Origin: Deltaproteobacteria bacterium
GTDB taxonomy: Bacteria; Desulfobacterota; Binatia; UBA9968
Reading direction: 5' to 3'
Length of the DNA: 64,000 nucleotides
NCBI GenBank assembly: GCA_016874755.1
Contig: VGTH01000006.1
Span: 1 to 64,000 of the forward strand
The notes beneath the pieces are model-generated. The model was not told the DNA's origin. It ran no database searches and saw nothing but the letters and a program-made list of their open reading frames with translations. The position numbers were made by a program, and so were the translations under genes. Every line of letters begins with the position of its first letter. Position 1 is the first letter of the stretch. This document shows positions 1 to 64,000 of this stretch, piece after piece.

Positions 1-2
1 TA

Positions 3-83
3 GAGGTCTGCCTGGCCATCGTCGAGTCGGGCAAGACCGGCAAAGAAATCATGATGAAGCACCAAACGGCGTCTTGGGAATAG
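3..83 (+). CDS. C-terminal end of a Gfo/Idh/MocA-type oxidoreductase (partial)
   Basis: An open frame enters from the left edge and stops at a TAG after 26 residues. The tail contains CLAIVESGKTGKEI, which resembles the last helix of Gfo/Idh/MocA NAD(P)-dependent sugar or cyclitol dehydrogenases, where an (A/S)-I-x-S-x-x-(T/S)-G-(K/R)-E motif is common. Only the tail is visible, so substrate and length are unknown. It lies 99 bp upstream of a solute-binding protein on the same strand and could share its transcript. Confidence 0.5.
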   Translation, partial: EVCLAIVESGKTGKEIMMKHQTASWE

Positions 84-182
84 CGCCGCTGCGCGGCTCT
101 AAAGTTCCGAAATCGGCTCAAAGCTATACAAATTTCGATTCTATGAACCATTGATTCATCGTCTTACGCTCGCGGAGGCGCG

Positions 183-1310
183 ATGGCTAACTCCGGTCGT
201 CTTAGGTTGCTAATCGGCTCTTTCCTGTTCGCGTCATGGCTCGGTGATGCGACGGCGGCGGTTCCCGCGGCCAATTGGCAGAGCGAGTGGGAAGCCACCG
301 TTGAGGCGGCGAAGAAGGAAGGCCAGGTCTCCGTCTATCTCAAAGCCGGGTACGATCTCGTCTTCGGGGCGTTTCAAAAGAAATATCCCGAGATCAAGGT
401 CAACTCCGTCGCGGGACAAGCAGTCGACATCACCAACCGACTGATCGCCGAGCGCCGCGCCGAAAAATATCTCGCCGATGTGTTTACTCTCGGTGTGCGC
501 TCGGCGCAGTCATTGCTGAAGGCCAACGCGCTGGAGCCCATTCGCCCCTACTTCATACTCCCTGAGGTCCTCGATGAATCGAAATGGTACGAGGGCCATG
601 TCTACTCCGACCCTGGCAATACTCACATTTTTCGCTACCTGAGCGTCGCCGAGCAGCAAGTCGGCCTGAACACAAATCTGATCAAGGAGCCGCGCAGAGA
701 ATTTAAGTCTTTTTGGGATTTGCTCAACCCAAAATGGAAAGGAAAAATCGTCGCCCGCGACATCCGCACCCCTGGCCCGGGAAGTGGCAACGTGCTCTTC
801 TGGTACCACAACCCGCAACTGGGGCCGACGTTTCTCAAGCGCCTGTTTGGCGAAACCGACATTACGACGACCCGTTACTCCCGCCAAGCCACCGACTGGC
901 TTGCCCAAGGCAAGTTTGCGATCTGTTTGTTCTGCAGCGAAGACGTCGATATCGGCCAGAGGCAGGGCTTGCCGATCGCCTCGCCAGAAATTGATTGGAA
1001 GGAAGGCACAGCGCTACTCTCTCAGGCCGGGAATACCACCGTCCTGAAAAATGCCCCACACCCCAATGCGGCGAAAGTATTCCTAAACTGGTTTCTCTCG
1101 CGCGAAGGCCAGCTCGAATTGCAACGAGTTCTGGCTAAGGTCCAACCTGCCGAATCGCGCAGGAATGATATTTCCAAAGACGATGTCCCGTCCGATGTCC
1201 GGCGCAAATCGGGCGAAAAATATATGGACCTCGACAGCCGTCCCGAGTGGAGCGATATAGAACCGGTGCGCAAACTGCTGAATGAGATTCTAAAAGCGGA
1301 AAAGAAGTGA
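183..1310 (+). CDS. Extracellular solute-binding protein, Fe3+/PBP2-like ABC type
   Basis: Encodes 375 residues. An N-terminal hydrophobic signal peptide (about residues 1-25, ending near DATA-AVP) predicts export to the periplasm. The WEATVEAAKKEGQVSVY start, the FQKKYPEI stretch and the later FWDLLNPKWKGKIV block are typical of family 1 / iron-type binding proteins (the AfuA/FbpA-like fold). In such families the protein binds a ligand and delivers it to an ABC permease, but no permease or ATPase adjoins it. Two paralogs of the same broad type lie at 51.9-54.0 kb. The ligand cannot be read from sequence; iron is only one option, and organic acids or phosphonates are equally possible. Confidence 0.8.
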   Translation: MANSGRLRLLIGSFLFASWLGDATAAVPAANWQSEWEATVEAAKKEGQVSVYLKAGYDLVFGAFQKKYPEIKVNSVAGQAVDITNRLIAERRAEKYLADVFTLGVRSAQSLLKANALEPIRPYFILPEVLDESKWYEGHVYSDPGNTHIFRYLSVAEQQVGLNTNLIKEPRREFKSFWDLLNPKWKGKIVARDIRTPGPGSGNVLFWYHNPQLGPTFLKRLFGETDITTTRYSRQATDWLAQGKFAICLFCSEDVDIGQRQGLPIASPEIDWKEGTALLSQAGNTTVLKNAPHPNAAKVFLNWFLSREGQLELQRVLAKVQPAESRRNDISKDDVPSDVRRKSGEKYMDLDSRPEWSDIEPVRKLLNEILKAEKK

Positions 1311-1386
1311 ACCTTGCTCTATAACCCATCATGACGCTGTATCCGGCTTTTTCGCAGAAATCGACCTGCATGCAATTTGAGGTGCA

Positions 1387-1440
1387 CAAATGGTACCGGC
1401 AGTACCACTTTACGTGAGCTTGGCTCTGCCATTCTCTCAT
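1387..1440 (-). pseudogene. 5' scrap of an IS200/IS605-type tnpA transposase
   Basis: From an ATG at 1440 the minus strand reads MREWQSQAHVKWYCRYH. This resembles the conserved start of IS200-family Y1 transposases (N-x-x-H-V-K-W-x-C-K-Y-H). Similarity stops after about 18 residues, so only the first exonless tip of the gene is left. A 12-bp-stem hairpin sits immediately upstream, where IS200 elements carry their left-end hairpin. The match is short, so it is a suggestion rather than a proof. Confidence 0.45.
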
Positions 1441-1444
1441 CTTT

Positions 1445-1490
1445 TTTCTCCTCTCCTTCTGAACTTGGTAGGTCCAGCGGAGAGGAGAAA
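1445..1490. repeat. 12-bp perfect inverted repeat, possible IS200 left-end hairpin
   Basis: TTTCTCCTCTCC (1445-1456) pairs perfectly with GGAGAGGAGAAA (1479-1490) around a 22-nt loop. No T-run follows on either strand, so it is not a clear terminator. Its place directly upstream of the tnpA-like scrap fits an IS200 end hairpin. The rest of the 1311-1658 gap shows no gene. Confidence 0.5.
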
Positions 1491-1658
1491 GCTTTCTGCC
1501 TCAGCGTTCAATTCCAGTACTCGGCATCGCCTCTGTTTTTCTCACCGCCGTAGGTGACTTAGCTGTTGGAGTTATCGAGCTATGCGGGCGACCCCTTTCG
1601 AATTTTCATCAGGATTAGTTCGATGGACCCGGTATGCTCATCAGTGGCAGCGCAAGCA

Positions 1659-1678
1659 TATGTATGGTAGCATACATA
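1659..1678. promoter_or_regulatory. Palindromic operator upstream of vapBC
   Basis: TATGTATG (1659-1666) and CATACATA (1671-1678) form a perfect 8-bp inverted repeat around GTAG, ending 21 bp before the antitoxin ATG and just before its AAGGAGG ribosome-binding site. Ribbon-helix-helix antitoxins usually repress their own operon by binding such short palindromes, alone and with the toxin. The role is inferred from position and symmetry. Confidence 0.65.
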
Positions 1679-1699
1679 CAGCAAGGAGGATCATTGCCG

Positions 1700-1930
1700 A
1701 TGAAGCGCACCACCGTATTCGCGGATGATGAGGTGATGAAAAAACTTCAAGAAATGGCCAAGCGGGAGAATTGCACGGTTTCGGAAATCACCCGCAAAGC
1801 ATTGAACGATTTTGTTTCCCGGCGGGGACGCAAGAAATCGCGCCTGTCCTTGATTGGAATTGGCCGGAGCGGCCGGAAAGACGTGGCAGAGAAGAACGAG
1901 AAATTGTTGGCTAGGGGATTCGGCCGCTGA
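1700..1930 (+). CDS. vapB: VapB-type ribbon-helix-helix antitoxin
   Basis: Encodes 76 residues starting MKRTTVFADDEVMKKL, a ribbon-helix-helix/CopG-like DNA-binding fold. It ends in a basic GRSGRKDVAEKNEKLLARGFGR-like tail typical of antitoxins paired with PIN toxins. AAGGAGG at 1683-1689 supports this start; a TTG two codons upstream (1694) is nearer that site and possible. A longer upstream reading through the operator palindrome is unlikely. The stop overlaps the toxin start (TGATG at 1928-1932), which indicates translational coupling. Expected role: neutralise VapC and autorepress the operon through the palindrome at 1659-1678. Confidence 0.8.
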   Translation: MKRTTVFADDEVMKKLQEMAKRENCTVSEITRKALNDFVSRRGRKKSRLSLIGIGRSGRKDVAEKNEKLLARGFGR

Positions 1931-2346
1931 TGCCCAGCATCGTTGTAGACACCGGCCCCCTCTACGCCATGGCCGACCGCGACGACGATTGGCATCACCG
2001 CACCGTACGTTTTCTCGAAACCAATCGCGACGATCTCGTGGTTCCGGCAAGCGTCTTGCCGGAAGCGGCGTATCTTCTGCTAACGCATTTAGGGACGGCC
2101 GCCGAGCAACAATTGGTCCAATCGGTGGTGAAGGGTGAGTTTGCGGTTGAGGGATTAACCCATGCAGACTATCGGCGAGCCTTAGACCTACTTCGACGCT
2201 ATGAAAGCGCTCGCCTTGGCTTTGTCGACGCCACGGTGATGGCAATTGCCGAACGCCTGAATGTGCAACGCATCCTGACCACAGATCGACGTGATTTCTC
2301 AATTGTGCGGCCCCGCCATTGTAAGCAATTTGCACTGCTACCCTGA
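1930..2346 (+). CDS. vapC: VapC-type PIN-domain ribonuclease toxin
   Basis: Encodes 138 residues. The start MPSIVVDTGPLYAMADRDD carries the first PIN-domain acidic residue (Asp7). LPEAAYLL near residue 45 supplies the conserved Glu, and FVDATVMAIAERL plus LTTDRRDF near residues 97-118 supply the later acidic residues of the metal site. VapC toxins are Mg/Mn-dependent RNases that cut tRNA or rRNA when the antitoxin is degraded; that activity is family knowledge. It overlaps vapB by one base. All PIN acidic positions appear intact, so the pair may be functional although its surroundings are decayed. Confidence 0.82.
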   Translation: MPSIVVDTGPLYAMADRDDDWHHRTVRFLETNRDDLVVPASVLPEAAYLLLTHLGTAAEQQLVQSVVKGEFAVEGLTHADYRRALDLLRRYESARLGFVDATVMAIAERLNVQRILTTDRRDFSIVRPRHCKQFALLP

Positions 2347-2417
2347 ACGAGCACTAGAAAGTAAAGACCTGACCCTCGAATCTTCTACAGTTCTGGTTCC
2401 CTGACCCGCAAGGCTTC

Positions 2418-3125
2418 TCAATCGCCATGCATCAGCCGAAAACGGCCGAGTCCGAAACTGGTACCTTTTCCTGCGTGAATAATTTCCCCGGCCTTAAGGA
2501 AGGGTAAGAACGCCGCGAGGTTGCCCTCGAATGTCACGTGGCCGATCAGGCCGCCCATGGACATTGTGGTTTGCTGGCGGTTTGAGTAGCGTTCCCAATC
2601 GAACCATCTTAGATCGTGCTTCACGGTCTTAATAGCCAGCGCGAGATCGATCCATTCTCTAAAAGCCAAAGCCGATGGATCGCCGCCGCAGTGAAAATAG
2701 GACAGGTGAGCCAGCCGCCGCAGCAGGCTTCGAAACAAAACATGAAACGGCAATTCGTTGGCGAGCCGGGCGTTATGACGCACGCGTAGCGGCGTCAAAA
2801 ATTCGATAGAGACTCGCTCAGTCGCAGATGGCTGAGAAGACGCCGTGCAGGGGCGAAGCGGCAACGCGAGCATGTTCTCGAAAGCATCGGCCGAGCGCGG
2901 GGTGCGATCCTCCGGGCCATAAAGAGTCCACTGCCGCCCGTCTATCCAACCATCAACAGAACCCAATTCACAGGCTATCCGCCGCGCGCCGAGCCCGCGC
3001 TGCCCGAGCTGTTCCAGCGCAAAAACAAAATGGGCCAGCGATCTGATCGCTTTTCCGAAAAGTGTCATGCCCACAACAAGCGGCTGTCCCGCAGCCGCTA
3101 CGATGCCGCCTGGGGGCGCGCAAGA
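2418..3125 (-). pseudogene. cas6: N-terminally truncated CRISPR Cas6 (RAMP endoribonuclease)
   Basis: The C-terminal two thirds of a Cas6-type pre-crRNA endoribonuclease are readable. LTPLRVRHNARLA, LLRRLAHLSYFHCG, and the end MGGLIGHVTFEG...HAGKGTSFGLGRF with its glycine-rich RAMP loop match the Cas6 C-terminal domain. The gene lacks the usual 80-100 N-terminal residues. From a GTG at 3074 the frame gives 218 residues, and homologous-looking sequence (GQPLVVGMTLFGKAI) continues upstream of that GTG, so the GTG is not a natural start. The truncation point falls exactly where the adjacent ring-nuclease gene loses its C-terminus, so one deletion probably removed both ends. No CRISPR array or other cas gene is visible nearby. 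Confidence 0.7.
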
Positions 3126-3910
3126 GCAGTGTAGAGCAACGCCTGCGCCCGACTCAGCTTGACGGCAGTTTCACCGACAAAAAGGCGGTGAGCCGCATTG
3201 TCAATCTTTACCGGTGGCAACGATTCCAACGCCCGCAAATGCTTCTGCGCCAGCGTTACCAACTCTGTAAATGGCAGAACTTGCTCGAGCAGATTGTCGG
3301 GAAGATAGGCGCGCAAACGCACATAAGGAATCTCTGCGAGCTCGATGCGAGCTTCACTGGTGTCGAGGCGTTTCCCCGTCCCTACAGGAAGTAGGCACGG
3401 CCGCTTCGGGATGAAAAAGAAATCGGGATGAGATTCGAATTAGGGTGAGACCAACACGTGATACAGTCGGTCGTCGGGTCTGCCATAGACTTGAAGGATG
3501 GTCGCCAGCAACACACCCATGGTTTTCCGGCCACCGGCGACCGAGCAGTGGAGCCTTGTGTTTGGCAGTGCCGTCAGCCCTCGAATGATCGCGGCGAGAT
3601 GATCGGCAACGGCCAGGTTATCCCGCTGGGTGCGGAGATCGTGGAGCGGGCGCTCATCGGCCCCTTTCAGCGTAATGACGGTGGCAGGGCCGCAGCGGAT
3701 CTTCCGCGAGGGCGCGTATTCGCGCAGATAGGAAGCGAGTTTTCCCTTTTTTCCAAACAGAAGCCGTTCGCACGCCGCCTTTCCTGAGTCGGTCGTGACG
3801 ACCTTCACCTCATGGGGTACAACTGCCGGCCGTTGGTGCGCCAACGCCCAAAGCGTTTCTGTAATCACCTGTGGGGTCAGTCCGCACAACGCAATGAGCA
3901 AATCTCGCAT
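3098..3910 (-). pseudogene. CRISPR-associated ring nuclease (TIGR02584/NE0113-like), nonsense-interrupted
   Basis: One reading frame of about 270 codons. The first 156 residues (MRDLLIALCGLTPQVITETLWAL; later CSVAGGRKTMGVLLATILQVYGR) are a CARF-like ring-nuclease domain, a family that degrades cyclic oligoadenylate messengers of type III CRISPR systems. An in-frame TAA (3440-3442) follows VLVSP; the same frame then continues FESHPDFFFIPKRP and a C-terminal part ending ALLYTALARPQAAS at 3098. Relatives have Glu where the stop is, so GAA to TAA is the likely mutation. The C-terminus also appears cut short, running straight into truncated cas6. It is probably inactive, although the N-terminal CARF part could still be translated. 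Confidence 0.7.
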
Positions 3911-4192
3911 ACCGGTGAACCGATCTTGCGGGGAACCATCACGCGGCGAGTGTGCCGCGAACTTCGCGGTAAAGGCGCAAGATAATCCTCATCTGAAAAT
4001 AAAAGCCCGTTGTATATCCGCGCTTGAGGAAATGTCAACTGGGAAACCTGACGGGGGGCGCGTGAGAACGAGCGGGGAATCCAAAGGTAGAGTAGAGAAC
4101 AGGCGCAGTACTATTTAGGTGGCCTGCTTGGCCGTATCCGTCGTTTCCAATTGCGTGCCCGTATAGCAGTCGCCGTGTAACACAGTCCTGTT

Positions 4193-4234
4193 CCCCCTCA
4201 TCAAACCGTACTTGCAGTTCTCCCGCATACGGCT
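4193..4234 (-). other. Group II intron-like hairpin remnant
   Basis: On the minus strand AGCCGTATGCGGGAGA is followed by CTGCAAGTACGGTTTGATGA and GGGGG. This resembles the stem-loop common near reverse-transcriptase genes of bacterial group II introns (GAGCCGnnTGCnnnGAAAnnGCAnGTACGGTTCTGnGGGGG). No reverse-transcriptase frame is found on either side, so this would be a scrap. The stretch 3911-4483 holds no other recognisable gene. Confidence 0.35.
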
Positions 4235-4483
4235 TTCCGATCATCTTCATCTAAGGCATGCGAGCTTGCCGATACGACGGTTGGATCGGGATGGCGTACA
4301 GACCCAACTCTCGGTAGAGTTTTGCCGTCGGCCACCGGCGCTGGTCGGCTCCCGACGAAAAACGTTATCGCCAACGGGCAAGAATGTGAACTTGGTTTTC
4401 GATAGGTATGTCGGCGGCCGCAAGGCGATTGATGGCGATCACAATTTGCTTGAGGCTCAAGTTCTTGTGTTGATCTTTTTCGA

Positions 4484-5342
4484 GCCGACACCGGCAGAGT
4501 CACGCTTATCCAGCGCTTCGGCTCGGCGGCCAATTTGAATATTCACCTGCACTGCCTGGTGCTCGACGGCGTCTACCTAAACCGTAACGGCGCGGCAGTC
4601 TTCCACGAGGCGGCGCCTTCCACAGTGGACGAGCTTGAAGTTCTACTCGCCAAAATTATCCAGCGCGTCATGCGCCTATTGACGCGCCTAGGGGCTCTCA
4701 TCGAAGAACCGGACCAGACCTACCTTCCCGAAACAGAGACCGACGGAGCGCTCAAGGCTCTGCAAGTCGCCTCGTGCACTTATCGGATCGCGCTGGGGCC
4801 GCGGGCTGGTCAGAAAGTGGTGAGCTTGCAAAGCCTGCCGAGCCAAGCCAGGTCGTCCATCCCAGAGCTGCGGGCCAACGCACATGGCTTTAGCCTGCAC
4901 GCGGCGGTGCGCTAGCGCGCCGATCAGCGTAAAGAATTGGAGCAGCTGTGCCGCTACATCACCCGGCCGGCCATCGCCAACGAACGGCTCAAGCGTAACC
5001 GCGCCGGGCAGGTCGTGCTGCAATTGAAGAGTCCGTATAAAGACGGCACCACCCATGTCGTTATGGAACCGCTGGAGTTCATGGAGAGATTAGCCGCGCT
5101 GGTGCCGCGCCCGCGGCTCCATCTGATCCCTTCGATAGACTCAGGGCAGGCGGCTTCCACGGCGTGCTGGCGCCCAACGCCAAGTTGCGCCGTCAAACTG
5201 TTCCCGCTCCGGCGGAGCGCCCCACCGAGATCTCAAGCGAGGACGCTCAGACGCAGGGCGCACCGGCGCGCGTGAGCTAGGCGCGGCTGCTGAAACGCCG
5301 CGCGCGCCGGCTCGTCGAGTCGATCTTTTCCAGACCATCTGA
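4484..5342 (+). pseudogene. IS91-family transposase, copy 1 (degraded)
   Basis: The frame reads VTLIQRFGSAANLNIHLHCL, the HUH-type histidine motif of IS91-like Y2 transposases, then ERLKRNRAGQVVLQLKSPYK and later ARLLKR. Damage: the N-terminus with its zinc-binding part is absent; an in-frame TAG sits at 4913-4915; a 23-nt REP-like insert at 5129-5151 shifts the frame before FHGVLAPNAKLRR; another in-frame TAG at 5278-5280 follows APARVS; and the segment encoding the second zinc ribbon is deleted, so ARLLKR runs almost directly into PRAPARRVDLFQTI-stop at 5342. It cannot make an active transposase. A second fragment at 9088-9297 retains the zinc ribbon missing here. Confidence 0.75.
5129..5151. 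repeat. REP-like insert inside IS91 copy 1
   Basis: CCTTCGATAGACTCAGGGCA and the next three bases interrupt the transposase frame between LHLI and FHGVLAP. The motif is a variant of the short repeat CCTTCGAC-AGGCTCAGGAC seen also at 9163-9186 (opposite orientation) and in the element at 34272-34400. Confidence 0.55.
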
Positions 5343-5562
5343 GCAGTCAGAACAGCTTGCCAACGCATGCCCACGGTATTGCTTGCCCAGAGCTCGACCG
5401 AGCGGCGACCACAGCAACCTTTCGCGGCCTTGCCCGAGCGCTACCCTCAAAGTTATTGCACTATGTCATGATTCGCCATGCTTGACAGATTAAGTTCGAC
5501 TGCGCGATAGTTTGCCCGTCTAGTATCTGACGAACAACGCGAAAGCTCAGGAGGGTGAACCC

Positions 5563-6564
5563 GTGAAACGTTGCGCAATGTTTTTCTCGATAACCGCCTT
5601 TCTGGTTACGTCAACCAGTGCCGCGTTGGCGCAGTCTGCCCGGCCGGCGATCAATGTTGCTTATTCTTCTGAAGCGGGCCCAGAAACCGCGCTTTGGGTG
5701 GCCAAGAATTTGGGGCTCTTTGAGAAGTACGGCCTCGACGTCACGCCCAAGCGGCTGGCTGGCAGTTCGCTCATCGTGCAAGCGATGTTGGCGAAGGAAA
5801 TTTCTATCGCGCAGATTGGCGGCACGGCAGTGGTGGACGCGCGGCTGGCCGGCGCTGACATTGTCTATCTCGCCTCGGTCATTGGCACCATGGTCGCGTC
5901 AATCCACAGCTTGCCGTCGATTACCAAGCTCGAAGATTTGCGCGGGCAAAAAATTGCCGTCACCCGCTTCGGCGCCATCACCGACTTTTTCGCGCGCTAC
6001 GCGATGAAGACCAAAGGGTTTGTCGCCGGCAAAGATTATTCGGTCGTGCAGACCAACGACATGCCGAACAGTTTGACCGCCCTCAAGCTGGGCACGGCTC
6101 AAGCTGGGCTCCTTACGGCGCCCCTCACAGCGATCGCGCGTAAGCAAGGGTTTCCTGAACTGGTCGACATGACCAAGATCGGCGGCGCTTTTCCGTTCAA
6201 TGGCGTCGCCACGACACGCGAATATCTGAACGGAAAAGAAAACCGCGAAATTCTGCGGCGCTTTATGAAAGGGTGGATCGAAGGCATCAGCGTCGCGCTC
6301 AAAAACCGCGAGCAAACTTTGAAGATAATCAGTCATTACACCCGCACCACCGATCAGGAACTATTGGAAGAGGCCTATGATGTCACGGTCGGCCGGGCGT
6401 TTCTCAAGTCGCCGTATCCTTTAGTAGACGGCTTCAAAGCGATTTTCGATTTCGTCGCGGAGACGCGTGATCCGAAGGCGAAAAATTTCGACCCCAAAGC
6501 GTTTCTCGACGCGAGCTTTGTCAAAGAGTTGGATGACAGTGGGTTTTTGAAAAGCTTGTTCTGA
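5563..6564 (+). CDS. NitT/TauT-type ABC substrate-binding protein (NMT1/THI5-like)
   Basis: Encodes 333 residues with a signal peptide (about 1-24, STSAALAQ). The mature start VAYSSEAGPETALWVAKNLGL-like segment and the MLAKEISIAQIGGTAVVDARL block match NMT1-like binding proteins related to SsuA/TauA. These bind small sulfonates, pyrimidine precursors or organic acids for ABC uptake. AGGAGGG upstream of the ATG supports the start. It is followed by a second SBP (6664) and an amidohydrolase (7693) on the same strand, likely one transcript. No permease or ATPase is adjacent. The module lies between two IS91 transposase fragments. Confidence 0.82.
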   Translation: MKRCAMFFSITAFLVTSTSAALAQSARPAINVAYSSEAGPETALWVAKNLGLFEKYGLDVTPKRLAGSSLIVQAMLAKEISIAQIGGTAVVDARLAGADIVYLASVIGTMVASIHSLPSITKLEDLRGQKIAVTRFGAITDFFARYAMKTKGFVAGKDYSVVQTNDMPNSLTALKLGTAQAGLLTAPLTAIARKQGFPELVDMTKIGGAFPFNGVATTREYLNGKENREILRRFMKGWIEGISVALKNREQTLKIISHYTRTTDQELLEEAYDVTVGRAFLKSPYPLVDGFKAIFDFVAETRDPKAKNFDPKAFLDASFVKELDDSGFLKSLF

Positions 6565-6663
6565 AGGCGCAACCGGAGTGCTTCCCTAGAGAACTTCAGT
6601 AATATCGGTCCCCGCGCCATGCGGCGGGGGGGCTTGTAGTGAATCCGACCGGAGGTGATGACC

Positions 6664-7662
6664 ATGCAACGCGTGACCCGTTGGTGTTGTGGCTTGTTGG
6701 TTTATCTTCTCGTTTTTGGCGTAAGCGTGGCCGGCGCGCAGAAACTCCTGATTGGTCAGACCGCGATCAGCGCCGAGGGATTACCGATCTGGTTGGCCTA
6801 TGAGCTGGGCATCTTCAAGAAAAACGGCCTCGATGCTACGCCGGTGTTTCTAGGCGGCGGCGGGCCGCGCTCGTTGTCGGTGATTCTTTCAGGAGAGTGT
6901 CCGATCTCCCATGGCTCGGGCATGCCGCTGGTAAACAGCAATCTCAACGGATCGGATCTAGCGATGATCACCGGCGGTACGACGACGATCAATTACTGGC
7001 TCATGACCCGTCCCGAGACCAGGTCGCCGGAGCAACTACGCGGCGGCGCCATCGCCATCGGTTCGTTCGGGACCACCACCGATTTTGCCGCGCGCTTCGC
7101 GCTCAGGAAGTTGGGCATGGTGGCGGGCAAGGACGTGACGCTCTTGCCGGTGGGCAACAACCCGGTGCGCCTCGGAGCCTTGGAATCGGGCCGCGTCGTT
7201 GCCACGCCGCTCAACCCGCCGGCCAGTATCATGGCGCAAAAAAAAGGCTTGAACGTGATGCTCGACATCACGTCGCTTAACATTCCTTGGCCCCACACCG
7301 GCGCCATCACGACGCGCAAATACATTCGCGAACATCCCGATACAGTGCGCCGCTTCGTTAGGTCATACGTCGAGGCGGTCCATCGGATCAAAACCGACCG
7401 CGAAACCGGGATGAAAGTCATGACCAAGCACTTCAAAGGGCTGCAAGACCGCGACGTGGTGGCGAGCACCTACGACGCGTCATTCGCCGAGAACGTCATG
7501 CCGCGTAAACAGTACGCAACCCTGGACGGCATCAAGTACATTCTCGATTATCTCGCCGACAGCGAGCCCAAGGCAAAACGCGCCAAGCCGGAAGAATTCG
7601 TCGATATGCGCTTTATTCGTGAACTCGATGAGGGTGGTTATACGGATTCGCTTTATCGCTAG
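6664..7662 (+). CDS. NitT/TauT-type ABC substrate-binding protein, second in tandem
   Basis: About 332 residues from the ATG at 6664. GGAGG at 6651-6655 is best spaced for this codon, while GTG 6655 and ATG 6658 lie too close. The signal peptide spans about residues 1-26 (FGVSVAGAQ). LPIWLAYELGIFKKNGLDA and the later FARRFALRKLGMVAGKD-like block show the NMT1-like fold. It is related to the preceding SBP but divergent, so the two may bind different ligands. It ends 30 bp before an amidohydrolase, and the pairing of an SBP with a COG2159 hydrolase recurs across this window. The ligand is unknown. Confidence 0.82.
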   Translation: MQRVTRWCCGLLVYLLVFGVSVAGAQKLLIGQTAISAEGLPIWLAYELGIFKKNGLDATPVFLGGGGPRSLSVILSGECPISHGSGMPLVNSNLNGSDLAMITGGTTTINYWLMTRPETRSPEQLRGGAIAIGSFGTTTDFAARFALRKLGMVAGKDVTLLPVGNNPVRLGALESGRVVATPLNPPASIMAQKKGLNVMLDITSLNIPWPHTGAITTRKYIREHPDTVRRFVRSYVEAVHRIKTDRETGMKVMTKHFKGLQDRDVVASTYDASFAENVMPRKQYATLDGIKYILDYLADSEPKAKRAKPEEFVDMRFIRELDEGGYTDSLYR

Positions 7663-7692
7663 CGCAATTGAAAAACTCAGGAGAGAATAGTC

Positions 7693-8844
7693 ATGGCACG
7701 GGACGGATATAAAATTCTCGACAGCGACATGCATGTGTTCGAGCCGCATGATTTGTATCTCAAATACATGGATGCCAAATGGGGCGACCGCATTCCGCGC
7801 GGCGAGCCGTGCCAACGTCATGGCCAAATTAGGTTTTCGCTCGCCAACGGCAAACCGCTGCGGCCTTCAGGAACCCAAGCGCTGACCGCGACTTCGCCGC
7901 AGAAAAACGCCGAGGAGGCGGCGCCCGGTGAAGCGGAAGTCGCCCATCGCTACGCCATGCCGTTGGCACGCGACTACGACGCGGTGTCACAGGTAGAAGC
8001 GATGGATGTCGAAGGTCTCGACATCGCCGTGTTGTTCCGCACCTTCCCACTGCACTGCGACGATAGCTTGGAGCCGGAGTACGCCAATGACTTGTGCCGG
8101 GCGTGGAACAATTGGATGGCGGATTTCTGCAGTGTCGATCCAAAGCGGCTGCGCCCGTCGGCGTTGATTACGCTGCACGACGTCGATCTCGCCGTCGACG
8201 AGACGCGGCGGGCGATCACCGAGTTGGGCGCCATTGGACTATGCCTGGTGCCCGAGCCGGCCAACGGCAAGCATATTCATGATCGTTATTATGACCCGGT
8301 GTGGCGCGAAGCCGAGAAACTCGGCGTGCCGATCTGCTTTCATCCCGCGGCCAACCCCAACACCGATCAGGTCGTGCATCGCTTCAAGGGCCACAGCAAC
8401 GAGGCGGTGCTGATCAATGCCTTTCGCAACCCCATCGAGCTGATGCTGGCCGTCGGCAGCTTCTGCGCTGGCGGCGTGTTGGAGCGCTTCCCAAAGTTGC
8501 GCGTGGCCTTTCTCGAAGGCAACTGTAGCTGGCTGCCCTGGGCGTTGTACCGACTAGACGAGCGCTGGGAGATGCGCAAAGACTATTGCAACGAGTCGAT
8601 GAGCATGAAGCCAAGCGACTATTTCCTGCGCCAGTGCTACATCTCGGTAGACGTTGAAGAAAACTTGGTGGACGATGTGCTCAAGCGTATCGGCGACGAC
8701 AACGTGGTCATCTCGACCGACTATCCGCACGCCGACTCGCACTGGCCCGACGCGGTGAACCATTTCATGGGCGTGGAGATGCCGAGCGCGTCGCGCAAGA
8801 AAATCTTGTGGGACAACTGCGCCAAGCTCTACGGCGTCAGTTAA
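7693..8844 (+). CDS. COG2159 amidohydrolase (ACMSD-like), copy 1
   Basis: 383 residues forming a predicted metal-dependent TIM barrel of the ACMSD/gamma-resorcylate decarboxylase-related group. Candidate metal and active-site motifs are DSDMHVFEP at residues 10-18 (Asp-x-His in place of the classical His-x-His), ICFHPAANP near 217, and STDYPHAD near 340. The family catalyses hydrolysis or non-oxidative decarboxylation of aromatic or heterocyclic carboxylates; the actual reaction here is unknown. AGGAGA precedes the start. A near twin at 27388-28539 differs at about 30 of 383 positions counted by eye, most of them between residues 63 and 76. Confidence 0.85.
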   Translation: MARDGYKILDSDMHVFEPHDLYLKYMDAKWGDRIPRGEPCQRHGQIRFSLANGKPLRPSGTQALTATSPQKNAEEAAPGEAEVAHRYAMPLARDYDAVSQVEAMDVEGLDIAVLFRTFPLHCDDSLEPEYANDLCRAWNNWMADFCSVDPKRLRPSALITLHDVDLAVDETRRAITELGAIGLCLVPEPANGKHIHDRYYDPVWREAEKLGVPICFHPAANPNTDQVVHRFKGHSNEAVLINAFRNPIELMLAVGSFCAGGVLERFPKLRVAFLEGNCSWLPWALYRLDERWEMRKDYCNESMSMKPSDYFLRQCYISVDVEENLVDDVLKRIGDDNVVISTDYPHADSHWPDAVNHFMGVEMPSASRKKILWDNCAKLYGVS

Positions 8845-8955
8845 GACTGGCCGCAAAAAAACGCCCTTCGATTATCTGGACTTCCACCTTGCGCGGCCGA
8901 GGTCTTTGCCATCCGGCTCCCCCGCTAAACGAGTTCCGCCGCTTTCTCTCGCGCC

Positions 8956-9060
8956 TTACCGCCGGTGGCGGAGTTGCTGTGGAACATGCTCCTCGAGAAA
9001 ATGCCGAACCATGTCCAGGAACTGCTCTTGCTCGGTGGTGTAAGTTGGCTCGAAATCCAT
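8956..9060 (-). pseudogene. N-terminal scrap of an acyl-CoA dehydrogenase
   Basis: From an ATG at 9060 the minus strand reads MDFEPTYTTEQEQFLDMVR and ends after 34 residues. This resembles the opening helix of acyl-CoA dehydrogenases. The rest of the gene (about 350 codons) is absent and the amidohydrolase at 7693-8844 ends about 110 bp away. A full-length member is encoded at 49699-50853. Confidence 0.5.
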
Positions 9061-9087
9061 TTTGACCCTTACATCGGTGTTTGGCCG

Positions 9088-9297
9088 CGCAAAAAGTTTC
9101 GGGTCTTCGACCTTAACATCGAGCACTGCCCCAACTGCGGCGGCAGCTTGAAGATCATCGCCTGTCCTGAGCCTCGTCGAAGGGCTGCCATCGAAGATCC
9201 GCCAATGATTGACAAGATCCTCAGCCATCTAGGCCTGTCCACCCGAGCCCCGCCGCGCTCTCCGGCGCAGCGATTCGATTTATTTCAAACGACCTGA
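9088..9297 (+). pseudogene. IS91-family transposase C-terminal fragment, copy 2
   Basis: The frame reads FRVFDLNIEHCPNCGGSLK, then AIEDPPMIDKILSHLGL and ends APPRSPAQRFDLFQTT-stop at 9297. This is the zinc-ribbon C-terminus of IS91-like transposases, the part deleted from copy 1. An in-frame 24-nt REP-like insert (9163-9186) adds eight residues between KIIA and AIEDP. No N-terminal part is present. It abuts the acyl-CoA dehydrogenase scrap on the other strand. The following 9298-9632 stretch shows no gene. Confidence 0.75.
9163..9186. repeat. REP-like insert inside IS91 copy 2
   Basis: TGTCCTGAGCCTCGTCGAAG followed by GGCT is an in-frame insertion into the transposase zinc-ribbon region. Its reverse complement matches the insert at 5129-5151 with few differences, so the same small repeat sits in two transposase relics at different sites. 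Confidence 0.55.
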
Positions 9298-9632
9298 CAA
9301 GTCGAAAACCGGTTGCCAATGCGAGCCAACGGACGGGCTCACTCTGAGTACGAGCGAGTCGCGCGAAAAGGAACATTTCGCGCGACTCCGACCGCTGCGG
9401 CGCCAAAGCCGACCCCGGCAAAAGCACAAATTTCACTAACCGCTCCGAGGATTGACACGCTCACCGATCCAGCGATATAGCTCCAGTCAGAAAAAAGGGT
9501 GGTTTGAATTTCCTATACATAGATGGTGATACTCTGGGTATCCCAATGGCGAGCCCTCGGATTGAGAAACCGTCGCCGCGAGCACACGGCGCAATCGATC
9601 CCGCGTAGGGCAATTGGACGGAGGACCGAGTT

Positions 9633-10301
9633 ATGAAGCGAGCTCATGGCCGGTTGACCCGCGCTCTGCTCGGCGCCGCGCTCTTGTGGGGGAGCTCGGT
9701 CTGTCTGCCGGCGCATGCCGCACCGATCGAGCTGAACGTGACCGGGGTGGTCACCAGTGTGTCGACTCAAATCGCCAGCGAATTCAGCCTCGGGCAGACG
9801 ATGTCGGCCATTTTCACCTATGACTCGGCCGCGGCGCCGACCCCATCGCTCATCTTGACCCGCTTGACCTACCCGTCCGCGCTGACTGGTGGAAACTTCC
9901 AGATCGGCAGCTATCTCGGCACCTCGGCCGCGGGCAACATCCAAATTGCCGACGACGACCCGACGCTGAACGATCAGATCCGATGGCTCAATGGCGGCAT
10001 TATGGCGGCGAGCATACTGACCCATGATCCATTCCTGTTCGACATCACCTTGGCGGACTCGACCCAGGTGGCCCTGAGCGACAAACTGCTTCCGCTGACG
10101 CTTCCGGACCTGTCCGTGTTCACGGAGCGCTCATGGAGCCTGGCGTTCTCGCCCATTGCATTGGCCGGTGAGCAAACCGCGGTCGGCGGTCGACTGCTCA
10201 GCGCCACCCTCACCGTCCTCGAGGTGCCGGAGCCCTCGACGCTGCTGCTCCTGATCGGAGCAGGATGGCTCGCGGCAGCGCTAGTCCGCCGCCGCGCTTG
10301 A
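9633..10301 (+). CDS. PEP-CTERM sorting-domain exported protein
   Basis: 222 residues. The N-terminus has a signal peptide (LLGAALLWGSSVCLPAHA), and the C-terminus has the tripartite PEP-CTERM signal: VPEPSTLLLL, a hydrophobic helix and the basic end RRRA. Such proteins are handled by exosortase (EpsH/XrtA) and linked to extracellular polysaccharide in Gram-negative bacteria. The middle 150 residues are serine/threonine-rich, compatible with a secreted beta-type domain, but I do not recognise them. No exosortase is in the window. The gene stands alone between IS91 scrap and a truncated Rieske gene, and a weak GGAGGA (9617-9622) precedes the ATG. Confidence 0.78.
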   Translation: MKRAHGRLTRALLGAALLWGSSVCLPAHAAPIELNVTGVVTSVSTQIASEFSLGQTMSAIFTYDSAAAPTPSLILTRLTYPSALTGGNFQIGSYLGTSAAGNIQIADDDPTLNDQIRWLNGGIMAASILTHDPFLFDITLADSTQVALSDKLLPLTLPDLSVFTERSWSLAFSPIALAGEQTAVGGRLLSATLTVLEVPEPSTLLLLIGAGWLAAALVRRRA

Positions 10302-10395
10302 CCTAAGCGGCCGCGGCGCTTTCCTCCGCCGCCTCATGCCGATTGCCGAAGCAGGCAAGGCTGGTCTTGCGCTCGGGCGCAATCCGAGGGACGTA

Positions 10396-10467
10396 ATTGA
10401 CTAAGTTGACAAACTCTCTAAGCCACGGCTGATCGAAACATGAAATGACTTAGTCAACTTAGTCAAT
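10396..10467. repeat. 15-bp perfect inverted repeat with internal tandem copy
   Basis: ATTGACTAAGTTGAC (10396-10410) is matched by its reverse complement GTCAACTTAGTCAAT (10453-10467). The right arm also contains a tandem ACTTAGTCA ACTTAGTCA (10448-10465). Such TTGACTAAGT repeats resemble operators of Phd/RelB-type antitoxin genes, but no such gene remains here. It may be an operator scar joined to the truncated Rieske gene. Confidence 0.5.
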
Positions 10468-10660
10468 GACGTCCCCAAAGCAGTTCCCCTGCGACGCCGT
10501 GTTCCGTACGCCAGAGTACAACGTTGCGGTCAAGCAGCTTCACTGCCAGCGGCTTGTCGGCGAGATCGCGCGACCAAGCCACCGGATGCCAGTAGTGTGC
10601 CAATACCTTGTCGGTCTTCTTGCCGTTGGCGGACTTGCCTGTTGATGAACTGTTTTTCAT
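10463..10660 (-). pseudogene. Truncated Rieske-type oxygenase N-terminus
   Basis: 65 residues. After a lysine-rich start the frame reads VLAHYWHPVAWSRDLADKPL and KLLDRNVVLWRTEHGVA, the first strands of Rieske [2Fe-2S] ring-hydroxylating oxygenases such as vanillate or phthalate oxygenase alpha subunits. Relatives continue into the Cys-x-His cluster motif; here the frame turns into unrelated GELLWGRH and stops at the inverted repeat at 10396-10467. No cluster ligands are present, so it is non-functional. It is the last gene of the minus-strand catabolic block. Confidence 0.65.
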
Positions 10661-10768
10661 ATAGTCACTCGCTTGTGGAAATTTTTCACTAGGCCGAGGT
10701 CAGGTTGTGATTCACGGTGCGATAAAACTCGCCGACGCGTGAGTGGTCGACTGGCGCCATCTATTGAT

Positions 10769-11776
10769 CTACCGCAGTGTGGGCGCGACCTCACGCGCCA
10801 GCAGATCGAGGGAACGACCGCGATCGGGACCGATGACTTCCCAAGCGATGGGCAGCTTGAGACCGGTGCCGAGAAATTCTTTGAGTCCGCGCGCGACTTG
10901 CTCAGGCGTGCCGGCGATGGTGACTTTGCGCACCACGTCGTCGTCGATCCGCGCCGCCGCTTGTGCCAGACCGAGTTTTTCGACATGATCGCGGACTGTG
11001 CCGATTTCAGACGCCGTCACACCGGCGTGGCGCAGCATGTCGGAATGGCGCGTCGGCAATTTTTGCGCGACAAAGCGTTTGGCAGCATCGAGGGCCTTGC
11101 GTTCGCTCTCGTCGACGGAGATCAATAGATATGCCGCGACCTCGAATTGATCCAACGTCCTCCCTGAGCGCGCCAAGCCTTCTTCGATCAGCGGCATCGC
11201 ATAGCGCACAAACGGTGGCGTGCAGGGGTAGTTAAACAAAATCCCATCGGCATATTGTCCCGCTAGGCGGAGCGCGGCCGGCCCGGTGGCTCCCAAATAA
11301 ATCGGAATGCCGCCGCAGCGCTCCATGTCGAGGCGGCTGCCGGGTGTGGCAATTTTGAATCGCGCGCCGTCGTACTGGAAAGACTGGCCGCTCAAAATGC
11401 CCTTGATGATTTCGCTGGATTCTTTGACCAGCGCAATCGTTCCGCTGCTATCGATCGCATGCTTGCGCACGGCGTTTAGTACGCGGCCAATGCCAAGTAT
11501 CACCCGATCGCGCGCGATTTCATCGAGCGACGCCGCTTCCATCGCCAGCAACGCTGGGTGTTTGGTGTGCACGCTCAAAATCCCAAGACCGATTTTGATT
11601 TGCTCCGTCGCCGCTGCGATCGCCGTCGCGCGCACGACGGCGCTGCGTGAGTGATATCCTTCGGCAAGCCAGAAGCTGTGTAACCCCAACGCTTCGGCAT
11701 GCTGCGCCAGCGCGACGCTCTCGCGCATGGAAGTCGCGCCGTCGGTGCCAACGCCAAAATTTTGCCAGCCAGCCAT
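10769..11776 (-). CDS. LLM-class flavin/F420-dependent oxidoreductase
   Basis: 335 residues with the luciferase-like monooxygenase TIM-barrel pattern: LAQHAEALGLHSFWLAEG near the start, AIAAATEQIKIGLGI, then ILGIGR and IPIYLGATGPAALRLAGQYADG in the middle, with TIAGTPEQVARGLKEF near the end. Members use FMN or F420 to oxidise or reduce small organic substrates (methylene-tetrahydromethanopterin reductase-like or alkane/nitrilotriacetate monooxygenase-like). The cofactor cannot be decided from sequence alone. It lies 23 bp downstream of an amidohydrolase remnant on the same strand and may share the molybdenum-hydroxylase operon transcript. Confidence 0.8.
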   Translation of the reverse strand: MAGWQNFGVGTDGATSMRESVALAQHAEALGLHSFWLAEGYHSRSAVVRATAIAAATEQIKIGLGILSVHTKHPALLAMEAASLDEIARDRVILGIGRVLNAVRKHAIDSSGTIALVKESSEIIKGILSGQSFQYDGARFKIATPGSRLDMERCGGIPIYLGATGPAALRLAGQYADGILFNYPCTPPFVRYAMPLIEEGLARSGRTLDQFEVAAYLLISVDESERKALDAAKRFVAQKLPTRHSDMLRHAGVTASEIGTVRDHVEKLGLAQAAARIDDDVVRKVTIAGTPEQVARGLKEFLGTGLKLPIAWEVIGPDRGRSLDLLAREVAPTLR

Positions 11777-11799
11777 AGAAATCGCTGCGATGAATATGC

Positions 11800-12177
11800 T
11801 TACAAGCCGTAAAGTCTTTTTGCGTTCTCGTTAAGAATCTTGTCCGCCACCGCGTCGCAGACGCCCGGCAGTTGCCGGAGTTTTCTTAGCGCATCGATTT
11901 CCGCCGAGACATCGGAGTGGCCGTAGTCGGTGCCGATCACCAGATTGTCGTCGCCAGCGTATTGAAGAACGTAGGCGAGGTCGTCATCAGTCTGGCAAGT
12001 GACGAAAAATCGGTAGTCGGCCAAGAAATTCCGCGTGAGCGCGGCTTTGGGATTGCCCCTTTGCCGCTCGATCCGCCTGACCAGATCGTGCAACGCGTAG
12101 GGCACCCACTGGGCACCGCTTTCGATCAGGCCGAAGCGCAAGCTGGGGAACAGCTCCGAGATGCCGTTAAAAATCAT
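11800..12177 (-). pseudogene. 5'-truncated COG2159 amidohydrolase
   Basis: 125 residues that match only the C-terminal third of the amidohydrolases in this window: LFPSLRFGLIESGAQWVPYA, DNLVIGTDYGHSD with the last metal-site Asp, and NENAKRLYGL-stop. The barrel start with the D-x-H motif and the central His are absent. Upstream (12178-12242) is low-complexity AAACCC-like sequence, not coding. The surviving frame is clean, so the 5' deletion looks recent. Confidence 0.7.
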
Positions 12178-12242
12178 GCATCACCTCATGAATCCGCTTA
12201 CCGAAACCCCAAACCTAATACCTAATGCCCAAAACCCAACAG

Positions 12243-14507
12243 CTATTTCTGCCTCAAGAGCCGATAAACCTTCTCCGCCGTAATCGGCAGCTCGGTGATG
12301 CGCACTCCGACCGCATCATAGATCGCGTTGGCGATGGCCGGCGCCACCTGGGAGATCGCGCTCTCGCCGATCTCTTTGCTGTGAAACGGCGACGCGCCCT
12401 CGTGGCTATGCACCAACGTCGTCTTGAGTGCCGGTATATCGCGAATGTTGGGAACCTTGTACTCGCCCAAATTCGTCGTCGTCACGCGCCCCTCTTCCAT
12501 CGCCAACTCTTCCATCAGGCCGTAACCCACGCCCTGCATGATGCCGCCGTCGATCTGTCCCTGATGGCCCACCGGATTGAGAATCGTCGCCACGTCATGG
12601 ATCGTATCCAACCTGCGCAGGGTCACCTGACCGGTATTCACATCGACACCAACCTCAGCCACGCAGGCCGCAAAAGCACCTTCAGGCGGAGTCTCGTGCT
12701 CGGCGTGGTAGCTCTCGGTTTCAAGATTGAGATTTTTCGCGGCGGCAGCCTTGGCGAGCTCGGCCAGCGTAAGTGAGCGACCGCCCGCTCGATCGCCGCT
12801 CAACCGACCATTTTTTAGCGAAATCTTATCCTTGCTCACGCCGAGCATTTCCGCCGCCCGATCACAGATCAGCGACTTCAACTGTGCGGTCGCTTTCAAC
12901 ACGGCCTGGCCAAGGACAAAAGTCACGCGGCTCGCACCGGTGCCCGACTCCGAGCGAAAGGCATCGGTGGTGCCGACTTCGAGCCCGACTTGATTCAGCG
13001 GCACGTCAAGGGTTTCGGCGACCATCTGACATAGAATCGTGTGCGCACCGGTGCCGGTGTCGGGATAGGTGGTCAAGATCGAAATTTTGCCTTCGGGGTT
13101 CAGCCGCATGCGTGCGTTGGCGTCACCCAATCCCACATGACGATACGAAAGCGCCATGCCGCGCCCGACATGCGCCGGCAAATTTTTCTTTTTCCAATGG
13201 GTCGCCTTGGCAGTGGTTTCCAATACTTCCTTGCATTTCACGTCGACCATGCCTTTAACGTCTGGCGTCGGGAATCCGTCGGTCAATGCGTTGCGCATTC
13301 GCAGCTCGAGCGGATCGATTTTCATCGCCGCGGCGATCATGTCGATTTGCGACTCGCTGGCGAAGGCCAACTGCACCAACCCCGGCGAACGAAAATGGCC
13401 GCAGGGCACGCTGTTAGTGTAGATCGCGTAGGAATCGATTCGGACGTTGGCAATCGCATAGGCGCCAGCGGCTTTCACCGCGCCGGGCAAGTTGACGGTT
13501 GGAATCGGTTTCATGGCGCCATAGGCGCCGCCGTCCCAATAAGCTTTGATTTGCCGCGCCGTGATACGGCCATCTTTCTTGAGACCGGTCTTGATGACGA
13601 TTTGCGCCGCGTGGCGCGGGTTCGCCGCCGTCAGCTCCTCCGTGTAACTCATGACCATGCGCACCGGCCGCTCAAGTCGCCGCGCCAGGAAATAGCAGAG
13701 CGGCAAATCCATCAACGCACCCTTGCCACCGAAGTCGCCGCCGATGGTGGAAACATGGATCGTAATCCTTTCGGCGGGCACGCCGATGGCATCGGCAAGA
13801 CTATTTTTTGTGTTGTAGGGAACCTTGTTGCTTACCCAGACGTGAATGGTCCCCGTGCTGCGGTCGATAGAAACGACGCTCGAATGCGGTTCCAAGTAAG
13901 TCTGGTGCACATGCTGGGTGGCGAAGCGATCCTCGAAAATTTTGTCCGCTTCGCGAAAGCCTTGATCAACATCGCCCAGCGTCCACTCTTCGTGCGAATA
14001 ACTATTATTCGGCGGCGTGCCGATATTGGGCAAGCCTTGGTATTCCGCCAAGCCCTCGTGCAGCTCCGGCGCGCCTTCGGCAATCGCCGCCAGCGGATCG
14101 AACACGGGCGTCAACGGCTCGTATTCCACCTCGATCATCTGCGCCGCCTCTTCGGCAACATCACGTTCCGCGGCGGCGACCACGGCAACTTTCTCGCCGA
14201 TGAAGCGCACGCGATCGTTGGCGAGCATCGGCATGTCACGCAGACGGCGGCCGGTTAGGACATCAGGAATGTCCGCTGCGGTGAGAACTGCCAATACTCC
14301 GGCATGGGCCTTTGCGCGATCCGTATTCAAGCGCGTGATCCGCGCGTGAGGATAAGCACTGCGCAAAACTTTTCCCCACACCGTGCCCGGCAGCACATGG
14401 TCGGCCGTGTAAAGCGCCTGTCCGGTAACTTTTTTCTTGCCCTCGATTTTGGGCGCCGGTTTGCCAACGTAGGAATAATGCGGCTGTTTTGCTTTTGGAT
14501 TTGCCAT
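12243..14507 (-). CDS. Xanthine dehydrogenase-family molybdenum-binding subunit, copy A
   Basis: 754 residues from the ATG at 14507 (MANPKAKQPHYSYVG); a longer upstream frame overlaps the 2Fe-2S gene and is not needed. The fold is the CoxL/XdhB-type large subunit carrying molybdenum cytosine dinucleotide or molybdopterin. Visible motifs: GGDFGGKGAL near residue 254, GHFRSPGLVQLAFASE near 370, and KEIGESAIS near 714, whose Glu sits where the catalytic Glu of the family lies. The enzyme hydroxylates aromatic N-heterocycles, aldehydes or CoA-thioesters; the substrate is unknown. It directly follows the FAD and 2Fe-2S genes, completing a three-subunit enzyme. Confidence 0.87.
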   Translation of the reverse strand: MANPKAKQPHYSYVGKPAPKIEGKKKVTGQALYTADHVLPGTVWGKVLRSAYPHARITRLNTDRAKAHAGVLAVLTAADIPDVLTGRRLRDMPMLANDRVRFIGEKVAVVAAAERDVAEEAAQMIEVEYEPLTPVFDPLAAIAEGAPELHEGLAEYQGLPNIGTPPNNSYSHEEWTLGDVDQGFREADKIFEDRFATQHVHQTYLEPHSSVVSIDRSTGTIHVWVSNKVPYNTKNSLADAIGVPAERITIHVSTIGGDFGGKGALMDLPLCYFLARRLERPVRMVMSYTEELTAANPRHAAQIVIKTGLKKDGRITARQIKAYWDGGAYGAMKPIPTVNLPGAVKAAGAYAIANVRIDSYAIYTNSVPCGHFRSPGLVQLAFASESQIDMIAAAMKIDPLELRMRNALTDGFPTPDVKGMVDVKCKEVLETTAKATHWKKKNLPAHVGRGMALSYRHVGLGDANARMRLNPEGKISILTTYPDTGTGAHTILCQMVAETLDVPLNQVGLEVGTTDAFRSESGTGASRVTFVLGQAVLKATAQLKSLICDRAAEMLGVSKDKISLKNGRLSGDRAGGRSLTLAELAKAAAAKNLNLETESYHAEHETPPEGAFAACVAEVGVDVNTGQVTLRRLDTIHDVATILNPVGHQGQIDGGIMQGVGYGLMEELAMEEGRVTTTNLGEYKVPNIRDIPALKTTLVHSHEGASPFHSKEIGESAISQVAPAIANAIYDAVGVRITELPITAEKVYRLLRQK

Positions 14508-14539
14508 CGAATTTCTCGAGTGCTGAGTTTTCAACCGCC

Positions 14540-15001
14540 CTACCTTTCCGCCGCGCACGCCTGAATTGCTTCGAAGATCCCCGTGTACCCCGTGCAGCGG
14601 CACAAGTTGCCGTCGAGACCTTTTTTCACTTCGTCCAACGTCGGTTTCGGATTGCGCCGCAAGAGCGCCGTCGCCGCCATCAACATGCCGGGCGTGCAAT
14701 AGCCGCACTGGAGCGCGCCATGTTTGAGAAACAGACGCTGCAAATTGTTCAACTCGCCATCCTGGGCAAGTCCCTCGACAGTGCTGATCGCCTTGCCTTC
14801 GCAGCGCGCCGCCAGCACGACGCAGCTGTGCACCGCCACTCCGTCAAGCAACACCGTGCAGGCGCCGCAGTGACTGGTCTCGCAGCCGCGCTTGGTGCCG
14901 GTCATGCCGAGCCCTTCGCGGAGCGCATCGAGCAACAGTGCGGTCTCTGCCACTTCGACTTCCTGGGTCTCGCCGTTCACGTCCAATCTAAGCTTTGCCA
15001 T
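14540..15001 (-). CDS. 2Fe-2S subunit of molybdenum hydroxylase
   Basis: 153 residues from the ATG at 15001, overlapping the FAD gene stop by 14 bp. It has the plant-type ferredoxin cluster GCETSHCGACTV with a later Cys, and the second helical cluster domain with CGYCTPGM and NLCRCTGYTG, so both [2Fe-2S] sites are intact. The length matches CoxS/XdhC-type small subunits. It passes electrons between the molybdenum site and FAD. The order FAD, FeS, Mo on the minus strand is the common CoxMSL-like arrangement. Confidence 0.88.
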   Translation of the reverse strand: MAKLRLDVNGETQEVEVAETALLLDALREGLGMTGTKRGCETSHCGACTVLLDGVAVHSCVVLAARCEGKAISTVEGLAQDGELNNLQRLFLKHGALQCGYCTPGMLMAATALLRRNPKPTLDEVKKGLDGNLCRCTGYTGIFEAIQACAAER

Positions 15002-15872
15002 GACCGTTCCTTTCCGCCCCTTCCATCGCTGCAGCGATCGCGCGGCGCACCAACACTTTGACCATCTTGCGCCGATAGTCGGCCGAGGCATGTGGATCGC
15101 TCATCGGGTCGGCTTCGCCGGCGGCGATCTCCGCCGCGGCACGGATCGTCTCGTCGTTTAATACTTTGCCGTTCAATGCAGCCTCTGCCTTAGAGGCGCG
15201 AAACGGCACCGGCGCCACGCCGCCCAAACCAAGCCGCACGTCGCGCGCCGGCGCGCCGTCATTTTCTCCCGGCACGATTAGTGCCGCGACGCCGGCGATG
15301 GCGAGATCCTCCGGGCTGATGGCGTGCTTGAGGTAGGCAACCCGCGCCCCCTGTGGCACGGCCGGAATCTCCACCCGCGAAAGAATTTCTGCCGGCGCCA
15401 CTGCGGTCTCAAAAAAACCGCGAAAGAAATCCGCCAGCGGCACTTTTCTCGTCGCCTTGCTGCTCCGCAACTCAACTGAGGCGTTGAGCGCCAACAGCGC
15501 CGGCGGCAGATCGGCGCCCGGCTCATTGTGACAAAGATTGCCGCCAATGGTGCCGAGGTTGCGGATCGCCGTGGAGCCGACCTTCGCGGCCGCTTGGCCC
15601 AACAAAGGAATCGCGCGCCGCACCTCAGGCGACGAGATCAATTCAAAAAAAGTCGTCATGGCGCCGACCGAAGCGCCCTGTCCCTGCCGGTGCAAGCCGC
15701 GCAGCTCGCCCAACGGCTCCAGGTCGAGCAGAATCTGCGGATCGATCAACTTGTTGCGCAGCATAACCAGCAACGATTGCCCGCCGGTAATCGGCAGCGC
15801 GTCTTTGCCATACTGCGCGCGCTGGCTCAGCGCTTCATCCATGGAACGGGGTCGAAACAGTTTTCTTTCCAT
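14988..15872 (-). CDS. FAD-binding subunit of molybdenum hydroxylase (CoxM-like)
   Basis: 294 residues. ITGGQSLLVMLRNKL near residue 30 and TIGGNLCHNEPGADLPPALL near 105 are the two FAD-binding loops of the PF00941-type domain. The C-terminal CO-dehydrogenase flavoprotein domain follows (LGLGGVAPVPFRASKAE). It is the electron-output subunit of the three-part enzyme with 14540-15001 and 12243-14507. Genes overlap or nearly touch, so they are an operon. A CoxG-like gene precedes it by about 100 bp. Confidence 0.87.
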   Translation of the reverse strand: MERKLFRPRSMDEALSQRAQYGKDALPITGGQSLLVMLRNKLIDPQILLDLEPLGELRGLHRQGQGASVGAMTTFFELISSPEVRRAIPLLGQAAAKVGSTAIRNLGTIGGNLCHNEPGADLPPALLALNASVELRSSKATRKVPLADFFRGFFETAVAPAEILSRVEIPAVPQGARVAYLKHAISPEDLAIAGVAALIVPGENDGAPARDVRLGLGGVAPVPFRASKAEAALNGKVLNDETIRAAAEIAAGEADPMSDPHASADYRRKMVKVLVRRAIAAAMEGAERNGHGKA

Positions 15873-15901
15873 GCGTCAAGACTCCTAATGTGCTAGCACC
15901 T

Positions 15902-15966
15902 TATTTCACCACAAAGACAGAATCTTTTTCCGAACTTCGTGCTCTTCGTGTCACCTAATGGTGAAA
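15902..15966. repeat. CACCACGAAG-type palindromic repeat
   Basis: TTTCACCACAAAGACAGA begins, and CCGAACTTCGTGCTCTTCGT then ...TGGTGAAAT closes, an imperfect inverted repeat between the FAD-subunit and CoxG-like genes. It belongs to the family best seen at 16439-16528, 43181-43276 and 56590-56684. Confidence 0.5.
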
Positions 15967-15978
15967 TTCCTACTCTCT

Positions 15979-16422
15979 TCATCCTTCAATCGCACTTTTA
16001 ATTTTGTCGCCGAACTCTTTGATCACTGTCTCCGCCTTCTTTTTGACAAACGGATAGCCGAGCGTGCCGAGACGACCAAAGACGTTCACGTCGGTCTCAA
16101 AACCAATCTCCGTGTCATTGCCTTTCGCCGTCAGCGCCAGGGCCATCGTCTGGCGCACGCCGCCGGCTTTGAAATCCTTCCCTTCCATGGCGATCTCGAT
16201 ACACTTTAGCGGCTCGAGCTTCTTTACATCAGCCAACAAATCCAAATGAACGGTGATCGGCCCGACGCTGTCTTTCACCTTCAGTTCATACTTCTCGCGT
16301 TCTTTGATGGTCTTGACGCTTTCGCACCCCGGGATGCAGCGAGAGAGTTTTTCGATGTCCCAAAGAAACTCCCAGACTTTTTCCACCGGCCGGTTGATCA
16401 ACAAGTTGCCCTGAAACTTCAT
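15979..16422 (-). CDS. coxG: CoxG-like SRPBCC-domain protein
   Basis: 147 residues of the CO-dehydrogenase subunit G / SRPBCC family: MKFQGNLLINRPVEKVWEFL, ISRCIPGCESV-like LSRCIPGCE, and ADVKKLEPLKCIEIAMEG. AGGAGG at 16433-16438 supports the start. In aerobic CO dehydrogenase, CoxG recruits the MoxR-type ATPase needed for active-site maturation; here it accompanies a generic molybdenum hydroxylase and no CoxD/CoxE is visible. The hydrophobic C-terminal anchor present in some CoxG is lacking. It probably helps assembly or membrane placement of the adjacent enzyme. Confidence 0.78.
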   Translation of the reverse strand: MKFQGNLLINRPVEKVWEFLWDIEKLSRCIPGCESVKTIKEREKYELKVKDSVGPITVHLDLLADVKKLEPLKCIEIAMEGKDFKAGGVRQTMALALTAKGNDTEIGFETDVNVFGRLGTLGYPFVKKKAETVIKEFGDKIKSAIEG

Positions 16423-16438
16423 CCGCTTCTAATCCTCC

Positions 16439-16528
16439 TCACCACGAAGTCACGAAGAGCACGAAGGTAAGAGAAGAGATTTATGTCTCTCTTCCGAACT
16501 TCGTGTCCTTCGTGCCCTTCGTGGTGAA
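16439..16528. repeat. CACCACGAAG-type palindromic repeat
   Basis: CACCACGAAGTCACGAAGAG (16440 onward) and TTCGTGCCCTTCGTGGTGAA (to 16528) are long imperfect inverted arms around an AT-rich centre, able to fold into a roughly 90-nt hairpin between CoxG and the UbiD remnant. Confidence 0.6.
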
Positions 16529-16548
16529 TCATTTCTTGCAAAATTCTC

Positions 16549-17037
16549 TCACAAATCATCCAACGACACTTTGTCGGCCCCCGGCACTTTGACAATCTCC
16601 GGAAAACTCTGTCCAAACGGCACAGTGGCATCGATGCCCAAACTCGAACCGACGCGGTACTTGCGCACGCACGGCGGCATCCATGGCGCTCGCCATCACC
16701 CGCGGAAAGACATACCCACCGTGCCCGCGGCGGGAAAATGCACCGCCGTGACGCCGGGAAATTCTTTTTTAAGCTGCGAATAGTAAGTCGCCTCCAACGG
16801 CAGTTGTTTAAGAATATGGTTTTCCGTCGTCGGCATGCCGGTGAGCGCGGCCTGATAGGTGGGATTTTTCCGATGCGTGATCGCAGTCACTTCGATCACC
16901 GGCTTGGGATTGGACGGCGTGTAGTAGCCCGACACTTCACCGAACGGCCCTTCTTCTTCGCGCACGTTGGGAAGGACCAGGCCTTCGATGATGATTTCCG
17001 CCGTCGCCGGCACTTCCGCCAGTGGCGAGCACGCCAA
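16549..17037 (-). pseudogene. UbiD-family decarboxylase remnant
   Basis: The first part reads IIIEGLVLPNVREEEGPFGE, YTPSNPKPVIEVTAITHRKN and AVHFPAAGTVGM, the central UbiD sequence including the conserved E-G-P-F-G-E. A stop at 16696-16698 follows MSFRG. Another frame then gives a typical UbiD tail, GIDATVPFGQSFPEIVKV, ending at 16549. The N-terminal domain and more than 100 central codons are missing. It is dead, but shows that a UbiD decarboxylase once accompanied the molybdenum-hydroxylase genes. An intact UbiD is at 35287-36753. Confidence 0.72.
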
Positions 17038-17131
17038 CGCGCACTCGGGTCAGCTCGGCCGCCAGGGCGGGCGCGGACCGCAGGGCTAGTAAAAGCAGCA
17101 ACATCGAGAACGATAAAAATATCTGCACCAT
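17035..17131 (-). pseudogene. Signal-peptide scrap of a solute-binding protein
   Basis: From an ATG at 17131 the frame begins MVQIFLSFSMLLLLLALRSA, then PALAAELTRVRVGV, a classic signal peptide plus the first strand of an NMT1-like binding protein. After about 32 codons the sequence continues as UbiD in another frame. This suggests a deletion joined the 5' end of an SBP gene to the middle of a UbiD gene. Confidence 0.5.
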
Positions 17132-17212
17132 GTCACTTAGGCCTCAAGCCCTATTCACCACGAAGAACCGAACGCGGGGCAGCCGCAACCAAAGAATTGG
17201 GATTCACCACGG

Positions 17213-17298
17213 AGAACAGGGAGAGAGGGAAAGAAATTTTTTCATAAAAACAATTCTCTCTTTCTTGTCTCCGTGAACTCCGTGTCCTCCGTGGTGCA
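17213..17298. repeat. CACCACGGAG-type palindromic repeat
   Basis: TTCACCACGGAGAACAGGGA and CTCCGTGTCCTCCGTGGTG form inverted arms; this is a G-rich variant of the CACCACGAAG family, located upstream of the SBP scrap and downstream of the second molybdenum subunit. Confidence 0.55.
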
Positions 17299-17348
17299 AT
17301 TTCCTCTCCAAACTTTGCGCCTTTGCGCGAGATATTCCGAGTCCTCGC

Positions 17349-19643
17349 TCACTTCGCCCCCTGCGCTTCGATCGCGTTCAACACCCGCTCGGGATAGAGC
17401 GGCAAATCTTTGATGCGGACTTTCATCGCGTCATAAATCGCATTACCCACGGCCGGCGCGATGCCGACAACGGCAAGCTCGCCGATGCCCTTGGCGCCGA
17501 AGGGTCCCTCGGGCAAGGGCACTTCCACCGGGATCGCGACGATCTCGGGAATCTCGTGCGACGACGGCAGTTTGTAATCCATAAACGATGGATTGATCAC
17601 CCGGCCATCTTCGAACTGCAGCCGTTCGTGCAGAGCGTAGCCGATCCCCATCGCCACACCGCCGGTGATCTGGCCGCGCACGCTGATCGGATTGAGCGTG
17701 GTGCCGACGTCGTGCGCCGAGGCAATTTTTCTGATTCTGACAATACCCGTCTCTTCGTCGATCTCCGCTTCCACCGCCTGCGCCGCATATTTCCATCCCG
17801 GAACATACTCTTTCCCCTGCGCTTTATGGGGCAGCGACGGATAGTCACCCTTGCCGCCGTACCAGCCGCGCCCGAGGATCGGCTTCTCCCGGTTATGCGC
17901 CGACTCGAGAACTTGGCGCAGGGAAAGCGACAACTCGGGGCGTTTGGCCGAGACGATCTTTTCGTTGTCGACGGTCAAATCGCTCGCCGGAATCTCGGAC
18001 ATCTTCGACGCCCTTTCGAGCAGCTGTTGTTTTGCGTCCTCCGCGGCTTTCTTGACCGCCATGCCGGTATAAAAAGTCACGCGACTGGAAAATGTGCCGC
18101 GGTCGTAAGGGGTCGCGCCGGTGTCGGCGCAAGTGATGCCAACCGATTCGTACGGAATCCCTAACACCTCGGCGGCGATCTGCGACAAAACCCCGCACAT
18201 CCCTTGGCCTAATTCAGACGAACCGACCATCACCTGCGCGCTGCCGTCTTCGTTGAACAGCACATGGGCGCCGGAAATGCTCGAGTGGGTGGTCGGAGAT
18301 TTGGCGATGACGGCCAGGCCGCGGCCGACGTTTTTCGGCTTCGGCGTGCCCCAGCCAATTTCTCGCGCGACTTTCTGCAAACATTCTTCGAGACCGATGC
18401 TCACCGCCGAATCGCCAATCGCGTTCAGATCACCTTCGCGCAAAATATTTTTCATGCGCAGTTCGAGGGGGTCCATGCCTAATCGCTCAGCGATCATGTC
18501 GAGCTGCGACTCGATGGCAAAGGCACCCTCCGGCACACCCAAACCGCGCAGCTGCGTGCCGCGCATCTTGTTGGTGTAGACCAGTGTCGAAGTGACCCGA
18601 ATATCGTAAATATTGTACGGGCCGATGCCGTCTTTCATCGCCCGACTGCTTGGCGCCAAGCCTTCCGCGTAGGCGCCCTTGTCCCAAAGAAAATCGATGT
18701 CGCGGGCGACGATCTTGCCGTCTTTCATCACGGCGGTTCTAACTTTCACCGTTGCCGGCGTCGAACCCGCCGCCGCGGTGAACTCGTCGGTGCGCGTCAT
18801 CACCATCTTCACCGGCTTGTGCGCCTTCATCGCCAGGGCGATGGCGACCGGCTCCAAGCGCGGCTCGATCTTGCCGCCGAAGCCGCCACCTACCTTGGTG
18901 CAGATAATGCGCATCTTGCTTTCCGGCACGCCGAACAGACTCGCCATCACGGTGCGCAGCTCAAACACTTCCTGGGAGCAGGTCCAGACTGTGACCGTGC
19001 CGCCGATCACCGCCGCCGTGGTGGCGTGCGGCTCCATGTAACTGTGATGGATTTGGCTGGCATGAAAAACGTCCTCGAAAACGTGGTCGGCCTTCTTGAG
19101 CGCCGCTTCGACGTCACCGCGCTCGGTGGAGGCGCGGTGGACGATATTCGTGCCCTGCACTGGATACCACGACGCGAGATACACCGAGCGCGCGCGGAGA
19201 TCGGAAAGATCGTCATGCACCAGCGGCGCGCCGTCGCGGATCGCCTCTTCGGCGCTGAACACCGCCGGCAAGTCTTCGTACTCGACGTCGATCAGCGACA
19301 AAGCCTCTTCCGCTGTGTCCTCGTCGATGGCCGCCACGGCCGCCACCGGTTGACCGACAAAGCGAACTTTATTGATGGCGAAGATATGCTCGTCTTGCAC
19401 GGCGTAGCCGTAGCGCCGCGCCGGCACGTCCTTCGCCGCGATCACCGCCTTTACGCCGGGATGTTTTTTCGTTTTCTCAAGATCGACGCGCAGAACTTTG
19501 CCGTGCGGAATCGGACTGCGCAAGACTTTTCCCCAGAGCATGCCCGGCAATTTCACGTCGGGACCATACACCGCCTGTCCCGTAAGCATCTCCGGTCCGT
19601 CCACCCGCTCCACCGGCTTGCCAATTACTCGATAGTCAGCCAT
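17349..19643 (-). CDS. Xanthine dehydrogenase-family molybdenum-binding subunit, copy B
   Basis: 764 residues. Motifs: VGGGFGGKIEPRLEPVA near residue 251, LRGLGVPEGAFAIESQLDM near 370, SSELGQGMCGVLSQIAAE near 470, and FGAKGIGELAVVG near 720 with the family catalytic Glu. GGAGGC precedes the ATG. It is homologous to copy A but divergent, so it is not a recent duplicate. No separate FAD or 2Fe-2S genes adjoin it; it may share those at 14540-15872 or have lost its own to the deletions at 16.5-17.1 kb. The substrate is unknown; aldehydes, heteroaromatics or hydroxybenzoyl-CoA-like thioesters are options. Confidence 0.87.
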   Translation of the reverse strand: MADYRVIGKPVERVDGPEMLTGQAVYGPDVKLPGMLWGKVLRSPIPHGKVLRVDLEKTKKHPGVKAVIAAKDVPARRYGYAVQDEHIFAINKVRFVGQPVAAVAAIDEDTAEEALSLIDVEYEDLPAVFSAEEAIRDGAPLVHDDLSDLRARSVYLASWYPVQGTNIVHRASTERGDVEAALKKADHVFEDVFHASQIHHSYMEPHATTAAVIGGTVTVWTCSQEVFELRTVMASLFGVPESKMRIICTKVGGGFGGKIEPRLEPVAIALAMKAHKPVKMVMTRTDEFTAAAGSTPATVKVRTAVMKDGKIVARDIDFLWDKGAYAEGLAPSSRAMKDGIGPYNIYDIRVTSTLVYTNKMRGTQLRGLGVPEGAFAIESQLDMIAERLGMDPLELRMKNILREGDLNAIGDSAVSIGLEECLQKVAREIGWGTPKPKNVGRGLAVIAKSPTTHSSISGAHVLFNEDGSAQVMVGSSELGQGMCGVLSQIAAEVLGIPYESVGITCADTGATPYDRGTFSSRVTFYTGMAVKKAAEDAKQQLLERASKMSEIPASDLTVDNEKIVSAKRPELSLSLRQVLESAHNREKPILGRGWYGGKGDYPSLPHKAQGKEYVPGWKYAAQAVEAEIDEETGIVRIRKIASAHDVGTTLNPISVRGQITGGVAMGIGYALHERLQFEDGRVINPSFMDYKLPSSHEIPEIVAIPVEVPLPEGPFGAKGIGELAVVGIAPAVGNAIYDAMKVRIKDLPLYPERVLNAIEAQGAK

Positions 19644-19818
19644 GAATCCGAAGCCTCCCTGTCACACAAATAGAAAATCGCAGGAACGAACCGCATCAAG
19701 CAAATCCAGCGACCGAATCGGCAACATAGACCGAGCCGATACCAATTTGTCAAGCTCAAAGTGCGGTCCGTTCGTCCCGGATTCCGCTCTCAAAGTGAGC
19801 GCAGTGATTTCCGACTTC

Positions 19819-19920
19819 CTCGCCCTCTGGGGAAGGATTGAGGGTGAGGGCGCATTGTGGCACGGTCGATGCTTCGACAGCCCTCTCCCTAGCCCTCTCC
19901 CAAAGGGCGAGGGGACTCGA
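19819..19920. repeat. CCCTCTCCC-type palindromic repeat
   Basis: CCTCGCCCTCTGGGGAAGGA with GGGTGAGGGC faces CCCTCTCCCAAAGGGCGAGG about 60 bp on. The arms are complementary. It resembles the CCCTCACCCTAACCCTCTCCC repeats common in environmental genomes. The surrounding 19644-20212 gap otherwise holds only the fragment at 19965-20147. Confidence 0.45.
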
Positions 19921-19964
19921 TTCTCTCAGTCGCGCGCTGAAATTTTATCGGATTAGGGTTGAGT

Positions 19965-20147
19965 CTACGTGTGGAACTCCTGGGTCAACCACTCCGTGGG
20001 AATTTCCCGTCCAAGGCCGCGCTCCTTGGCGCCCTTGAAGATAACGTAACCGACGGCGGCGAACTGCAGGCCAAGTCCAGCGTTGTTCCAAAAATAGGTG
20101 GCTTCTGGAGGGCAACCCAACTTTGATGATTTCCGGGCGAGGTGCAA
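19965..20147 (-). pseudogene. Unrecognised C-terminal gene fragment
   Basis: A 60-residue frame ends LQFAAVGYVIFKGAKERGLG then REIPTEWLTQEFHT-stop. The composition and clean end look like the C-terminus of a real enzyme rather than noise, but I cannot name the family. No start or upstream part is present. It lies between an amidase and a molybdenum subunit on the same strand. Confidence 0.3.
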
Positions 20148-20212
20148 AGCGTCATGAAGGAAATTTCCCTAACGCGTTCGAGCTTGATTGAATCGAGGTC
20201 GTCGAGTTGAGC

Positions 20213-21652
20213 TTAAAGTGAGGGCCGCCGCGCCAACCACTTGGCGCTTTGTTCATAAGCGTGCGCCACTTGCAACACTCGGCACTCATCGAAATTGTTG
20301 CCGACAATCTGCAATCCCATCGGCAGGCCGCGTGTTGTGAAGCCGCAAGGGACGCTGACCGCCGGCAGACCGGTGACATTGAACGGCACGGTGAACGTGG
20401 TTCCAAGACTGATTCCCGCAGGCTGCAGCGAGAGTTTCTTGCCGTTCAACTCGATGAAGCCTTGCTGGCTCTCTTCAATGGTTGGCGCTGAAATCGGAGT
20501 GGTCGGCGATAAAATGACATCGACCTTTTGCAGCGCTTGGTCAAACTCGTCGCATAGGATACGGCGCGCTCTTTGCGCGTTGATATAAGTTGATGCCGGG
20601 ATCATCAGCGAGCCGATCAGGCGCAGCAGCAGCGGGCGGCTGATATCGCTGGAACGGGTTTTTAGATGCGGCATCAAGTGCACGATGTTCTCGACGCGGC
20701 TGGTGACGGTCTGGACTGGTTGAATCAGATCAATATGTGGTATGGATATTTCCGCCTGCTTCATGCCGAGCGCGCGCAGGGCGCGGACCGAATCGTCAAA
20801 GGCAACTTTGACTTCCCGCGAAATCAGCTCCTCGCAATAGCCTCGCAATACAGCGAAGCGCAGGCCCTTCACCGGTTTGCCCAGATCACGATGGTAATTT
20901 GGCACGGGAGCTTCGGAGCTGAGCGGATCCCTGGGATCGTGGCCGGCGATGGTCTTTAACACCGTCGCGCAATCGCCGATGGTTTTGGTGAAGATCCCGA
21001 AGTGATCCGAGGAGAAACCTCCCGTGCCGCCGACGTTGCCGAAACGGCTGACGCGACCGTAGGTCGCCTTGAGTCCGACGGTGCCGCAATAGGATGCCGG
21101 GTTGCGCACCGAGCCGGCGTTATCGGTACCGATCGAGACCAGACAGAGGCTCGCCGCGACAGCGGCTGCCGAGCCGCCACTGGAACCGCCGGGAATGCAG
21201 GCCACATTCCACGGGTTATGAGTGGTGCCGAAATAGGGATTGATCGTTGTGCCGCCGCTGGCCCACTCGTGCATGTTAGTCTTGCCGAGCATGATGGCAC
21301 CCGCGGCTTTCAGGCGCGCCACCACCGTCGCATCATGATCGGGAATCCAATCGGCGAGAACTTTTGACCCCGCGGTGGTGCGCACGCCGCGCGTCGCCAA
21401 ATTATCTTTGATCGAAACCGGTATGCCGTGCAGCGGACCGCGATACTTGCCGCGGGCGATCTCCTTTTCAGCGGCCTTGGCGTCCTTGCGCGCCTGCTCT
21501 TCCGTGAGCGTCATGTAGGCGTTGAGAACGGGATTGAGCTTTTTGATTCTTTCGAGATAGAGATCCGTCAGCTCCACCGGCGAGAGCCGCTTGGCGCGAA
21601 TCTCACGCGCCGCCTCGCTCAGGGTCAGCGCTTCGAGGTCGATGGAGTTCAC
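20213..21652 (-). CDS. Amidase-signature (GatA/AtzE-like) amidohydrolase
   Basis: 479 residues. The Ser-cisSer-Lys triad is visible: Lys82 in GIPVSIKDN, the GGSSGGSAAA loop at 155-164, and the nucleophile Ser181 in GTDNAGSVRNP. Such enzymes hydrolyse amide bonds of carboxamides, carboxybiuret-like compounds or misacylated tRNA. The GTG start at 21652 overlaps the stop of a 58-residue GatC/AtzG-like gene (GTGA), so translation is coupled, as in heteromeric GatCA or AtzEG enzymes. With the SBP gene upstream this forms a three-gene uptake-plus-hydrolysis operon. GatB is absent, so a tRNA-amidotransferase role is less likely than catabolism. Confidence 0.83.
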   Translation of the reverse strand: MNSIDLEALTLSEAAREIRAKRLSPVELTDLYLERIKKLNPVLNAYMTLTEEQARKDAKAAEKEIARGKYRGPLHGIPVSIKDNLATRGVRTTAGSKVLADWIPDHDATVVARLKAAGAIMLGKTNMHEWASGGTTINPYFGTTHNPWNVACIPGGSSGGSAAAVAASLCLVSIGTDNAGSVRNPASYCGTVGLKATYGRVSRFGNVGGTGGFSSDHFGIFTKTIGDCATVLKTIAGHDPRDPLSSEAPVPNYHRDLGKPVKGLRFAVLRGYCEELISREVKVAFDDSVRALRALGMKQAEISIPHIDLIQPVQTVTSRVENIVHLMPHLKTRSSDISRPLLLRLIGSLMIPASTYINAQRARRILCDEFDQALQKVDVILSPTTPISAPTIEESQQGFIELNGKKLSLQPAGISLGTTFTVPFNVTGLPAVSVPCGFTTRGLPMGLQIVGNNFDECRVLQVAHAYEQSAKWLARRPSL

Positions 21653-21825
21653 TTTTTTACCTGCTTCTCGACCTTCAAGATCGGCGCGACATCGGTCAGA
21701 TCCATGTCGGTCAGCGGCTTTAAAAAATGCTCCAGCTCCTGGTGCTGTTTGAGCACGGTTGTGATTTCGTCTTCGCTCAGGTTGAAGCCATACTCGGCGT
21801 TGAGTTTTCGCACAAGATCTTCCAT
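21649..21825 (-). CDS. Small GatC/AtzG-like amidase partner
   Basis: 58 residues: MEDLVRKLNAEYGFNLSEDE, a helical middle with HFLKPLTDMDLTDVAPILKV, and a lysine-rich end. The D-L-T-D-V-x-P pattern near the C-terminus is the hallmark of GatC-like subunits that wrap the amidase subunit. It lies between SBP (21 bp upstream) and amidase (4-bp overlap) on the same strand. It is too short for routine gene finders. AtzG, a GatC-like protein needed by the amidase AtzE, is the best analogy. Similarity is judged by eye. Confidence 0.6.
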   Translation of the reverse strand: MEDLVRKLNAEYGFNLSEDEITTVLKQHQELEHFLKPLTDMDLTDVAPILKVEKQVKK

Positions 21826-21846
21826 GAGAAACCGCCGTGTCTAATG

Positions 21847-22872
21847 CTATTTCTGGTACCGTTTATAGGCCGCGGCAATAAACCCCTCTCGCTCCAACTC
21901 GGCGAGAATCGAATTGTCCATGAAATCTTCCGCTTTGGCGCTGCCGCGGTCCTTTAGCGTAACCAGATAGTTTTCGATTTGTTCGCGCTCGACGTAGGGT
22001 TTCGCTGGGTAAAGCGCTGACCAGAAGTCGTAGGTTTCGTTCAGCACCGTCTGATCCTTGTTCCGGAGATACTTCCCCAACACCTGAATGGCAAACTCGC
22101 GGTCGGTCTTGAGCCGGGCTAGGCCGCCGATGTAGCCGATCATGAATTTTTTTACCTTGTCGCGGTTGGTTTTGATGTATCGGGCGCTGGTGGAATTGTG
22201 GTTCATGGGGAACTTAATGCCGCTCTGCGCCAGATTGACCATCGGCTTGAACCCCAGCTCCTTGGCTTTGATCGTATCGGGCGGCTGCAGCAGCGTCCCG
22301 TCGATGCTGCCGCTGGCGAGCGCGCCGAAGCGCGCGATTTGATCGCCGGTCTGGATGAACGTCACGTCGGCATCTGGATTGAGTCCCAAGTGCTGCAACG
22401 CGTAGCGCGTCGCCGGATAAGCCGTGCCGCCGAAGCTCAAGATGCCGATCTTCTTGCCCTTGAGATCAGCGGCACTGTGAATTCGCGGCGAAACGTAAAG
22501 TGTGTAAGGAAAAATCCCCAGCGTGGTACTGATCAGTTTGACGTCGCCGCCTTTGAGCGCCGCGTTGATCGCCGTCGACCCGCCGGTGGTCGTGATCTGC
22601 ACATCACCGGAGACCAGCGAAGTGATGGTCTGTGTACCGCCGGTGAAAGTGACCGGTAAAACTTCGATCCCCAGCTCTTTGTAAAAGCCTGACTCGAGAG
22701 CCGTCCACAAAGACCACTGGCTGACGCTACGCAGCGTGGCAACGATGACTTTGTCCTGCGCCGCGACGCAGTTCGCAACACCGAGGCACAAGAAAAAAAT
22801 CAATGACGCGGCCTTCAGCTTCACAGCAGTCCTGCACCGAAAGCACGGCTCAACGTCTCGGGGTTTTGCCAT
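21847..22872 (-). CDS. NitT/TauT-type ABC substrate-binding protein
   Basis: 341 residues. The hydrophobic signal peptide is LIFFLCLGVANCVAAQ, preceded by a rather long N-region; a GTG at 22824, giving MKLKAASLIFF, is an alternative start. SQWSLWTALESGFYKELGIE and SGDVQITTTGGSTAINAAL show the NMT1-like fold. It is the first gene of the SBP / GatC-like / amidase operon, suggesting that its ligand is the amide hydrolysed by the downstream enzyme. No ABC permease is adjacent. The 22873-23152 gap upstream has no recognisable gene. Confidence 0.8.
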   Translation of the reverse strand: MAKPRDVEPCFRCRTAVKLKAASLIFFLCLGVANCVAAQDKVIVATLRSVSQWSLWTALESGFYKELGIEVLPVTFTGGTQTITSLVSGDVQITTTGGSTAINAALKGGDVKLISTTLGIFPYTLYVSPRIHSAADLKGKKIGILSFGGTAYPATRYALQHLGLNPDADVTFIQTGDQIARFGALASGSIDGTLLQPPDTIKAKELGFKPMVNLAQSGIKFPMNHNSTSARYIKTNRDKVKKFMIGYIGGLARLKTDREFAIQVLGKYLRNKDQTVLNETYDFWSALYPAKPYVEREQIENYLVTLKDRGSAKAEDFMDNSILAELEREGFIAAAYKRYQK

Positions 22873-23152
22873 GAGCGTTCCCTCGACAGCGGATTCTCAA
22901 ACGACCTTTTCCAATAGCTGGAGCCATATCGCAAGACCGGAAGAGATGTACTTTCGGTTTGTGCTTGTGGCGAGCAGATCAATTCCAGCCATAAAAGTTG
23001 CGCGGATTGTTCTCAAGAATCTTAGTTCACGCCGTATCCGAAATTCGTTGATCGTTGCGTCATAGATGAACCGCGACGCGCTTGATATTTTGGCAAGGAG
23101 AACTTCAAACTCTTCCGAAGCATCGCCTCGTGGAAGACCGCCGCGCTGGCGT

Positions 23153-24097
23153 CTATTGAGCCCAGGCCTTGCGTACCTCCTGGCTTGAACTGATCAGCCC
23201 AAAGTGAGTAGCCATGTTCTTGAGCGAGAAGCGCTGGAGGTCCAGGTCGTACGCACCAACACAGTCCGCCAAAACCACCGCGTAGTATCCGCGCGCAAAA
23301 GCGTCTCGCACACAGGCCTCCACGCAGCCATTGGTGGCGACGCCGGTGAACAGGAGTGTCTTTGCGCCGAGCCCCCTAAGCATGGCGTCCATTTTCGGGT
23401 TGGTGAAAGCGCTGTGATGCCACTTCGGGATGGATGTTTCCCCGGGACGTGGCGCGACGAAGTCGCAAATTTCCCAACCCCAGGTTCCCGGGATAGTGTA
23501 CTTGGCCCCACCGAGCCCGACCCGCCGGCGGCGCGCCAGAATCGGCCCGTTGTCGTGCTCGGCGTCGGTCTGCGCTTGGGTGTAGACGACGGGCACACCT
23601 ATTGCCCTGGCGGCTTCTAACATCTGCCGCGAGGGCTCCTTCATCGCCTCGATGGTGGAAAGGTCTCCCTGCATCCTCGCGCCGCCTGGAGCGCAGAAGT
23701 CGTTTTGGATGTCGACCATAACGAGCGCCGTGTGGTCCGGCCTCACCATGTCCACTAGCTCGGGCCACACTTCCTTGACTTGCGGCTCCCACGGCTCGAC
23801 TTCCGGATCGAATTCGTAGTCGGCGATAACCCGCTTCTCAAAAATCGGACGGCCGACCTCTGCGGAGACCCGCTGGTGCAGCGGGTGATCCGTGTAGCGC
23901 TTTAAGCTTGCCAAATCCTTCACGACGGCCACCATAGCGTGAGTGAACTCACTGTCACCGCGCAGATCCGGCCCCATTGACCAACTGAGCAGCTCCGGTA
24001 CAACGTCTTTCATTGAGTTGTAACCCGCTACCATAGCGTCAATCTTCTCTTGCGGGGTGCCGGGTTTGACCTTGAGAAGGACAACATGTTTGATCAT
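23153..24097 (-). CDS. Dabb-domain / isochorismatase-like hydrolase fusion
   Basis: 314 residues in two domains. Residues 1-97 are a stress-responsive A/B-barrel (Dabb) domain: MIKHVVLLKVKPGTPQEKID and LKRYTDHPLHQRV. Residues 120-305 are a cysteine hydrolase of the isochorismatase family with triad Asp129 (VMVDIQNDF), Lys225 (SIPKWHHSAF) and Cys258 (TGVATNGCVEACVRDA). Relatives include N-carbamoylsarcosine amidase, nicotinamidase and biuret hydrolase. Dabb domains are usually free-standing, so the fusion is unusual. The reaction is probably amide or carbamoyl hydrolysis. The nearby amidase and Bug SBP fit an amide-degrading role. Confidence 0.82.
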   Translation of the reverse strand: MIKHVVLLKVKPGTPQEKIDAMVAGYNSMKDVVPELLSWSMGPDLRGDSEFTHAMVAVVKDLASLKRYTDHPLHQRVSAEVGRPIFEKRVIADYEFDPEVEPWEPQVKEVWPELVDMVRPDHTALVMVDIQNDFCAPGGARMQGDLSTIEAMKEPSRQMLEAARAIGVPVVYTQAQTDAEHDNGPILARRRRVGLGGAKYTIPGTWGWEICDFVAPRPGETSIPKWHHSAFTNPKMDAMLRGLGAKTLLFTGVATNGCVEACVRDAFARGYYAVVLADCVGAYDLDLQRFSLKNMATHFGLISSSQEVRKAWAQ

Positions 24098-24184
24098 CTC
24101 AACCTCCGAAAATTGTTTGGCGGCCGGAGGACGAAGGGCGCCTTACCGATCGTGGTCGCCGACCGATAAAATTTCTATTTCGCT

Positions 24185-25294
24185 CTAGCCCTTTGGCAGA
24201 ATTTTCGCCAGCTTTTCTTTGAGGGCAGCCGGCATAGCCAAATAATCGGTGATCAGTTTCTGGAGTTCCGCCGCGCCCGTCGGATTGATGTCCAGCTTCA
24301 CCCTGTCAGCCTCCGCCAGAAACTCTTTGTCCGCCATCGTCTTGACGAAAGCAGACCGCAGTGCCGCCACGCGATTGGTGGGCACGCCGGGCGGCAGGAA
24401 ATAGGGCCTCGTAAATAGATTGGGGACGACGATCCCAGAGCGAAGCAACTCGCGCTGTTCGTCATTCTTTGCGAAGGTCAGAATCATTGGGACATTCTGC
24501 CGTGGCAGGCCCGCCAGCGGCTTGTCGGTAAGTTGTCCGATCAGCAGCCACTCTCCGCTTTCAAATTTTGCCAGCGTCCGCGCTTTGTTCGAGGACCAGT
24601 CATTATACTGCCCAGCGACCTCGTCCTGATCCATAGCCAGCTCCACTGCAGCGGTGGTCTTGTAGCCGCTCACTACCTTGACGTTGGCGCCCAGGACCTC
24701 GCGAGTCAGCAGCGAAGCCGTGTGATTGGTGGTCGCGGCGCCGGCGTCTCCAAGAGTTAAGACCTTACCGCCCGGCTCCAGCAACTGCTCGAATCTGGTG
24801 ATTGCGGAGGCTTTCGTCATTATCAGCACAGAGTTCTCACTGTTCGGCGCGCCGAGGTAGATGAATTTGCTCGCATCGAACTGGACGCCCTGGTGGCCCA
24901 ATAACTGAGATCGAGCAATTCCGCCGATGATATTGGCAATTACGGTGCCGTCCCTGGGCGCCCGACTGTAGATGTGGCTCGCGGCTACCAGGCCGCCCGC
25001 GGCCGGCATGTTATCGACAATGATGCTCGGTTTCCCGGGAATGTATTTGCCCAGGTGCCGCGCGATCGCGCGGGAGTAGACATCAAAGCCGCCGCCCGCG
25101 CCGTGTCCAACAATGAGCTGAACGGTTTTCCCCTGGTAGAAATCAGCTACGACCTTCTCGTCAAAGGGCGCGGACATGTCCGCAACAAGCTTGCCGGGCT
25201 CGGCGGCGGGACTCGAAGCGGCCGTCAGGGCCGCCATCGGCAGCAGAGCCTCGATCAAGCCGAACAACGCCATAGTCGCCAGGCTTTTTTTCAT
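24185..25294 (-). CDS. Bug/TctC-like tripartite transporter binding protein
   Basis: About 369 residues from the ATG at 25294, which is preceded by GGAGAGG. The signal peptide is LATMALFGLIEALLPMAALT-like. DFYQGKTVQLIVGHGAGGGF then DVYSRAIARHLGKYIPGKP and NMPAAGGLVAASHIYSRAP are the Bug-family ligand-clamp motifs. Bug proteins bind carboxylates for TctAB-type permeases or signal to sensors. No tctA/tctB occurs in the window. The sequence belongs to the subgroup seen again at 45853 and 61771. Confidence 0.8.
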   Translation of the reverse strand: MKKSLATMALFGLIEALLPMAALTAASSPAAEPGKLVADMSAPFDEKVVADFYQGKTVQLIVGHGAGGGFDVYSRAIARHLGKYIPGKPSIIVDNMPAAGGLVAASHIYSRAPRDGTVIANIIGGIARSQLLGHQGVQFDASKFIYLGAPNSENSVLIMTKASAITRFEQLLEPGGKVLTLGDAGAATTNHTASLLTREVLGANVKVVSGYKTTAAVELAMDQDEVAGQYNDWSSNKARTLAKFESGEWLLIGQLTDKPLAGLPRQNVPMILTFAKNDEQRELLRSGIVVPNLFTRPYFLPPGVPTNRVAALRSAFVKTMADKEFLAEADRVKLDINPTGAAELQKLITDYLAMPAALKEKLAKILPKG

Positions 25295-25911
25295 ATTGCT
25301 GATCCTCTCCGCTCGGCAGAAGATCATGAGTAGTCACGCGCTTGCCATTCGTCCGCCGAAACTCAAAATTGCCCGGCGCACTGTGCCTTTCGGTGTAGCC
25401 CCGGGGGAACATAGGACTGCACGCCGAATCGTATCATCGATGGATTGGGTTTTAAAACGACCTTTTCTATGGCCAGAGCTATAAGGGAGAACCGGCAGAG
25501 TTGTCAATCTCTTTTCTACTTGATGAACAAATGAGGCAGCGCATTTTCTGGGCGACGTTTTTGACGCCTGTGGAGTGGAGCAGACCGATAGCAAAGCGGC
25601 GTAGGCGCGACATACTTTCGCGGCCGAAGCCGACAGAGGACCTCCGCATTCAGCTTCGCTTGCGCATTGCTCTGCTCGATAGCCAAAGAAAATAGAAAAC
25701 AGGCCACGCTGTCAACTTCGCACCGGCACGATGGATTTACAGATCCCGCTATCGTTCTTGGCGGGCGCCAGGCCCAGATGGCTAAGAAATTTTAACGGTC
25801 GACCGCTTGAAATGCGTCCCGTGAAAACAGTTATGAGCTATGCGGAGACTCGACCCCTTTAGACCGACTGTTAGACCGACCCCTAGATTTCGCCTTCAGA
25901 TTTCGTTCGAG
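25295..25911. other. 617-bp gap with transposon scraps
   Basis: No convincing gene. Near 25740-25797 the minus strand reads FLSHLGLAPAKNDSG, faintly like the LGLxPxxxxSGG block of IS110-type transposases. Around 25836-25900 short repeats containing GACCCCTTTAGACCGAC occur; the first resembles GAGCTATGCGGGCGACCCCTTT at 1579-1600. These suggest old insertions. Confidence 0.3.
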
Positions 25912-26469
25912 TCAAGCCCCTTCAGCCGGGCCCGGCCACCTCTCCGTATCGCGGGAGCTTTTTTTCTTGTGTCTGAGCTCGCTAAAAAACTTGCTCAAGA
26001 GCTCAGCACTCTCCTGCGCCAAGACGCCACCGCGTACCGGCAAACGGTGGTTAAGTCGGGAATCGTCACAGAGCTTGTAGAGCGATTCAACCGCTCCTGC
26101 TTTCGCATCTAAGCAGCCAAAGATCAGCCGGCCGATGCGCGCCTGGAGGATGGCGCCGACGCACATGATGCAGGGTTCGAAAGTGACATAGAGATCGCAG
26201 TCGGTCAATCGCCAGCTGGCGCGAAACGTGGCCGCCTGTTCGATGGCGCCGATTTCGGCATGCGCCAATGGGCTTTGCAATTGTTCGCGGCGGTTAAAGC
26301 CCGTGCCGATGACCTCACCGTCCCGGACGATCACAGTCCCCACCGGAACCTCACCGCATGCGTAAGCGTTCTGCGCTTCCTGTAGCGCCAAACGCATGAA
26401 CGCTATGTCTTGCGCAGCCTGTTCACGCAGTGGGTCATCTTGCGCGGCTGACTCTGAATCCTTCAACAT
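25912..26469 (-). CDS. tadA: tRNA adenosine deaminase TadA
   Basis: 185 residues with a zinc-dependent deaminase core: His70-Ala-Glu72 (LAHAEIGAIE) and Pro-Cys100-x-x-Cys103 (FEPCIMCVGAIL). Together with GEVPVGTVIV near residue 40, this identifies the TadA/CMP-deaminase group, most like the enzyme making inosine at the wobble base of tRNA-Arg(ACG). It acts in the cytosol. The last residues (KKKSSRDTERWPGPAEGA) are unusual: their codons overlap sequence resembling the start of a tRNA-Ser gene, so the C-terminus seems to read into a tRNA scar. A cytidylate-kinase-like gene lies 27 bp upstream. Guanine or cytosine deaminase is a less likely alternative. Confidence 0.82.
   Translation of the reverse strand: MLKDSESAAQDDPLREQAAQDIAFMRLALQEAQNAYACGEVPVGTVIVRDGEVIGTGFNRREQLQSPLAHAEIGAIEQAATFRASWRLTDCDLYVTFEPCIMCVGAILQARIGRLIFGCLDAKAGAVESLYKLCDDSRLNHRLPVRGGVLAQESAELLSKFFSELRHKKKSSRDTERWPGPAEGA
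25919..25945 (-). other. tRNA-Ser 5'-end scar
   Basis: On the minus strand GGAGAGGTGGCCGGGCCCGG followed by CTGAAGG resembles the acceptor and D-arm of bacterial tRNA-Ser (GGAGAGGTGGCCGAGTGGCTGAAGG), a gene often found just after tadA. The following bases do not form an anticodon stem and no T-arm or CCA-end match is present. Only a 5' scar is likely, perhaps left by an element that inserted into or deleted the tRNA gene. Confidence 0.4.
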
Positions 26470-26496
26470 GGAACCTGAACGCGGGACAAAGTTTGC

Positions 26497-27315
26497 TTAG
26501 GGATGCATGTACTCGATCGGCGGCGGTTCGATATCGGTGACCACCTCGGTCACTCCGGGAACGGCCTTGGCAATGCGGACGATTTCTTTTTCCAACTCCG
26601 CGTCGGCGAGAATGCCGGTAATGCTCACCCGCCCTTCGTCGCTGCGCACGTTGAGCACGATGTTGCGGGTTTTCGCCGAAGTCACAAGCGCGGCTTGGAC
26701 GCGGGCGCTGACGGTCAGCTCGCGAAAGGCTTTTTCGCTGATCGGAGTCGATTGGAACTCCGCCCTTTTGGTTGCCGTAATGATCATGTCGACCGCCATG
26801 TCGACGCTCACGCGCGTGGTGTTGATGACGAGATCGTAACCCTGGGGGTCGAGCCAATCGACGCTAAAAAGCGATCGCAACCGGCGGCTGCGCACGCGAT
26901 CGAGATCTTTCAAATATTGACGCGCCCGCTCGGCATCCATCCCTTGGCGCTTGTTGACCTGGTCGATGCGAAAATCCATCGACGCCACCGTCAGCACCTT
27001 CAAGACATGGCCGACGCTGGGGAAAAGCTCCTGGCCGGCGCGGCCGTGGTACACCATGTTGCCGCTCTGCGCCACCTCGCACATGGCCGCTTGCAGGGTG
27101 ATGCGATAAAGCCGCGCGCTTTCGAGCCAGCGTTCCCACCAGCGCCCTTCGGTCTCCAAGACCTCGGTGAACTTGGCTTCTGGAATGCCGTAGCGTCGGC
27201 TCGCCTCGATCAGCACCTCGCGATTGATGCAGCGGTAGCCCAGTGCAGCGGCAACTTTGTCGGCGATGGCACTCCCGCCGGTAAACGCCGCGTGAGAGAT
27301 GGTTACGATGGCCAT
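26497..27315 (-). CDS. Cytidylate-kinase-like protein with C-terminal BON domain
   Basis: 272 residues. MAIVTISHAAFTGGSAIADK is a degenerate P-loop start of the cytidylate-kinase-like family (PF13189-type), continuing LGYRCINREVLIEASRRYG and YHGRAGQELFPSV. From about residue 200 a BON domain follows (RVQAALVTSAKTRNIVLNVR, VSITGILADAELEKEIVRIA, VPGVTEVV). The kinase-like part may bind nucleotide; BON domains bind phospholipid or mediate protein contacts. The combination suggests a regulatory or envelope-sensing role rather than nucleotide salvage. GGAGGAG precedes the ATG, and tadA follows in the same operon. The function is not known to me. Confidence 0.72.
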   Translation of the reverse strand: MAIVTISHAAFTGGSAIADKVAAALGYRCINREVLIEASRRYGIPEAKFTEVLETEGRWWERWLESARLYRITLQAAMCEVAQSGNMVYHGRAGQELFPSVGHVLKVLTVASMDFRIDQVNKRQGMDAERARQYLKDLDRVRSRRLRSLFSVDWLDPQGYDLVINTTRVSVDMAVDMIITATKRAEFQSTPISEKAFRELTVSARVQAALVTSAKTRNIVLNVRSDEGRVSITGILADAELEKEIVRIAKAVPGVTEVVTDIEPPPIEYMHP

Positions 27316-27387
27316 AACGTGACTCCTCCAATTTTCTAGGAAACCGCCGGTTTTCTCTGAGATCAGTATGACCTGAATTCATCGGTG

Positions 27388-28539
27388 TCAACTGACGCCG
27401 TATAGGCGCGCGCAATTGTCCCATAGAATCTTTTTTCGCGACGCGCTCGTCATATCCACCGCCATGAAATGATTGACCGCGTCGGGCCAATGGGAGTCGG
27501 CATGCGGATAATCGGTAGAAATCACCACGTTGTCGTCGCCGATGCGCTTGACGACATCGCCGACCAAATCCTCCTCGACGTCGACCGAGATATAGCATTG
27601 GCGCAGAAAGTAATCGCTCGGCTTCATGCTCATCGACTCATTGCAGTAGTCTTTGCGCATTTCCCAGCGCTCGTCCAAGCGATACAACGCCCACGGCAGC
27701 CAGCTGCAGTTGCCTTCGAGAAACGCCACGCGTAATTTTGGGAAGCGCTCCAAGACGCCGCCGGCGCAGAAACTGCCGACCGCGAGCATGAGCTCGATCG
27801 GATTGCGAAAGGCGTTGATCAGCACCGCTTCGTTGGCGTGGCCTTTGAAGCGATGGACGACTTGATCGGTGTTGGGATTGGCCGCCGGATGGAAACAGAT
27901 CGGCACGCCGAGTTTTTCGGCTTCGCGCCAGACCGGGTCGTAGTAGCGGTCGTGAATATGCTTGCCGTTGGCCGGCTCGGGCACCAGGCATAGACCGATG
28001 GCACCCAGCTCGGTAATCGCCCGGCGCGTCTCGTCGACGGCCATGTCGACGTCGTGCAGCGTGATCAGCGCCGAGGGCCGCAGCCGCTTCGGATCGGTCT
28101 TGCAGAAATCCGCCATCCAATTGTTCCAGGCGCGGCAAAGATCGTTGGCGTACTCGGGCTCCAGGCTATCATCGCAGTGCAGCGGAAACGTGCGGAACAA
28201 CACGGCGATGTCCAAGCCTTCGACGTCCATGGCTGCCAACTGCGACACCGAGTCGTAATCGCGCGCCAGCGGTTTGGCGTAGCGATGGGCCACTTCCGCC
28301 TCGCCCGGCGACGATTCTTGCACCGCGCTCTTCGGCGCCGTCGTGCTCAGCACTTGGGTGCCCGACGGCCGCAGCGGTTTGCCGTTGGCGAGGGAGAACT
28401 TGATCTGGCCGTGGCGCTTGCGCGGCTCGCCGCGCGGAATCCGATCGCCCCACTTGGGGTCCATGTATTTCAGGTAAAGATCGTGAGGCTCGAAGACATG
28501 CATGTCGCTGTCGAGAATCTTGTAACCGTCGCGCGCCAT
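27388..28539 (-). CDS. COG2159 amidohydrolase (ACMSD-like), copy 2
   Basis: 383 residues from the ATG at 28539, which is preceded by GGAGGTG; an upstream start adding five residues is not needed. It is a near twin of 7693-8844 (about 92% identity counted by eye), with all candidate metal motifs conserved: DSDMHVFEP, ICFHPAANP, STDYPHAD. Differences concentrate at residues 63-76, a surface-like Ala/Ser/Thr-rich stretch. Copy 1 follows two SBPs. Copy 2 is divergent from a family-5 SBP (28728), so the two may be expressed under different conditions. Confidence 0.85.
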   Translation of the reverse strand: MARDGYKILDSDMHVFEPHDLYLKYMDPKWGDRIPRGEPRKRHGQIKFSLANGKPLRPSGTQVLSTTAPKSAVQESSPGEAEVAHRYAKPLARDYDSVSQLAAMDVEGLDIAVLFRTFPLHCDDSLEPEYANDLCRAWNNWMADFCKTDPKRLRPSALITLHDVDMAVDETRRAITELGAIGLCLVPEPANGKHIHDRYYDPVWREAEKLGVPICFHPAANPNTDQVVHRFKGHANEAVLINAFRNPIELMLAVGSFCAGGVLERFPKLRVAFLEGNCSWLPWALYRLDERWEMRKDYCNESMSMKPSDYFLRQCYISVDVEEDLVGDVVKRIGDDNVVISTDYPHADSHWPDAVNHFMAVDMTSASRKKILWDNCARLYGVS

Positions 28540-28727
28540 GAAGAGCACCTCCAATATTATTGCTTGATTCTTCTTGGCCTATAATCTTCCGCGCCGGTCC
28601 TGTCAACTGAATTTCTTGCGGGCAATGCTAGCGGAAACGCCGCCGAAGTTGCTTGACAAGATTGCGGCGAGCTGCAAAAGATTTCGCAGCAAATCCTGCG
28701 CAGCGAGCGAAAGTGATGGAGGCTTCG

Positions 28728-30257
28728 ATGCTCACAAGAATGAAAAACGGCTTGGTGCTCACGTTTTCGGCAGTTGCCATTTTACTAGGCGTTGTCGGTC
28801 TCGGCACGGCGCAGACGCGCATTTCCGTCGGTGTGACCGAGACCATCGAAACCCACAACCCCTACGGCGACAGCGTTTCGCTCTTGTACGGCATTTGGAG
28901 CGAGATCACCGGCCCATTTTGCACCTACAACTACGGCAAAGGCGATTTCGAAGGGCGCCTAGCCGAGCGTTGGAAGGTGGAAAACCCGACCACCTGGCTT
29001 TTCTATTTGAACAAGAACTACAAGTTCAACGACGGTTCGCCGGTCACCGCCGACGACGTCATCCACTCGATCATGAACCGCGTGATCAAAGACCCGCAGT
29101 CAAAGCAGAAAGCCTCCGTCGCCCCTTCGGTCGTGAACGTTGAAGCGGTCGACAAACTGACCGTCAAGGTGACCACCGACAAACCGACGGCGCCGCTGCT
29201 GTCGTTTTTTTGCGACCGTTTGATCATTACCAGCAAAGCGATGTTCGATAAGTACGGCCGCGACGTCGCCGACAAGGAACATATGCTCGGCGCGGGGCCC
29301 TATCGCTTAAAGGAGCTGATTCCCGGCCAGCGTTTGGTCATTGCCAAGAACCCCAATCACCCCGACGCCAAGAGAAACCCGCGCGCGCCCGACGAAGTCG
29401 TCTACCGCGTCATGCGCGAGCCCGAGCAGCGTGTGACCGCGCTATTAAATGACGAAATCCAAATCGGCCAGTTCGTGCCGCCGCACATGCGCGCCCGTGT
29501 CGAGGGGAACAAAAACTTGAAGATCACGCCGGTGGATTCGGTGGAGATCATGTTTCTCGCCATGCAGCCGAAGCCGCCGTTCGACAAGAAGGAAGTCCGC
29601 CAAGCGGTTTGTCACGCGATCAACCGCGATCAAATCATCGGCACGCTCTTGGAAGGCTTTGCCAGCCGGCTCGACGGTCCTTTGGGGCCGGGACAATACG
29701 GCTATGATCCCAATCTCAAGCCAAAGCTCAACCACGATCCCGAACGGGCAAAAAAACTCTTAGCACAAGCCGGTTTCCCCAATGGCATCGATGCCGAGCT
29801 ACAAACTCCGGTGGGCCGCTACACCCTCGACAAGCAGCTCACCGAAGCGATGATTCCGATGCTTAACAACGTTGGCATTCGCGCCAAGCTCGCCACCCCC
29901 GAATGGGCGACACTGTGGGCCAACGTGCAAAAAGGCACCGTGCCGTTCTACTACATGGGCCGCGGTTCGATCCAAGACCCGAGCGCCGCGCTGCATCAGT
30001 ATTTTCATACCGGCGAGACGCCGCGCATCGGCTACTCAAATCCGAAAGTCGACGAGCTGCTCGATAAAGAACAACAGGAGTTCGATCCAAAGAAACGCCG
30101 GCAATACTTGTCGCAAGCCATGAGCATCATCACCGAAGATGCGCCGGCCTGTTTTATGTGGCGCCACAAGCTACTTTGGGGCATGAACAGCCGCGTCGAT
30201 TACAAGCCACTGCCCGACTCGCGCATTTATGCCATCGACATGACGGTGAAAAAGTAG
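28728..30257 (+). CDS. Family-5 (DppA/OppA-type) ABC substrate-binding protein
   Basis: 509 residues from the ATG at 28728, with TGGAGG at 28717-28722 and a signal peptide (LVLTFSAVAILLGVVGLGTAQ). SBP_bac_5 features: LAERWKVENPTTWLFYLNKN, KFNDGSPVTADDVIHSIMNR, and VRQAVCHAINRDQIIGTLLE. The family binds oligopeptides, nickel, or diverse organics. No Dpp/Opp permease genes follow; instead an amidohydrolase starts 17 bp after its stop. It is therefore another SBP linked to a COG2159 hydrolase. Confidence 0.83.
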   Translation: MLTRMKNGLVLTFSAVAILLGVVGLGTAQTRISVGVTETIETHNPYGDSVSLLYGIWSEITGPFCTYNYGKGDFEGRLAERWKVENPTTWLFYLNKNYKFNDGSPVTADDVIHSIMNRVIKDPQSKQKASVAPSVVNVEAVDKLTVKVTTDKPTAPLLSFFCDRLIITSKAMFDKYGRDVADKEHMLGAGPYRLKELIPGQRLVIAKNPNHPDAKRNPRAPDEVVYRVMREPEQRVTALLNDEIQIGQFVPPHMRARVEGNKNLKITPVDSVEIMFLAMQPKPPFDKKEVRQAVCHAINRDQIIGTLLEGFASRLDGPLGPGQYGYDPNLKPKLNHDPERAKKLLAQAGFPNGIDAELQTPVGRYTLDKQLTEAMIPMLNNVGIRAKLATPEWATLWANVQKGTVPFYYMGRGSIQDPSAALHQYFHTGETPRIGYSNPKVDELLDKEQQEFDPKKRRQYLSQAMSIITEDAPACFMWRHKLLWGMNSRVDYKPLPDSRIYAIDMTVKK

Positions 30258-30274
30258 CGGATGGGAAGACCTCA

Positions 30275-31237
30275 ATGGCCACTCAGATCATCGACGTTCA
30301 CGCCCACCTCTACCCCGCCGGCTGTTTTACCGAGGTGTTGCGCGACCGCAGCGAGTTCAAGCTGCTCGACAACCCGCGCGGGCAACAACTGCTTTACCGC
30401 GGCAGCCACGTGATGTCGTTGCCCAGCGAGCAAGATGATTTGACCAAGCGTCTGGCTTCAATGGACGAAGCCAGCATAGAGACGGCCATTCTCTCTGTGG
30501 GTGCGCTGAATATCGGTTGGGCGGGCAGGCGGGAAGAAGCCGCCGCGCGGCTGATCAACGACGGCCTCGCCGCTGCTTGCAAGCAGCATCCGTCGCGCTT
30601 TCGTTTCGTCGCCGTGCTGCCGACGAGCAACCCAGCCGAAATGACAAGTGAGCTGGATCGCGCCCTCGCCCTTGGCGCTGCCGGTGTCGGCATCGCCACC
30701 AACATCGGCGACTTTCAGTTGCACGCACCGGAGGTGCGCCACTTCTGGCAGGAAATGCACCGGCGCGAGCTCATGGTGCTGGTCCATCCAACCACGCCCT
30801 GCGATGCGCCGCAGAACGATCCGGGAACGTTTCTTTCGGTAGGATATCCTAACGAAACCGCCATGGCAGCGACCAAGCTCGCGCTCACGGGCGTGCTCGC
30901 CGAGTGTCCGGACGTCAAGATCGTCTGGTCGCATCTGGGCGGCGGCCTGCCGATGATCCTGGATCGCATTGACCGCGGTTATCAGCGGTTTTCCAGTTGC
31001 CCGCATCCACCGGGCTTCTATTTGCGCCGCTGCTACTTCGACACCGCTTGCGCCCACGTGCCGGCGCTGCACTGCGCCCGCGCTACTTGGGGAGTGAACA
31101 CACTGGTCTTCGGCACCGACGTGCCCCATGTGCCCAACACCGAGAAAGAAACTTTCGCCGCCCTGCAGCAAACTGGCTGGGTGCAGTCAGAGTTGGACGA
31201 TATTCTTGGCGGAACGGCGAGGCGCCTGATGGCGTAG
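30275..31237 (+). CDS. COG2159 amidohydrolase with classical HxH motif
   Basis: 320 residues from the ATG at 30275; a longer upstream reading overlaps the preceding SBP gene and is not used. IIDVHAHLYPAG has the full His-x-His metal pair that the other complete paralogs here replace with Asp-x-His. Later motifs are LMVLVHPTTP, IVWSHLGGGLP and LVFGTDVPHV. This is closest to canonical ACMSD/OMPDC-type decarboxylases. It shares an operon with DUF3891, an SBP, a permease and an ATPase downstream, so its substrate may be what that transporter imports. Confidence 0.83.
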   Translation: MATQIIDVHAHLYPAGCFTEVLRDRSEFKLLDNPRGQQLLYRGSHVMSLPSEQDDLTKRLASMDEASIETAILSVGALNIGWAGRREEAAARLINDGLAAACKQHPSRFRFVAVLPTSNPAEMTSELDRALALGAAGVGIATNIGDFQLHAPEVRHFWQEMHRRELMVLVHPTTPCDAPQNDPGTFLSVGYPNETAMAATKLALTGVLAECPDVKIVWSHLGGGLPMILDRIDRGYQRFSSCPHPPGFYLRRCYFDTACAHVPALHCARATWGVNTLVFGTDVPHVPNTEKETFAALQQTGWVQSELDDILGGTARRLMA

Positions 31238-31270
31238 GCCCGTTCAACGGACGCACCAAAGGAGCTTTTT

Positions 31271-32113
31271 ATGATGGTCATGCCCTACGGCGACGATCGC
31301 CTCATATTGATCCTGCAAGTCGATCATTCCAAAGTCACCGGCTGGTTCGCGGCCCATTGGGGCAACGACAACTTCGCTCGGCCATCGCCCTACGCTGCGA
31401 TGGTCCTGGCAGCACAAGAGCATGACACCGGCTGGTGGGATTGGGAGATCAAGCCACAGCTCAATGCCGAAGGCTTGCCGCCCGATTACATCGGCAGCAT
31501 CAAACACCTAGGCGGCAAAGTCTGGCTCGATTTCTATCGCCACGGCATCGAGCGCCTGGCCGAGCAAGACAGCTACGCCGGCTATATTGTTTCGCTTCAT
31601 TCCGATGGCCTGCTCACTCAGGGACGCGGCCTCTTGCCGTACATGCCGGATTACAAAGTCTATCCCGAGGTTTTGGAGTTTCTCGCCGAGCAGGAAAAGT
31701 ATCGCGCTGAACTCATGGAACAACTAAAAGTCTCGCCAGAGTATCGCGACCATCTCTCCGATGAACAGCTCTGGACCAATTTCAAATTGATGGAAGTCTA
31801 CGACCAGATGGGCCAGTTTGTCTGCAACCGCTATCCGTTCAACAACACCGAGCGCAAAAATGGCCCAAGCAACACCATGAGCAACGTGCCGACGCCGACG
31901 AAGCCCGGGAAAGAAGACACGATTCTGACTTTCAACATTAAGGACGAGAGCCGCGCCGTGGTCACCCCCTACCCTTTCGATATCGACCCGCTGCCGGTGT
32001 CGTTCCAAGCGCGGGTTATGCCGAAGCGTCCCTATGGCAATCAAAGCGAGTTTCTCGGCGAGTACTACCGCGCCGAAAAGATCACGATCAACTATTCGCT
32101 GTACTCGCATTAA
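31271..32113 (+). CDS. DUF3891-family protein
   Basis: 280 residues. RLILILQVDHSKVTGWFAAH, then AQEHDTGWWDWEIKP and GGKVWLDFYRHGIERLA, match DUF3891 by pattern. The conserved His-Asp (EHDTGWWDW) and downstream His residues suggest an HD-like helical metal fold, but no activity is established. AAGGAGC precedes the ATG. It sits between an amidohydrolase and a NitT/TauT-type SBP on one strand with short spacings (33 and 39 bp), so it probably acts in the same uptake and degradation pathway. Confidence 0.7.
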   Translation: MMVMPYGDDRLILILQVDHSKVTGWFAAHWGNDNFARPSPYAAMVLAAQEHDTGWWDWEIKPQLNAEGLPPDYIGSIKHLGGKVWLDFYRHGIERLAEQDSYAGYIVSLHSDGLLTQGRGLLPYMPDYKVYPEVLEFLAEQEKYRAELMEQLKVSPEYRDHLSDEQLWTNFKLMEVYDQMGQFVCNRYPFNNTERKNGPSNTMSNVPTPTKPGKEDTILTFNIKDESRAVVTPYPFDIDPLPVSFQARVMPKRPYGNQSEFLGEYYRAEKITINYSLYSH

Positions 32114-32152
32114 TCTAGATATTCTCCCCTTTTAGAATAGGAGGATTCCATA

Positions 32153-33202
32153 GTGCACCATCGTTATCAGTCAACCCCAACTCGGATGATGATCCTCGCG
32201 GCATTCGTCGCTGCGCTGGCCACGCCTAAAGTCGGCTTCGCTCAAGCCAAGCCTCTTACGAAAGTGCGGCTAGCCACCTCCACAGCCGGCCTCGACTTCG
32301 CGCCGATCTGGATCGCCCAGCGCAAAGGCTTTTTTAAAGAAGAAGGCCTCGACTTCGAGCATATTTTGACCACCGGCGGCGCCGTCACCATGGCGGCGCT
32401 GATGAACGGCGAAGTTCAGTTCGTTTCCACCGCGGCCTCCGACGTCCTGGTCGCCCGCGCGCGCGGCGACCGTTTGCAAGCGGTCGGCATTTTTCCGGCA
32501 TCGCTGGAATGGCATATCGCCACCAACAACAAATGGATCGAGAGCCGCGGCCTGAACAAAGCACAGGTGGCAAAGATGACCGTGGCGCAAAAGGTCCAAG
32601 CGCTCAAAGGCACGACGATTGGCGCCGCCACCGTCGGCGGCGCACCGGCACAGGTGGCTCGCTATCTTTTGCGCCAGAACAACTTGAAACCCGACGCCGA
32701 CGTGCGCTTCGCCGCCGTCGGCGCCGGCGCCTCACGCGTCAACGCGCTGAAAAACGGCCAGGTCGATATGATCATCGGCGGCATTCCCGATACCGAGCAG
32801 CCCGAGCTGGAAGGTTGGGGCGTGACGTTCATACGCTTGGGCCACGAGATCGAAATCTTCAAAGATTACCCGCATGAATCGGTGCACGGCATCGACAGCT
32901 ACATTCGCGCGAATACCGATACCACGCGCGCGTTGGTGCGCGCCATCGCCCGCGGCAACAACCTGATCATCGACAACCCGGCGGAATCCGACGAGTTGCT
33001 AGTCAAGCAATTTCCCAAAGTCAGCCCCACCGTGCTAAAAACCGTTATGGCGCGCAGCCGGCCGACGTTTCGGCGCAACCTGCGCATGACCAAGTCGGGC
33101 TGGGATAACATGCACAAAGTGATGGCGGCCGTGGGCTTGCTCAAGTCCGAGCTGAATTTGAACGAAGGCGAAATCTGGACCAACCAATACTTGCCGCAAT
33201 AG
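32153..33202 (+). CDS. NitT/TauT-type ABC substrate-binding protein (with cognate transporter)
   Basis: 349 residues from a GTG at 32153, with AGGAGG at 32139-32144. The signal peptide ends near KVGFAQA. LDFAPIWIAQRKGFFKEEGL and MNGEVQFVSTAASDVLVARA are the SsuA/TauA-like pattern. It is followed by permease (33288) and ATPase (34420) genes on the same strand, the only SBP in the window with a complete transporter. The ligand is unknown; sulfonates, nitrate and aromatic carboxylates are precedents in the family. Confidence 0.85.
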   Translation: MHHRYQSTPTRMMILAAFVAALATPKVGFAQAKPLTKVRLATSTAGLDFAPIWIAQRKGFFKEEGLDFEHILTTGGAVTMAALMNGEVQFVSTAASDVLVARARGDRLQAVGIFPASLEWHIATNNKWIESRGLNKAQVAKMTVAQKVQALKGTTIGAATVGGAPAQVARYLLRQNNLKPDADVRFAAVGAGASRVNALKNGQVDMIIGGIPDTEQPELEGWGVTFIRLGHEIEIFKDYPHESVHGIDSYIRANTDTTRALVRAIARGNNLIIDNPAESDELLVKQFPKVSPTVLKTVMARSRPTFRRNLRMTKSGWDNMHKVMAAVGLLKSELNLNEGEIWTNQYLPQ

Positions 33203-33287
33203 AAGACTGACACGTTAACGCCCTTCGATGCACGCTTCGCGCTGCACGGGGCGAACGGAATTTCTTGCCCATATTTAGCTAAATTCG

Positions 33288-34145
33288 ATGGATCTAAAGA
33301 CCGCCGCGCCCCAGGCGCAAACCAGCGCCAGTGAATCCGCCGAGGATCAACAATCAAGAGACACCCAGCTCAACGGCACTCGGGCGTTTCTGATTGCGCT
33401 GCCAGGTCTGGTCACGGCGATTTGCTGGGAGTTTGCCGCCAGACAATGGCCGGATGTGGCACGGCTCGTCAGTCAGCCAACTGAAATCACCCGCGGCGTG
33501 TTCGACGTCATCGTCACCGGCACCATCTGGCAACACTTTCAGACGACTTTGACGGAGATGGCGGTGGGCTATGTCATCGGTGCGATCACGGGCGTCGCCC
33601 TGGGCTTTCTCTTTGGCCGGGTGAAACTGCTCGGCGATATTTTCAACCCCTACATCACGCTGTTCAACGGCATTCCCAAAGTCGCCCTGGCGCCGGTGTT
33701 CGTCATTTGGTTCGGCATCGGCATCGTGTCGAAGATCGCGATCATTCTGACCATGGTATTCTTCGTGGTCTTCATCAACACCTTTGCCGGGCTGCGCTCA
33801 GTCAACGAAGAGTACGTCAACATCGTCCGCCTGATGGGCGCGAGCCATTGGCAAGTCGTGCGCGAAGTATTTTTGCCGGGCACGCTGCCGTTTATCATGG
33901 TCGGCCTGCGCGCCGGCATTCCGTTTTCGGTGATCGGCGCCGTCGTCGGCGAATTCATCGCGGCGACCAAGGGACTCGGCTATTTCATCAACTACCATCA
34001 GGGCACCTACGACACCAATGGCATTTTTGTCGGCGTGACGATTTTGGCAATTCTCGTGGTCGTCCTCGATTGGCTGCTGTCGTTGGTCGAGCGGCGCTTA
34101 CTCAAGTGGCGTCCGGAAGTGGAAGCGAAAAGCGTCGGCGCCTAG
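33288..34145 (+). CDS. ABC transporter permease, SsuC/TauC family
   Basis: 285 residues with about six hydrophobic helices. LPGLVTAICWEFAA begins the first, and the EAA-type cytoplasmic loop GASHWQVVREVFLPGTLPF near residue 185 contacts the ATPase. The N-terminal 40 residues are polar and rich in Gln/Ser. No strong ribosome-binding site is seen before the ATG. It is an inner-membrane channel working with 32153-33202 and 34420-35190. A 129-bp inverted-repeat element separates it from the ATPase gene. Confidence 0.86.
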   Translation: MDLKTAAPQAQTSASESAEDQQSRDTQLNGTRAFLIALPGLVTAICWEFAARQWPDVARLVSQPTEITRGVFDVIVTGTIWQHFQTTLTEMAVGYVIGAITGVALGFLFGRVKLLGDIFNPYITLFNGIPKVALAPVFVIWFGIGIVSKIAIILTMVFFVVFINTFAGLRSVNEEYVNIVRLMGASHWQVVREVFLPGTLPFIMVGLRAGIPFSVIGAVVGEFIAATKGLGYFINYHQGTYDTNGIFVGVTILAILVVVLDWLLSLVERRLLKWRPEVEAKSVGA

Positions 34146-34271
34146 AGATCCTCGATTTGGCATTACATGCTCACTCCGAAGCCGCCTCCGATGTCCCGAG
34201 TAGCGTGGGTAGGTTCCGTGAAATCGGTCAGCGCGGAGCGCGTATCGAGGGAAGGGTCACTTCTTTCCAAA

Positions 34272-34400
34272 GATTCTGCTGAAAAACCAAGAATGCTTCG
34301 TCAGGCTCAGTATGAACGGACTTTTTAATGAACGATTTCAACTCCGATTCCGTTCGTCCTGAGCTTGTCGAAGGACTCCGGATGGGTTTTCAGCAGAATC
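34272..34400. repeat. 129-bp inverted-repeat element carrying REP cores
   Basis: GATTCTGCTGAAAAACC (34272-34288) and GGGTTTTCAGCAGAATC (34384-34400) are terminal inverted repeats with one mismatch. Inside are inner cores TTCGTCAGGCTCAGTATGAA and TTCGTCCTGAGCTTGTCGAA, also roughly opposed. It is a MITE-like or paired-REP element in the gap between permease and ATPase genes of one operon, and could fold in the mRNA to affect stability or expression of the ATPase. Confidence 0.6.
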
Positions 34401-34419
34401 TCCAAATATCCAAAACTAA

Positions 34420-35190
34420 ATGCACCCGATCATCGACATCACCCATTTGACCAAGCGCTACCACTCTCGCGGCAGAACTGTATCCGCCTTGCAAGATATC
34501 AATCTGCCCGTCGAGCAAGGCTCGTTCACCACGCTGATCGGACCGAGCGGCTGCGGTAAGAGCACGATTCTAAAAATCATTGCCGGCATCGCCCTCCCCT
34601 ACGACGGTCAATTGCGCTACAAAGGCCGCGACATCACGGCGATGAACACCGACGTCGGCTTCGTCACCCAGGACAGCAATCTGTTTCCATGGCTCACGCT
34701 GATCGAGAACGTCGCGCTGGCCCTAAAAATTCGCGGCTTGCCGGTGGAGCCACGACACAGCGAAGCCCAACGTTTCATCGACATGATGGAATTGAGCGGC
34801 TTTGAACACCATTACCCACATGAACTTTCCGGCGGCATGCAAAAGCGCGGCTCGATCATCCGCACGTTAATCTACAACCCGGAAGTCATTCTGATGGACG
34901 AACCCTTTGGCCCCTTGGACGCGCAGACTCGGCTGCTTTTGCAGGACGAACTCTTACGCATCTGGGACCAAAACAAGAAAACGATTCTCTTCGTCACCCA
35001 CGATCTCACCGAAGCGATCGCGCTATCCGACAAAGTGGTGTTAATGACCAAACGCCCCGGCACGGTCAAGCGCATCTTCGACGTGCCGCTGCCGCGCCCG
35101 AGAAACGTTTTCGAGATTCACAACGAGCAGGGTTTCAGAGATATCTACCACGAAATCTGGGAGAGCTTCCGAACCGAGATAAAGATTTAG
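34420..35190 (+). CDS. ABC transporter ATP-binding protein, SsuB/TauB family
   Basis: 256 residues. Walker A GPSGCGKST at 41-49, Q-loop VTQDSNLF near 82, signature LSGGMQKR at 136-143, Walker B VILMDEP at 156-162, and H-loop LFVTHDLTEA near 190 are all intact. The signature is followed by GSIIR rather than the usual VALAR. It powers import with the permease at 33288. The gene lies 274 bp after the permease, separated by the inverted-repeat element, and lacks a strong ribosome-binding site. Confidence 0.88.
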   Translation: MHPIIDITHLTKRYHSRGRTVSALQDINLPVEQGSFTTLIGPSGCGKSTILKIIAGIALPYDGQLRYKGRDITAMNTDVGFVTQDSNLFPWLTLIENVALALKIRGLPVEPRHSEAQRFIDMMELSGFEHHYPHELSGGMQKRGSIIRTLIYNPEVILMDEPFGPLDAQTRLLLQDELLRIWDQNKKTILFVTHDLTEAIALSDKVVLMTKRPGTVKRIFDVPLPRPRNVFEIHNEQGFRDIYHEIWESFRTEIKI

Positions 35191-35192
35191 GA

Positions 35193-35275
35193 ATTGCCTC
35201 GCGCAGGGCACGCAGAGTACGCAAAGTTCGGAAACATTTTCTTTGCGTCCTTTGCGCCTTTGCGCGAGGCAATCC
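35193..35275. terminator. Long hairpin between convergent genes
   Basis: ATTGCCTCGCGCA (35194 onward) and TGCGCGAGGCAAT (to 35273) are 13-bp perfect inverted arms, with further GCAAAG/CTTTGC pairing inside. It sits between the converging ATPase and UbiD genes, where a bidirectional terminator would be expected. The sequence belongs to a dispersed repeat family (TTTGCGCCTTTGCG), so the terminator role is inference. Confidence 0.45.
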
Positions 35276-35286
35276 GACAATCCGCG

Positions 35287-36753
35287 CTATTTCAACAGGT
35301 AACCGAACATCTCGCGCGCCTTGCGCACGACGTCCTGGCTCGGTGCGTTGACCTTGGGGAACTTATCGCCCCATTCGAACGGACGGGTGGCGTCGATGAT
35401 CATTCGCGAATTGGTGAAATCTCTTACCTTGCGCTGCTCGGGGGTCAAACGCGGGTCGGCGGGTGTGCTACGCATGCGCGAGACGATGTCCACCGAAGTT
35501 GCCGGATCGTAGCGCGACAGCATTGCCCACATGAGCTGGTCCAAGTTGGACACGTCGATATCATCGTCGACGACGATGATCATCTTGCAGCCGTAGACGC
35601 TGGCGCCGCAGCTCGAAGCCAGCGTCGCCGCCTGCTTGGCATGGCCGGGGTAGCGCTGCTTGATCGCCATGGCGATCAGCATGCGCGAAGCGCCGATCTC
35701 GTGCGGCCAGACCTGCGTCACGTCCGGCACGCCGGCGTTACGCAGCTCCTGCTTTAACATTGCCGAGCGCATGATGGCGCGGTAGCGCGCCATCTCGTCG
35801 GAGCCGCCGCCAATCGGCGGCACGCCGAGAATGATCGGATCGTTTCGATGGTAGACGGCTTCGATTTCCAGCACCGGTTGGGCGCTCTCGTCCGACGCAT
35901 AGTAGCCGGTCCACTCGCCGAAGGGGCCCTCAAACTTGCGGTTGTCATTATTCAAAAAGCCCTCAAGAACGATTTCCGAATTGGCGGGGAACGGCAGCCC
36001 GGTCACTTTGCCGCGCACACATTCGACGGGTTTGCCGCGCATGCCGCCGACGATATCGTACTCGCAGACGCCATAGGGATGCTCGGTGCCGGCCATAAAG
36101 AAAAACAGCGGGTCGCCGCCTAGCACAAGCGCCAGCGGCATTTTTTCGCCTTTACGGAAATATTTTTGCCGATGCATGTAGCCATGCTTGCCCGGCACCA
36201 TGAGCAGACTCACGGTTTTCTTGTCCTGGATCATCGCACGGTAGCAGCCGGCGTTCACCCATTTCTCGTCGGGATCCATGGTGACCGAATAGCAGCCGGT
36301 GCCAATGTAGCGGCCGCCGTCCGCGAGGTGCCACTTCGGCGTGGGAAATTTCAAAATGTCGATGTCGTCGCCACTGACGACGTTCTGAAAGATCGGCCCG
36401 TCGTCAACGTAAACCGGCGCCAGGTTTCTTGGCGTCTTCTGATAGTGATCGAAGTAGGCATCGCTCAATTCCTGCTTCGTCAAGCCCTGAGGGAAACCGA
36501 AGGTCATCGCGCGCCGCTTGCCGGCAAATGTATTGATGATCACGCGAAACCCCTTCGGGCAACCCGGCACTTCGTCGAAGATCACCGCCGGCCCGTCATC
36601 GGGCGGCACCACGACGTCGGTGGCGAGCCCAATGCCCTCCTCCCAGGTGGCGCCGAGCACGGTTTTTAACTCGCCCAACTTCTCGGCCTCCGCCATCCAC
36701 TCGCGCAGGTCGGTGAAAGCCAGGTGCGGCTGTATTTTTGAGCTATCGAACAT
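35287..36753 (-). CDS. UbiD-family decarboxylase
   Basis: 488 residues, the usual length of UbiD/AroY-type prenylated-FMN decarboxylases. Visible: FAGKRRAMTFGFPQGLTKQE near residue 75, a central FEGPFGEWTGYYASDE, MLIAMAIKQRYPGHAKQAAT, and IIVVDDDIDVSNLDQLMW with the acidic residues of the active-site region. The family performs reversible decarboxylation of aromatic or alpha,beta-unsaturated acids using prFMN made by UbiX; no ubiX is present here. GGAGCTG precedes the ATG. A second UbiD gene at 16.5-17.0 kb is a broken remnant. Confidence 0.85.
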   Translation of the reverse strand: MFDSSKIQPHLAFTDLREWMAEAEKLGELKTVLGATWEEGIGLATDVVVPPDDGPAVIFDEVPGCPKGFRVIINTFAGKRRAMTFGFPQGLTKQELSDAYFDHYQKTPRNLAPVYVDDGPIFQNVVSGDDIDILKFPTPKWHLADGGRYIGTGCYSVTMDPDEKWVNAGCYRAMIQDKKTVSLLMVPGKHGYMHRQKYFRKGEKMPLALVLGGDPLFFFMAGTEHPYGVCEYDIVGGMRGKPVECVRGKVTGLPFPANSEIVLEGFLNNDNRKFEGPFGEWTGYYASDESAQPVLEIEAVYHRNDPIILGVPPIGGGSDEMARYRAIMRSAMLKQELRNAGVPDVTQVWPHEIGASRMLIAMAIKQRYPGHAKQAATLASSCGASVYGCKMIIVVDDDIDVSNLDQLMWAMLSRYDPATSVDIVSRMRSTPADPRLTPEQRKVRDFTNSRMIIDATRPFEWGDKFPKVNAPSQDVVRKAREMFGYLLK

Positions 36754-36800
36754 GGCAGCTCCTCAAACTATTTCTTCTACACTCGCGCATCAGGTTTGCG

Positions 36801-37730
36801 CTAGCGATTGGCGACAATCATCGATTGTCCGGTTTTTTCCTGGCCCGCCAGTTTCTTTTGCAGGGTTTCCGCTTCCGCGCGGCTGGCGAGCCGACCCACG
36901 CGCACGCGATACCAACGCTTGCCCTTTACGTCGCCGCGCACGACGAAAGCGTCAAAGCCTTTTTCCTTGAGCCGCGCTGCGGTCAGGTTGGCATCCTTTT
37001 CGTCCGGGTAAGTGCCAACTTGCACGGCCCAGGAGCCGCCCTTCTTAACTTCCGCGCTGGCCGCTGGCTCGCTTTTGGTCTTTTCGCGCACCTCGCGTCT
37101 TTTCTGTTTGCGCGATTTTTTTTCCGTCTCTTTCTCTTTTGCTTTCTCTTTCGCTTCCTCAGGCAGCTTTTCACTGGCCTTAGCTTCGACAAGTTTGCTT
37201 GGCGCTGGCGCAGCCGCGAGCGGCGCCGGCGCCGCGCTGGCAACGCTCTTCGCCGCGCCGACGTTCACCGGCACAGTCACTTTGTTTTCGCTATCCACTT
37301 CGGGGAACCAGGCGTTGGCTTCCTGCACTAGCGTCAGCTCTAGCAGGTAGCTTCCGGGTTGGTCCGGCGCTTGAATGTTGGCCCGCAACTGCACGGATTC
37401 TCCCGCCTTCACATCGTTGGGCAGCGCCGTGCGCAGGCCATCGAAGACAACAACCTCTTTCTTGCTGTTGAGCCAGTGGTAGGAAAAATTGACGGCATAC
37501 TTGCCTTTTGCATTGGCCTTGCTCGGCCAGGTCATCGTGCTGCTGTTTTTGAAAGAGACCTCCGCCGTCGTCTTCTCGCCAACGGCCATCTCTCTAGGAA
37601 CGTTGTGCTTTTCGAAAGCACCTTTGAGTGCCACGGGCGGCAGTTTTCCCGCCTCGCGCGGACCGCAACCCACCAAGGTCGACACCAGCGTCAACCACAA
37701 CAACCACGACGGCGCCTGCTTATGTGCCAT
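36801..37730 (-). CDS. SPOR-domain lipoprotein with NBR1-like Ig domain
   Basis: 309 residues from the ATG at 37730. The lipobox LVSTLVGC places the lipidated Cys at residue 22. Residues 40-150 look like an Ig-like beta domain of the NBR1-associated type (TTAEVSFKNSSTMTWPSKAN; YHWLNSKKEVVVFDGLRTAL; SYLLELTLVQE). A charged, low-complexity Lys/Glu linker covers about 170-225. A SPOR domain follows (SWAVQVGTYPDEKDANLTAA...WYRVRVG). SPOR domains bind denuded peptidoglycan at division sites, so the protein is likely anchored in the outer membrane and reaches the wall. It is an unusual neighbour for catabolic genes. Confidence 0.78.
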   Translation of the reverse strand: MAHKQAPSWLLWLTLVSTLVGCGPREAGKLPPVALKGAFEKHNVPREMAVGEKTTAEVSFKNSSTMTWPSKANAKGKYAVNFSYHWLNSKKEVVVFDGLRTALPNDVKAGESVQLRANIQAPDQPGSYLLELTLVQEANAWFPEVDSENKVTVPVNVGAAKSVASAAPAPLAAAPAPSKLVEAKASEKLPEEAKEKAKEKETEKKSRKQKRREVREKTKSEPAASAEVKKGGSWAVQVGTYPDEKDANLTAARLKEKGFDAFVVRGDVKGKRWYRVRVGRLASRAEAETLQKKLAGQEKTGQSMIVANR

Positions 37731-37746
37731 GTTCGTCCTCAGCGGA

Positions 37747-38835
37747 TTATAACGCGTAGAGCGTTTTGGGATTGTCGTAGAGAATTTTCTGGATCGCCCG
37801 CTCCGTGAGTTCTCCCTTGGCGGCACGTTTCTCGAGCTCCTTGCGAAACTCCAGTTCCATGGATGGATCGCGGTGCGTGTAATCCGAACCGACAATCAGG
37901 TTGTCCTCGCCGACGCAGCGGAGAATATACGGCAGGTCCTCATCAACCTGACAGGTAATATAAATGCGGTTATCCTTAAAAACATTGCCAGAGAGCTCGA
38001 GGTCCGGTATGCCCAACACCCCAACCGTCTCGCGGCCCTGTTGCCTAAACGCCTGGCGGCGCAGATCGTACTCGACAAATGGCGCCCACATGGAGCCGGC
38101 TTCGATGGCGCCAAAGCGCAGCTTGGGAAACCGTTGCGGTATCTTGTGCACGACCAGGCCGATGATCGCGTTGATCACGCCCGCTTTGGTGCGCATGAAC
38201 TGCCCATGGGAGAACTCTCGCGCCGGAGAAAAGTCGGGAATGCCGGAACCGGTGTGAATGCAGACGGCCAGATCATATTTTTCCGCCGCCGCGAAGAGTG
38301 GATCGAAATAGGGATCGGCGGGATACTTGTTCGCTTCGCGATCGCCTTTCTTAAGCACGCCGCAGGCACCGTGTTCTTTGGCCCAGCGCAGCTCGCTTTC
38401 CATGTCATCCATTTTCATCACGGGCGGCATGCACACCCAACGCAGCCGGCCGTTGGACTTCGAGCAGCGATCGCCGAGCCAGCGATTGTAGCTCTTGCGC
38501 ATGGCCGTGCTGACTTCGGGCTTTTCGGTGGCCTCCATCAAAAATAGCGTTGGGTAGATCACTTGGACATCGGTGCCCAGCTCGTCCATGTGTTTCAAAC
38601 GCACGTTGATATCCAACAGCTCGCGCGATTCGACCACGGTACCGGAGTCTTTGTCGCTGCGGACAAAGCGGACTTGGCGCCGCCCGTCGATCACCCAGTA
38701 GCGCGCCGGCGGCAACTTCGGATCGGGATTGGTTGGATACGTCGTCGTCGGCTTGTATGGCAGGTCGCTCTCCGGCATGTATTCCCAGGTCGCATCGGTC
38801 TCGTCGATATGTGTGTCAGCGTCAATGATTCCCAC
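37747..38835 (-). CDS. COG2159 amidohydrolase, tandem pair member 1
   Basis: 362 residues from a GTG at 38835, which is spaced eight bases from AAGGAGAG and matches the ATG start of the paralog next door; a TTG two codons earlier is possible. Motifs: IIDADTHIDE (Asp-x-His), AVCIHTGSGIPDF, and LIVGSDYTHRDPSME. It is a clear paralog of 39063-40145 with the same length and layout, so this is a tandem duplication. The SPOR lipoprotein gene starts 16 bp downstream. The substrate is unknown, probably an aromatic or heterocyclic acid. Confidence 0.84.
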   Translation of the reverse strand: MGIIDADTHIDETDATWEYMPESDLPYKPTTTYPTNPDPKLPPARYWVIDGRRQVRFVRSDKDSGTVVESRELLDINVRLKHMDELGTDVQVIYPTLFLMEATEKPEVSTAMRKSYNRWLGDRCSKSNGRLRWVCMPPVMKMDDMESELRWAKEHGACGVLKKGDREANKYPADPYFDPLFAAAEKYDLAVCIHTGSGIPDFSPAREFSHGQFMRTKAGVINAIIGLVVHKIPQRFPKLRFGAIEAGSMWAPFVEYDLRRQAFRQQGRETVGVLGIPDLELSGNVFKDNRIYITCQVDEDLPYILRCVGEDNLIVGSDYTHRDPSMELEFRKELEKRAAKGELTERAIQKILYDNPKTLYAL

Positions 38836-38927
38836 GGTCAAACTCTCCTTGAAAATGCAGCAATGCTAACTTTTTTAGTATGGTTTAGGGCAAGATGAAA
38901 GAGGGGCGGCAGTGCGGCAAATCCATG

Positions 38928-39018
38928 CACCACGCTGGGCACGAAGATCACGAAGGAAAAAGATAAAGACTTTTATCTTCTTCCGAACTTCGCGTCCTTC
39001 GTGGTGAACAGTGGTGAA
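38928..39018. repeat. CACCACGAAG-type palindromic repeat
   Basis: ACCACGCTGGGCACGAAGAT and TCGCGTCCTTCGTGGTGAA face each other around an AT-rich centre between the tandem amidohydrolase genes; a partial TTTGCGCCTTTGCGCGAA unit follows at about 39033-39051. Confidence 0.55.
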
Positions 39019-39062
39019 CAAAGGTTTTCGACTTTGCGCCTTTGCGCGAACATATTCCGACC

Positions 39063-40145
39063 TCAGAACGCGTAGAGCGCTTTCGGATTGTCGTAGAGAA
39101 TCTTACCCACGGCCGACTTCGGAATCTCGCCATTGGCGGCGCGCTGCTCCAAGAGCGCGCGAAATTCCAACTCCATCGACGGATCGCGGTGCGTGTAGTC
39201 GGAGCCGACGATGAGGTTGTCTTCGCCGACGTATTTCAGAATTGACGGCAAGTCCTCGTCAACCTGGCAGGTAATGTAAATGCGATTGTCTTTAAAAATA
39301 TTGTTTTCGAGCTTGGTCTCGGGGCTGCCCAACACACTTCTCCGCCCGACGCGGTTCTGCACCCGCCGGCGCATGTCGTAGTCGACAAAGCTGGCCCACG
39401 AAGCGCCCGCCTCGACCGCAGCAAAGCGCAGCTTGGGAAACTGCTGCGGAATATTGTGCACGATCAAAGTCTCGATACCATTGATCGTCGGCGCCTTGGT
39501 GCGCCAAAACTGCGCCAAAGAAAAATCCTTCGCCGGCATAAAGTCCGGCGTCCCCGAGCCGGTATGGATACAAATCGCCAGATCGAGCTTCTCCGCTTCT
39601 TCGTAGAACCGGAAAAAATAGGGATCGGCGATCCATTTGCCGGCCTCGCGGTCGCCTTTCTTAAGCACGCCGCAGGCGCCATGCTCCTTGGCAAAGCGCA
39701 GCTCCTTGATCGCCTCGTCCATGTTGTGCAGCGGCGGCAGGCAAACCCAGCGCAAACGGCCACCGGTTTTGCCGCAACGGTCGGCGAGCCAGCGGTTGTA
39801 GCTCCGCCTTAGCGCAGTATCGACCTCCGGCTTCTCCGTCACTTCCATGAGAAACAACGTCGGGTAGATCACCTGAATGTCGGTGCCGATCTGGTCCATG
39901 TGCTTGAGCCGAACGTTTACGTCGAGCAACTCGCGCGACTCGACCACCGTGCCCGACTCTTCGTCGCTGCGAATGAAGCGCAGGTTGCGCCGCCCATCGA
40001 TCATCCAATAGCGCGTCGGCACCTTCGTTGGGTCTGGGTTCGGCGGATACTGCGTCGTCGGTTTGTACTTGAGATCGTCACCGGTCATGAACTCCCAAGT
40101 ATCTTCGGTTTCATCGATATGTGTGTCAGCGTCGATAATGCCCAT
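39063..40145 (-). CDS. COG2159 amidohydrolase, tandem pair member 2
   Basis: 360 residues. MGIIDADTHIDETEDTWEFM opens; LAICIHTGSGTPDFMPAKD and NLIVGSDYTHRDPSMELEF carry the later metal-site residues. GGAGAG precedes the ATG. It is highly similar to 37747-38835, differing mainly in surface loops, which points to divergence after duplication toward related substrates. It has no SBP directly beside it. The remnant of a cupin gene lies upstream. Confidence 0.84.
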   Translation of the reverse strand: MGIIDADTHIDETEDTWEFMTGDDLKYKPTTQYPPNPDPTKVPTRYWMIDGRRNLRFIRSDEESGTVVESRELLDVNVRLKHMDQIGTDIQVIYPTLFLMEVTEKPEVDTALRRSYNRWLADRCGKTGGRLRWVCLPPLHNMDEAIKELRFAKEHGACGVLKKGDREAGKWIADPYFFRFYEEAEKLDLAICIHTGSGTPDFMPAKDFSLAQFWRTKAPTINGIETLIVHNIPQQFPKLRFAAVEAGASWASFVDYDMRRRVQNRVGRRSVLGSPETKLENNIFKDNRIYITCQVDEDLPSILKYVGEDNLIVGSDYTHRDPSMELEFRALLEQRAANGEIPKSAVGKILYDNPKALYAF

Positions 40146-40237
40146 GGAACTCTCCTAGTTAAGGGTTCAGCGCCTAGCGTCTGGGGTTTGGCGTTTTCGG
40201 ATTCCGTTAACGCTAGACCCTAGACGACAAACGCTTA

Positions 40238-40488
40238 TCAAATATCCCCAAACTGTTTGCGCCCCGTCATCTTCTCGTTCATGGCCGGATCGAGATAAAT
40301 CGTCGGCCCGCCAAAGCCTTCGGCGCGGTTGCCAAGCAGCGCCAGCACCGTGTCGCCGTTGTTCTTGATGTTGTAGTCATATTTTGCCAGCAGCAGCACG
40401 ACGCTGCCCTTTTCGACCTTGGTCGTGCTGCCATCGCCATGCTCGATCACGCCCGCGCCCTCGATTACGGTAAACGTTTCATTTGTCT
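40238..40488 (-). pseudogene. Cupin-domain C-terminal remnant
   Basis: The frame reads NETFTVIEGAGVIEHGDGST and EKGSVVLLLAKYDYNIKNNG, then ends RKQFGDI-stop at 40238. The second half of a cupin barrel is present, but the usual first His-containing strand is gone; in-frame stops lie just upstream of 40488. A GTG at 40450 could start a 70-residue product, but it would lack the metal-binding half. Confidence 0.5.
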
Positions 40489-40592
40489 TGCAGCGTCGCT
40501 AGTTCCATGAGGTGCCTCCGCTCTGCACTCCCATTCTTATTATGAATAAACCGAACTCTTCAAGGTTATCGACCAACCGCAATTGCATCTTC

Positions 40593-40681
40593 GTAGGGGC
40601 GGGTCTCAGACCCGCCCGCAGGCGAGGTTGTGGGAACCCCCACCCATGCCCCGCCTGGGCAGGTTTCAAACCTGCCCCTAC
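40593..40681. repeat. GTAGGGGC-type REP pair, copy A1
   Basis: GTAGGGGCGGGTCTCAGACC and CCGCC form one half; GGGCAGGTTTCAAACCTGCC and CCTAC the other. Each half is itself a small palindrome and the two ends are inverted, so the unit makes two hairpins and a long stem. It is the first of about ten copies between here and 58.9 kb. Confidence 0.7.
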
Positions 40682-40697
40682 AAATTTCGGATGCTAA

Positions 40698-41816
40698 TCA
40701 CACGGCACCGAACAATTTCACCGGGTTATCATACAGAATCTTCCGTTTCTGCTCTTCGGTGATGTCGCTTCGCGCTACCAGCTCCTGCGCGGCGTTTTCA
40801 CGCCCCTCGCCATGCGGATAGTCCGATGAGAACAGCAGTTGATCTTCACCTAACATCGCAATCTCTTCTTTCATCAATGGATCTTCCATTTCGCCGCAGA
40901 TGAAGAAGCGGCCTGACTTCAAATATTCTTTCATCGTCCGCTTGGGCATTTTGGCTTCGAGCACCGGCGGCTGGATCTCTCGGTCGCGCTCGATGTAGTG
41001 ATCGATGCGCCCGACCTGATAGAACAGCCACTCGGCGCCGAACTCCATAAACGCGATGCGCATGTCGGAATAGCGATCGAGAAAACCATGGCCGAGCAGC
41101 GCGACAAAGGCCATCTGCGCCGGCAGTGCCATGCTCAGCGCGTGGGCGTCGAGAAAAGTCTCGACGCAGGGATCGAAAGCCGGAAAGCTCGCCGCCATGT
41201 GCACGCACAGCGGCAGGTTGTAGCGCGCAAACTCATCCCAGAAGTCGTTGAACTCGTCATCGCACAGCATCTTATCGTAGGCGGTGCCAAAGACGACGGC
41301 GGCGGAGGCACCGAGGCGCGACATTTCTTCCAAAGCTGCGATCGATTCACGCGGATGGCGCAACGGAATCAAACCAGCCCACTTGAGCCGTTTTGAATAG
41401 GGTTTGGTTTGCCTCGCGATGAAGCGATTAAAAGCACGAAACAACGCTGCTTCGAAGCGCGCATCGGCGGTCCAGCGGGCGTAGAGCGTCGATGGAAAAA
41501 GAAACTGCACATCGATGCCAAGCTGATCGAGATCGCGCAGGCGCGCCTCGGGATCGACGACAGTGAGCGAACCGCGACTGGGTCCTTCGACCACCCAGCG
41601 TGGCGCAGTCGCCGGCTGTAAACCTGGACCGAGCGCGTGCGGCTCCATGCGCCCGTCCGTAAGCCATCCCGCTGTAAATTTCGCCAGCTCGCCGCCGTCA
41701 TGAATCAACGCCGGCCGTGGCCGCCGCGCTGCGAACTCTTTCGGCAAGTCCGCCCACATCTCCGGCGCCACGTTCACATGGGCGTCGGCGTCGTAAATTT
41801 TGTAACCGTTGATCAT
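40698..41816 (-). CDS. COG2159 amidohydrolase
   Basis: 372 residues from the ATG at 41816, which is preceded by AGGAGG. Motifs: YKIYDADAHVNVAPEMW (Asp-x-His), LPLCVHMAASFPAFDP, and LLFSSDYPHGEGREN. Glu/Asp-rich helices near the end match ACMSD-related hydrolases. It is divergent from a further amidohydrolase at 42132. Of the window's copies it is one of the more distant ones, with LVARSDITEEQKRKILYDNP at the C-terminus. Confidence 0.82.
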   Translation of the reverse strand: MINGYKIYDADAHVNVAPEMWADLPKEFAARRPRPALIHDGGELAKFTAGWLTDGRMEPHALGPGLQPATAPRWVVEGPSRGSLTVVDPEARLRDLDQLGIDVQFLFPSTLYARWTADARFEAALFRAFNRFIARQTKPYSKRLKWAGLIPLRHPRESIAALEEMSRLGASAAVVFGTAYDKMLCDDEFNDFWDEFARYNLPLCVHMAASFPAFDPCVETFLDAHALSMALPAQMAFVALLGHGFLDRYSDMRIAFMEFGAEWLFYQVGRIDHYIERDREIQPPVLEAKMPKRTMKEYLKSGRFFICGEMEDPLMKEEIAMLGEDQLLFSSDYPHGEGRENAAQELVARSDITEEQKRKILYDNPVKLFGAV

Positions 41817-41924
41817 GGTTTGCCTCCTGGCCAGTCGTTCTGCGCTCTTAAACCACGGTGGCGAAACGGCTGTCAATCGGGAATCGTGGTTGGTGAATCG
41901 TGAATCGGAGAAGGTGTCCTCATC

Positions 41925-42055
41925 CGAGTAACCCCCTTTTTGGAAAAGAGGGGTAAGGGGGGCAGAGAAGCTCGTGACTTTTCCACATCGGTGGAAATAC
42001 TTGAACTACGAAAAATCCCTCCTAACCTCCTTTGCGGAAGGGAGGAACCGGAACA
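41925..42055. repeat. CCCCTC/GAGGGG-type repeat in the amidohydrolase divergon
   Basis: AACCCCCTTTTTGGAAAAGA followed by GGGGTAAGGGGG, and CCCTCCTAACCTCCTTTGCG followed by GAAGGGAGG, are two small palindromes. A related CCCCTCTCTGGAAAAGAGGG lies at 54064-54083. They fill the 315-bp gap between divergent amidohydrolase genes, where promoters would be expected. Confidence 0.45.
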
Positions 42056-42131
42056 ACGCATTGACTCCCGTCGCGCCGCGATGTTAAGCCAAGACAAATC
42101 ATAGCCAGCGCGCAAACTCGGAGGATTTCTC

Positions 42132-43175
42132 ATGCTAGACGGAGTCACAGTCATCGATGCCGACGGTCACGTTTTAGAGACCGACGCCGAGATGGAGCAG
42201 TATTTCGACGGCGATTACACCGGTCACCGCCGCACCGGAACATTTTCAATCTTCCCTTCTCTCGACGGCTGGCCGCGCGGCTTTGTCCGTGGCTTGAACA
42301 AAGTCACCAAAGTCGACGTGAATAGTTGGATTCAATTCATCGAAGGCTCGAAGATCTCCGCCGCGGTGCTCTACCCCACCGCCGCCCTCTCGGCTGGGTT
42401 GATTCAGGACCACGACTGGGCCTGTGTCGTCGCGCGCATGTACAACAACTGGCTCTGCGATCGCTATTGCAAGGTCGACAAACGTTTGAAAGGCGTGGCG
42501 CTGCTGCCGGTGCAAAATCCCCAAGAAGCAGCTAACGAGCTGCGCCGCTGCGTGAATGACTACGGCATGGTCGCTGGCCTGCTACCAGCCGTGACCAACC
42601 TGAGCAAAGGCTTCGGCCACCAGGATTTCCACCCGATCTATAAAGTAGCCCAGGAATTGAACGTCCCGCTCACCGTTCACGGCGCCGTGAGCGCCAACTT
42701 GGGTTTCGATTTTCTCCAGACCATGTCGATGATCCATACGTTGGAGCACCCCATCGCGCAGATGATCCAGTTGACCAGCATGGTCTTGGACGGTGTCTTC
42801 GACCTGTTTCCCAAACTGCGGGTGGGTTATCTCGAAGCCGGCGCCGGCTGGATTCCCTATATGATGGACCGCCTGGACGAAAAAGATCACATCGACCGCA
42901 AACGCAAACACTTCCCCCTGAGCGTTAAACCGAGCGAATATTTCAAGCGCGGCAACATTTACGTCACCTGCGAAACCGACGAGAAGACATTGGACGTGGT
43001 CGCCCGCGAGATGGGTGAAGACTACATGATGTACCCCACCGACTTCCCGCACGAGCGCGAAGCCGGCGTCTTCGCCAAAGACATCCCGGAGTTCTGGGAG
43101 CGGACGGATTTATCGGAACGAGTGAAACGAAAAGTGTTTAGCGAAAATGCCAAACGGTTTTATAATATGGCTTGA
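42132..43175 (+). CDS. COG2159 amidohydrolase
   Basis: 347 residues. VIDADGHVLETDAEMEQYF starts the barrel (Asp-x-His), VPLTVHGAVSANLGFDF supplies a central His, and MMYPTDFPHEREAGV the final Asp. GGAGG at 42120-42124 supports the start. A conserved FPKLRVGYLEAGAGWIPYMM block precedes the last part, as in the other paralogs. It stands alone on the plus strand between repeats; the nearest SBP (43330) is convergent. The substrate is unknown. Confidence 0.83.
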   Translation: MLDGVTVIDADGHVLETDAEMEQYFDGDYTGHRRTGTFSIFPSLDGWPRGFVRGLNKVTKVDVNSWIQFIEGSKISAAVLYPTAALSAGLIQDHDWACVVARMYNNWLCDRYCKVDKRLKGVALLPVQNPQEAANELRRCVNDYGMVAGLLPAVTNLSKGFGHQDFHPIYKVAQELNVPLTVHGAVSANLGFDFLQTMSMIHTLEHPIAQMIQLTSMVLDGVFDLFPKLRVGYLEAGAGWIPYMMDRLDEKDHIDRKRKHFPLSVKPSEYFKRGNIYVTCETDEKTLDVVAREMGEDYMMYPTDFPHEREAGVFAKDIPEFWERTDLSERVKRKVFSENAKRFYNMA

Positions 43176-43180
43176 TTCTT

Positions 43181-43276
43181 TTCACCACGAAGACGCGCAG
43201 AGCACGAAGGAAAGAACCAGAAGCTGAAAAATAATCTTCTCCGAACTTCGTGTCGTTCGTGCCTCCTCGTGGTGAG
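43181..43276. repeat. CACCACGAAG-type palindromic repeat
   Basis: TTCACCACGAAGACGCGCAG and GTGCCTCCTCGTGGTGAG are opposed arms, with TCCGAACTTCGTGTCGTTCG before the right arm. It lies between the convergent amidohydrolase and SBP genes and could also serve as a terminator. Confidence 0.6.
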
Positions 43277-43329
43277 TCAGACTTATCCGAACTTTGTGTT
43301 CTCTGCGTTCTTTGCGGTTAAATCTCTCC

Positions 43330-44313
43330 TCAGAACTTCTTCGTCACGCCGCTCTCTTCCAACCGGCGCGATAGCGTCCCATCGATAAACTGTTCCGGCT
43401 TGGCATTCGCCGCTTTCGCATTGGTCGCCGCGAGTACTTCCAAGATGGGTCTTATCCCACTCGCCGTCGGTCGCAGCGTCGGACTATAGACATCTTTGTT
43501 GTCGGCGTAGGTATTTTCCAGGATCGTCCGGTCCTTGATCTTGGTGTACTTCCCCATGACGCGCATGGCGCGTTCTCTGTCGGTGCGAAAAATATGCACC
43601 CCTTCGGCGACGGCGTTGAACGCCCGCTGCGCACGGTCCGCGGAGTCGCGAATGAAAGTCTTGCGCGTCGCCAGCACAAACGACGGATACTCGACGCCGG
43701 CGCCATTCCAGATTCTCTTAAAACCCATCGCCTCGCCGCGGTAGGTAAACGGCGGCGACAACATCGCTCCTTGCACCTTGCCGGCTTGCATCGCTGCCAG
43801 CGATTCGGGATAGCCTCCCGAGCCGATCAGCGGAATATCTTTAATCGGTTCCAGCTTTGCCTGGGCGAAGGCAACTTTGGCCATGTAAGCCGTGCTCGAC
43901 GCCAACCGAGTCACCGCCACGGTCTTGCCTTTGAGATCTTCAACTTTATTGATGCCCGAATTGGCACCGACCCAGAGACTGATCGGCGTCGTGTTGGAAA
44001 TGAACCCAGCCAACGTGAGATCGGCACCCGCCAAGATGCCGGCAATGATCGGATCGGCGCCGCCGTAGATGAAATCGATTTCACCCGCGATCAGCGCGCT
44101 CACCGCGACGGCGGAGCCGCCGATGTAAACCAGATCGGCGTCGGTGCCGTGCTTCTGATACAGCTTCTCATCGGTCGCAATCCACACCGGCGTGAAGATG
44201 CCGCTGACAGAGCTATAGGAAGCGCGGATCTTGTTTTGAGCGTGAGCCGCAGAAACGACGACAAGAACACAAGCAACGACAGAAAAGACTTTCAGAAGTT
44301 TTTTTAACGGCAT
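43330..44313 (-). CDS. NitT/TauT-type ABC substrate-binding protein
   Basis: 327 residues from the ATG at 44313 (MPLKKLLKVFSVVACVLVVV), with a clear signal peptide ending SAAHAQ. A longer upstream reading would start inside a GTAGGGGC repeat and is rejected. SGIFTPVWIATDEKLYQKHG and ALIAGEIDFIYGGADPIIAG are NMT1-like. A basic, Ala-rich C-terminal half follows, ending LEESGVTKKF. It is divergent from the amidohydrolase at 44603, 289 bp away across a repeat. No transporter partner is adjacent. Confidence 0.83.
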   Translation of the reverse strand: MPLKKLLKVFSVVACVLVVVSAAHAQNKIRASYSSVSGIFTPVWIATDEKLYQKHGTDADLVYIGGSAVAVSALIAGEIDFIYGGADPIIAGILAGADLTLAGFISNTTPISLWVGANSGINKVEDLKGKTVAVTRLASSTAYMAKVAFAQAKLEPIKDIPLIGSGGYPESLAAMQAGKVQGAMLSPPFTYRGEAMGFKRIWNGAGVEYPSFVLATRKTFIRDSADRAQRAFNAVAEGVHIFRTDRERAMRVMGKYTKIKDRTILENTYADNKDVYSPTLRPTASGIRPILEVLAATNAKAANAKPEQFIDGTLSRRLEESGVTKKF

Positions 44314-44401
44314 TTTCACCTCGAAATAATTTTGTCGGAGATCATAAGGAGCAGTCGTCCATCTGTCAATTGAGCTTTGTGATCGCAACCGCATTTTGCA
44401 T

Positions 44402-44501
44402 GTAGGGGCAGGTTTCAAACCTGCCCGCGCGGCGCGGGGTGGGGTGCCTCCGAACACGCCACCCTAACCACTCCCGGGGCGGGTTTCAAACCCGCCCCTA
44501 C
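44402..44501. repeat. GTAGGGGC-type REP pair, copy A2
   Basis: GTAGGGGCAGGTTTCAAACC opens and GGGGCGGGTTTCAAACCCGC then CCCTAC closes. It lies in the divergent promoter region between SBP 43330 and amidohydrolase 44603. Confidence 0.7.
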
Positions 44502-44602
44502 GTCGGATTCAACCGAGGCGGTACTGTTTGGTCCCAAGATTTCTTCAGCTTGACGTTGCCCGCCAATCCTCGCTACATATCACCTGAACGCGCGGAGGAC
44601 TT

Positions 44603-45718
44603 ATGCCTGGAATCATCGACGCCGACACCCACATCGCCGAATCGGAGAGCATGTGGAAACACTTCGATCCGAAAATGCATCACCGCCGACCCGTGATGGT
44701 CTCGGCGCCCGATGACACGCTCTACCGCGACTTCAACGTGCTTTGGCTCATCGACGGTAACATATACCCGAAAGCCTCCGGCAAAGGCGGCTTTCGCATC
44801 ATCACGCCGACCGCATCCAAGCGCGAAATCAATCGCACCGACATTGCGCTCGGCTGCCGCGAAATCACCGATGTGCCCGCGCGCCTTGCCGACATGGACA
44901 CGGCAGGCGTGCAAACCCAGGTGATCTATCCGACGTTATTTTTAATTGACGTCACCGACGACAAAGATCTTCAGATCGCGCTGTGCGGCGCTTACAACAA
45001 ATTTCTCGGCGAGGTCTACCGCAAGTCGAACAATCGCTTGCGCTGGGTCACGGTCCTGCCATATCTATCGGTCGATGAATCCATCGCGCAAATGCGCGAG
45101 GCGAAACAAAACGGCGCCGTCGGCCTTTTCTTTAGCGGCATCATGGGATCGCTCACGTTGAACAATCCGCATTTCACACCGATCTATGCCGAAGCGGAAA
45201 AGCTTGGCCTGCCGATTTGCGTCCACACCGGCCAGAGCTGCCGCCACCTGCTGGAGTTTTTCGATCTAGAATTGAACGGCACCTTTGCGACATCCCATTG
45301 CCCGCCAATTATTGGTTTTCGCGATTTGGTCGCGGGCGAAATCCCGGAAAAATTTCCCGATTTGAAGTTTGGTTTCTTGGAAGTGTCGGCAAGCTGGGTG
45401 CCGTTTCTCTACCATCACTTGAAACGCTCAGCGCGCCCACGGCCGAGCTTTCCCAAAGCGCGCTGGAAATTTAGCTCATGCGAAGAGCTGTTTCGTGAAT
45501 ATCGCATCTACGTCGCCTGCGAAGCCGACGAAGACATCCCCTATTTGGCGGGCTACATCGGCGAAGACAACTTGCTGATCGGTTCCGACTACGGCCACAA
45601 CGACCCCGCGGAAGAGAAGGCGTTGGTTCAAACCATGCGCTCGCGGGAAGATTTGTCGCCGGCGTTGGTCGAAAAAATCATGTGCGAAAATCCCAAACGG
45701 TTTTACGGCTTGGCATGA
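44603..45718 (+). CDS. COG2159 amidohydrolase
   Basis: 371 residues. IIDADTHIAESESMWKHF (Asp-x-His) opens; LPICVHTGQSCRHLLEFFD gives the central His; LLIGSDYGHNDPAEEK the final Asp; the end is CENPKRFYGLA. GGAGG precedes the ATG. It is followed by a Bug-type SBP 134 bp downstream across a REP copy, again pairing hydrolase with binding protein. It is related to the tandem pair at 37.7-40.1 kb. Confidence 0.84.
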   Translation: MPGIIDADTHIAESESMWKHFDPKMHHRRPVMVSAPDDTLYRDFNVLWLIDGNIYPKASGKGGFRIITPTASKREINRTDIALGCREITDVPARLADMDTAGVQTQVIYPTLFLIDVTDDKDLQIALCGAYNKFLGEVYRKSNNRLRWVTVLPYLSVDESIAQMREAKQNGAVGLFFSGIMGSLTLNNPHFTPIYAEAEKLGLPICVHTGQSCRHLLEFFDLELNGTFATSHCPPIIGFRDLVAGEIPEKFPDLKFGFLEVSASWVPFLYHHLKRSARPRPSFPKARWKFSSCEELFREYRIYVACEADEDIPYLAGYIGEDNLLIGSDYGHNDPAEEKALVQTMRSREDLSPALVEKIMCENPKRFYGLA

Positions 45719-45741
45719 ATCGGCGAATTTAACGCATCGAT

Positions 45742-45832
45742 GTAGGGGTGGGTCTAAGACCCGCCCGCGTGCGGTGGCGGCGGAGATGCAGCCCCACACC
45801 ACCGCCCGCGCAGGTTTGCAACCTGCCCGTAC
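45742..45832. repeat. GTAGGGGC-type REP pair, copy A3
   Basis: GTAGGGGTGGGTCTAAGACC and CGCAGGTTTGCAACCTGCCC plus GTAC are its two halves. It lies between the amidohydrolase and the Bug-type SBP; an apparent longer N-terminus of that SBP is just translated repeat. Confidence 0.65.
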
Positions 45833-45852
45833 ATTTGGAAGGCGGAGAGCCT

Positions 45853-46875
45853 ATGATCGTTACAATAGTCATCGCTGTGATCCTGCTTCTGCATTCGAAC
45901 CTCTGGGCGCAGGCGCCATTCTACCAAGGCAAAACCATCACGGTGATCAGCTCCTCCAGCACGGGCAGCGCCTACGACATTTACGCTCGGCTTGTGGCCC
46001 AGTTCATGGGCAAACATATCCCCGGCAACCCCGGCTTCGTCGTCCAGAATATGCCCGGCGCGGGTTCACTGATCGGCACCAACTATGTTTACGGCCTTGC
46101 CAAGAGCGACGGCACGGCGATCGGCGCGCTGCAGCCGTCGATGTATTTCAATCAGCTGCTCAAACAGCCCGAGGTCAAGTACGACTGGGCCAAGTTCAAT
46201 TGGCTCGGCAGCTCGGACAAGTCGGAGAGTTTGCTCTACATGCGCGCCGACTTGCCGTACAAGACGCTGGCCGACGTGCGTAAAGCCAAGGAGCCGCCCA
46301 AATGCGGCTCCACCGGCCCCGGCACCTCGGGCACCTACTTCCCCAAACTGCTGGAAGAGCTTCTCGGCACGAAATTTACCGTCATCTCCGGCTACAAAGG
46401 CGGTGCGGAAATCGATCTCGCCGTCGAGCGCGGCGAGCTGCATTGCCGCGCCTTTACGATTCAGGCGTATCATTCGAGAGAGCCTTACCACACCTGGCGC
46501 AAGAAAAATTTCGCGCGGATTTTGATGCAAACCGGCCAGAGCCGCGACCCGCGTCTCGCCGACACGCCGACGATTTACGAGTTGATGAACGAATATAAAA
46601 CTCCCGAGGCGCAGCGCCGCCTGCTGCCGTTGATCCTAGCCGCCAACGACTTCGGCCGCCCCATTGTTGCGCCCCCTGCGGTCGCCCCGGCCACAGTGAA
46701 AATCCTGCGCGACGCACTGATCAAAACCTTGGGTGATGCTGAACTGCTGGTGGAAGCAAAACGAAAAGACCTCGACATCACACCCACTCCGGGTGAAGAG
46801 CTGCAAGCATTGGCGAAGCAGGTCGTAGTACAGCCTGCAGACGTCGTGGCGCGGGTAAAGACGTTGATGGAATAA
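45853..46875 (+). CDS. Bug/TctC-like tripartite transporter binding protein
   Basis: 340 residues from the ATG at 45853 (MIVTIVIAVILLLHSNLWAQ), a short signal peptide; upstream in-frame sequence is repeat-derived. FYQGKTITVISSSSTGSAYD, IPGNPGFVVQNMPGAGSLIG and KFTVISGYKGGAEIDLAVER mark the Bug clamp. It binds carboxylates or similar ligands in the periplasm. No TctAB membrane genes are present, which is a constant theme in this window. Its 3' end is followed by a REP copy and the REP-transposase remnant. Confidence 0.8.
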   Translation: MIVTIVIAVILLLHSNLWAQAPFYQGKTITVISSSSTGSAYDIYARLVAQFMGKHIPGNPGFVVQNMPGAGSLIGTNYVYGLAKSDGTAIGALQPSMYFNQLLKQPEVKYDWAKFNWLGSSDKSESLLYMRADLPYKTLADVRKAKEPPKCGSTGPGTSGTYFPKLLEELLGTKFTVISGYKGGAEIDLAVERGELHCRAFTIQAYHSREPYHTWRKKNFARILMQTGQSRDPRLADTPTIYELMNEYKTPEAQRRLLPLILAANDFGRPIVAPPAVAPATVKILRDALIKTLGDAELLVEAKRKDLDITPTPGEELQALAKQVVVQPADVVARVKTLME

Positions 46876-46901
46876 CGCACGCGAATCACGTGACGCATTT
46901 C

Positions 46902-47000
46902 GTAGGGGCGAGTCTCAGACCCGCCCGCGGCGCGGCGGGGACTGCATGAAGAACGCCCACCCCCAAACCCCACCCGGGCAGATCTCAGACCTGCCCCTAC
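46902..47000. repeat. GTAGGGGC-type REP pair, copy A4
   Basis: GTAGGGGCGAGTCTCAGACC and GGGCAGATCTCAGACCTGCC then CCTAC are the halves. It directly abuts and forms the 3' break of the REP-transposase remnant at 47001-47309. Confidence 0.7.
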
Positions 47001-47309
47001 ATCGGATTCTCGTTGAATAGCGCCTGGCAGGCTCACAACTCCGTGAACGTGGTTCGGCATAACTACGAATGCATCGCTTTCCACACCGGGATAATGTTTT
47101 GGTAATTCTTCCCATGTTTTTTGAATCACACGGCCGGCATCGTTCAAACTGATCTTTCCATCCGAAACCTCGCCAAACAGACAGGCGCGATCTTGGGCGA
47201 CGATCGTCACAAAATAGGCACCGGCCTCAGCGTAGTCGTAACCACGCAGCCGTATCGACTTTCGTTGCGGTCTGCTTCGCTTGTCGTCCATCGCGGAATC
47301 ACTAATCAC
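47001..47309 (-). pseudogene. REP-associated tyrosine transposase (RAYT), 3'-truncated
   Basis: From a start at 47309 or 47291 (MDDKRSRPQRKSIRLRGYDY) the frame reads YFVTIVAQDRACLFGEV, ELPKHYPGVESDAFVVMPNH and VHGVV. The N-H-V-H block holds HUH-type histidines of RAYT/TnpA-REP proteins, which cut and join REP hairpins. After about 103 residues the frame enters repeat A4 (reading DVGAGLRSA), then non-homologous sequence antisense to the SBP. The C-terminal half with the catalytic Tyr is missing. The surrounding GTAGGGGC repeats are the likely substrates of a complete RAYT elsewhere in the genome. Confidence 0.7.
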
Positions 47310-47345
47310 AAACAGGCGTCACTGCAACCCATCGCCGATTCCGAC

Positions 47346-47432
47346 GTAGGGGCGGGTGTCAGACCCGCCCGCGGCGGCGGTGGCGAAAACCCCACACCAC
47401 CATCCCCGGGCAGGTTTGAAACCTGCCCCTAC
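47346..47432. repeat. GTAGGGGC-type REP pair, copy A5
   Basis: GTAGGGGCGGGTGTCAGACC and GGGCAGGTTTGAAACCTGCC then CCTAC. It lies just upstream of the RAYT remnant start, so the gene scrap is bracketed by A4 and A5. Confidence 0.7.
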
Positions 47433-47471
47433 GTTTCAGGAGGTCTACACGTTCAATCTGTGCGTCTTGAT

Positions 47472-47526
47472 GTAGGGGCAGTTGCCCGTCCTCTACCCCC
47501 GGGAAGGCACGGGGGCCTACCCCTAC
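47472..47526. repeat. GTAGGGGC-type repeat variant, copy A6
   Basis: GTAGGGGCAGTTGCCCGTCC and ACGGGGGCCTACCCCTAC; a diverged unit with a different centre. Confidence 0.5.
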
Positions 47527-47611
47527 AAATTCGCGATGCTTGCCTACGCTGATTGCTTGACAACCAAACCCGTGCGGCAATATTTTTGAACCGTCCATTC
47601 AGGAGGTTTCC

Positions 47612-48007
47612 ATGTTTGACGTAAAAAGCATCCGCACTTTCGCCATGAGTGTTAAAGATCTTAATCGATCGGTGGAGTTCTACACGAAAATCCTCGGCGG
47701 CAAGATCACCAAGACCGTTGAACCAACCGAAGAGCAGATCAAGAACGGCCAAGTGAAAGAAATCGACGTGCGCCTGGGCAATTTCGAAGTGCATATATTC
47801 GACGGCTCCAAAGGCCCGCGCGCACCCGACCCGCATCACACGTTGAATATCCCATGGCAGGAAAAAGACAACGCGCTAAAAATGGTGATGGACGCCGGCG
47901 CCATCGTCGAGAAAGTCCGGCCGCACCGCGGCACGGATAATTATTCGATCAATGTCTTCGACCCCGACGGCAATCGCTGGGAGTTGTCCTTCGCCAAAGA
48001 GAATTAG
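47612..48007 (+). CDS. VOC-superfamily (glyoxalase/bleomycin resistance-like) protein
   Basis: 131 residues. IRTFAMSVKDLNRSVEFYTK opens the first beta-alpha-beta-beta-beta half, and INVFDPDGNRWELSF closes the second. Acidic and His residues in LGNFEVHIFDGS and the late Glu are candidate metal ligands. AGGAGGT precedes the ATG. VOC proteins include glyoxalase I, ring-cleavage dioxygenases, epimerases and antibiotic-binding proteins; this one is single-domain, so it would dimerise. The role is undetermined, perhaps in aromatic catabolism given its neighbours. Confidence 0.78.
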   Translation: MFDVKSIRTFAMSVKDLNRSVEFYTKILGGKITKTVEPTEEQIKNGQVKEIDVRLGNFEVHIFDGSKGPRAPDPHHTLNIPWQEKDNALKMVMDAGAIVEKVRPHRGTDNYSINVFDPDGNRWELSFAKEN

Positions 48008-48052
48008 GAATATCTCGCGCAGAGAACGCAGAGGCCGCAAAGGTTCCGGAAT

Positions 48053-48149
48053 GTAGGAGCGGGTCTCAGACCCGCCCACGGGCGGCGGCGGAGTGCGGGG
48101 GGATCAACCGCCCCATCCCGGCCCGGGCAGGTTTTAAACCTGCGCCTAC
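48053..48149. repeat. GTAGGGGC-type REP pair, copy A7
   Basis: GTAGGAGCGGGTCTCAGACC and GGGCAGGTTTTAAACCTGCG then CCTAC. A CGCAGAGAACGCAGAGGCCG unit of the other repeat type precedes it. Confidence 0.65.
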
Positions 48150-48193
48150 ATCGGAACCGAGGCGGCGTTCAAACAGTTGGCCTCGTTGATAAG

Positions 48194-49459
48194 ATGAGCT
48201 CAGACTTCGTATTTCGATCCGCGAACCTCCAATCCGATCTCGAAACTCTCTGCACCTTCGGCGGGCGCTTCGCGGGCAGCGACAGCGAAGCCAAAGCGCG
48301 CGACTTTCTTAAAGCTCGACTGGCACAAGCCACCAGCCGGCACGTCGATATTCACCGAGTTCCGTACAACGGCTGGTCGCGAGACTCCTGGGCTTTGAAA
48401 CTCCTTGCTCCTGCCCCCCTCACCCTTCACTCTCATCCTCTGGTTCGCTCGCCATCGACACCGCCCGAAGGGATTGAAGCCGAGGTCGTCGATCTCGGCC
48501 GCGGCACGCTCGAAGATTTTGAAGCGCACGGGTACGAAATAGCTGGCCGCTTTGTGCTCGTGCGCCACGAGTACATGTTTTCAACCACGCACATTCATCG
48601 GCGCGTGAAATATGGCTGGGCGAAAGAGCGTGGCGCAGCGGGGTTTCTCATCGCCAGCCACATTCCAGATGACATCGTCGTCACGGGTTCATCCGGCGGT
48701 GAAGATATTCCTGCGCTGGGAATCACCCACGAAGGAGCCGAAGTCTTGGCGCGAGGTGACGCCAGCTTTCCGCGCATTCATCTCACTGTGAAAACCCGGA
48801 CCGGCTCCGCCACCGCAGAAAATCTCATCGCCGAAATGCCCGGCCAAACGGACGAGTGGGTCGTCGTCTGCGCCCACTACGACGGCCACGATCTGGCGCA
48901 GAGCGCCATCGACAACGCCACCGGCGTCGCCGCCGCGCTCACGGTCGCAGAGACATTCGTGCCCATGGCCGCGACACTGCGGCGCGGCCTGCGTGTTATC
49001 TTCTTCACGATCGAGGAATGGGGCTTGTTGGGCTCGCGCGCATACGTCGACGAATTGAATGAAGCCGAACGGCGCAAGATCACGCTGGTGATCAATTTGG
49101 ATTCGTTGGTTGGCGGTTCAAAACTGACAGCGCTAACGAGCGAGTTCGAAGAGCTAAACGCTTTTGTTGACCACTGCGCGCGCAAGAGCGGCACATCGAT
49201 CGCAACTCATCCACCGATGATGGCCAACTCCGATCATTACAACTTCGCCCGACACGGTATTCCGGCACTGCGGCTGGTTTCGGGTTTCAACGAGCCGGAT
49301 TCGGATTTGGGTTATTTGCTCACTGCGGGAGACACATTGGACCGGATCAATAAAGACCAATTAACCGCGGCAACCAAAATCGCAGCCAGCATGGTGCATG
49401 AAGCCTGTACGCACCAAGGGATCATCGCGCGGCACAAGGAAAAAAAAGCGCGGGTCTAA
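48194..49459 (+). CDS. M28-family metallopeptidase
   Basis: 421 residues with a PA-type insert near 100-200 and an M28 zinc core: VVVCAHYDGHD (His ligand), SAIDNATGVAAAL (bridging Asp), FFTIEEWGLLGS (Glu-Glu base and ligand), VINLDSLVGG (Asp), and MANSDHYNFARHGIP (His). No signal peptide is seen, unlike secreted M28 aminopeptidases, so it may act in the cytosol on small peptides or acyl-amino acids. The ribosome-binding site is weak. The C-terminus runs into repeat sequence just before the stop (EKKARV). Confidence 0.82.
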   Translation: MSSDFVFRSANLQSDLETLCTFGGRFAGSDSEAKARDFLKARLAQATSRHVDIHRVPYNGWSRDSWALKLLAPAPLTLHSHPLVRSPSTPPEGIEAEVVDLGRGTLEDFEAHGYEIAGRFVLVRHEYMFSTTHIHRRVKYGWAKERGAAGFLIASHIPDDIVVTGSSGGEDIPALGITHEGAEVLARGDASFPRIHLTVKTRTGSATAENLIAEMPGQTDEWVVVCAHYDGHDLAQSAIDNATGVAAALTVAETFVPMAATLRRGLRVIFFTIEEWGLLGSRAYVDELNEAERRKITLVINLDSLVGGSKLTALTSEFEELNAFVDHCARKSGTSIATHPPMMANSDHYNFARHGIPALRLVSGFNEPDSDLGYLLTAGDTLDRINKDQLTAATKIAASMVHEACTHQGIIARHKEKKARV

Positions 49460-49698
49460 GACCCGCCCCTACATCTGAATTATTTTTTGCGCTTTTTGCG
49501 TCTTTTGCGGCCATTCTCCGATCCGAATCGGATCTTACTTTACGTTCCTTGCGCACTTTGCGGTTAAATCCTTCCGAGTCCCGGGCGCGATGAATCGCGC
49601 CCCTACATCCGGATTATTTTGCGCCTTCTGCGCTTTTTGCGGTTAATTTCCGAATCCGAGCGCGCAACCCGCGCCTTTGTGCCCTTTGTGGTTAATTC
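49449..49698. repeat. Cluster of half repeats (GTAGGGGC and TTTGCGG types)
   Basis: Half units GCGGGTCTAAGACCCGCCCC (49452 on), GGCGCGATGAATCGCGCCCC (49584 on), and repeated TTTTTGCG-CTTTTGCGG and CCTTTGTGGTTAATTCC motifs fill the whole gap between convergent M28 and acyl-CoA dehydrogenase genes. No gene is seen. Confidence 0.55.
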
Positions 49699-50853
49699 CT
49701 AATTGTATTTCTTCAAGATCTCACGTGCGATGACCATGCGCATGACTTCCGACGCGCCTTCGGTGATCAGCCGGCTGCGCTGGTCGACGAACCATTTCGC
49801 TAACGGCAAGTCCAACGTCAAACCAATGCCGCCGTGAATTTGCAGGACGCGGTCAACAACCCGGAATGACATCTCGTCGGCGAACAGTTTCGCCATGTAG
49901 GCTTCTTGGCGAATGTCCTGCTTCTGGTCGTTTTTCCACGCCGCTTGGTAGACCATCAGACGCGCGGCGTGTAGCTCGACGTACGAATCGGCGAGCTTAA
50001 ACGTAATGCCCTGCCGTTCCGATAACGGTTTACCGAACGTGATGCGCTCTTTCGAGTAGCGAGCGCCCATCTCAATGCAGCGCTCGGCGACACCCAGCGC
50101 ACGCGCGCCGTGCTTCAAGCGGCCGATGCCCAGCCATTTTTGCGCCAGACGAAAGCCGTCGCCTTCTTTACCGACAAGGTTCTCAGCCGGTATTTTCATG
50201 TCGTCGAAGGTGATGTGCCAAGGCTCCTCGCCCATCATGGTTTTGTAACGCGTGACAAGATTCAGCCCCGGCGTTTTCATGTCGACCATGAAACAAGAAA
50301 TGCCGCCGTGCGAACCCTTGGCCGGATCGGTCACCGCCATCAACTGACCGAAGTCGGCATCGCCGGCACCGGTGATAAACCGCTTGGTGCCGTTGATGAC
50401 GTAGTGATCTCCTTGCCGTACCGCGCGGGTTTTCATCGAGCCGGGGTCGGAGCCGGCATCCGGCTCGGTCTGCATGAAGCAAAGCTTCTTTTCGCCCGCC
50501 AGCACCGGGTCCATGAAACGTTTCTTCTGCTCGGGATTGAGCGCGTAGAGGATCGGCCGCACCTCCGGGCCGAAGATGCCCTGGCCGCGCGACGGCAGCG
50601 CCACGGTGCGCGACAACTCTTCCCAAACCAAAACTTGCGCCAAACTACCGAGCCCGCCGCCGCCGAATTCCTCCGGCACGTCGAACATCCACAACCCCAT
50701 CTCCCTGGTTTTCTTTTCTAGCTTCTCGCGGATGTCCTTCTTCAACTCCATGTTCTCGATCGTGTGCATCTCGATCGGGATCAATTCCTTATCGACGAAC
50801 TTCCGCACCGTGTCTTTGAGCATCTGCAATTCATCGGGCAAATTAAAATCCAT
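49699..50853 (-). CDS. Acyl-CoA dehydrogenase
   Basis: 384 residues. MDFNLPDELQMLKDTVRKFV opens; LCFMQTEPDAGSDPGSMKTR is the FAD and substrate loop, KRFITGAGDADFGQLMAV the next, and ITEGASEVMRMVIAREILKK the end with the likely catalytic Glu in G-A-S-E. GGAGG precedes the ATG. It oxidises acyl-CoA thioesters at the alpha-beta bond with transfer to ETF. A crotonase follows upstream on the same strand (50950), a natural partner for beta-oxidation of aromatic side chains or branched acids. Confidence 0.87.
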   Translation of the reverse strand: MDFNLPDELQMLKDTVRKFVDKELIPIEMHTIENMELKKDIREKLEKKTREMGLWMFDVPEEFGGGGLGSLAQVLVWEELSRTVALPSRGQGIFGPEVRPILYALNPEQKKRFMDPVLAGEKKLCFMQTEPDAGSDPGSMKTRAVRQGDHYVINGTKRFITGAGDADFGQLMAVTDPAKGSHGGISCFMVDMKTPGLNLVTRYKTMMGEEPWHITFDDMKIPAENLVGKEGDGFRLAQKWLGIGRLKHGARALGVAERCIEMGARYSKERITFGKPLSERQGITFKLADSYVELHAARLMVYQAAWKNDQKQDIRQEAYMAKLFADEMSFRVVDRVLQIHGGIGLTLDLPLAKWFVDQRSRLITEGASEVMRMVIAREILKKYN

Positions 50854-50949
50854 CTTGAACCTCCATTTTGGATTTTAGCTTTTGGATTTTCGATTATCGG
50901 ATCAGACGCTCAGATCACCCGACTCCGATTCCGACAATCCAAAATTGTC

Positions 50950-51765
50950 TTAGTTCTTGTCGACCTTGTACGATCCCAACCCCGGCCGGTATTCCTTGCG
51001 AGCAAACTGCTGCAAGCCCGGGCGTCCGCCGATGGCGGCTTTCGCCTTATCGGAGATCAAGCCAGAGATTTCGTAGGCGACTTCCGGGTTCGAATAGAAC
51101 GTGTAGTACCAGGCTTCTTTAACAGCGTTGAGCGCCGACGGCGCTTTTTCCTTGAGATTGTTGGCGATTTCCATCACCTCTTTGTCGAGGTCGGCGCGCG
51201 GCACGGCTTTGGTGATGAGGCCGATGCGTTCGGCTTCTTTGGCCGTCAGAGTCTTGCCGGTGAGCGCATAATAGAGACCATGTTTCGGCTGCAGGTGTTC
51301 GGTCAAAACGATGGTCACTTCGCCGCCGGGGAAATGGCCAAAGTTCACTTCCGACAAACCCATTTGCACGTCGTCCGCGGCGATCGCGATGTCACAGCCG
51401 GTCACCACGGTGAAACCGCCGCCGAACACCCAACCGTTGATTTTGGCGATCACGGGTTGCGGCATTTTGCGCAATATTTCGTTTCGCCATTGGCGCGATT
51501 TCTCACGGACTTCATCGCGCACGCGGTCGGGCTGGGAGTCCATTTCAATAAAATATTGCTTCAAGTCCTGGCCGGCGCAGAAGCTCTCGCCGGCACCGGT
51601 GATGATGATGACGCGGGTGTCTTTGTCGTAGCGCAGGTCGGTCAAGCAATCGTACATGTCGCGGTGCAGCTGCGGGCTCATCGCGTTGCGCTTCTCCGGC
51701 CGATTGAGCGTGATCGTCGTCACGCCATCTTTCTTATCGACTAATAGGGTTTGATAGTTGGCCAC
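50950..51765 (-). CDS. Crotonase; hydroxycinnamoyl-CoA hydratase/lyase-like
   Basis: 271 residues from a GTG at 51765, with AGGAGG upstream. VTTITLNRPEKRNAMSPQLH, ITGAGESFCAGQDLKQYF, and NGWVFGGGFTVVTGCDIAIA with GLSEVNFGHFPGG show the crotonase fold, oxyanion hole and active Glu. Similarity, judged by eye, is closest to p-hydroxycinnamoyl-CoA hydratase/lyase (feruloyl-CoA type), which cleaves C2 units from phenylpropanoid CoA esters. The end GLGSYKVDKN also fits that group. General enoyl-CoA hydratase is the alternative. Confidence 0.83.
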   Translation of the reverse strand: MANYQTLLVDKKDGVTTITLNRPEKRNAMSPQLHRDMYDCLTDLRYDKDTRVIIITGAGESFCAGQDLKQYFIEMDSQPDRVRDEVREKSRQWRNEILRKMPQPVIAKINGWVFGGGFTVVTGCDIAIAADDVQMGLSEVNFGHFPGGEVTIVLTEHLQPKHGLYYALTGKTLTAKEAERIGLITKAVPRADLDKEVMEIANNLKEKAPSALNAVKEAWYYTFYSNPEVAYEISGLISDKAKAAIGGRPGLQQFARKEYRPGLGSYKVDKN

Positions 51766-51882
51766 GGCACTTCCTCCTAAAATGTTTGTAAACTCCTCAA
51801 GGTCCTACTCTAGTCGCGCGCAACGTGCAAGAAGAATGGCGACCAACCGGTCAACCCTAAAAAACCTGGCGATTGTCGCTGC

Positions 51883-52926
51883 TCAGCGCTTTACGACCAC
51901 GTCGCGCAGCAACTTTTTCCAACGCTCTTCGTTGCGCTCGTACTGCTCAAAGGTGCCGCCCTTCTCGGGGTACCAGCGCTTGAAGCCGTAATCCTTCGTC
52001 GGCGTAGCGAAGCGGAAGCGCTCTTCCATGATCTTTTGCCCCTCGGGGCTTAGCAGGAAATCCGCCAGCAACACGGCACCATTGGGATTGGCCGCCACCA
52101 GCGGCAGTGCTACGCCACCCGCGTTGGTCGGATTCAAGTCCAGCGGCACCCACTCAGTCGGCGCGCCTTTCGGCTTCGCAGCCAGCACATGATTGCGAAA
52201 AATCGAGATCGACATCGGCATTTCGCCTGCCGCCATGAGCTCGTGGATCGCGCCGCCCGAAATCATGTGCATCTTCATCTCGATCAATCTTAACTGTTTA
52301 GCAAACTCTTCACCCTTCGCTCGGATCACCGCACCGATAAACCGCACCCCGGTGGAGTCACCGCTGACGCCGATCTTGCCCTTGTTCTCGGGCTTGACCA
52401 GATCGGCAAAACTCTTAGGGACCTCGTTGGCTTTGATCAGATTGCGGTTGTAGCCCAGGCTAATGATCGACTCGCGATCGGTGGTCCAGAGCACCCGGTC
52501 CTTGTCCGCCTCTTCCTTGGAGTCAGCTGGGTAATTGACCAGGTATGGCGAAAAATAAGGCGTCAGCAGCTTGCTATCGCGCAAGACCATCAGGGTCGGC
52601 GGCGTAGTCTCGTAAATATCCGCGAGATTTTTCTTGGCCTGCACCTCGGAGAGAATCCGGCGCGTCAAATCGTTGCCGCTGGCGCGGTACGTCTCCAGCT
52701 TGACGCCTGGATACTTCGCTTCAAAGACATTGGCGATGTCCCGATGCGCAGTCAGACTGGTGTACCAAACGAGCCTGCCTTCTTTCTTTGCGCCCGCGAA
52801 GAGCATCTGCTCGCGGTCGGCGCCGCGGTAATTGGCCAATTCAGCGAGAGACTTGCTTTGCGCATTGAGCCACGACGGCGCCCCCAATAACGCAACCAAA
52901 CCGAGAATCCCCGCGTACGTTCGCAT
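51883..52926 (-). CDS. Extracellular solute-binding protein, Fe3+/PBP2-like, paralog 1
   Basis: 347 residues from the ATG at 52926, preceded by AAGGAGATC. The signal peptide is ILGLVALLGAPSWLNAQ. LANYRGADREQMLFAGAKKE, VFEAKYPGVKLETYRASGND and KNKGKIGVSGDSTGV-like PENKGKIGVSGDSTGV mark an iron-type binding fold. It is strongly similar throughout to 52969-54006, so the two are a tandem duplication. No permease is adjacent. The ligand could be a metal-organic complex or an organic acid. Confidence 0.8.
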   Translation of the reverse strand: MRTYAGILGLVALLGAPSWLNAQSKSLAELANYRGADREQMLFAGAKKEGRLVWYTSLTAHRDIANVFEAKYPGVKLETYRASGNDLTRRILSEVQAKKNLADIYETTPPTLMVLRDSKLLTPYFSPYLVNYPADSKEEADKDRVLWTTDRESIISLGYNRNLIKANEVPKSFADLVKPENKGKIGVSGDSTGVRFIGAVIRAKGEEFAKQLRLIEMKMHMISGGAIHELMAAGEMPMSISIFRNHVLAAKPKGAPTEWVPLDLNPTNAGGVALPLVAANPNGAVLLADFLLSPEGQKIMEERFRFATPTKDYGFKRWYPEKGGTFEQYERNEERWKKLLRDVVVKR

Positions 52927-52968
52927 TCCGATCTCCTTACTCCTCACTATTCACTCCTTACTACTTCA

Positions 52969-54006
52969 TTACTTCCTGGTAATTTCCTGCAGCAGCTTCT
53001 TCCAGCGCTCCTCCGCCTTCTCATACTGCTCCAACGTCTTGCCCTGTTCCGGGTACCAGCGCTTAAAACCGTAATTCTTGGTCGGCACGGCAAAGCGGAA
53101 TTTTTCCTCGTAAATCTTTTGCCCTTCAGGACTCAACAAAAAGTCGATGAACAACAAAGCCGCGTGCGGGCTATTACTCGCCGCGGGCAGGCCAATGCTG
53201 CCAGCGTTGGCCGGGCTCAAATCCAGCGGCACCCACTCGGTCGGTGCGCCTTTGACTTTGCCGGCCAACACGTGATTGCGAAAGATCGAAATCGACATAT
53301 GCATCTCGCCGGCGGCCATCAGCTCATGCATCGCCCCGCCGGAGATCATATGCGCTTTAATATCCAAACTCCGGAGATTTCTGACGAACTCTTCGCCTTT
53401 CGCCGCGACCATCGCACCGATAAAGCGCACGCCGGTGGTATCGCCGCTGACACCGATTTTGCCCTTGTTTTCCGGCTTGGCGAAGTCAGCAAAAGTCTTT
53501 GGCACCTCTCCGGCTTTCATCATGTTGCGGTTGTAACCAAGGCCGACGATCGACTCGCGATCGGTGGTCCAGAACACACGCGTCTTATCCGCTTCCTCTT
53601 TGGAGTCGTCGGGATAATTGCCGAGGTGCGGCGAATAATACGGCGCAAGCAGCTTGTGCTCGCGCATGATCATCAAGGTCGTCGGCGTGGTCTCAAGCAG
53701 GTCGGCAATGTTGCGCTTCGATTGCGCCTCCGAGAGCATCCGCCGCGTCAGATCGTTGGGTGCGGCGCGATAGGTTTCGACCTTGACACCGGAATATTTC
53801 GCTTCGAAGACGTTGGCGATATCGCGATGCGCCGTGAGACTCGTGTACCAGGTGAGCTTGCCTTCCTTCTTCGCGCCAGTCAGGAGCATCTGCTCGCGAT
53901 CGGCACCGCGGTAGTTAGCGAGATCGGCAACGGAACGGGTTTGGGCGGAGGCGGAGGAGGACACGCAGAAAAACAAACAGGCTGCAAGTAACGAACGACT
54001 TCTCAT
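52969..54006 (-). CDS. Extracellular solute-binding protein, Fe3+/PBP2-like, paralog 2
   Basis: 345 residues from the ATG at 54006 (MRSRSLLAACLFFCVSSSAS), with a signal peptide. It shares LANYRGADREQML, VFEAKYSGVKVETYRA and FRNHVLAGKVKGAPTEWVPL with paralog 1 almost word for word. It lies upstream of paralog 1 on the same strand, with only 42 bp between the genes, so they are co-transcribed. An earlier in-frame start is unlikely as it lacks a signal peptide. Confidence 0.8.
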   Translation of the reverse strand: MRSRSLLAACLFFCVSSSASAQTRSVADLANYRGADREQMLLTGAKKEGKLTWYTSLTAHRDIANVFEAKYSGVKVETYRAAPNDLTRRMLSEAQSKRNIADLLETTPTTLMIMREHKLLAPYYSPHLGNYPDDSKEEADKTRVFWTTDRESIVGLGYNRNMMKAGEVPKTFADFAKPENKGKIGVSGDTTGVRFIGAMVAAKGEEFVRNLRSLDIKAHMISGGAMHELMAAGEMHMSISIFRNHVLAGKVKGAPTEWVPLDLSPANAGSIGLPAASNSPHAALLFIDFLLSPEGQKIYEEKFRFAVPTKNYGFKRWYPEQGKTLEQYEKAEERWKKLLQEITRK

Positions 54007-54172
54007 TCTTTCTACTCCAAGAATTTTGCCCCCTCGGGGAAGCATGCGGGTTGACTCCGAGTTCCCCTCTCTGGAAAAGAGGGGTTAGGGGAGATTTGCG
54101 AGGCGCGGTCGGAGAGACGCATTATTTTTTGACAGCCTCCCCCGAGGCGGGGGAAGAAGTAAAAACCGCTCA

Positions 54173-56545
54173 TTATTCCAAGACCCCGTCCGCTTTATGC
54201 GCGGCGATCGTCGCGGCGTCATAGCCTACCACATCGCGCAGCACTGCTTCCGTGTCTTTGCCAAGCACGGGGAACTCCCAACGGCGCGTCAACTTCGCAT
54301 TGGTAAAGTGCAGCGGAAAACTCGGCAGCACGACTTTGCCCAAGCGCGCGTTTTCCACTTCGACGATGAAGCCGCGCTCTTTTAACTGCGGATCGTTCAC
54401 TAAGTCTTCGCCCGTCTGCGCCACGCCGCAAGGAACGCCGGCTTTTTGCAGCTGATCGCGGATTGCAAACGTATCGCGAGTTCTTGTCCAGGCGGAGATC
54501 GTTTCATCCAGCCCTGCGCGGTTTTCTAAACGCGCGCTGTTGGTGGCAAACTTTGCATTACCCGCGATCCCTAGAATATTCGCCAGCGCGTTCCACTGCT
54601 GCTCGGTCTCCGCGGCGATGGCGCACCAGCGATCTTCCCCTTTGCAGGGGTAGACATTATGCGGCGCCACCGCGCGCGAGATATTGCCGATGGGCTCAGG
54701 ATTTCTCCCGCTCGATGCGGCTTCCATCAAGTTGGCGCCGATCATGAACGCGGTCGCTTCGGATTGACCGAGATCGACGAACGCGCCCTGCTTCTGCCGG
54801 TCGCGATGGAGCACCCCGGAAATGATAATGATCGCGCACAGCACGCCGGTGACATAGTCGGGATAAACCAACTGCGCCCCCACCGGCGGATTGGTCACGC
54901 CTGGATGGTTCCACATATAGGTCAAGCCGGTGAAGGCGGTGATGTTCACACCGACCGTAGAATAGTGCCGCTTCGGCCCCGTCGTGCCGAGCCCGGGCAT
55001 GCGCAAGTTGACGATGTCCGGCTTCACCGCGCAGAGCTGGCGGTAGCCCAAGCCGATGCGGTCGACCACATCGACGCTGTAGTTGTCGAGCACCGCGTCG
55101 GCCTTTGCAACCAGATCGTGCAGCACGCCCTGTCCCTTGGGATGTTTGAGATTGACCGTGAAGGAGCGTTTGTTGCGGTTAAATTCCAAAAAGCGCGGCG
55201 ACAGGTTGGGATCTTCGCCGGTGCCGAAAAAACGAAACGGGTCCATGCCGCCTTTGCTCGACTCTATTTTCATGACGTCGGCGCCGAGCTCAGCCAAAAT
55301 CGTCGTGCCATAAGGTCCCGCAAGCACGTGGTCAAAACTGACGATACGCATGCCGTCGAGCGGGCCGTTGCCGCTAGTCGCTGTCGACTTCGGCGACTGA
55401 GGCGCCGCTCTCTTTCCGCCGATATCTTTCCAACCATCGAGCAGCGGCACGCTGCCCACCTCCGGACGGCTGCCGTCGATCATGAACGGCATCGCCGGCT
55501 GCTTGGCGCTGCCGAAACCGGCATGCTCCACTGCCGTCATAAATCCACGGCCCTGCACATGCTCGTCGTTGGCGAAACCCATCGGCGTATTCACCGGCAC
55601 GCAAGGAATGCCTTTTCCCTGGAGCAGGTTAGTAATCTCCGCCATGGTGAACTTGCTGAGAAACTTCTCCACTTCGGGATTGAGCTCATCGGCATGCTCA
55701 CGCCGGTAGACGTTGTTCAACCAGGCGGCATCGTCGAACACCGGCGGGTGATCCTTCCACACGTTCAAGAACAGCTTCCAGTGCTGCCGCGTAACGTAGA
55801 GATAGACGAAGCCATCTTTGCACGGAAAGATTTTCGCCGGCGCCACCGAGCCATGCTGGCTGCCGGCGCGCTTGAGAATCTGTTTCTCGTTGGCCCACAA
55901 GCGAACGATATGCTCATGGGTTCCCAACGTTTCCTGCATCGAAGTATCGATGTGATCGCCCTGGCCGGTTCTCTCGCGGCGATAGAGCGCCGCGAGCACG
56001 CCAGCCGTCGCGAACAGACTGGCGAAATAGTAAGCCTGCGACTCAGGGGCCCTGCATGGCGCCGTGGCCGGATCGCCGCAAACATAGAGAATGCCGCTCT
56101 CAGCCAAACCGACCAGATCGTTGTAGGCAAAATCTTTCTTCGGCCCGGTCTGACCGAAGCAAGTGATAGAAGCCATCACGACGCCCGGATTCACCATTGC
56201 CAAATCTTTGTAGCCCAAACCCTTTGCCGCCAACTCACCCGGCTTGAAGCTCTCGATAACAACATCAGCGGATTTCACCAGCTCACGGAACGCCGCGCGC
56301 CCCGCGTCGCTTTCCAGGTCGACGACCTTGCTGTGCTTGCCGGCATTCAAATGCGCAAACGTCGCGCTCAACTCCGCGCCGTTTGACGATTTGATAAACG
56401 GCGCGAGTTTGCGCACCGGATCGCCGCCAGGCGGCTCGATCTTAACCACTTCCATACCCAAGTCAGCCAAAATGCGCCCGCACAACTGGCCGGAGAGACC
56501 GGTCAAATCCAACGCTCGATACCCTTTGAGAAATGCTCCACCCAT
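54173..56545 (-). CDS. Tandem CaiB/BaiF family III CoA-transferase fusion
   Basis: 790 residues, twice the usual length. Domain 1 (about 1-390) has FLKGYRALDLTGLSGQLCGR, VKIEPPGGDPVRKLAPF and GQGDHIDTSMQETLG. Domain 2 (about 400-790) starts GPLDGMRIVSFDHVLAGPYG and has DVMKIESSKGGMDPFRFFG and KQGAFVDLGQSEATAF. Family III enzymes move CoA between carboxylates through an Asp aspartyl-CoA intermediate and work as interlocked dimers; a fused protein could form an intramolecular dimer. Asp residues lie at the catalytic-type positions of both halves. It probably activates an acid for the nearby acyl-CoA dehydrogenase and crotonases. Confidence 0.83.
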   Translation of the reverse strand: MGGAFLKGYRALDLTGLSGQLCGRILADLGMEVVKIEPPGGDPVRKLAPFIKSSNGAELSATFAHLNAGKHSKVVDLESDAGRAAFRELVKSADVVIESFKPGELAAKGLGYKDLAMVNPGVVMASITCFGQTGPKKDFAYNDLVGLAESGILYVCGDPATAPCRAPESQAYYFASLFATAGVLAALYRRERTGQGDHIDTSMQETLGTHEHIVRLWANEKQILKRAGSQHGSVAPAKIFPCKDGFVYLYVTRQHWKLFLNVWKDHPPVFDDAAWLNNVYRREHADELNPEVEKFLSKFTMAEITNLLQGKGIPCVPVNTPMGFANDEHVQGRGFMTAVEHAGFGSAKQPAMPFMIDGSRPEVGSVPLLDGWKDIGGKRAAPQSPKSTATSGNGPLDGMRIVSFDHVLAGPYGTTILAELGADVMKIESSKGGMDPFRFFGTGEDPNLSPRFLEFNRNKRSFTVNLKHPKGQGVLHDLVAKADAVLDNYSVDVVDRIGLGYRQLCAVKPDIVNLRMPGLGTTGPKRHYSTVGVNITAFTGLTYMWNHPGVTNPPVGAQLVYPDYVTGVLCAIIIISGVLHRDRQKQGAFVDLGQSEATAFMIGANLMEAASSGRNPEPIGNISRAVAPHNVYPCKGEDRWCAIAAETEQQWNALANILGIAGNAKFATNSARLENRAGLDETISAWTRTRDTFAIRDQLQKAGVPCGVAQTGEDLVNDPQLKERGFIVEVENARLGKVVLPSFPLHFTNAKLTRRWEFPVLGKDTEAVLRDVVGYDAATIAAHKADGVLE

Positions 56546-56589
56546 TTATCTCTTACCTTTGGTGAAATAGTTTAGTGCAAGATTATTAT

Positions 56590-56684
56590 TCACCACGAAG
56601 ACACGAAGATCACGAAGGTAAGAAAAGAAATGAAATGAACAAAATCTTTTTCCGAACTTCGTGTCCTTCGTGCCTTCGTGGTGA
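56590..56684. repeat. CACCACGAAG-type palindromic repeat
   Basis: CACCACGAAGACACGAAGAT and TTCGTGCCTTCGTGGTGAG are opposed arms with CCGAACTTCGTGTCCTTCG inside. It is one of the cleanest copies of the family, between CoA-transferase and nitronate monooxygenase genes. Confidence 0.65.
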
Positions 56685-56694
56685 GGCGGGCTCC

Positions 56695-57825
56695 TCACCC
56701 GCCGACGTAGCGCGTTCTCATCTGATTCAGGATTTCCGACGCCTGCGTCACCATGCGGTCGACGATCTCTGCCGCCGGCACGTTGTTTTTCTCCTCGCTC
56801 AACATGCCCGACACCTGCCCGCCGGGCACGTGCAGCAGATCGACGCGGTCCGCCGCTTCGGCGGCGCGCCGCACTTCGTCCATGGCGTTGCCCTGGTATG
56901 GAGTCGGCATCGCCGGCAGACCGGAGTCCATCCACTCTTTGATGACCGCGCTCTTGTAATGGCGCGCGTAGTGGCCGCTGGTGTAGGCCGTGCGCACGAA
57001 GTCTTCCGACGTGCCTTTATAGATTTGCTGCTTGTAAACCGGATTGATGCCGCCTTCTCTAGTCACGAGAAACGTCGTGCCGCACCACACACCCACCGCA
57101 CCCAGCGCCAGCGCCGCTGCTACACCGCGGCCATCAGAGATGCCGCCCGCCGCGACTACCGGTTTCGGTTTCACCGCGTCGACGATTTGCGGAATCAGCG
57201 GGAAGTTGCCGATCGTCCCGGTGTGGCCGCCGGCTTCATAGCCTTGCGCGATGATCACATCCGCGCCTTTGCGCGCGTGGCTCAGCGCGTGCTTCACCGC
57301 GCCCGCCAGCGCCATGACTTTGATGCCGCGCTCGTGCGCCAACGGCACGACTTCGGCGGTGTCGCCCAAGCCGATGATGAGAATCGGCACCTTCTCTTCA
57401 AGAATCACTTTCAGCTGCTCGCGCGTCGCCGCCGGAGTTTTGACCCAGCTCTTGCGATCGGGCGGCACCGGCTTCAAGCCAAGTTTCGGAATCATCTCAT
57501 CGTTAAACTTGGCATGTTTGGGATATTTTTCCTGGATCTCCTTGCGTACTTCATCGGGGTCAGGGATTTTGACATCTTCCATTTTAGGCAGCGTGATATC
57601 GACGCCAAACGGCTTGTCCGTCAGCTTGCGCACTTCGCGAATGCGCTCGCGAATCACTTCCGGGCGAATCGAGCTGCCGCCGATGCAGCCCAACCCACCA
57701 GCATTGGAAACCGCCGCCACCAACGCCGGCGGCGTGGTCAATCCCTCTTTGTCCCAACCCATGCCCGCTTGAATGATCGGATATTTAATATTCAACAAAT
57801 CACACAAGGGTGTATGCAAACTCAT
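56695..57825 (-). CDS. Nitronate monooxygenase / 2-nitropropane dioxygenase family
   Basis: 376 residues. CDLLNIKYPIIQAGMGW and ALVAAVSNAGGLGCIGGSSI are the FMN-binding start; VIIAQGYEAGGHTGTIGNF carries the conserved Gly-Gly-His near residue 205; VVAAGGISDGRGVAAALALG binds the phosphate. GGAGTT precedes the ATG. Members oxidise nitroalkanes or act as enoyl reductases and related flavoenzymes; the GGHTG version is the common bacterial NMO type. It is probably co-transcribed with the CoA-transferase downstream. The exact substrate is unknown. Confidence 0.84.
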   Translation of the reverse strand: MSLHTPLCDLLNIKYPIIQAGMGWDKEGLTTPPALVAAVSNAGGLGCIGGSSIRPEVIRERIREVRKLTDKPFGVDITLPKMEDVKIPDPDEVRKEIQEKYPKHAKFNDEMIPKLGLKPVPPDRKSWVKTPAATREQLKVILEEKVPILIIGLGDTAEVVPLAHERGIKVMALAGAVKHALSHARKGADVIIAQGYEAGGHTGTIGNFPLIPQIVDAVKPKPVVAAGGISDGRGVAAALALGAVGVWCGTTFLVTREGGINPVYKQQIYKGTSEDFVRTAYTSGHYARHYKSAVIKEWMDSGLPAMPTPYQGNAMDEVRRAAEAADRVDLLHVPGGQVSGMLSEEKNNVPAAEIVDRMVTQASEILNQMRTRYVGG

Positions 57826-57933
57826 AATTCCAACTCCTTTCGAAGACGGACCCGTAGCTGTGCTCAGGGTGACAGCAAACGAAACGCACCGACCGACAAC
57901 CTTGAACTTTGAACGTTGAACCTTGAACGGAAA

Positions 57934-58755
57934 TTATTTCTTCCGATCCTCCGGCTTCACATAGCCCGTCGTGCCGCCGCCTTTCTGCGAATGCAGATAG
58001 CCTTCGACGTCGCTCAGCGGATTGGTGTAGATGCGCATGCGGTGCGACACCAAATCATCGGTTTGCAGTGCCATGTCGAAAGGCAAATCCTTTTCCATGT
58101 ACGCTGCAATCTTCGCGCTCTCCAGCGTCGCGAAGTTGCGCGAGCCCAACTCTTTCGCCAACTGCTCGACGGTTGGAATCAACTCTTTATCGGGCACGAC
58201 CTCTGAAACCAGACCGACCCGCTCCGCTTGGGCAGCTGTCATATTGCGGCCGGTCAACTGAAGGTAGAAGGCCTTTTTATATGGAATGCCGGTGTGAAAT
58301 AGCGTCGAAGTCGCCACCGCGCCATAGCTGCCGCGGATCACCTCGGGCATGCCGAACATCGCCGACTCACAGGAGATCGCCAAATCATGGGCGTTGAGCA
58401 GCGCAAAGCCGCCGCCCAGGCACCAGCCATTGATCGCCGCAATCGTCACCTGCGGCATGCCGCGCAGCACACGCACGATCTCATAGGTCGAGCCGCCTTC
58501 GTCCCAACGGCGCCGCTTGCCCTTCCAACTCTCGCGCAGATCGTAAAGATCCAGCCCCGAGCTATAGGAATTTCCTTGGCCCGTCGTGACAACGCATTTG
58601 ATTTTTTCATTCTCGCGGATTTCTTTCAGCACCGCGATCATTTCGGCCATCAATAACCGACTCAAAGCGTTCTTTTTCTCTGGCCTATTGAACGTCAGCC
58701 AAGCAACTCCGGTGCTTTCATCAACTTTGGGAATAATCGTCTTCATCTCAACCAT
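57934..58755 (-). CDS. Enoyl-CoA hydratase/isomerase (crotonase)
   Basis: 273 residues from the ATG at 58755, preceded by GGAGGAAAG. An upstream-extended frame is repeat-derived and rejected. WLTFNRPEKKNALSRLLMAE, GQGNSYSSGLDLYDL, INGWCLGGGFALLNAHDLAI and FGMPEVIRGSYGAVAT cover the oxyanion hole and active Glu. It is related to 50950-51765 and likewise of the hydroxycinnamoyl-CoA hydratase/lyase-like branch. It lies upstream of nitronate monooxygenase on the same strand. Confidence 0.82.
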   Translation of the reverse strand: MVEMKTIIPKVDESTGVAWLTFNRPEKKNALSRLLMAEMIAVLKEIRENEKIKCVVTTGQGNSYSSGLDLYDLRESWKGKRRRWDEGGSTYEIVRVLRGMPQVTIAAINGWCLGGGFALLNAHDLAISCESAMFGMPEVIRGSYGAVATSTLFHTGIPYKKAFYLQLTGRNMTAAQAERVGLVSEVVPDKELIPTVEQLAKELGSRNFATLESAKIAAYMEKDLPFDMALQTDDLVSHRMRIYTNPLSDVEGYLHSQKGGGTTGYVKPEDRKK

Positions 58756-58822
58756 AAGCTTTCCTCCATTTTGCGCGCTTCGATCTACGATCACTATCAA
58801 AACTTGCATGCAATCATCAACT

Positions 58823-58850
58823 GTAGGGACAGGTCGCGACCTGTCCCTAC
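58823..58850. repeat. GTAGGGAC palindrome (short GTAGGGGC relative, A10)
   Basis: GTAGGGACAGGTCGCGACCT then GTCCCTAC is a 28-bp perfect palindrome, a short member of the REP family, upstream of the crotonase gene. Confidence 0.65.
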
Positions 58851-58867
58851 GTCTCACGCCCATTCAA

Positions 58868-59833
58868 TCAGAGCCACTTCGCTTTACGGAACCGGAAGAA
58901 CAAATAGAGGTCAATCAGCACCATCACGATCAGCGTCACAGGATAGCCGTGAATCCACTCGATCTCCGGCATGTATTTGAAGTTCATCCCATAGATACCG
59001 GCGACCAGGGTCGGCACGGCGATCAGCGCGCCGTAGGCAGCGAGCCGCTTAGTCACTTCGTTTTCCTGCAACGAGACCAGCGACAAGCTCACGGAGATGG
59101 CCGTAGTTACCATATCGCGCAAGCTATCGATGGATTGATTTAAGCGCACGAGATGATCTGACACGTCGCGAAAATAATCTTGCAGGCCCAACGCCAACTG
59201 CGGCACGCGGCCGCCGTGCAGGCGGCCGATCGCTTCGAGCAAAGGCTCCACGGCATGTCGCAGCGTCATCAACTTTTGCTTGATGCCGTAGAGCGCCTCG
59301 ATACTCTGGCGCTCGGTCTGTTTGGCAAAGATCCGCTCTTCCACTTGTTCAAGCTCGGTTTCAATGAAATCCAAAATCGGAAAGTAGCGGTCCACCACCG
59401 CGTCCATCAGCGCGTAAAGCACGTAGCCCGAGCCATGCTTGAGCAGATCGGGCTCACCTTCGCAGCGCTTACGCACATCAACAAAGCCGCGCTCAGCGCG
59501 GCTGCGCACGGAGAGAACATAGTTGGGTCCGACGAAGATGGCGACCTCGCCGACTTTCAACTCCTCGCCGCCATTCTCAATCATGTGCAGCACGACAAAC
59601 AACGATTGGCCGTACTCTTCGATCTTAGGCCGCTGGTGGCCGTGGTGCGCGTCCTCGACGGCGAGATCATGCAGACCAAATTGAGCTTGCATCGCGGCAA
59701 GCTCTTCGGGCTCAGGGTCTTTGATCGCAACCCAGACAAAACAATCTTTGCGCTGAATGTAGGAATGAATCTCGCTTACCGGTATGTCGGCGAGCTTGCG
59801 GCCGTCTTGGTAAGCGACGCAGTTAATCAGCAT
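58868..59833 (-). CDS. corA: CorA-family magnesium/cobalt transporter
   Basis: 321 residues. The acidic N-terminal cytosolic domain (DCFVWVAIKDPEPEELAAMQ, then HDLAVEDAHHGHQRPKIEEY) leads to a long helix, two C-terminal membrane segments, and the signature YGMNFKYMPE in the loop between them (about residues 280-290). The ending FRFRKAKWL is the cytosolic basic tail. It imports Mg2+ or Co2+ as a pentamer in the inner membrane. Nothing in the context ties it to the catabolic genes. Confidence 0.9.
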   Translation of the reverse strand: MLINCVAYQDGRKLADIPVSEIHSYIQRKDCFVWVAIKDPEPEELAAMQAQFGLHDLAVEDAHHGHQRPKIEEYGQSLFVVLHMIENGGEELKVGEVAIFVGPNYVLSVRSRAERGFVDVRKRCEGEPDLLKHGSGYVLYALMDAVVDRYFPILDFIETELEQVEERIFAKQTERQSIEALYGIKQKLMTLRHAVEPLLEAIGRLHGGRVPQLALGLQDYFRDVSDHLVRLNQSIDSLRDMVTTAISVSLSLVSLQENEVTKRLAAYGALIAVPTLVAGIYGMNFKYMPEIEWIHGYPVTLIVMVLIDLYLFFRFRKAKWL

Positions 59834-59848
59834 GAAACATTAATGGAT

Positions 59849-59925
59849 AATTGAAAATGGATAATGGATAATGCTCGGAATCACGATCCGAAAAGTTATC
59901 CATTGTCCATTATCCATTATCAATT
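59849..59925. repeat. Inverted repeat ATGGATAATGG type
   Basis: AATTGAAAATGGATAATGGA (59849 on) faces CCATTATCCATTATCAATT (to 59925). The arms pair over most of their length. It lies between cupin and CorA genes and may act as a terminator or be a MITE-like unit. Confidence 0.5.
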
Positions 59926-60375
59926 TCTCTTCACGATATTTGGATAATCCACCATATCGCGCTGCCCGCTGTTACGGTAAAGCCGTTTGCCAGCGCGCGG
60001 GTAGTCGACGACATCTTGTGGCAACCGTTGCCCGATAACCAAGCAAACGAGGGGCCCGGTGCCGTCGTTGATCGTCTCATGCGCCGGCCCACCGCCGGGG
60101 AGGCCAATGAAATCTCCCGGGCCGATCTTGTGCTTCTCCTCGCCGATCACCGCCGTGCCGGTGCCCGACAGCACGTAGATCGCCTCGTCTTCATACTTGT
60201 GGCAATGATACTCCGACGAGCGATCGCCCGGCGCGATCGTCATCATATGCACACCCATATTTTTCAAGCCCGCGGCGTCGCCCAGCGACTTGTTGATGCG
60301 CTTGCACGCGGGGTTAACGAAATGGACACGCTCTTCGCCTTTCATGGCGGCGATGGCTGCGGCGGATAGATACAT
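59920..60375 (-). CDS. Cupin-domain protein
   Basis: 151 residues forming a single beta barrel. SEYHCHKYEDEAIYVLSGTG gives the His-x-His and Glu metal motif, and PGDFIGLPGGGPAHETINDG the second His. GGGAGG precedes the ATG. Small cupins like this include sugar isomerases, decarboxylases and dioxygenase-like enzymes; this one starts with MYLSAAAIAAMKGEERVHFV and ends DYPRAGKRLYRNSGQRDMVD-like, which I do not recognise. The function is unknown. Confidence 0.75.
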   Translation of the reverse strand: MYLSAAAIAAMKGEERVHFVNPACKRINKSLGDAAGLKNMGVHMMTIAPGDRSSEYHCHKYEDEAIYVLSGTGTAVIGEEKHKIGPGDFIGLPGGGPAHETINDGTGPLVCLVIGQRLPQDVVDYPRAGKRLYRNSGQRDMVDYPNIVKRN

Positions 60376-60410
60376 CGTACACCTCCCGTGTTTTGGAACA
60401 TCTATCTAGT

Positions 60411-61397
60411 CTACTCGCTAAGTAAGAACGGAACGACGACCTCCGCAAGTTCTTCCGGCTTCTCATGCGGAATATGATGCCCCGCCCCTTCGATCGGCAC
60501 GATCTGGGCGTTGGGAAACAACTGCGCGCGGTGGCCGCGCACCGATTTCATGAAATCGCTCTCGGTGCCGTAGACGAAAAGGATCGGACACTGCAATCGC
60601 TTGATGAACGCTTCGATCTGCCCTTCCGACATCGCCGTGGTCGTGCGGTAGCGCAGGATCGGATCGTGCTTCCAGCGGTAGCGCCCGCCTTTGAAATAGG
60701 CGCCATGCTCCGCCATGTGCAGCGCCGCGCGATCGGGAATTAGCGGAAAAGTCTTCTGAATCGCTTTGGCGGCGGCTTGCACCGTCTCATGCGGAAACGG
60801 AATTTCGATGTAGTCGCGCCCGCTCAAACGCTCGGCGATGATGTTCGGGACTTCTTCGTCCGCGCGCGCAAAAGGCCCCAACGATTCAAGCAGCACCATA
60901 CGCTTCACACGCTCGGGAAAGGTGCCGGCGTAGAGCAGACACATGCTGCCGCCGAGCGAATGGCCGATGATCGTCACCGGTTCTTTGTCGAGATGCTTCA
61001 ACAGACCGGCAAGATCGGTCAAAAAATCTTCATGCTGGTACGCACGGCTCAAACCCAACCAGTCGCTATCGCCGTGACCGCGCAGGTCGAGAGCAACAGC
61101 GTGCTTGATCGGCACGCCGCGCCGCCTGAGCGCGTCGAGAAAATGATCCCAACTGCGCCCCTGGTCGCGAATGCCGTGGACAAACACGTAGGTATGTTCG
61201 TTCGGATCACCCCACTCCCAGTAATGCAGCTTCAAGCCTTCGTGGGTGAAGTAACGCCGCCGTGGATCTCCCTGGTGAGCTTTGCCGTGGGCTTTTGCCG
61301 CAACTTTCGGTTTTTTTCCGGTCGCGACCCTGACCCGGGTCGTTTTGGACTTTGCCTTGGTGGTTTTTTTCTTAACCGGCTTTGCTTTCTTCTTCAT
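60411..61397 (-). CDS. Alpha/beta hydrolase with Lys-rich N-terminal tail
   Basis: 328 residues from the ATG at 61397; the first 45 are a Lys/Ala/Thr-rich, histone-H1-like tail. The catalytic domain has the oxyanion segment TYVFVHGIRDQGRSWDHFL, RGHGDSDW, nucleophile elbow VTIIGHSLGGSM, and final His in GAGHHIPHEKPE. It resembles epoxide hydrolases, haloperoxidase-like or meta-cleavage C-C hydrolases. Ring-cleavage hydrolysis would fit the catabolic theme, but no dioxygenase is adjacent. The basic tail could be disordered or bind nucleic acid or membrane. Confidence 0.8.
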   Translation of the reverse strand: MKKKAKPVKKKTTKAKSKTTRVRVATGKKPKVAAKAHGKAHQGDPRRRYFTHEGLKLHYWEWGDPNEHTYVFVHGIRDQGRSWDHFLDALRRRGVPIKHAVALDLRGHGDSDWLGLSRAYQHEDFLTDLAGLLKHLDKEPVTIIGHSLGGSMCLLYAGTFPERVKRMVLLESLGPFARADEEVPNIIAERLSGRDYIEIPFPHETVQAAAKAIQKTFPLIPDRAALHMAEHGAYFKGGRYRWKHDPILRYRTTTAMSEGQIEAFIKRLQCPILFVYGTESDFMKSVRGHRAQLFPNAQIVPIEGAGHHIPHEKPEELAEVVVPFLLSE

Positions 61398-61770
61398 TGG
61401 AGCCCTTCTACACAAGTGAAATTACATCTGGGCATATAACCACGGGCAAATTATTTCTTGCAAGCGGAAAAGCCGACAGCGGCAGGTTCTCCCTGCGACG
61501 TTGTCAAACTTGATGGGACGGAAAGCGTAGCAGCCCACAGGATGGGCACGCAGGCCCACCTGTACTGGAAGCATCCATGGAGGTGTGGATTCCGGCAGTC
61601 CGTGCCGGAATGACAATTATTCTTTTTCCGAAGCTCTGCGCGCTTCTGCGCCTCAGCGCGAGATAATCAAGTTCCCCGTTAGTGCGTTGCCGTAGCGACT
61701 AATGTCGTGCAACCGAAAGCCAGCGCAATCGTGATCCGACCGATCGGTCCAATGCGACTAACCCGTCCAA
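61398..61770. other. 373-bp gap with one hairpin
   Basis: No gene seen. ATTCCGGCA (61589-61597) and TGCCGGAAT (61603-61611) make a perfect 9-bp stem around a 5-nt loop, a common REP-like sequence. A diverged TTTGCG-type unit (CTTCTGCGCCTCAGCGCGAG) is at 61642-61661. Confidence 0.5.
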
Positions 61771-62850
61771 TCACTTCCTCTCCTCTTCAATGAACTTCTG
61801 CACAAAGGTCACGATCTCCGGCGAGGCGCGCAGCACGCGCTCGCGCAGCTTTTCGCCGTCCTCGCCGACTTCGAAGCGCGGCTGGAAGCGCATGACTTTT
61901 TTCGCTTCGGCGATGAATTCTTCGTCTTTGGCCAATTGGGTGAACGCCTGGCGCATCGCCAGGATCGCTTCTTTGGGCGAATTGGGCGAGAGCAACGCGA
62001 CCCGATTAAGATTCTGGCTCGCCATGTTGGCGGCCTTCAACACCTCATACTTAATGCCCGTCGGCGGCTTGCCGTAGATCGACGTGTAGACCTCAGTAAA
62101 ACCCATCAGCTCCGGATAGTCCGGGCTTTTGCGCATGGTGCCGTCGGGGGCGATCACGTCGTGGTAATAAAGCGGCGTGACCATGCCGGTTTTGACCAAT
62201 TGCGGCTCGACCACGCCGCGATAGCCGGGAATATTTTCGTCATGATACTGAATCTCGTTGCGCTGCACGGCTAGGCGCGCGTCGTTGCTGCTGTTGTAGC
62301 CGGTGACGTAGTCGTATTTCACGCCGAGCACATCGAAGGCCAGGCGAAAGCGCAGGTCCTTGTTGCTGTCAAAGCTCAAGCCGCCGGCTTTGAAGCGCTC
62401 GGCTTTGACGATGTCCTGGGGCCGCTTGATCCCGGGCGGCACGTCGGAGCGGATGTAGCAGACCGTCACACCCTGCACCGAGGCGATGAACGGCACTTTC
62501 ATGAGATCGACGCGCAGCGTCGAGCTTTTCATCATCTGGTGATTATAAGGTCCTGTAAAATAGCCGAGGGTCAACCCGTCCGGTTTGGAGCGCTCGCCGA
62601 GGAAATTGATGCCGGTGACACCGCCGCCGCCCGACATGTTTTGCACGACGATGGTCGGATTGCCCGGCACATGGCGCGCCAGATGGCGCGCGACGATGCG
62701 GCCTTCGATATCGGTCGGGCCGCCGGCCGAGAAGTTGATAAAGAAAGTGACCGTCTTACCTTGGTAATAGGGGCGCTCCGCCGCTGGCAGGTTCGTTGTG
62801 ATCACGCTCAGGCCGGCGGCGAACAAGAAAATCCGTAGAACGGTCGACAT
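61771..62850 (-). CDS. Bug/TctC-like binding protein, tandem copy 1
   Basis: 359 residues from the ATG at 62850, preceded by GGAGGTG. The signal peptide is IFLFAAGLSVITTNLPAA. YYQGKTVTFFINFSAGGPTD, IVARHLARHVPGNPTIVVQN and FAQLAKDEEFIAEAKKVM-like TQLAKDEEFIAEAKKVM are typical. It is highly similar to the downstream-coordinate copies at 62895-63375 and 63419-64000, so three tandem copies existed. It captures small carboxylates in the periplasm; no TctAB is present. Confidence 0.82.
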   Translation of the reverse strand: MSTVLRIFLFAAGLSVITTNLPAAERPYYQGKTVTFFINFSAGGPTDIEGRIVARHLARHVPGNPTIVVQNMSGGGGVTGINFLGERSKPDGLTLGYFTGPYNHQMMKSSTLRVDLMKVPFIASVQGVTVCYIRSDVPPGIKRPQDIVKAERFKAGGLSFDSNKDLRFRLAFDVLGVKYDYVTGYNSSNDARLAVQRNEIQYHDENIPGYRGVVEPQLVKTGMVTPLYYHDVIAPDGTMRKSPDYPELMGFTEVYTSIYGKPPTGIKYEVLKAANMASQNLNRVALLSPNSPKEAILAMRQAFTQLAKDEEFIAEAKKVMRFQPRFEVGEDGEKLRERVLRASPEIVTFVQKFIEEERK

Positions 62851-62894
62851 CGTGGACACCTCCAAAATCTTCGGTTGGAATCTGAGAGCTCTCA

Positions 62895-63375
62895 TTATTT
62901 CCTTACTTCCTCGACGTATTTGCGGACAAAGTCAACCACCTCTGACGGCGCCCGCAAAACTTTGTCGCGCAGCCGCTCGCCGTCCTCGCCGACGTCGAAG
63001 CGCGGGTGAAAGTGCATGGCTTTCTTTGCCTCGGCGATGAACTCCTCATCATTGGACAGCGCAGTAAAGGCCTGGCGCAGAGCCAGTACAGTCTCTTTGG
63101 GCACATTCGGCGCCAAGATCGCCACACGGCTTAAATTCTGGCTCGCCATGTTGGCCGCTTTAAGCACGTCGTACTTGATCCCGCTTGGCGCCTTGCCGTT
63201 GATCTGAGTAAAAACTTCGGTGAACGAGTCATCCGTGGGGCCGCCCGCCGCGTAGTTGATCAGAAAAGTAATGGTCTTGCCCTGGTTAAATCGGCCGCTC
63301 CGCGGCTGGCAAGTTTGCGGCGGCGGCGCTCATCGTTGCGGCGAACAAGAAGATACGGCGTAAGGTCGTCAACAT
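62895..63375 (-). pseudogene. Bug/TctC-like binding protein, tandem copy 2 (internal deletion)
   Basis: From an ATG at 63375 (MLTTLRRIFLFAATMSAAAA) the signal peptide is intact and NLPAAERP follows. A frame error at ERPI-stop is followed in the original frame by QGKTITFLINYAAGGPTD, which jumps straight to DSFTEVFTQINGKAPSG and continues to the normal C-terminus YVEEVRK at 62895. Compared with the flanking copies about 190 codons of the ligand-binding core are missing, and the flanks of the deletion remain in frame. It is non-functional as a binding protein. Confidence 0.75.
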
Positions 63376-63418
63376 CGTGAAACCTCCATAACCGTTAGAT
63401 GGCCAATGAAAGTTGTCA

Positions 63419-64000
63419 CTATTTTCTGACTTGCTCAATATACTGCCGCATGAAATCGATGATCTCGTTGGGCACTTGCGTAACCTTTTGCTTGAGCCGC
63501 TCGCCGTCCTCGCCGATCTCAAAGCGCGGGTGATAGCGCATCACGCGCTGCGCCTCGGCGAGAAATTCTTCATCTTTGGCCAGCGCAACAAAGGCCTGGC
63601 GTAGGGCGAGCACCGCTGCGGTGGGAGTACCGGGCGGCATGAGCGCGACGCGATTCATATTCACGCTGGCGATGTTCGCGGCTTTGAGCGCTTCGTACTT
63701 GATGCCCGACGGCGGTTTGCCAAAGATCTGCGTATAGACCTGCGTAAACGAGCTGAACTCGGGAAAGTCCGGGCTCGGCTTGAGCACACCGTCGGGGCTA
63801 AAGACATCGTGGTAATAGATCGGCGTCACCATGCCGGTTTTGACCATCTGCGGCTCGACCACACCGCGGTAGCCCGGAATGTTTTCGTCGTGGTACTGGA
63901 TCTCGTTGCGCTGCACTGCCAGGCGCGCCTCGCTGCTGCTGTTGTAACCGGTCACGTAATCATACTTGAGTCCGAGGATGTCGAAAGCCAGGCGAAAGCG
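63419..64000 (-). CDS. Bug/TctC-like binding protein, tandem copy 3 (partial)
   Basis: The C-terminal 193 residues are in the window; the gene continues beyond 64000. RFRLAFDILGLKYDYVTGYN at the edge, IQYHDENIPGYRGVVEPQMV, SGIKYEALKAANIASVNMNR, and the end IIDFMRQYIEQVRK match tandem copy 1. The start cannot be seen. Same strand and close spacing indicate a single operon of Bug-type binding proteins. Confidence 0.8.
   Translation of the reverse strand, partial: RFRLAFDILGLKYDYVTGYNSSSEARLAVQRNEIQYHDENIPGYRGVVEPQMVKTGMVTPIYYHDVFSPDGVLKPSPDFPEFSSFTQVYTQIFGKPPSGIKYEALKAANIASVNMNRVALMPPGTPTAAVLALRQAFVALAKDEEFLAEAQRVMRYHPRFEIGEDGERLKQKVTQVPNEIIDFMRQYIEQVRK

Follow-up and report, generated by a model that had tools for sequence, protein, structure and literature searches.

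The locus examined here, which lies in a 64-kb stretch of DNA (the window), is probably a decayed REPtron from a clade of REP tyrosine transposases (RAYTs) whose genes carry a REP or REPIN in frame, and the deletion that shortened the gene would have ended at the embedded REPIN. The gene remnant retains only the N-terminal (HUH) half, its reading frame continues into a REPIN at the position where intact relatives embed their REP, breaks at the embedded REP recur in other genes of the class, and the insertion is absent from a genome of the same genus (G059). A preliminary description of this DNA had proposed a truncated REP transposase within a REP cluster; its observation is partly confirmed and its interpretation partly supported by the present analysis.

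Organization of the Repeat Cluster

About ten copies or half copies of one REP family had been proposed, and all ten sites do contain palindromic REP-like sequence. The window holds 12 exact copies of GTAGGGGC compared with a mean of 0.84 and a maximum of 3 in 100 dinucleotide shuffles. However, the ten sites belong to at least four REP types: six sites are full REPINs of type A, one is a single REP of type A and three are of other types. The type A REPINs follow the plan GTAG-hairpin ... hairpin-CTAC, with two REPs in inverted orientation, and the six copies align in register and lie within 7.6 kb. REPIN A1 (40593..40681, + strand) has both the GTAG and the CTAC foot. As had been suggested, copies extend the apparent N-termini of two ORFs: A2 (44402..44501, +) lengthens that of ORF 44457-43330 (- strand), and ORF 45748-46875 begins within A3 (45742..45832, +; right foot GTAC), its likely real start being ATG 45853 beyond the repeat. 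A4 (46902..47000, +) and A5 (47346..47432, +) bracket the transposase remnant, and A6 is located at 48053..48149 (+). The remaining sites are a degenerate REPIN of a GGGCAGGC../..GGTTGCCC-like type, called by eye (47472..47526), a one-armed single REP of type A that supplies the TAA stop of ORF 48194-49459 (49450..49472, -), a single REP of another type composed of GGGCGCGATGAATCGCGCCC and CTAC (49583..49606, -), and the 28-nt double-foot palindrome GTAGGGACAGGTCGCGACCTGTCCCTAC of a further type (58823..58850). Between 40000 and 50000, 22 terminator-like sites were found compared with 12.0 expected; a single one of these sites (49466-49450) was recognised as a REP, and a role of the REPs as terminators was rejected. 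Rfam searches at gathering thresholds returned one match, a group II intron distant from the cluster.

The Transposase Remnant

The remnant occupies 47001..47291 on the - strand if translated from ATG 47291, which lies 54 bp from A5 located on its 5' side; GTG 47309 is an alternative start. Its translation matches NF047646 (REP_Tyr_transpos) with an E-value of 3.5e-7 and 30.2 bits, below the curated cut-off of 80 bits, and contains the HUH motif VMPNHVHG, while a Pfam search of the translation gave no match. The bracketed RAYT remnant of the preliminary description is thereby upheld, and translation confirms that its frame enters A4. The missing part is the whole Tyr half beyond A4, and a Tyr-half profile gave no match in the locus around the remnant. 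The remnant is not a working RAYT, and a protein of this form, devoid of the catalytic tyrosine, would be unable to cut DNA. By resemblance it is assigned to RAYT group 4 (Bertels et al., 2017), which corresponds to TnpA_REP subclass 2.4 (Quentin et al., 2018) according to PMC6006769: the in-frame REP following HUH is present in the form of A4, the Y side not being visible in the remnant. The locus also shows the REPtron arrangement, in which REPs of matching type lie on either side of a RAYT gene, as A5 upstream is of the same type as A4.

The Embedded REP in Intact Relatives

For comparison, 80 sequences were taken in out of 388 relatives found. Of 65 intact homologues, 61 carry a REP tag inside the HUH-Tyr interval, compared with 11.7 expected, as do 19 of 20 further intact genes (4.7 expected), and 66 of 71 GTAGGGGC tags translate as V-G-A, like that of the window. 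A4, which had been regarded as a bracketing neighbour, does adjoin the remnant, but it sits in phase at the very place where these relatives embed their REP. This agreement in position and phase speaks against an insertion of A4 by chance next to an already truncated RAYT, an event that the density of six REPINs in 7.6 kb might favour and that we nevertheless regard as very improbable.

With the REP in frame between its halves, an intact gene carries a REP belonging to the type of its own lineage. Across several phyla this type tracks the Tyr-half tree: the C-half tree requires 8 changes, 7 being the lowest number possible, and the N-half tree requires 17. In the predicted structural model, the residues encoded by the REP form a low-confidence loop between the post-HUH strand and the next helix, and the best PDB match obtained by Foldseek is 4er8, a TnpA_REP with a REP hairpin, with 2xm3, 2vjv and others matching as well.

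A role of the embedded REP as a hinge for swapping halves was not borne out by AU tests or by quarter blocks. The AU tests of the N half gave p-values of 0.133 (type A), 0.266 (F), 0.093 (G) and 0.041 (C), with type B already grouped with weak support. Whole-half pairwise identities correlate at 0.45, whereas 60 random column halves have a mean of 0.60 and a minimum of 0.51. An exchange could explain this difference, but quarter blocks show no dip at the REP (N1-N2 0.21, N2-C1 0.36, C1-C2 0.29); these correlations cover 62 of the 65 genes, three near-copies having been removed.

Recurrent Breaks at the Embedded REP

Fourteen genes of the class miss a half or a block, and in 10 of them the break is located at the embedded REP (P 0.09 if every break had an even chance); counted over all broken ends the share is 10 of 20 (P 0.087 if the loop accounts for 0.33). 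These counts suggest, but do not prove, a preference of gene breakage for the embedded REP. N-half remnants ending at a REP are found at L129, L130 and L133, and C-half remnants also exist (L123, L197). Beyond a REP the linker is not conserved, and a break there can therefore be placed only to a precision of some tens of bases. Exceptions are the N sides of L198 and L199, where homology to the HUH half ends within about one codon of the REP foot.

These breaks could alternatively reflect ordinary deletions in genes whose permissive loop tolerates the REP as a neutral passenger; the loop would merely mark the gap between the detectable domains, so that breaks seem to fall there. The P-values given above are consistent with this explanation, as are L194 and L196, which stop shortly past HUH and show no REP, and the site itself, which is predicted to be peripheral in PMC6006769 and is modelled with low confidence in our structure. 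However, the REP codons are conserved at the DNA level (0.78-0.95, whereas the conserved blocks of these genes show 0.31-0.72), and a passenger would not account well for the sharp ends of L198 and L199. We consider this explanation unlikely. An assembly error is most improbable: the window's genome (G000) is a draft of 101 contigs, repeats break assemblies and some homologues end at contig ends within a REP, but the locus lies in the interior of a 169-kb contig and the same REP-ended form occurs at L191 in a one-contig genome.

Origin of the Locus

Gene order is kept in G059, in which the genes flanking A4, the remnant and A5 are separated by ~153 bp instead of 736 bp, and the REPIN/remnant insertion is absent at this place. 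The intergenic sequence is too diverged for an empty site to be read base by base, and we tentatively infer a gain in the window's lineage rather than a loss in G059. The absence from G059 would also suit the arrival of A5, remnant and A4 as a single cassette with REPIN ends, as would the two REPINs of the same type that bracket the remnant and the tags within 200 bp upstream that are common in intact relatives (31/60 compared with 12.6 expected). Such a cassette is improbable nonetheless: the REP-ended N-halves L129 and L130 are preceded by a few hundred bases that contain no tag, L133 has just one upstream tag about 110 bases before the fragment, and the C-half remnants mentioned above do occur.

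The decayed REPtron that we favour would start from a gene built like those of intact relatives, in which a floppy loop encoded by the in-frame REP joins the HUH half to the Tyr half. REPINs and the RAYT gene would have come between conserved genes, at sites that are empty in G059, and the gene would then have shed all sequence past its embedded REPIN, most likely through a deletion that terminated on one side at this REP. REP-REP recombination, slippage, or cutting by the enzyme itself are candidate agents. A REP-REP deletion needs flanking downstream REPs, and these are only mildly enriched (23/64 compared with 15.0 expected).

Repeats and RAYTs in the Genome

The repeats are also present elsewhere in the 5.56 Mb genome, in which the proposed genome-wide count gave 24 exact copies of GTAGGGGCNGGTNTNANACCNGCCC (reversed-pattern control, 0) and 34 type A hairpins, fewer than the copy number of >100 that is usual for REPs according to PMC2817692. 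A covariance model built from the six window REPINs and applied to 150 of the 1167 candidates of a first look identified at least seven full-length type A REPINs, namely the six window copies and C3:211812-211898.

Matches to the clade, partial ones included, occur in 15 of 25 family genomes including G000. Tblastn and profile searches of G000 for a second clade member retrieved nothing beyond the remnant except a single tblastn line with an E-value of 0.063. A complete RAYT elsewhere had been suggested as a means of mobilising the repeats; the genome holds three intact RAYTs of another group, none of this clade was found, and mobilisation by a resident clade enzyme is therefore not supported. 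The three RAYTs might accept these REPs; on the contigs that carry these genes, none of the 24 exact type A copies comes closer to them than 50 kb. With a remnant devoid of Tyr and no intact clade enzyme found in the genome, the REPINs of the window are probably orphans. The embedded type was also considered as a predictor of a genome's REP population and was rejected: among 31 genomes whose examined RAYT embeds a REP of type A, B or F/G, 16 have a further copy of the same type outside the locus of that gene, compared with a mean of 14.66 after shuffling (p 0.33). By type, p-values were 0.27 (A), 0.50 (B) and 0.34 (F/G) for presence and 0.14, 0.32 and 0.034, respectively, for rank.

Implications

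A more far-reaching reading, which we consider rather doubtful, is that the embedded REP serves as a functional cis element: the enzyme would bind and cut the REP inside its own gene. If true, a substrate inside the ORF would tie the enzyme lineage to its REP type across phyla, the gene would be prone to cutting itself in two, with REP-ended halves like the one in the window as the products, and the cognate REP of such an enzyme could be read directly from its sequence. For the study of REP spread and of REP recognition by RAYTs, an in-frame REP that tracks the Tyr half offers ready enzyme-substrate pairs. If the breaks at the REP hold in a larger set, they would provide a simple reporter of an enzyme acting on its own gene.

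Comparison With Known Systems

Literature searches for REP-coded peptides retrieved no paper, and the matches listed for the GTAGGGGC string apparently comprise primers and unrelated work. IS200/IS605 elements (IS608, ISDra2) share the HUH-Tyr fold family, as reflected by the Foldseek matches 2xm3 and 2vjv, whereas the structure closest to the model is the TnpA_REP 4er8. Intragenic GTAG REPs and Rickettsia palindromic elements likewise lie in frame within proteins (Di Nocera et al., 2013, PMC3733652), but the intragenic REPs reside in many host genes, often for DNA synthesis or repair, while the host here is a REP transposase with one fixed place. REPtrons and REPINs (PMC3116915, PMC3733652, PMC8266576) resemble the locus in REPs beside the RAYT gene, paired inverted REPs and the GTAG foot; in contrast to these, no active cognate enzyme was found in the window's genome, and full REPINs were located in a single 7.6-kb stretch and one further place among the candidates scored. 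The locus itself resembles subclass 2.4, for which PMC6006769 already reported in 2018 REPs embedded in the reading frame between HuH and Y, as well as double-foot REPs and an occurrence in many phyla. The window copy differs in being a half gene that stops at its embedded REPIN, a form outside the view of that paper because partial sequences were discarded there, and the passages of it considered here neither relate REP type to the enzyme tree inside the subclass nor include a codon test. New here are the tracking of the Tyr-half tree by REP type, the conservation of the REP codons at the DNA level and the breaks at the embedded REP, which suggest an informative decay mode of a known kind of element.

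REP Types in the Window and in the Genome

The preliminary description had grouped ten sites between 40593 and 58850 as one REP family; six of them are complete type A REPINs (A1–A6) and one is a single type A REP, while the remaining three are REPs of other types. The REPINs follow the consensus GTAGGGGC(A/G)GGTnTnAnACC(T/C)GCCC, a spacer and the mirror image with a CTAC end, with some mismatches, and all six are co-oriented in the alignment; a covariance model built from them scores 90.8–105.6 bits on the + strand versus 48.6–72.9 bits on the - strand. The sequence GTAGGGGC occurs 12 times exactly in the window versus 0.84 expected (at most 3 in 100 shuffles). That the repeats recur genome-wide was borne out by 24 exact copies of GTAGGGGCNGGTNTNANACCNGCCC and 34 type A hairpins in the window's genome (G000; 5.56 Mb, 101 contigs, completeness 99.55%, contamination 3.1%). 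No second arm was found in the 90 bases beyond any of the 18 exact matches outside the window, and the covariance model, with 150 of 1167 first-look candidates scored, identified at least one further full REPIN (contig C3, 211812–211898).

Another degenerate repeat, rich in CGCAAAG/GCGGTTAA and CACGAAG units, lies at 43182–43329, 49500–49660, 55166–55190 and 56590–56684 of the window. It is also present upstream of several single REPs in G000, and many single REPs of the genome have a cgcagagtt- or gcgcaaagtt-like sequence about 20 bases upstream.

A Half RAYT Gene Between Two REPINs

Between A4 (46902–47000) and A5 (47346–47432) a remnant of a REP tyrosine transposase (RAYT) gene had been recognized, and indeed 47291–47001 on the - strand codes for MDDKRSRPQRKSIRLRGYDY...DAFVVMPNHVHG.., the HUH half of such an enzyme, in a frame that runs into A4 and is translated there as V-G-A-G-L. 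Gene order around the ten sites is kept in G059, a genome of the same genus, with identities of 95% for ECH and ACAD, 84% for VOC, 71% for the TTT-type protein, 87–92% for three amidohydrolases and 80–82% for the NMT1-like protein in two pieces; the M28 peptidase, included in the query, gave no match at the G059 locus. By hit coordinates, the gap containing A4, the remnant, A5 and the site at 47472–47526 measures 736 bp in the window versus ~153 bp in G059 and ~70 bp in the genome G055, and the gap containing A3 (45742–45832) 134 bp versus ~12 bp in G059, where scattered one-mismatch tags and no paired REP tags were seen.

The window also contains four amidohydrolase paralogues at 39063–45718 (~22–36% alike in G059 cross-matches, order conserved in G059), tandem substrate-binding protein genes at 51883–52947 and 52969–54045 (1083 bases apart, three blocks 71–79% alike) and, at 4087–4237 (-), a match to RF00029, a group II intron domain in Rfam (score 45.6 bits versus a gathering score of 40).

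A complete RAYT elsewhere had been suggested to mobilize the repeats. G000 does encode three intact RAYTs, which belong to another group; a domain scan of two of them showed a DnaA C-terminal domain in one and a helix-turn-helix in the other. Besides the remnant, tblastn and profile searches of G000 found no member of its clade; a second tblastn line aligned 47 residues at 38% identity with E 0.063. Because the clade's Tyr half was not found in G000, present movement of the window's REPINs is unlikely unless an other-group RAYT accepts them.

A REP Embedded in Frame in Intact Relatives

When the species-genome collection was searched with the HUH half (96 residues), 388 relatives were obtained and the best 80 retained. 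Of these, 65 are intact by motif and closed frame; among the other 15, L041, L053, L079 and L083 look whole or nearly so and were excluded by the strict motif or a nearby contig end. The interval from HUH to Tyr contains GTAGGGGC or GCCCCTAC, allowing up to one mismatch, in 61/65 intact genes versus 11.7 expected from dinucleotide shuffles (exceptions: L052, L068, L072, L105), and the same tags occur before HUH in 16/65 (9.1 expected) and after the interval in 15/65 (4.7 expected). Inside the interval 66 of 71 GTAGGGGC tags are read as V-G-A, and the REP-coded peptides include VGAGFKPAPT, VGAKNFSPL, VGATHASPL and VGAGPRACP...QPQGVAPT. Flanking REPs are less constant than the embedded one: tags lie within 200 bp upstream in 31/60 and downstream in 23/64 genes, versus 12.6 and 15.0 expected from mononucleotide shuffles. 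The window's class supplied a second set of 32 loci, of which 26 could be parsed (all but L178, L181, L185, L186, L187 and L189) and six of those were first-set genes; 19 of the remaining 20 carry an interval tag versus 4.7 expected, L120 being the exception. In L179, L095 and L064 the embedded REP or a part of it forms an in-frame tandem with a longer loop; L179, for example, has five repeats of VGATPRGRPDGRDA.

REP Type and Enzyme Lineage

Eight embedded-REP types were defined by hairpin core, once hairpins were known and ahead of any tree, and assigned to 46 of the 65 intact genes (19 left out). On a protein-core tree without the insert they require 8 changes, the minimum being 7 and the shuffled mean 30.2, with none of 200 shuffles as low. 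Members of the type A clade come from Chloroflexota, Bacteroidota, Myxococcota, Thermodesulfobacteriota and Acidobacteriota (phyla as named in the records). This signal sits mainly in the Tyr half, whose tree requires 8 changes versus 17 for the HUH half, and 9 when the C part is shortened to exclude REP-coded residues. The trees have rough bootstrap support with many forks open, and half-tree and half-correlation tests did not demonstrate separate histories of the two halves.

Codon pairs for the same residue are identical at 0.78–0.95 in six REP motifs versus 0.31–0.72 in conserved blocks of the same genes (5–10 genes per group; one control block had no countable pair); either nucleic-acid selection or renewal from REP copies would fit such conservation at the DNA level. 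The embedded type is no guide to the REP population of the genome: in a test drawing on 49 genomes and G000, it recurred outside the fetched RAYT locus in 16/31 genomes versus 14.66 by chance (p 0.33). Other REP types are common in these same genomes, and that of L043 (G004) holds 72 double-foot palindromes, those listed being mostly GTAGGGGCGCGGCG(G/C)CGCCGCGCCCCTAC, unlike the REP embedded in its RAYT.

Broken Genes of the Clade

Matches were present in at least 40/148 genomes of the window's class (E ≤1e-7, at most 22 first-look candidates per genome) and in 15/25 of its family (1e-5), and fragments drawn from the two lists were examined with one profile for the HUH half and another for the Tyr half. 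Contig ends excluded, a half or a large block is missing from 14 genes, and ten of them break at the embedded REP. The N-terminal half and the REP are kept in the window remnant, L191 (a one-contig genome of 5.18 Mb; degenerate REPIN), L192, L129, L130 and L133, and the REP and the C-terminal half in L123 (window's genus), L197, L198 (a different palindrome, GTAGAGACGC...) and L199; L194, L196, L172 and L202 break elsewhere or show no REP. The count omits L193 and L204 (contig ends), frameshifted L135, L136, L195, L200, L201 and L203, two matches lacking ~20 N-terminal residues (G145:C46, G146:C20:82045) and weaker matches to approximately positions 70–170 that resemble other RAYTs.

For ten of 14 genes P is 0.004 if breaks are spread uniformly along the ORF, of which the loop makes up 0.33, and 0.09 at even chance. 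A second broken end lies inside the HUH half in L129, L130, L133, L198 and L199, and L196 has two ends elsewhere; since counting by ends gives 10/20 at the embedded REP (P 0.087), the pattern is suggestive. In L198 and L199, where the break is readable to the base, HUH-half homology ends no more than about one codon from the REP foot. The N-half-plus-REP form also occurs outside the class, in L061; in L048 (Nitrospira, ~2771–4209), ~1.5 kb is inserted within the embedded REP with TCTGAACC on both flanks, a pattern compatible with an IS and an 8-bp target duplication.

Possible Mechanism and Structural Setting

Anatomy, phase, repeated breaks and absence from G059 are direct observations; behind them, a complete RAYT gene with an embedded REPIN may once have occupied the locus and would have lost its Tyr half in a deletion bounded on one side by the REPIN. 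Palindromes promote slippage. Self-cutting of the gene by its own enzyme is also possible, because TnpA_REP of E. coli cuts single-stranded REP substrates, for which the GTAG motif is crucial (PMC8266576). The L087 protein was modelled with AlphaFold2 from an alignment of 54 rows (mean pLDDT 88.9); in this model, the REP-coded residues 95–104 are predicted to form a loop between strand 83–90 and helix 109–128 (block pLDDT 65 and 78). The best PDB match of the model is 4er8, TnpA_REP with a REP hairpin (E 1.7e-7, TM 0.53/0.59), which is also retrieved from sequence (E 3.8e-6).

Relation to Known REP Systems

Half genes cut at an embedded REP were not found described in the literature passages and search listings covered. 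REPs within other genes are reported by Di Nocera et al., 2013 (PMC3733652), and co-evolution was concluded for two TnpA_REP groups and their REPs by Corneloup et al., 2021 (PMC8266576). Embedding of a REP in the RAYT ORF is already known: Quentin et al., 2018 (PMC6006769) describe in-frame REPs in tnpAREP genes of subclass 2.4, generally between HuH and Y, and place RAYT group 4 sequences within this subclass. Judged by this resemblance in REP embedding, the clade of the window remnant would correspond to subclass 2.4.
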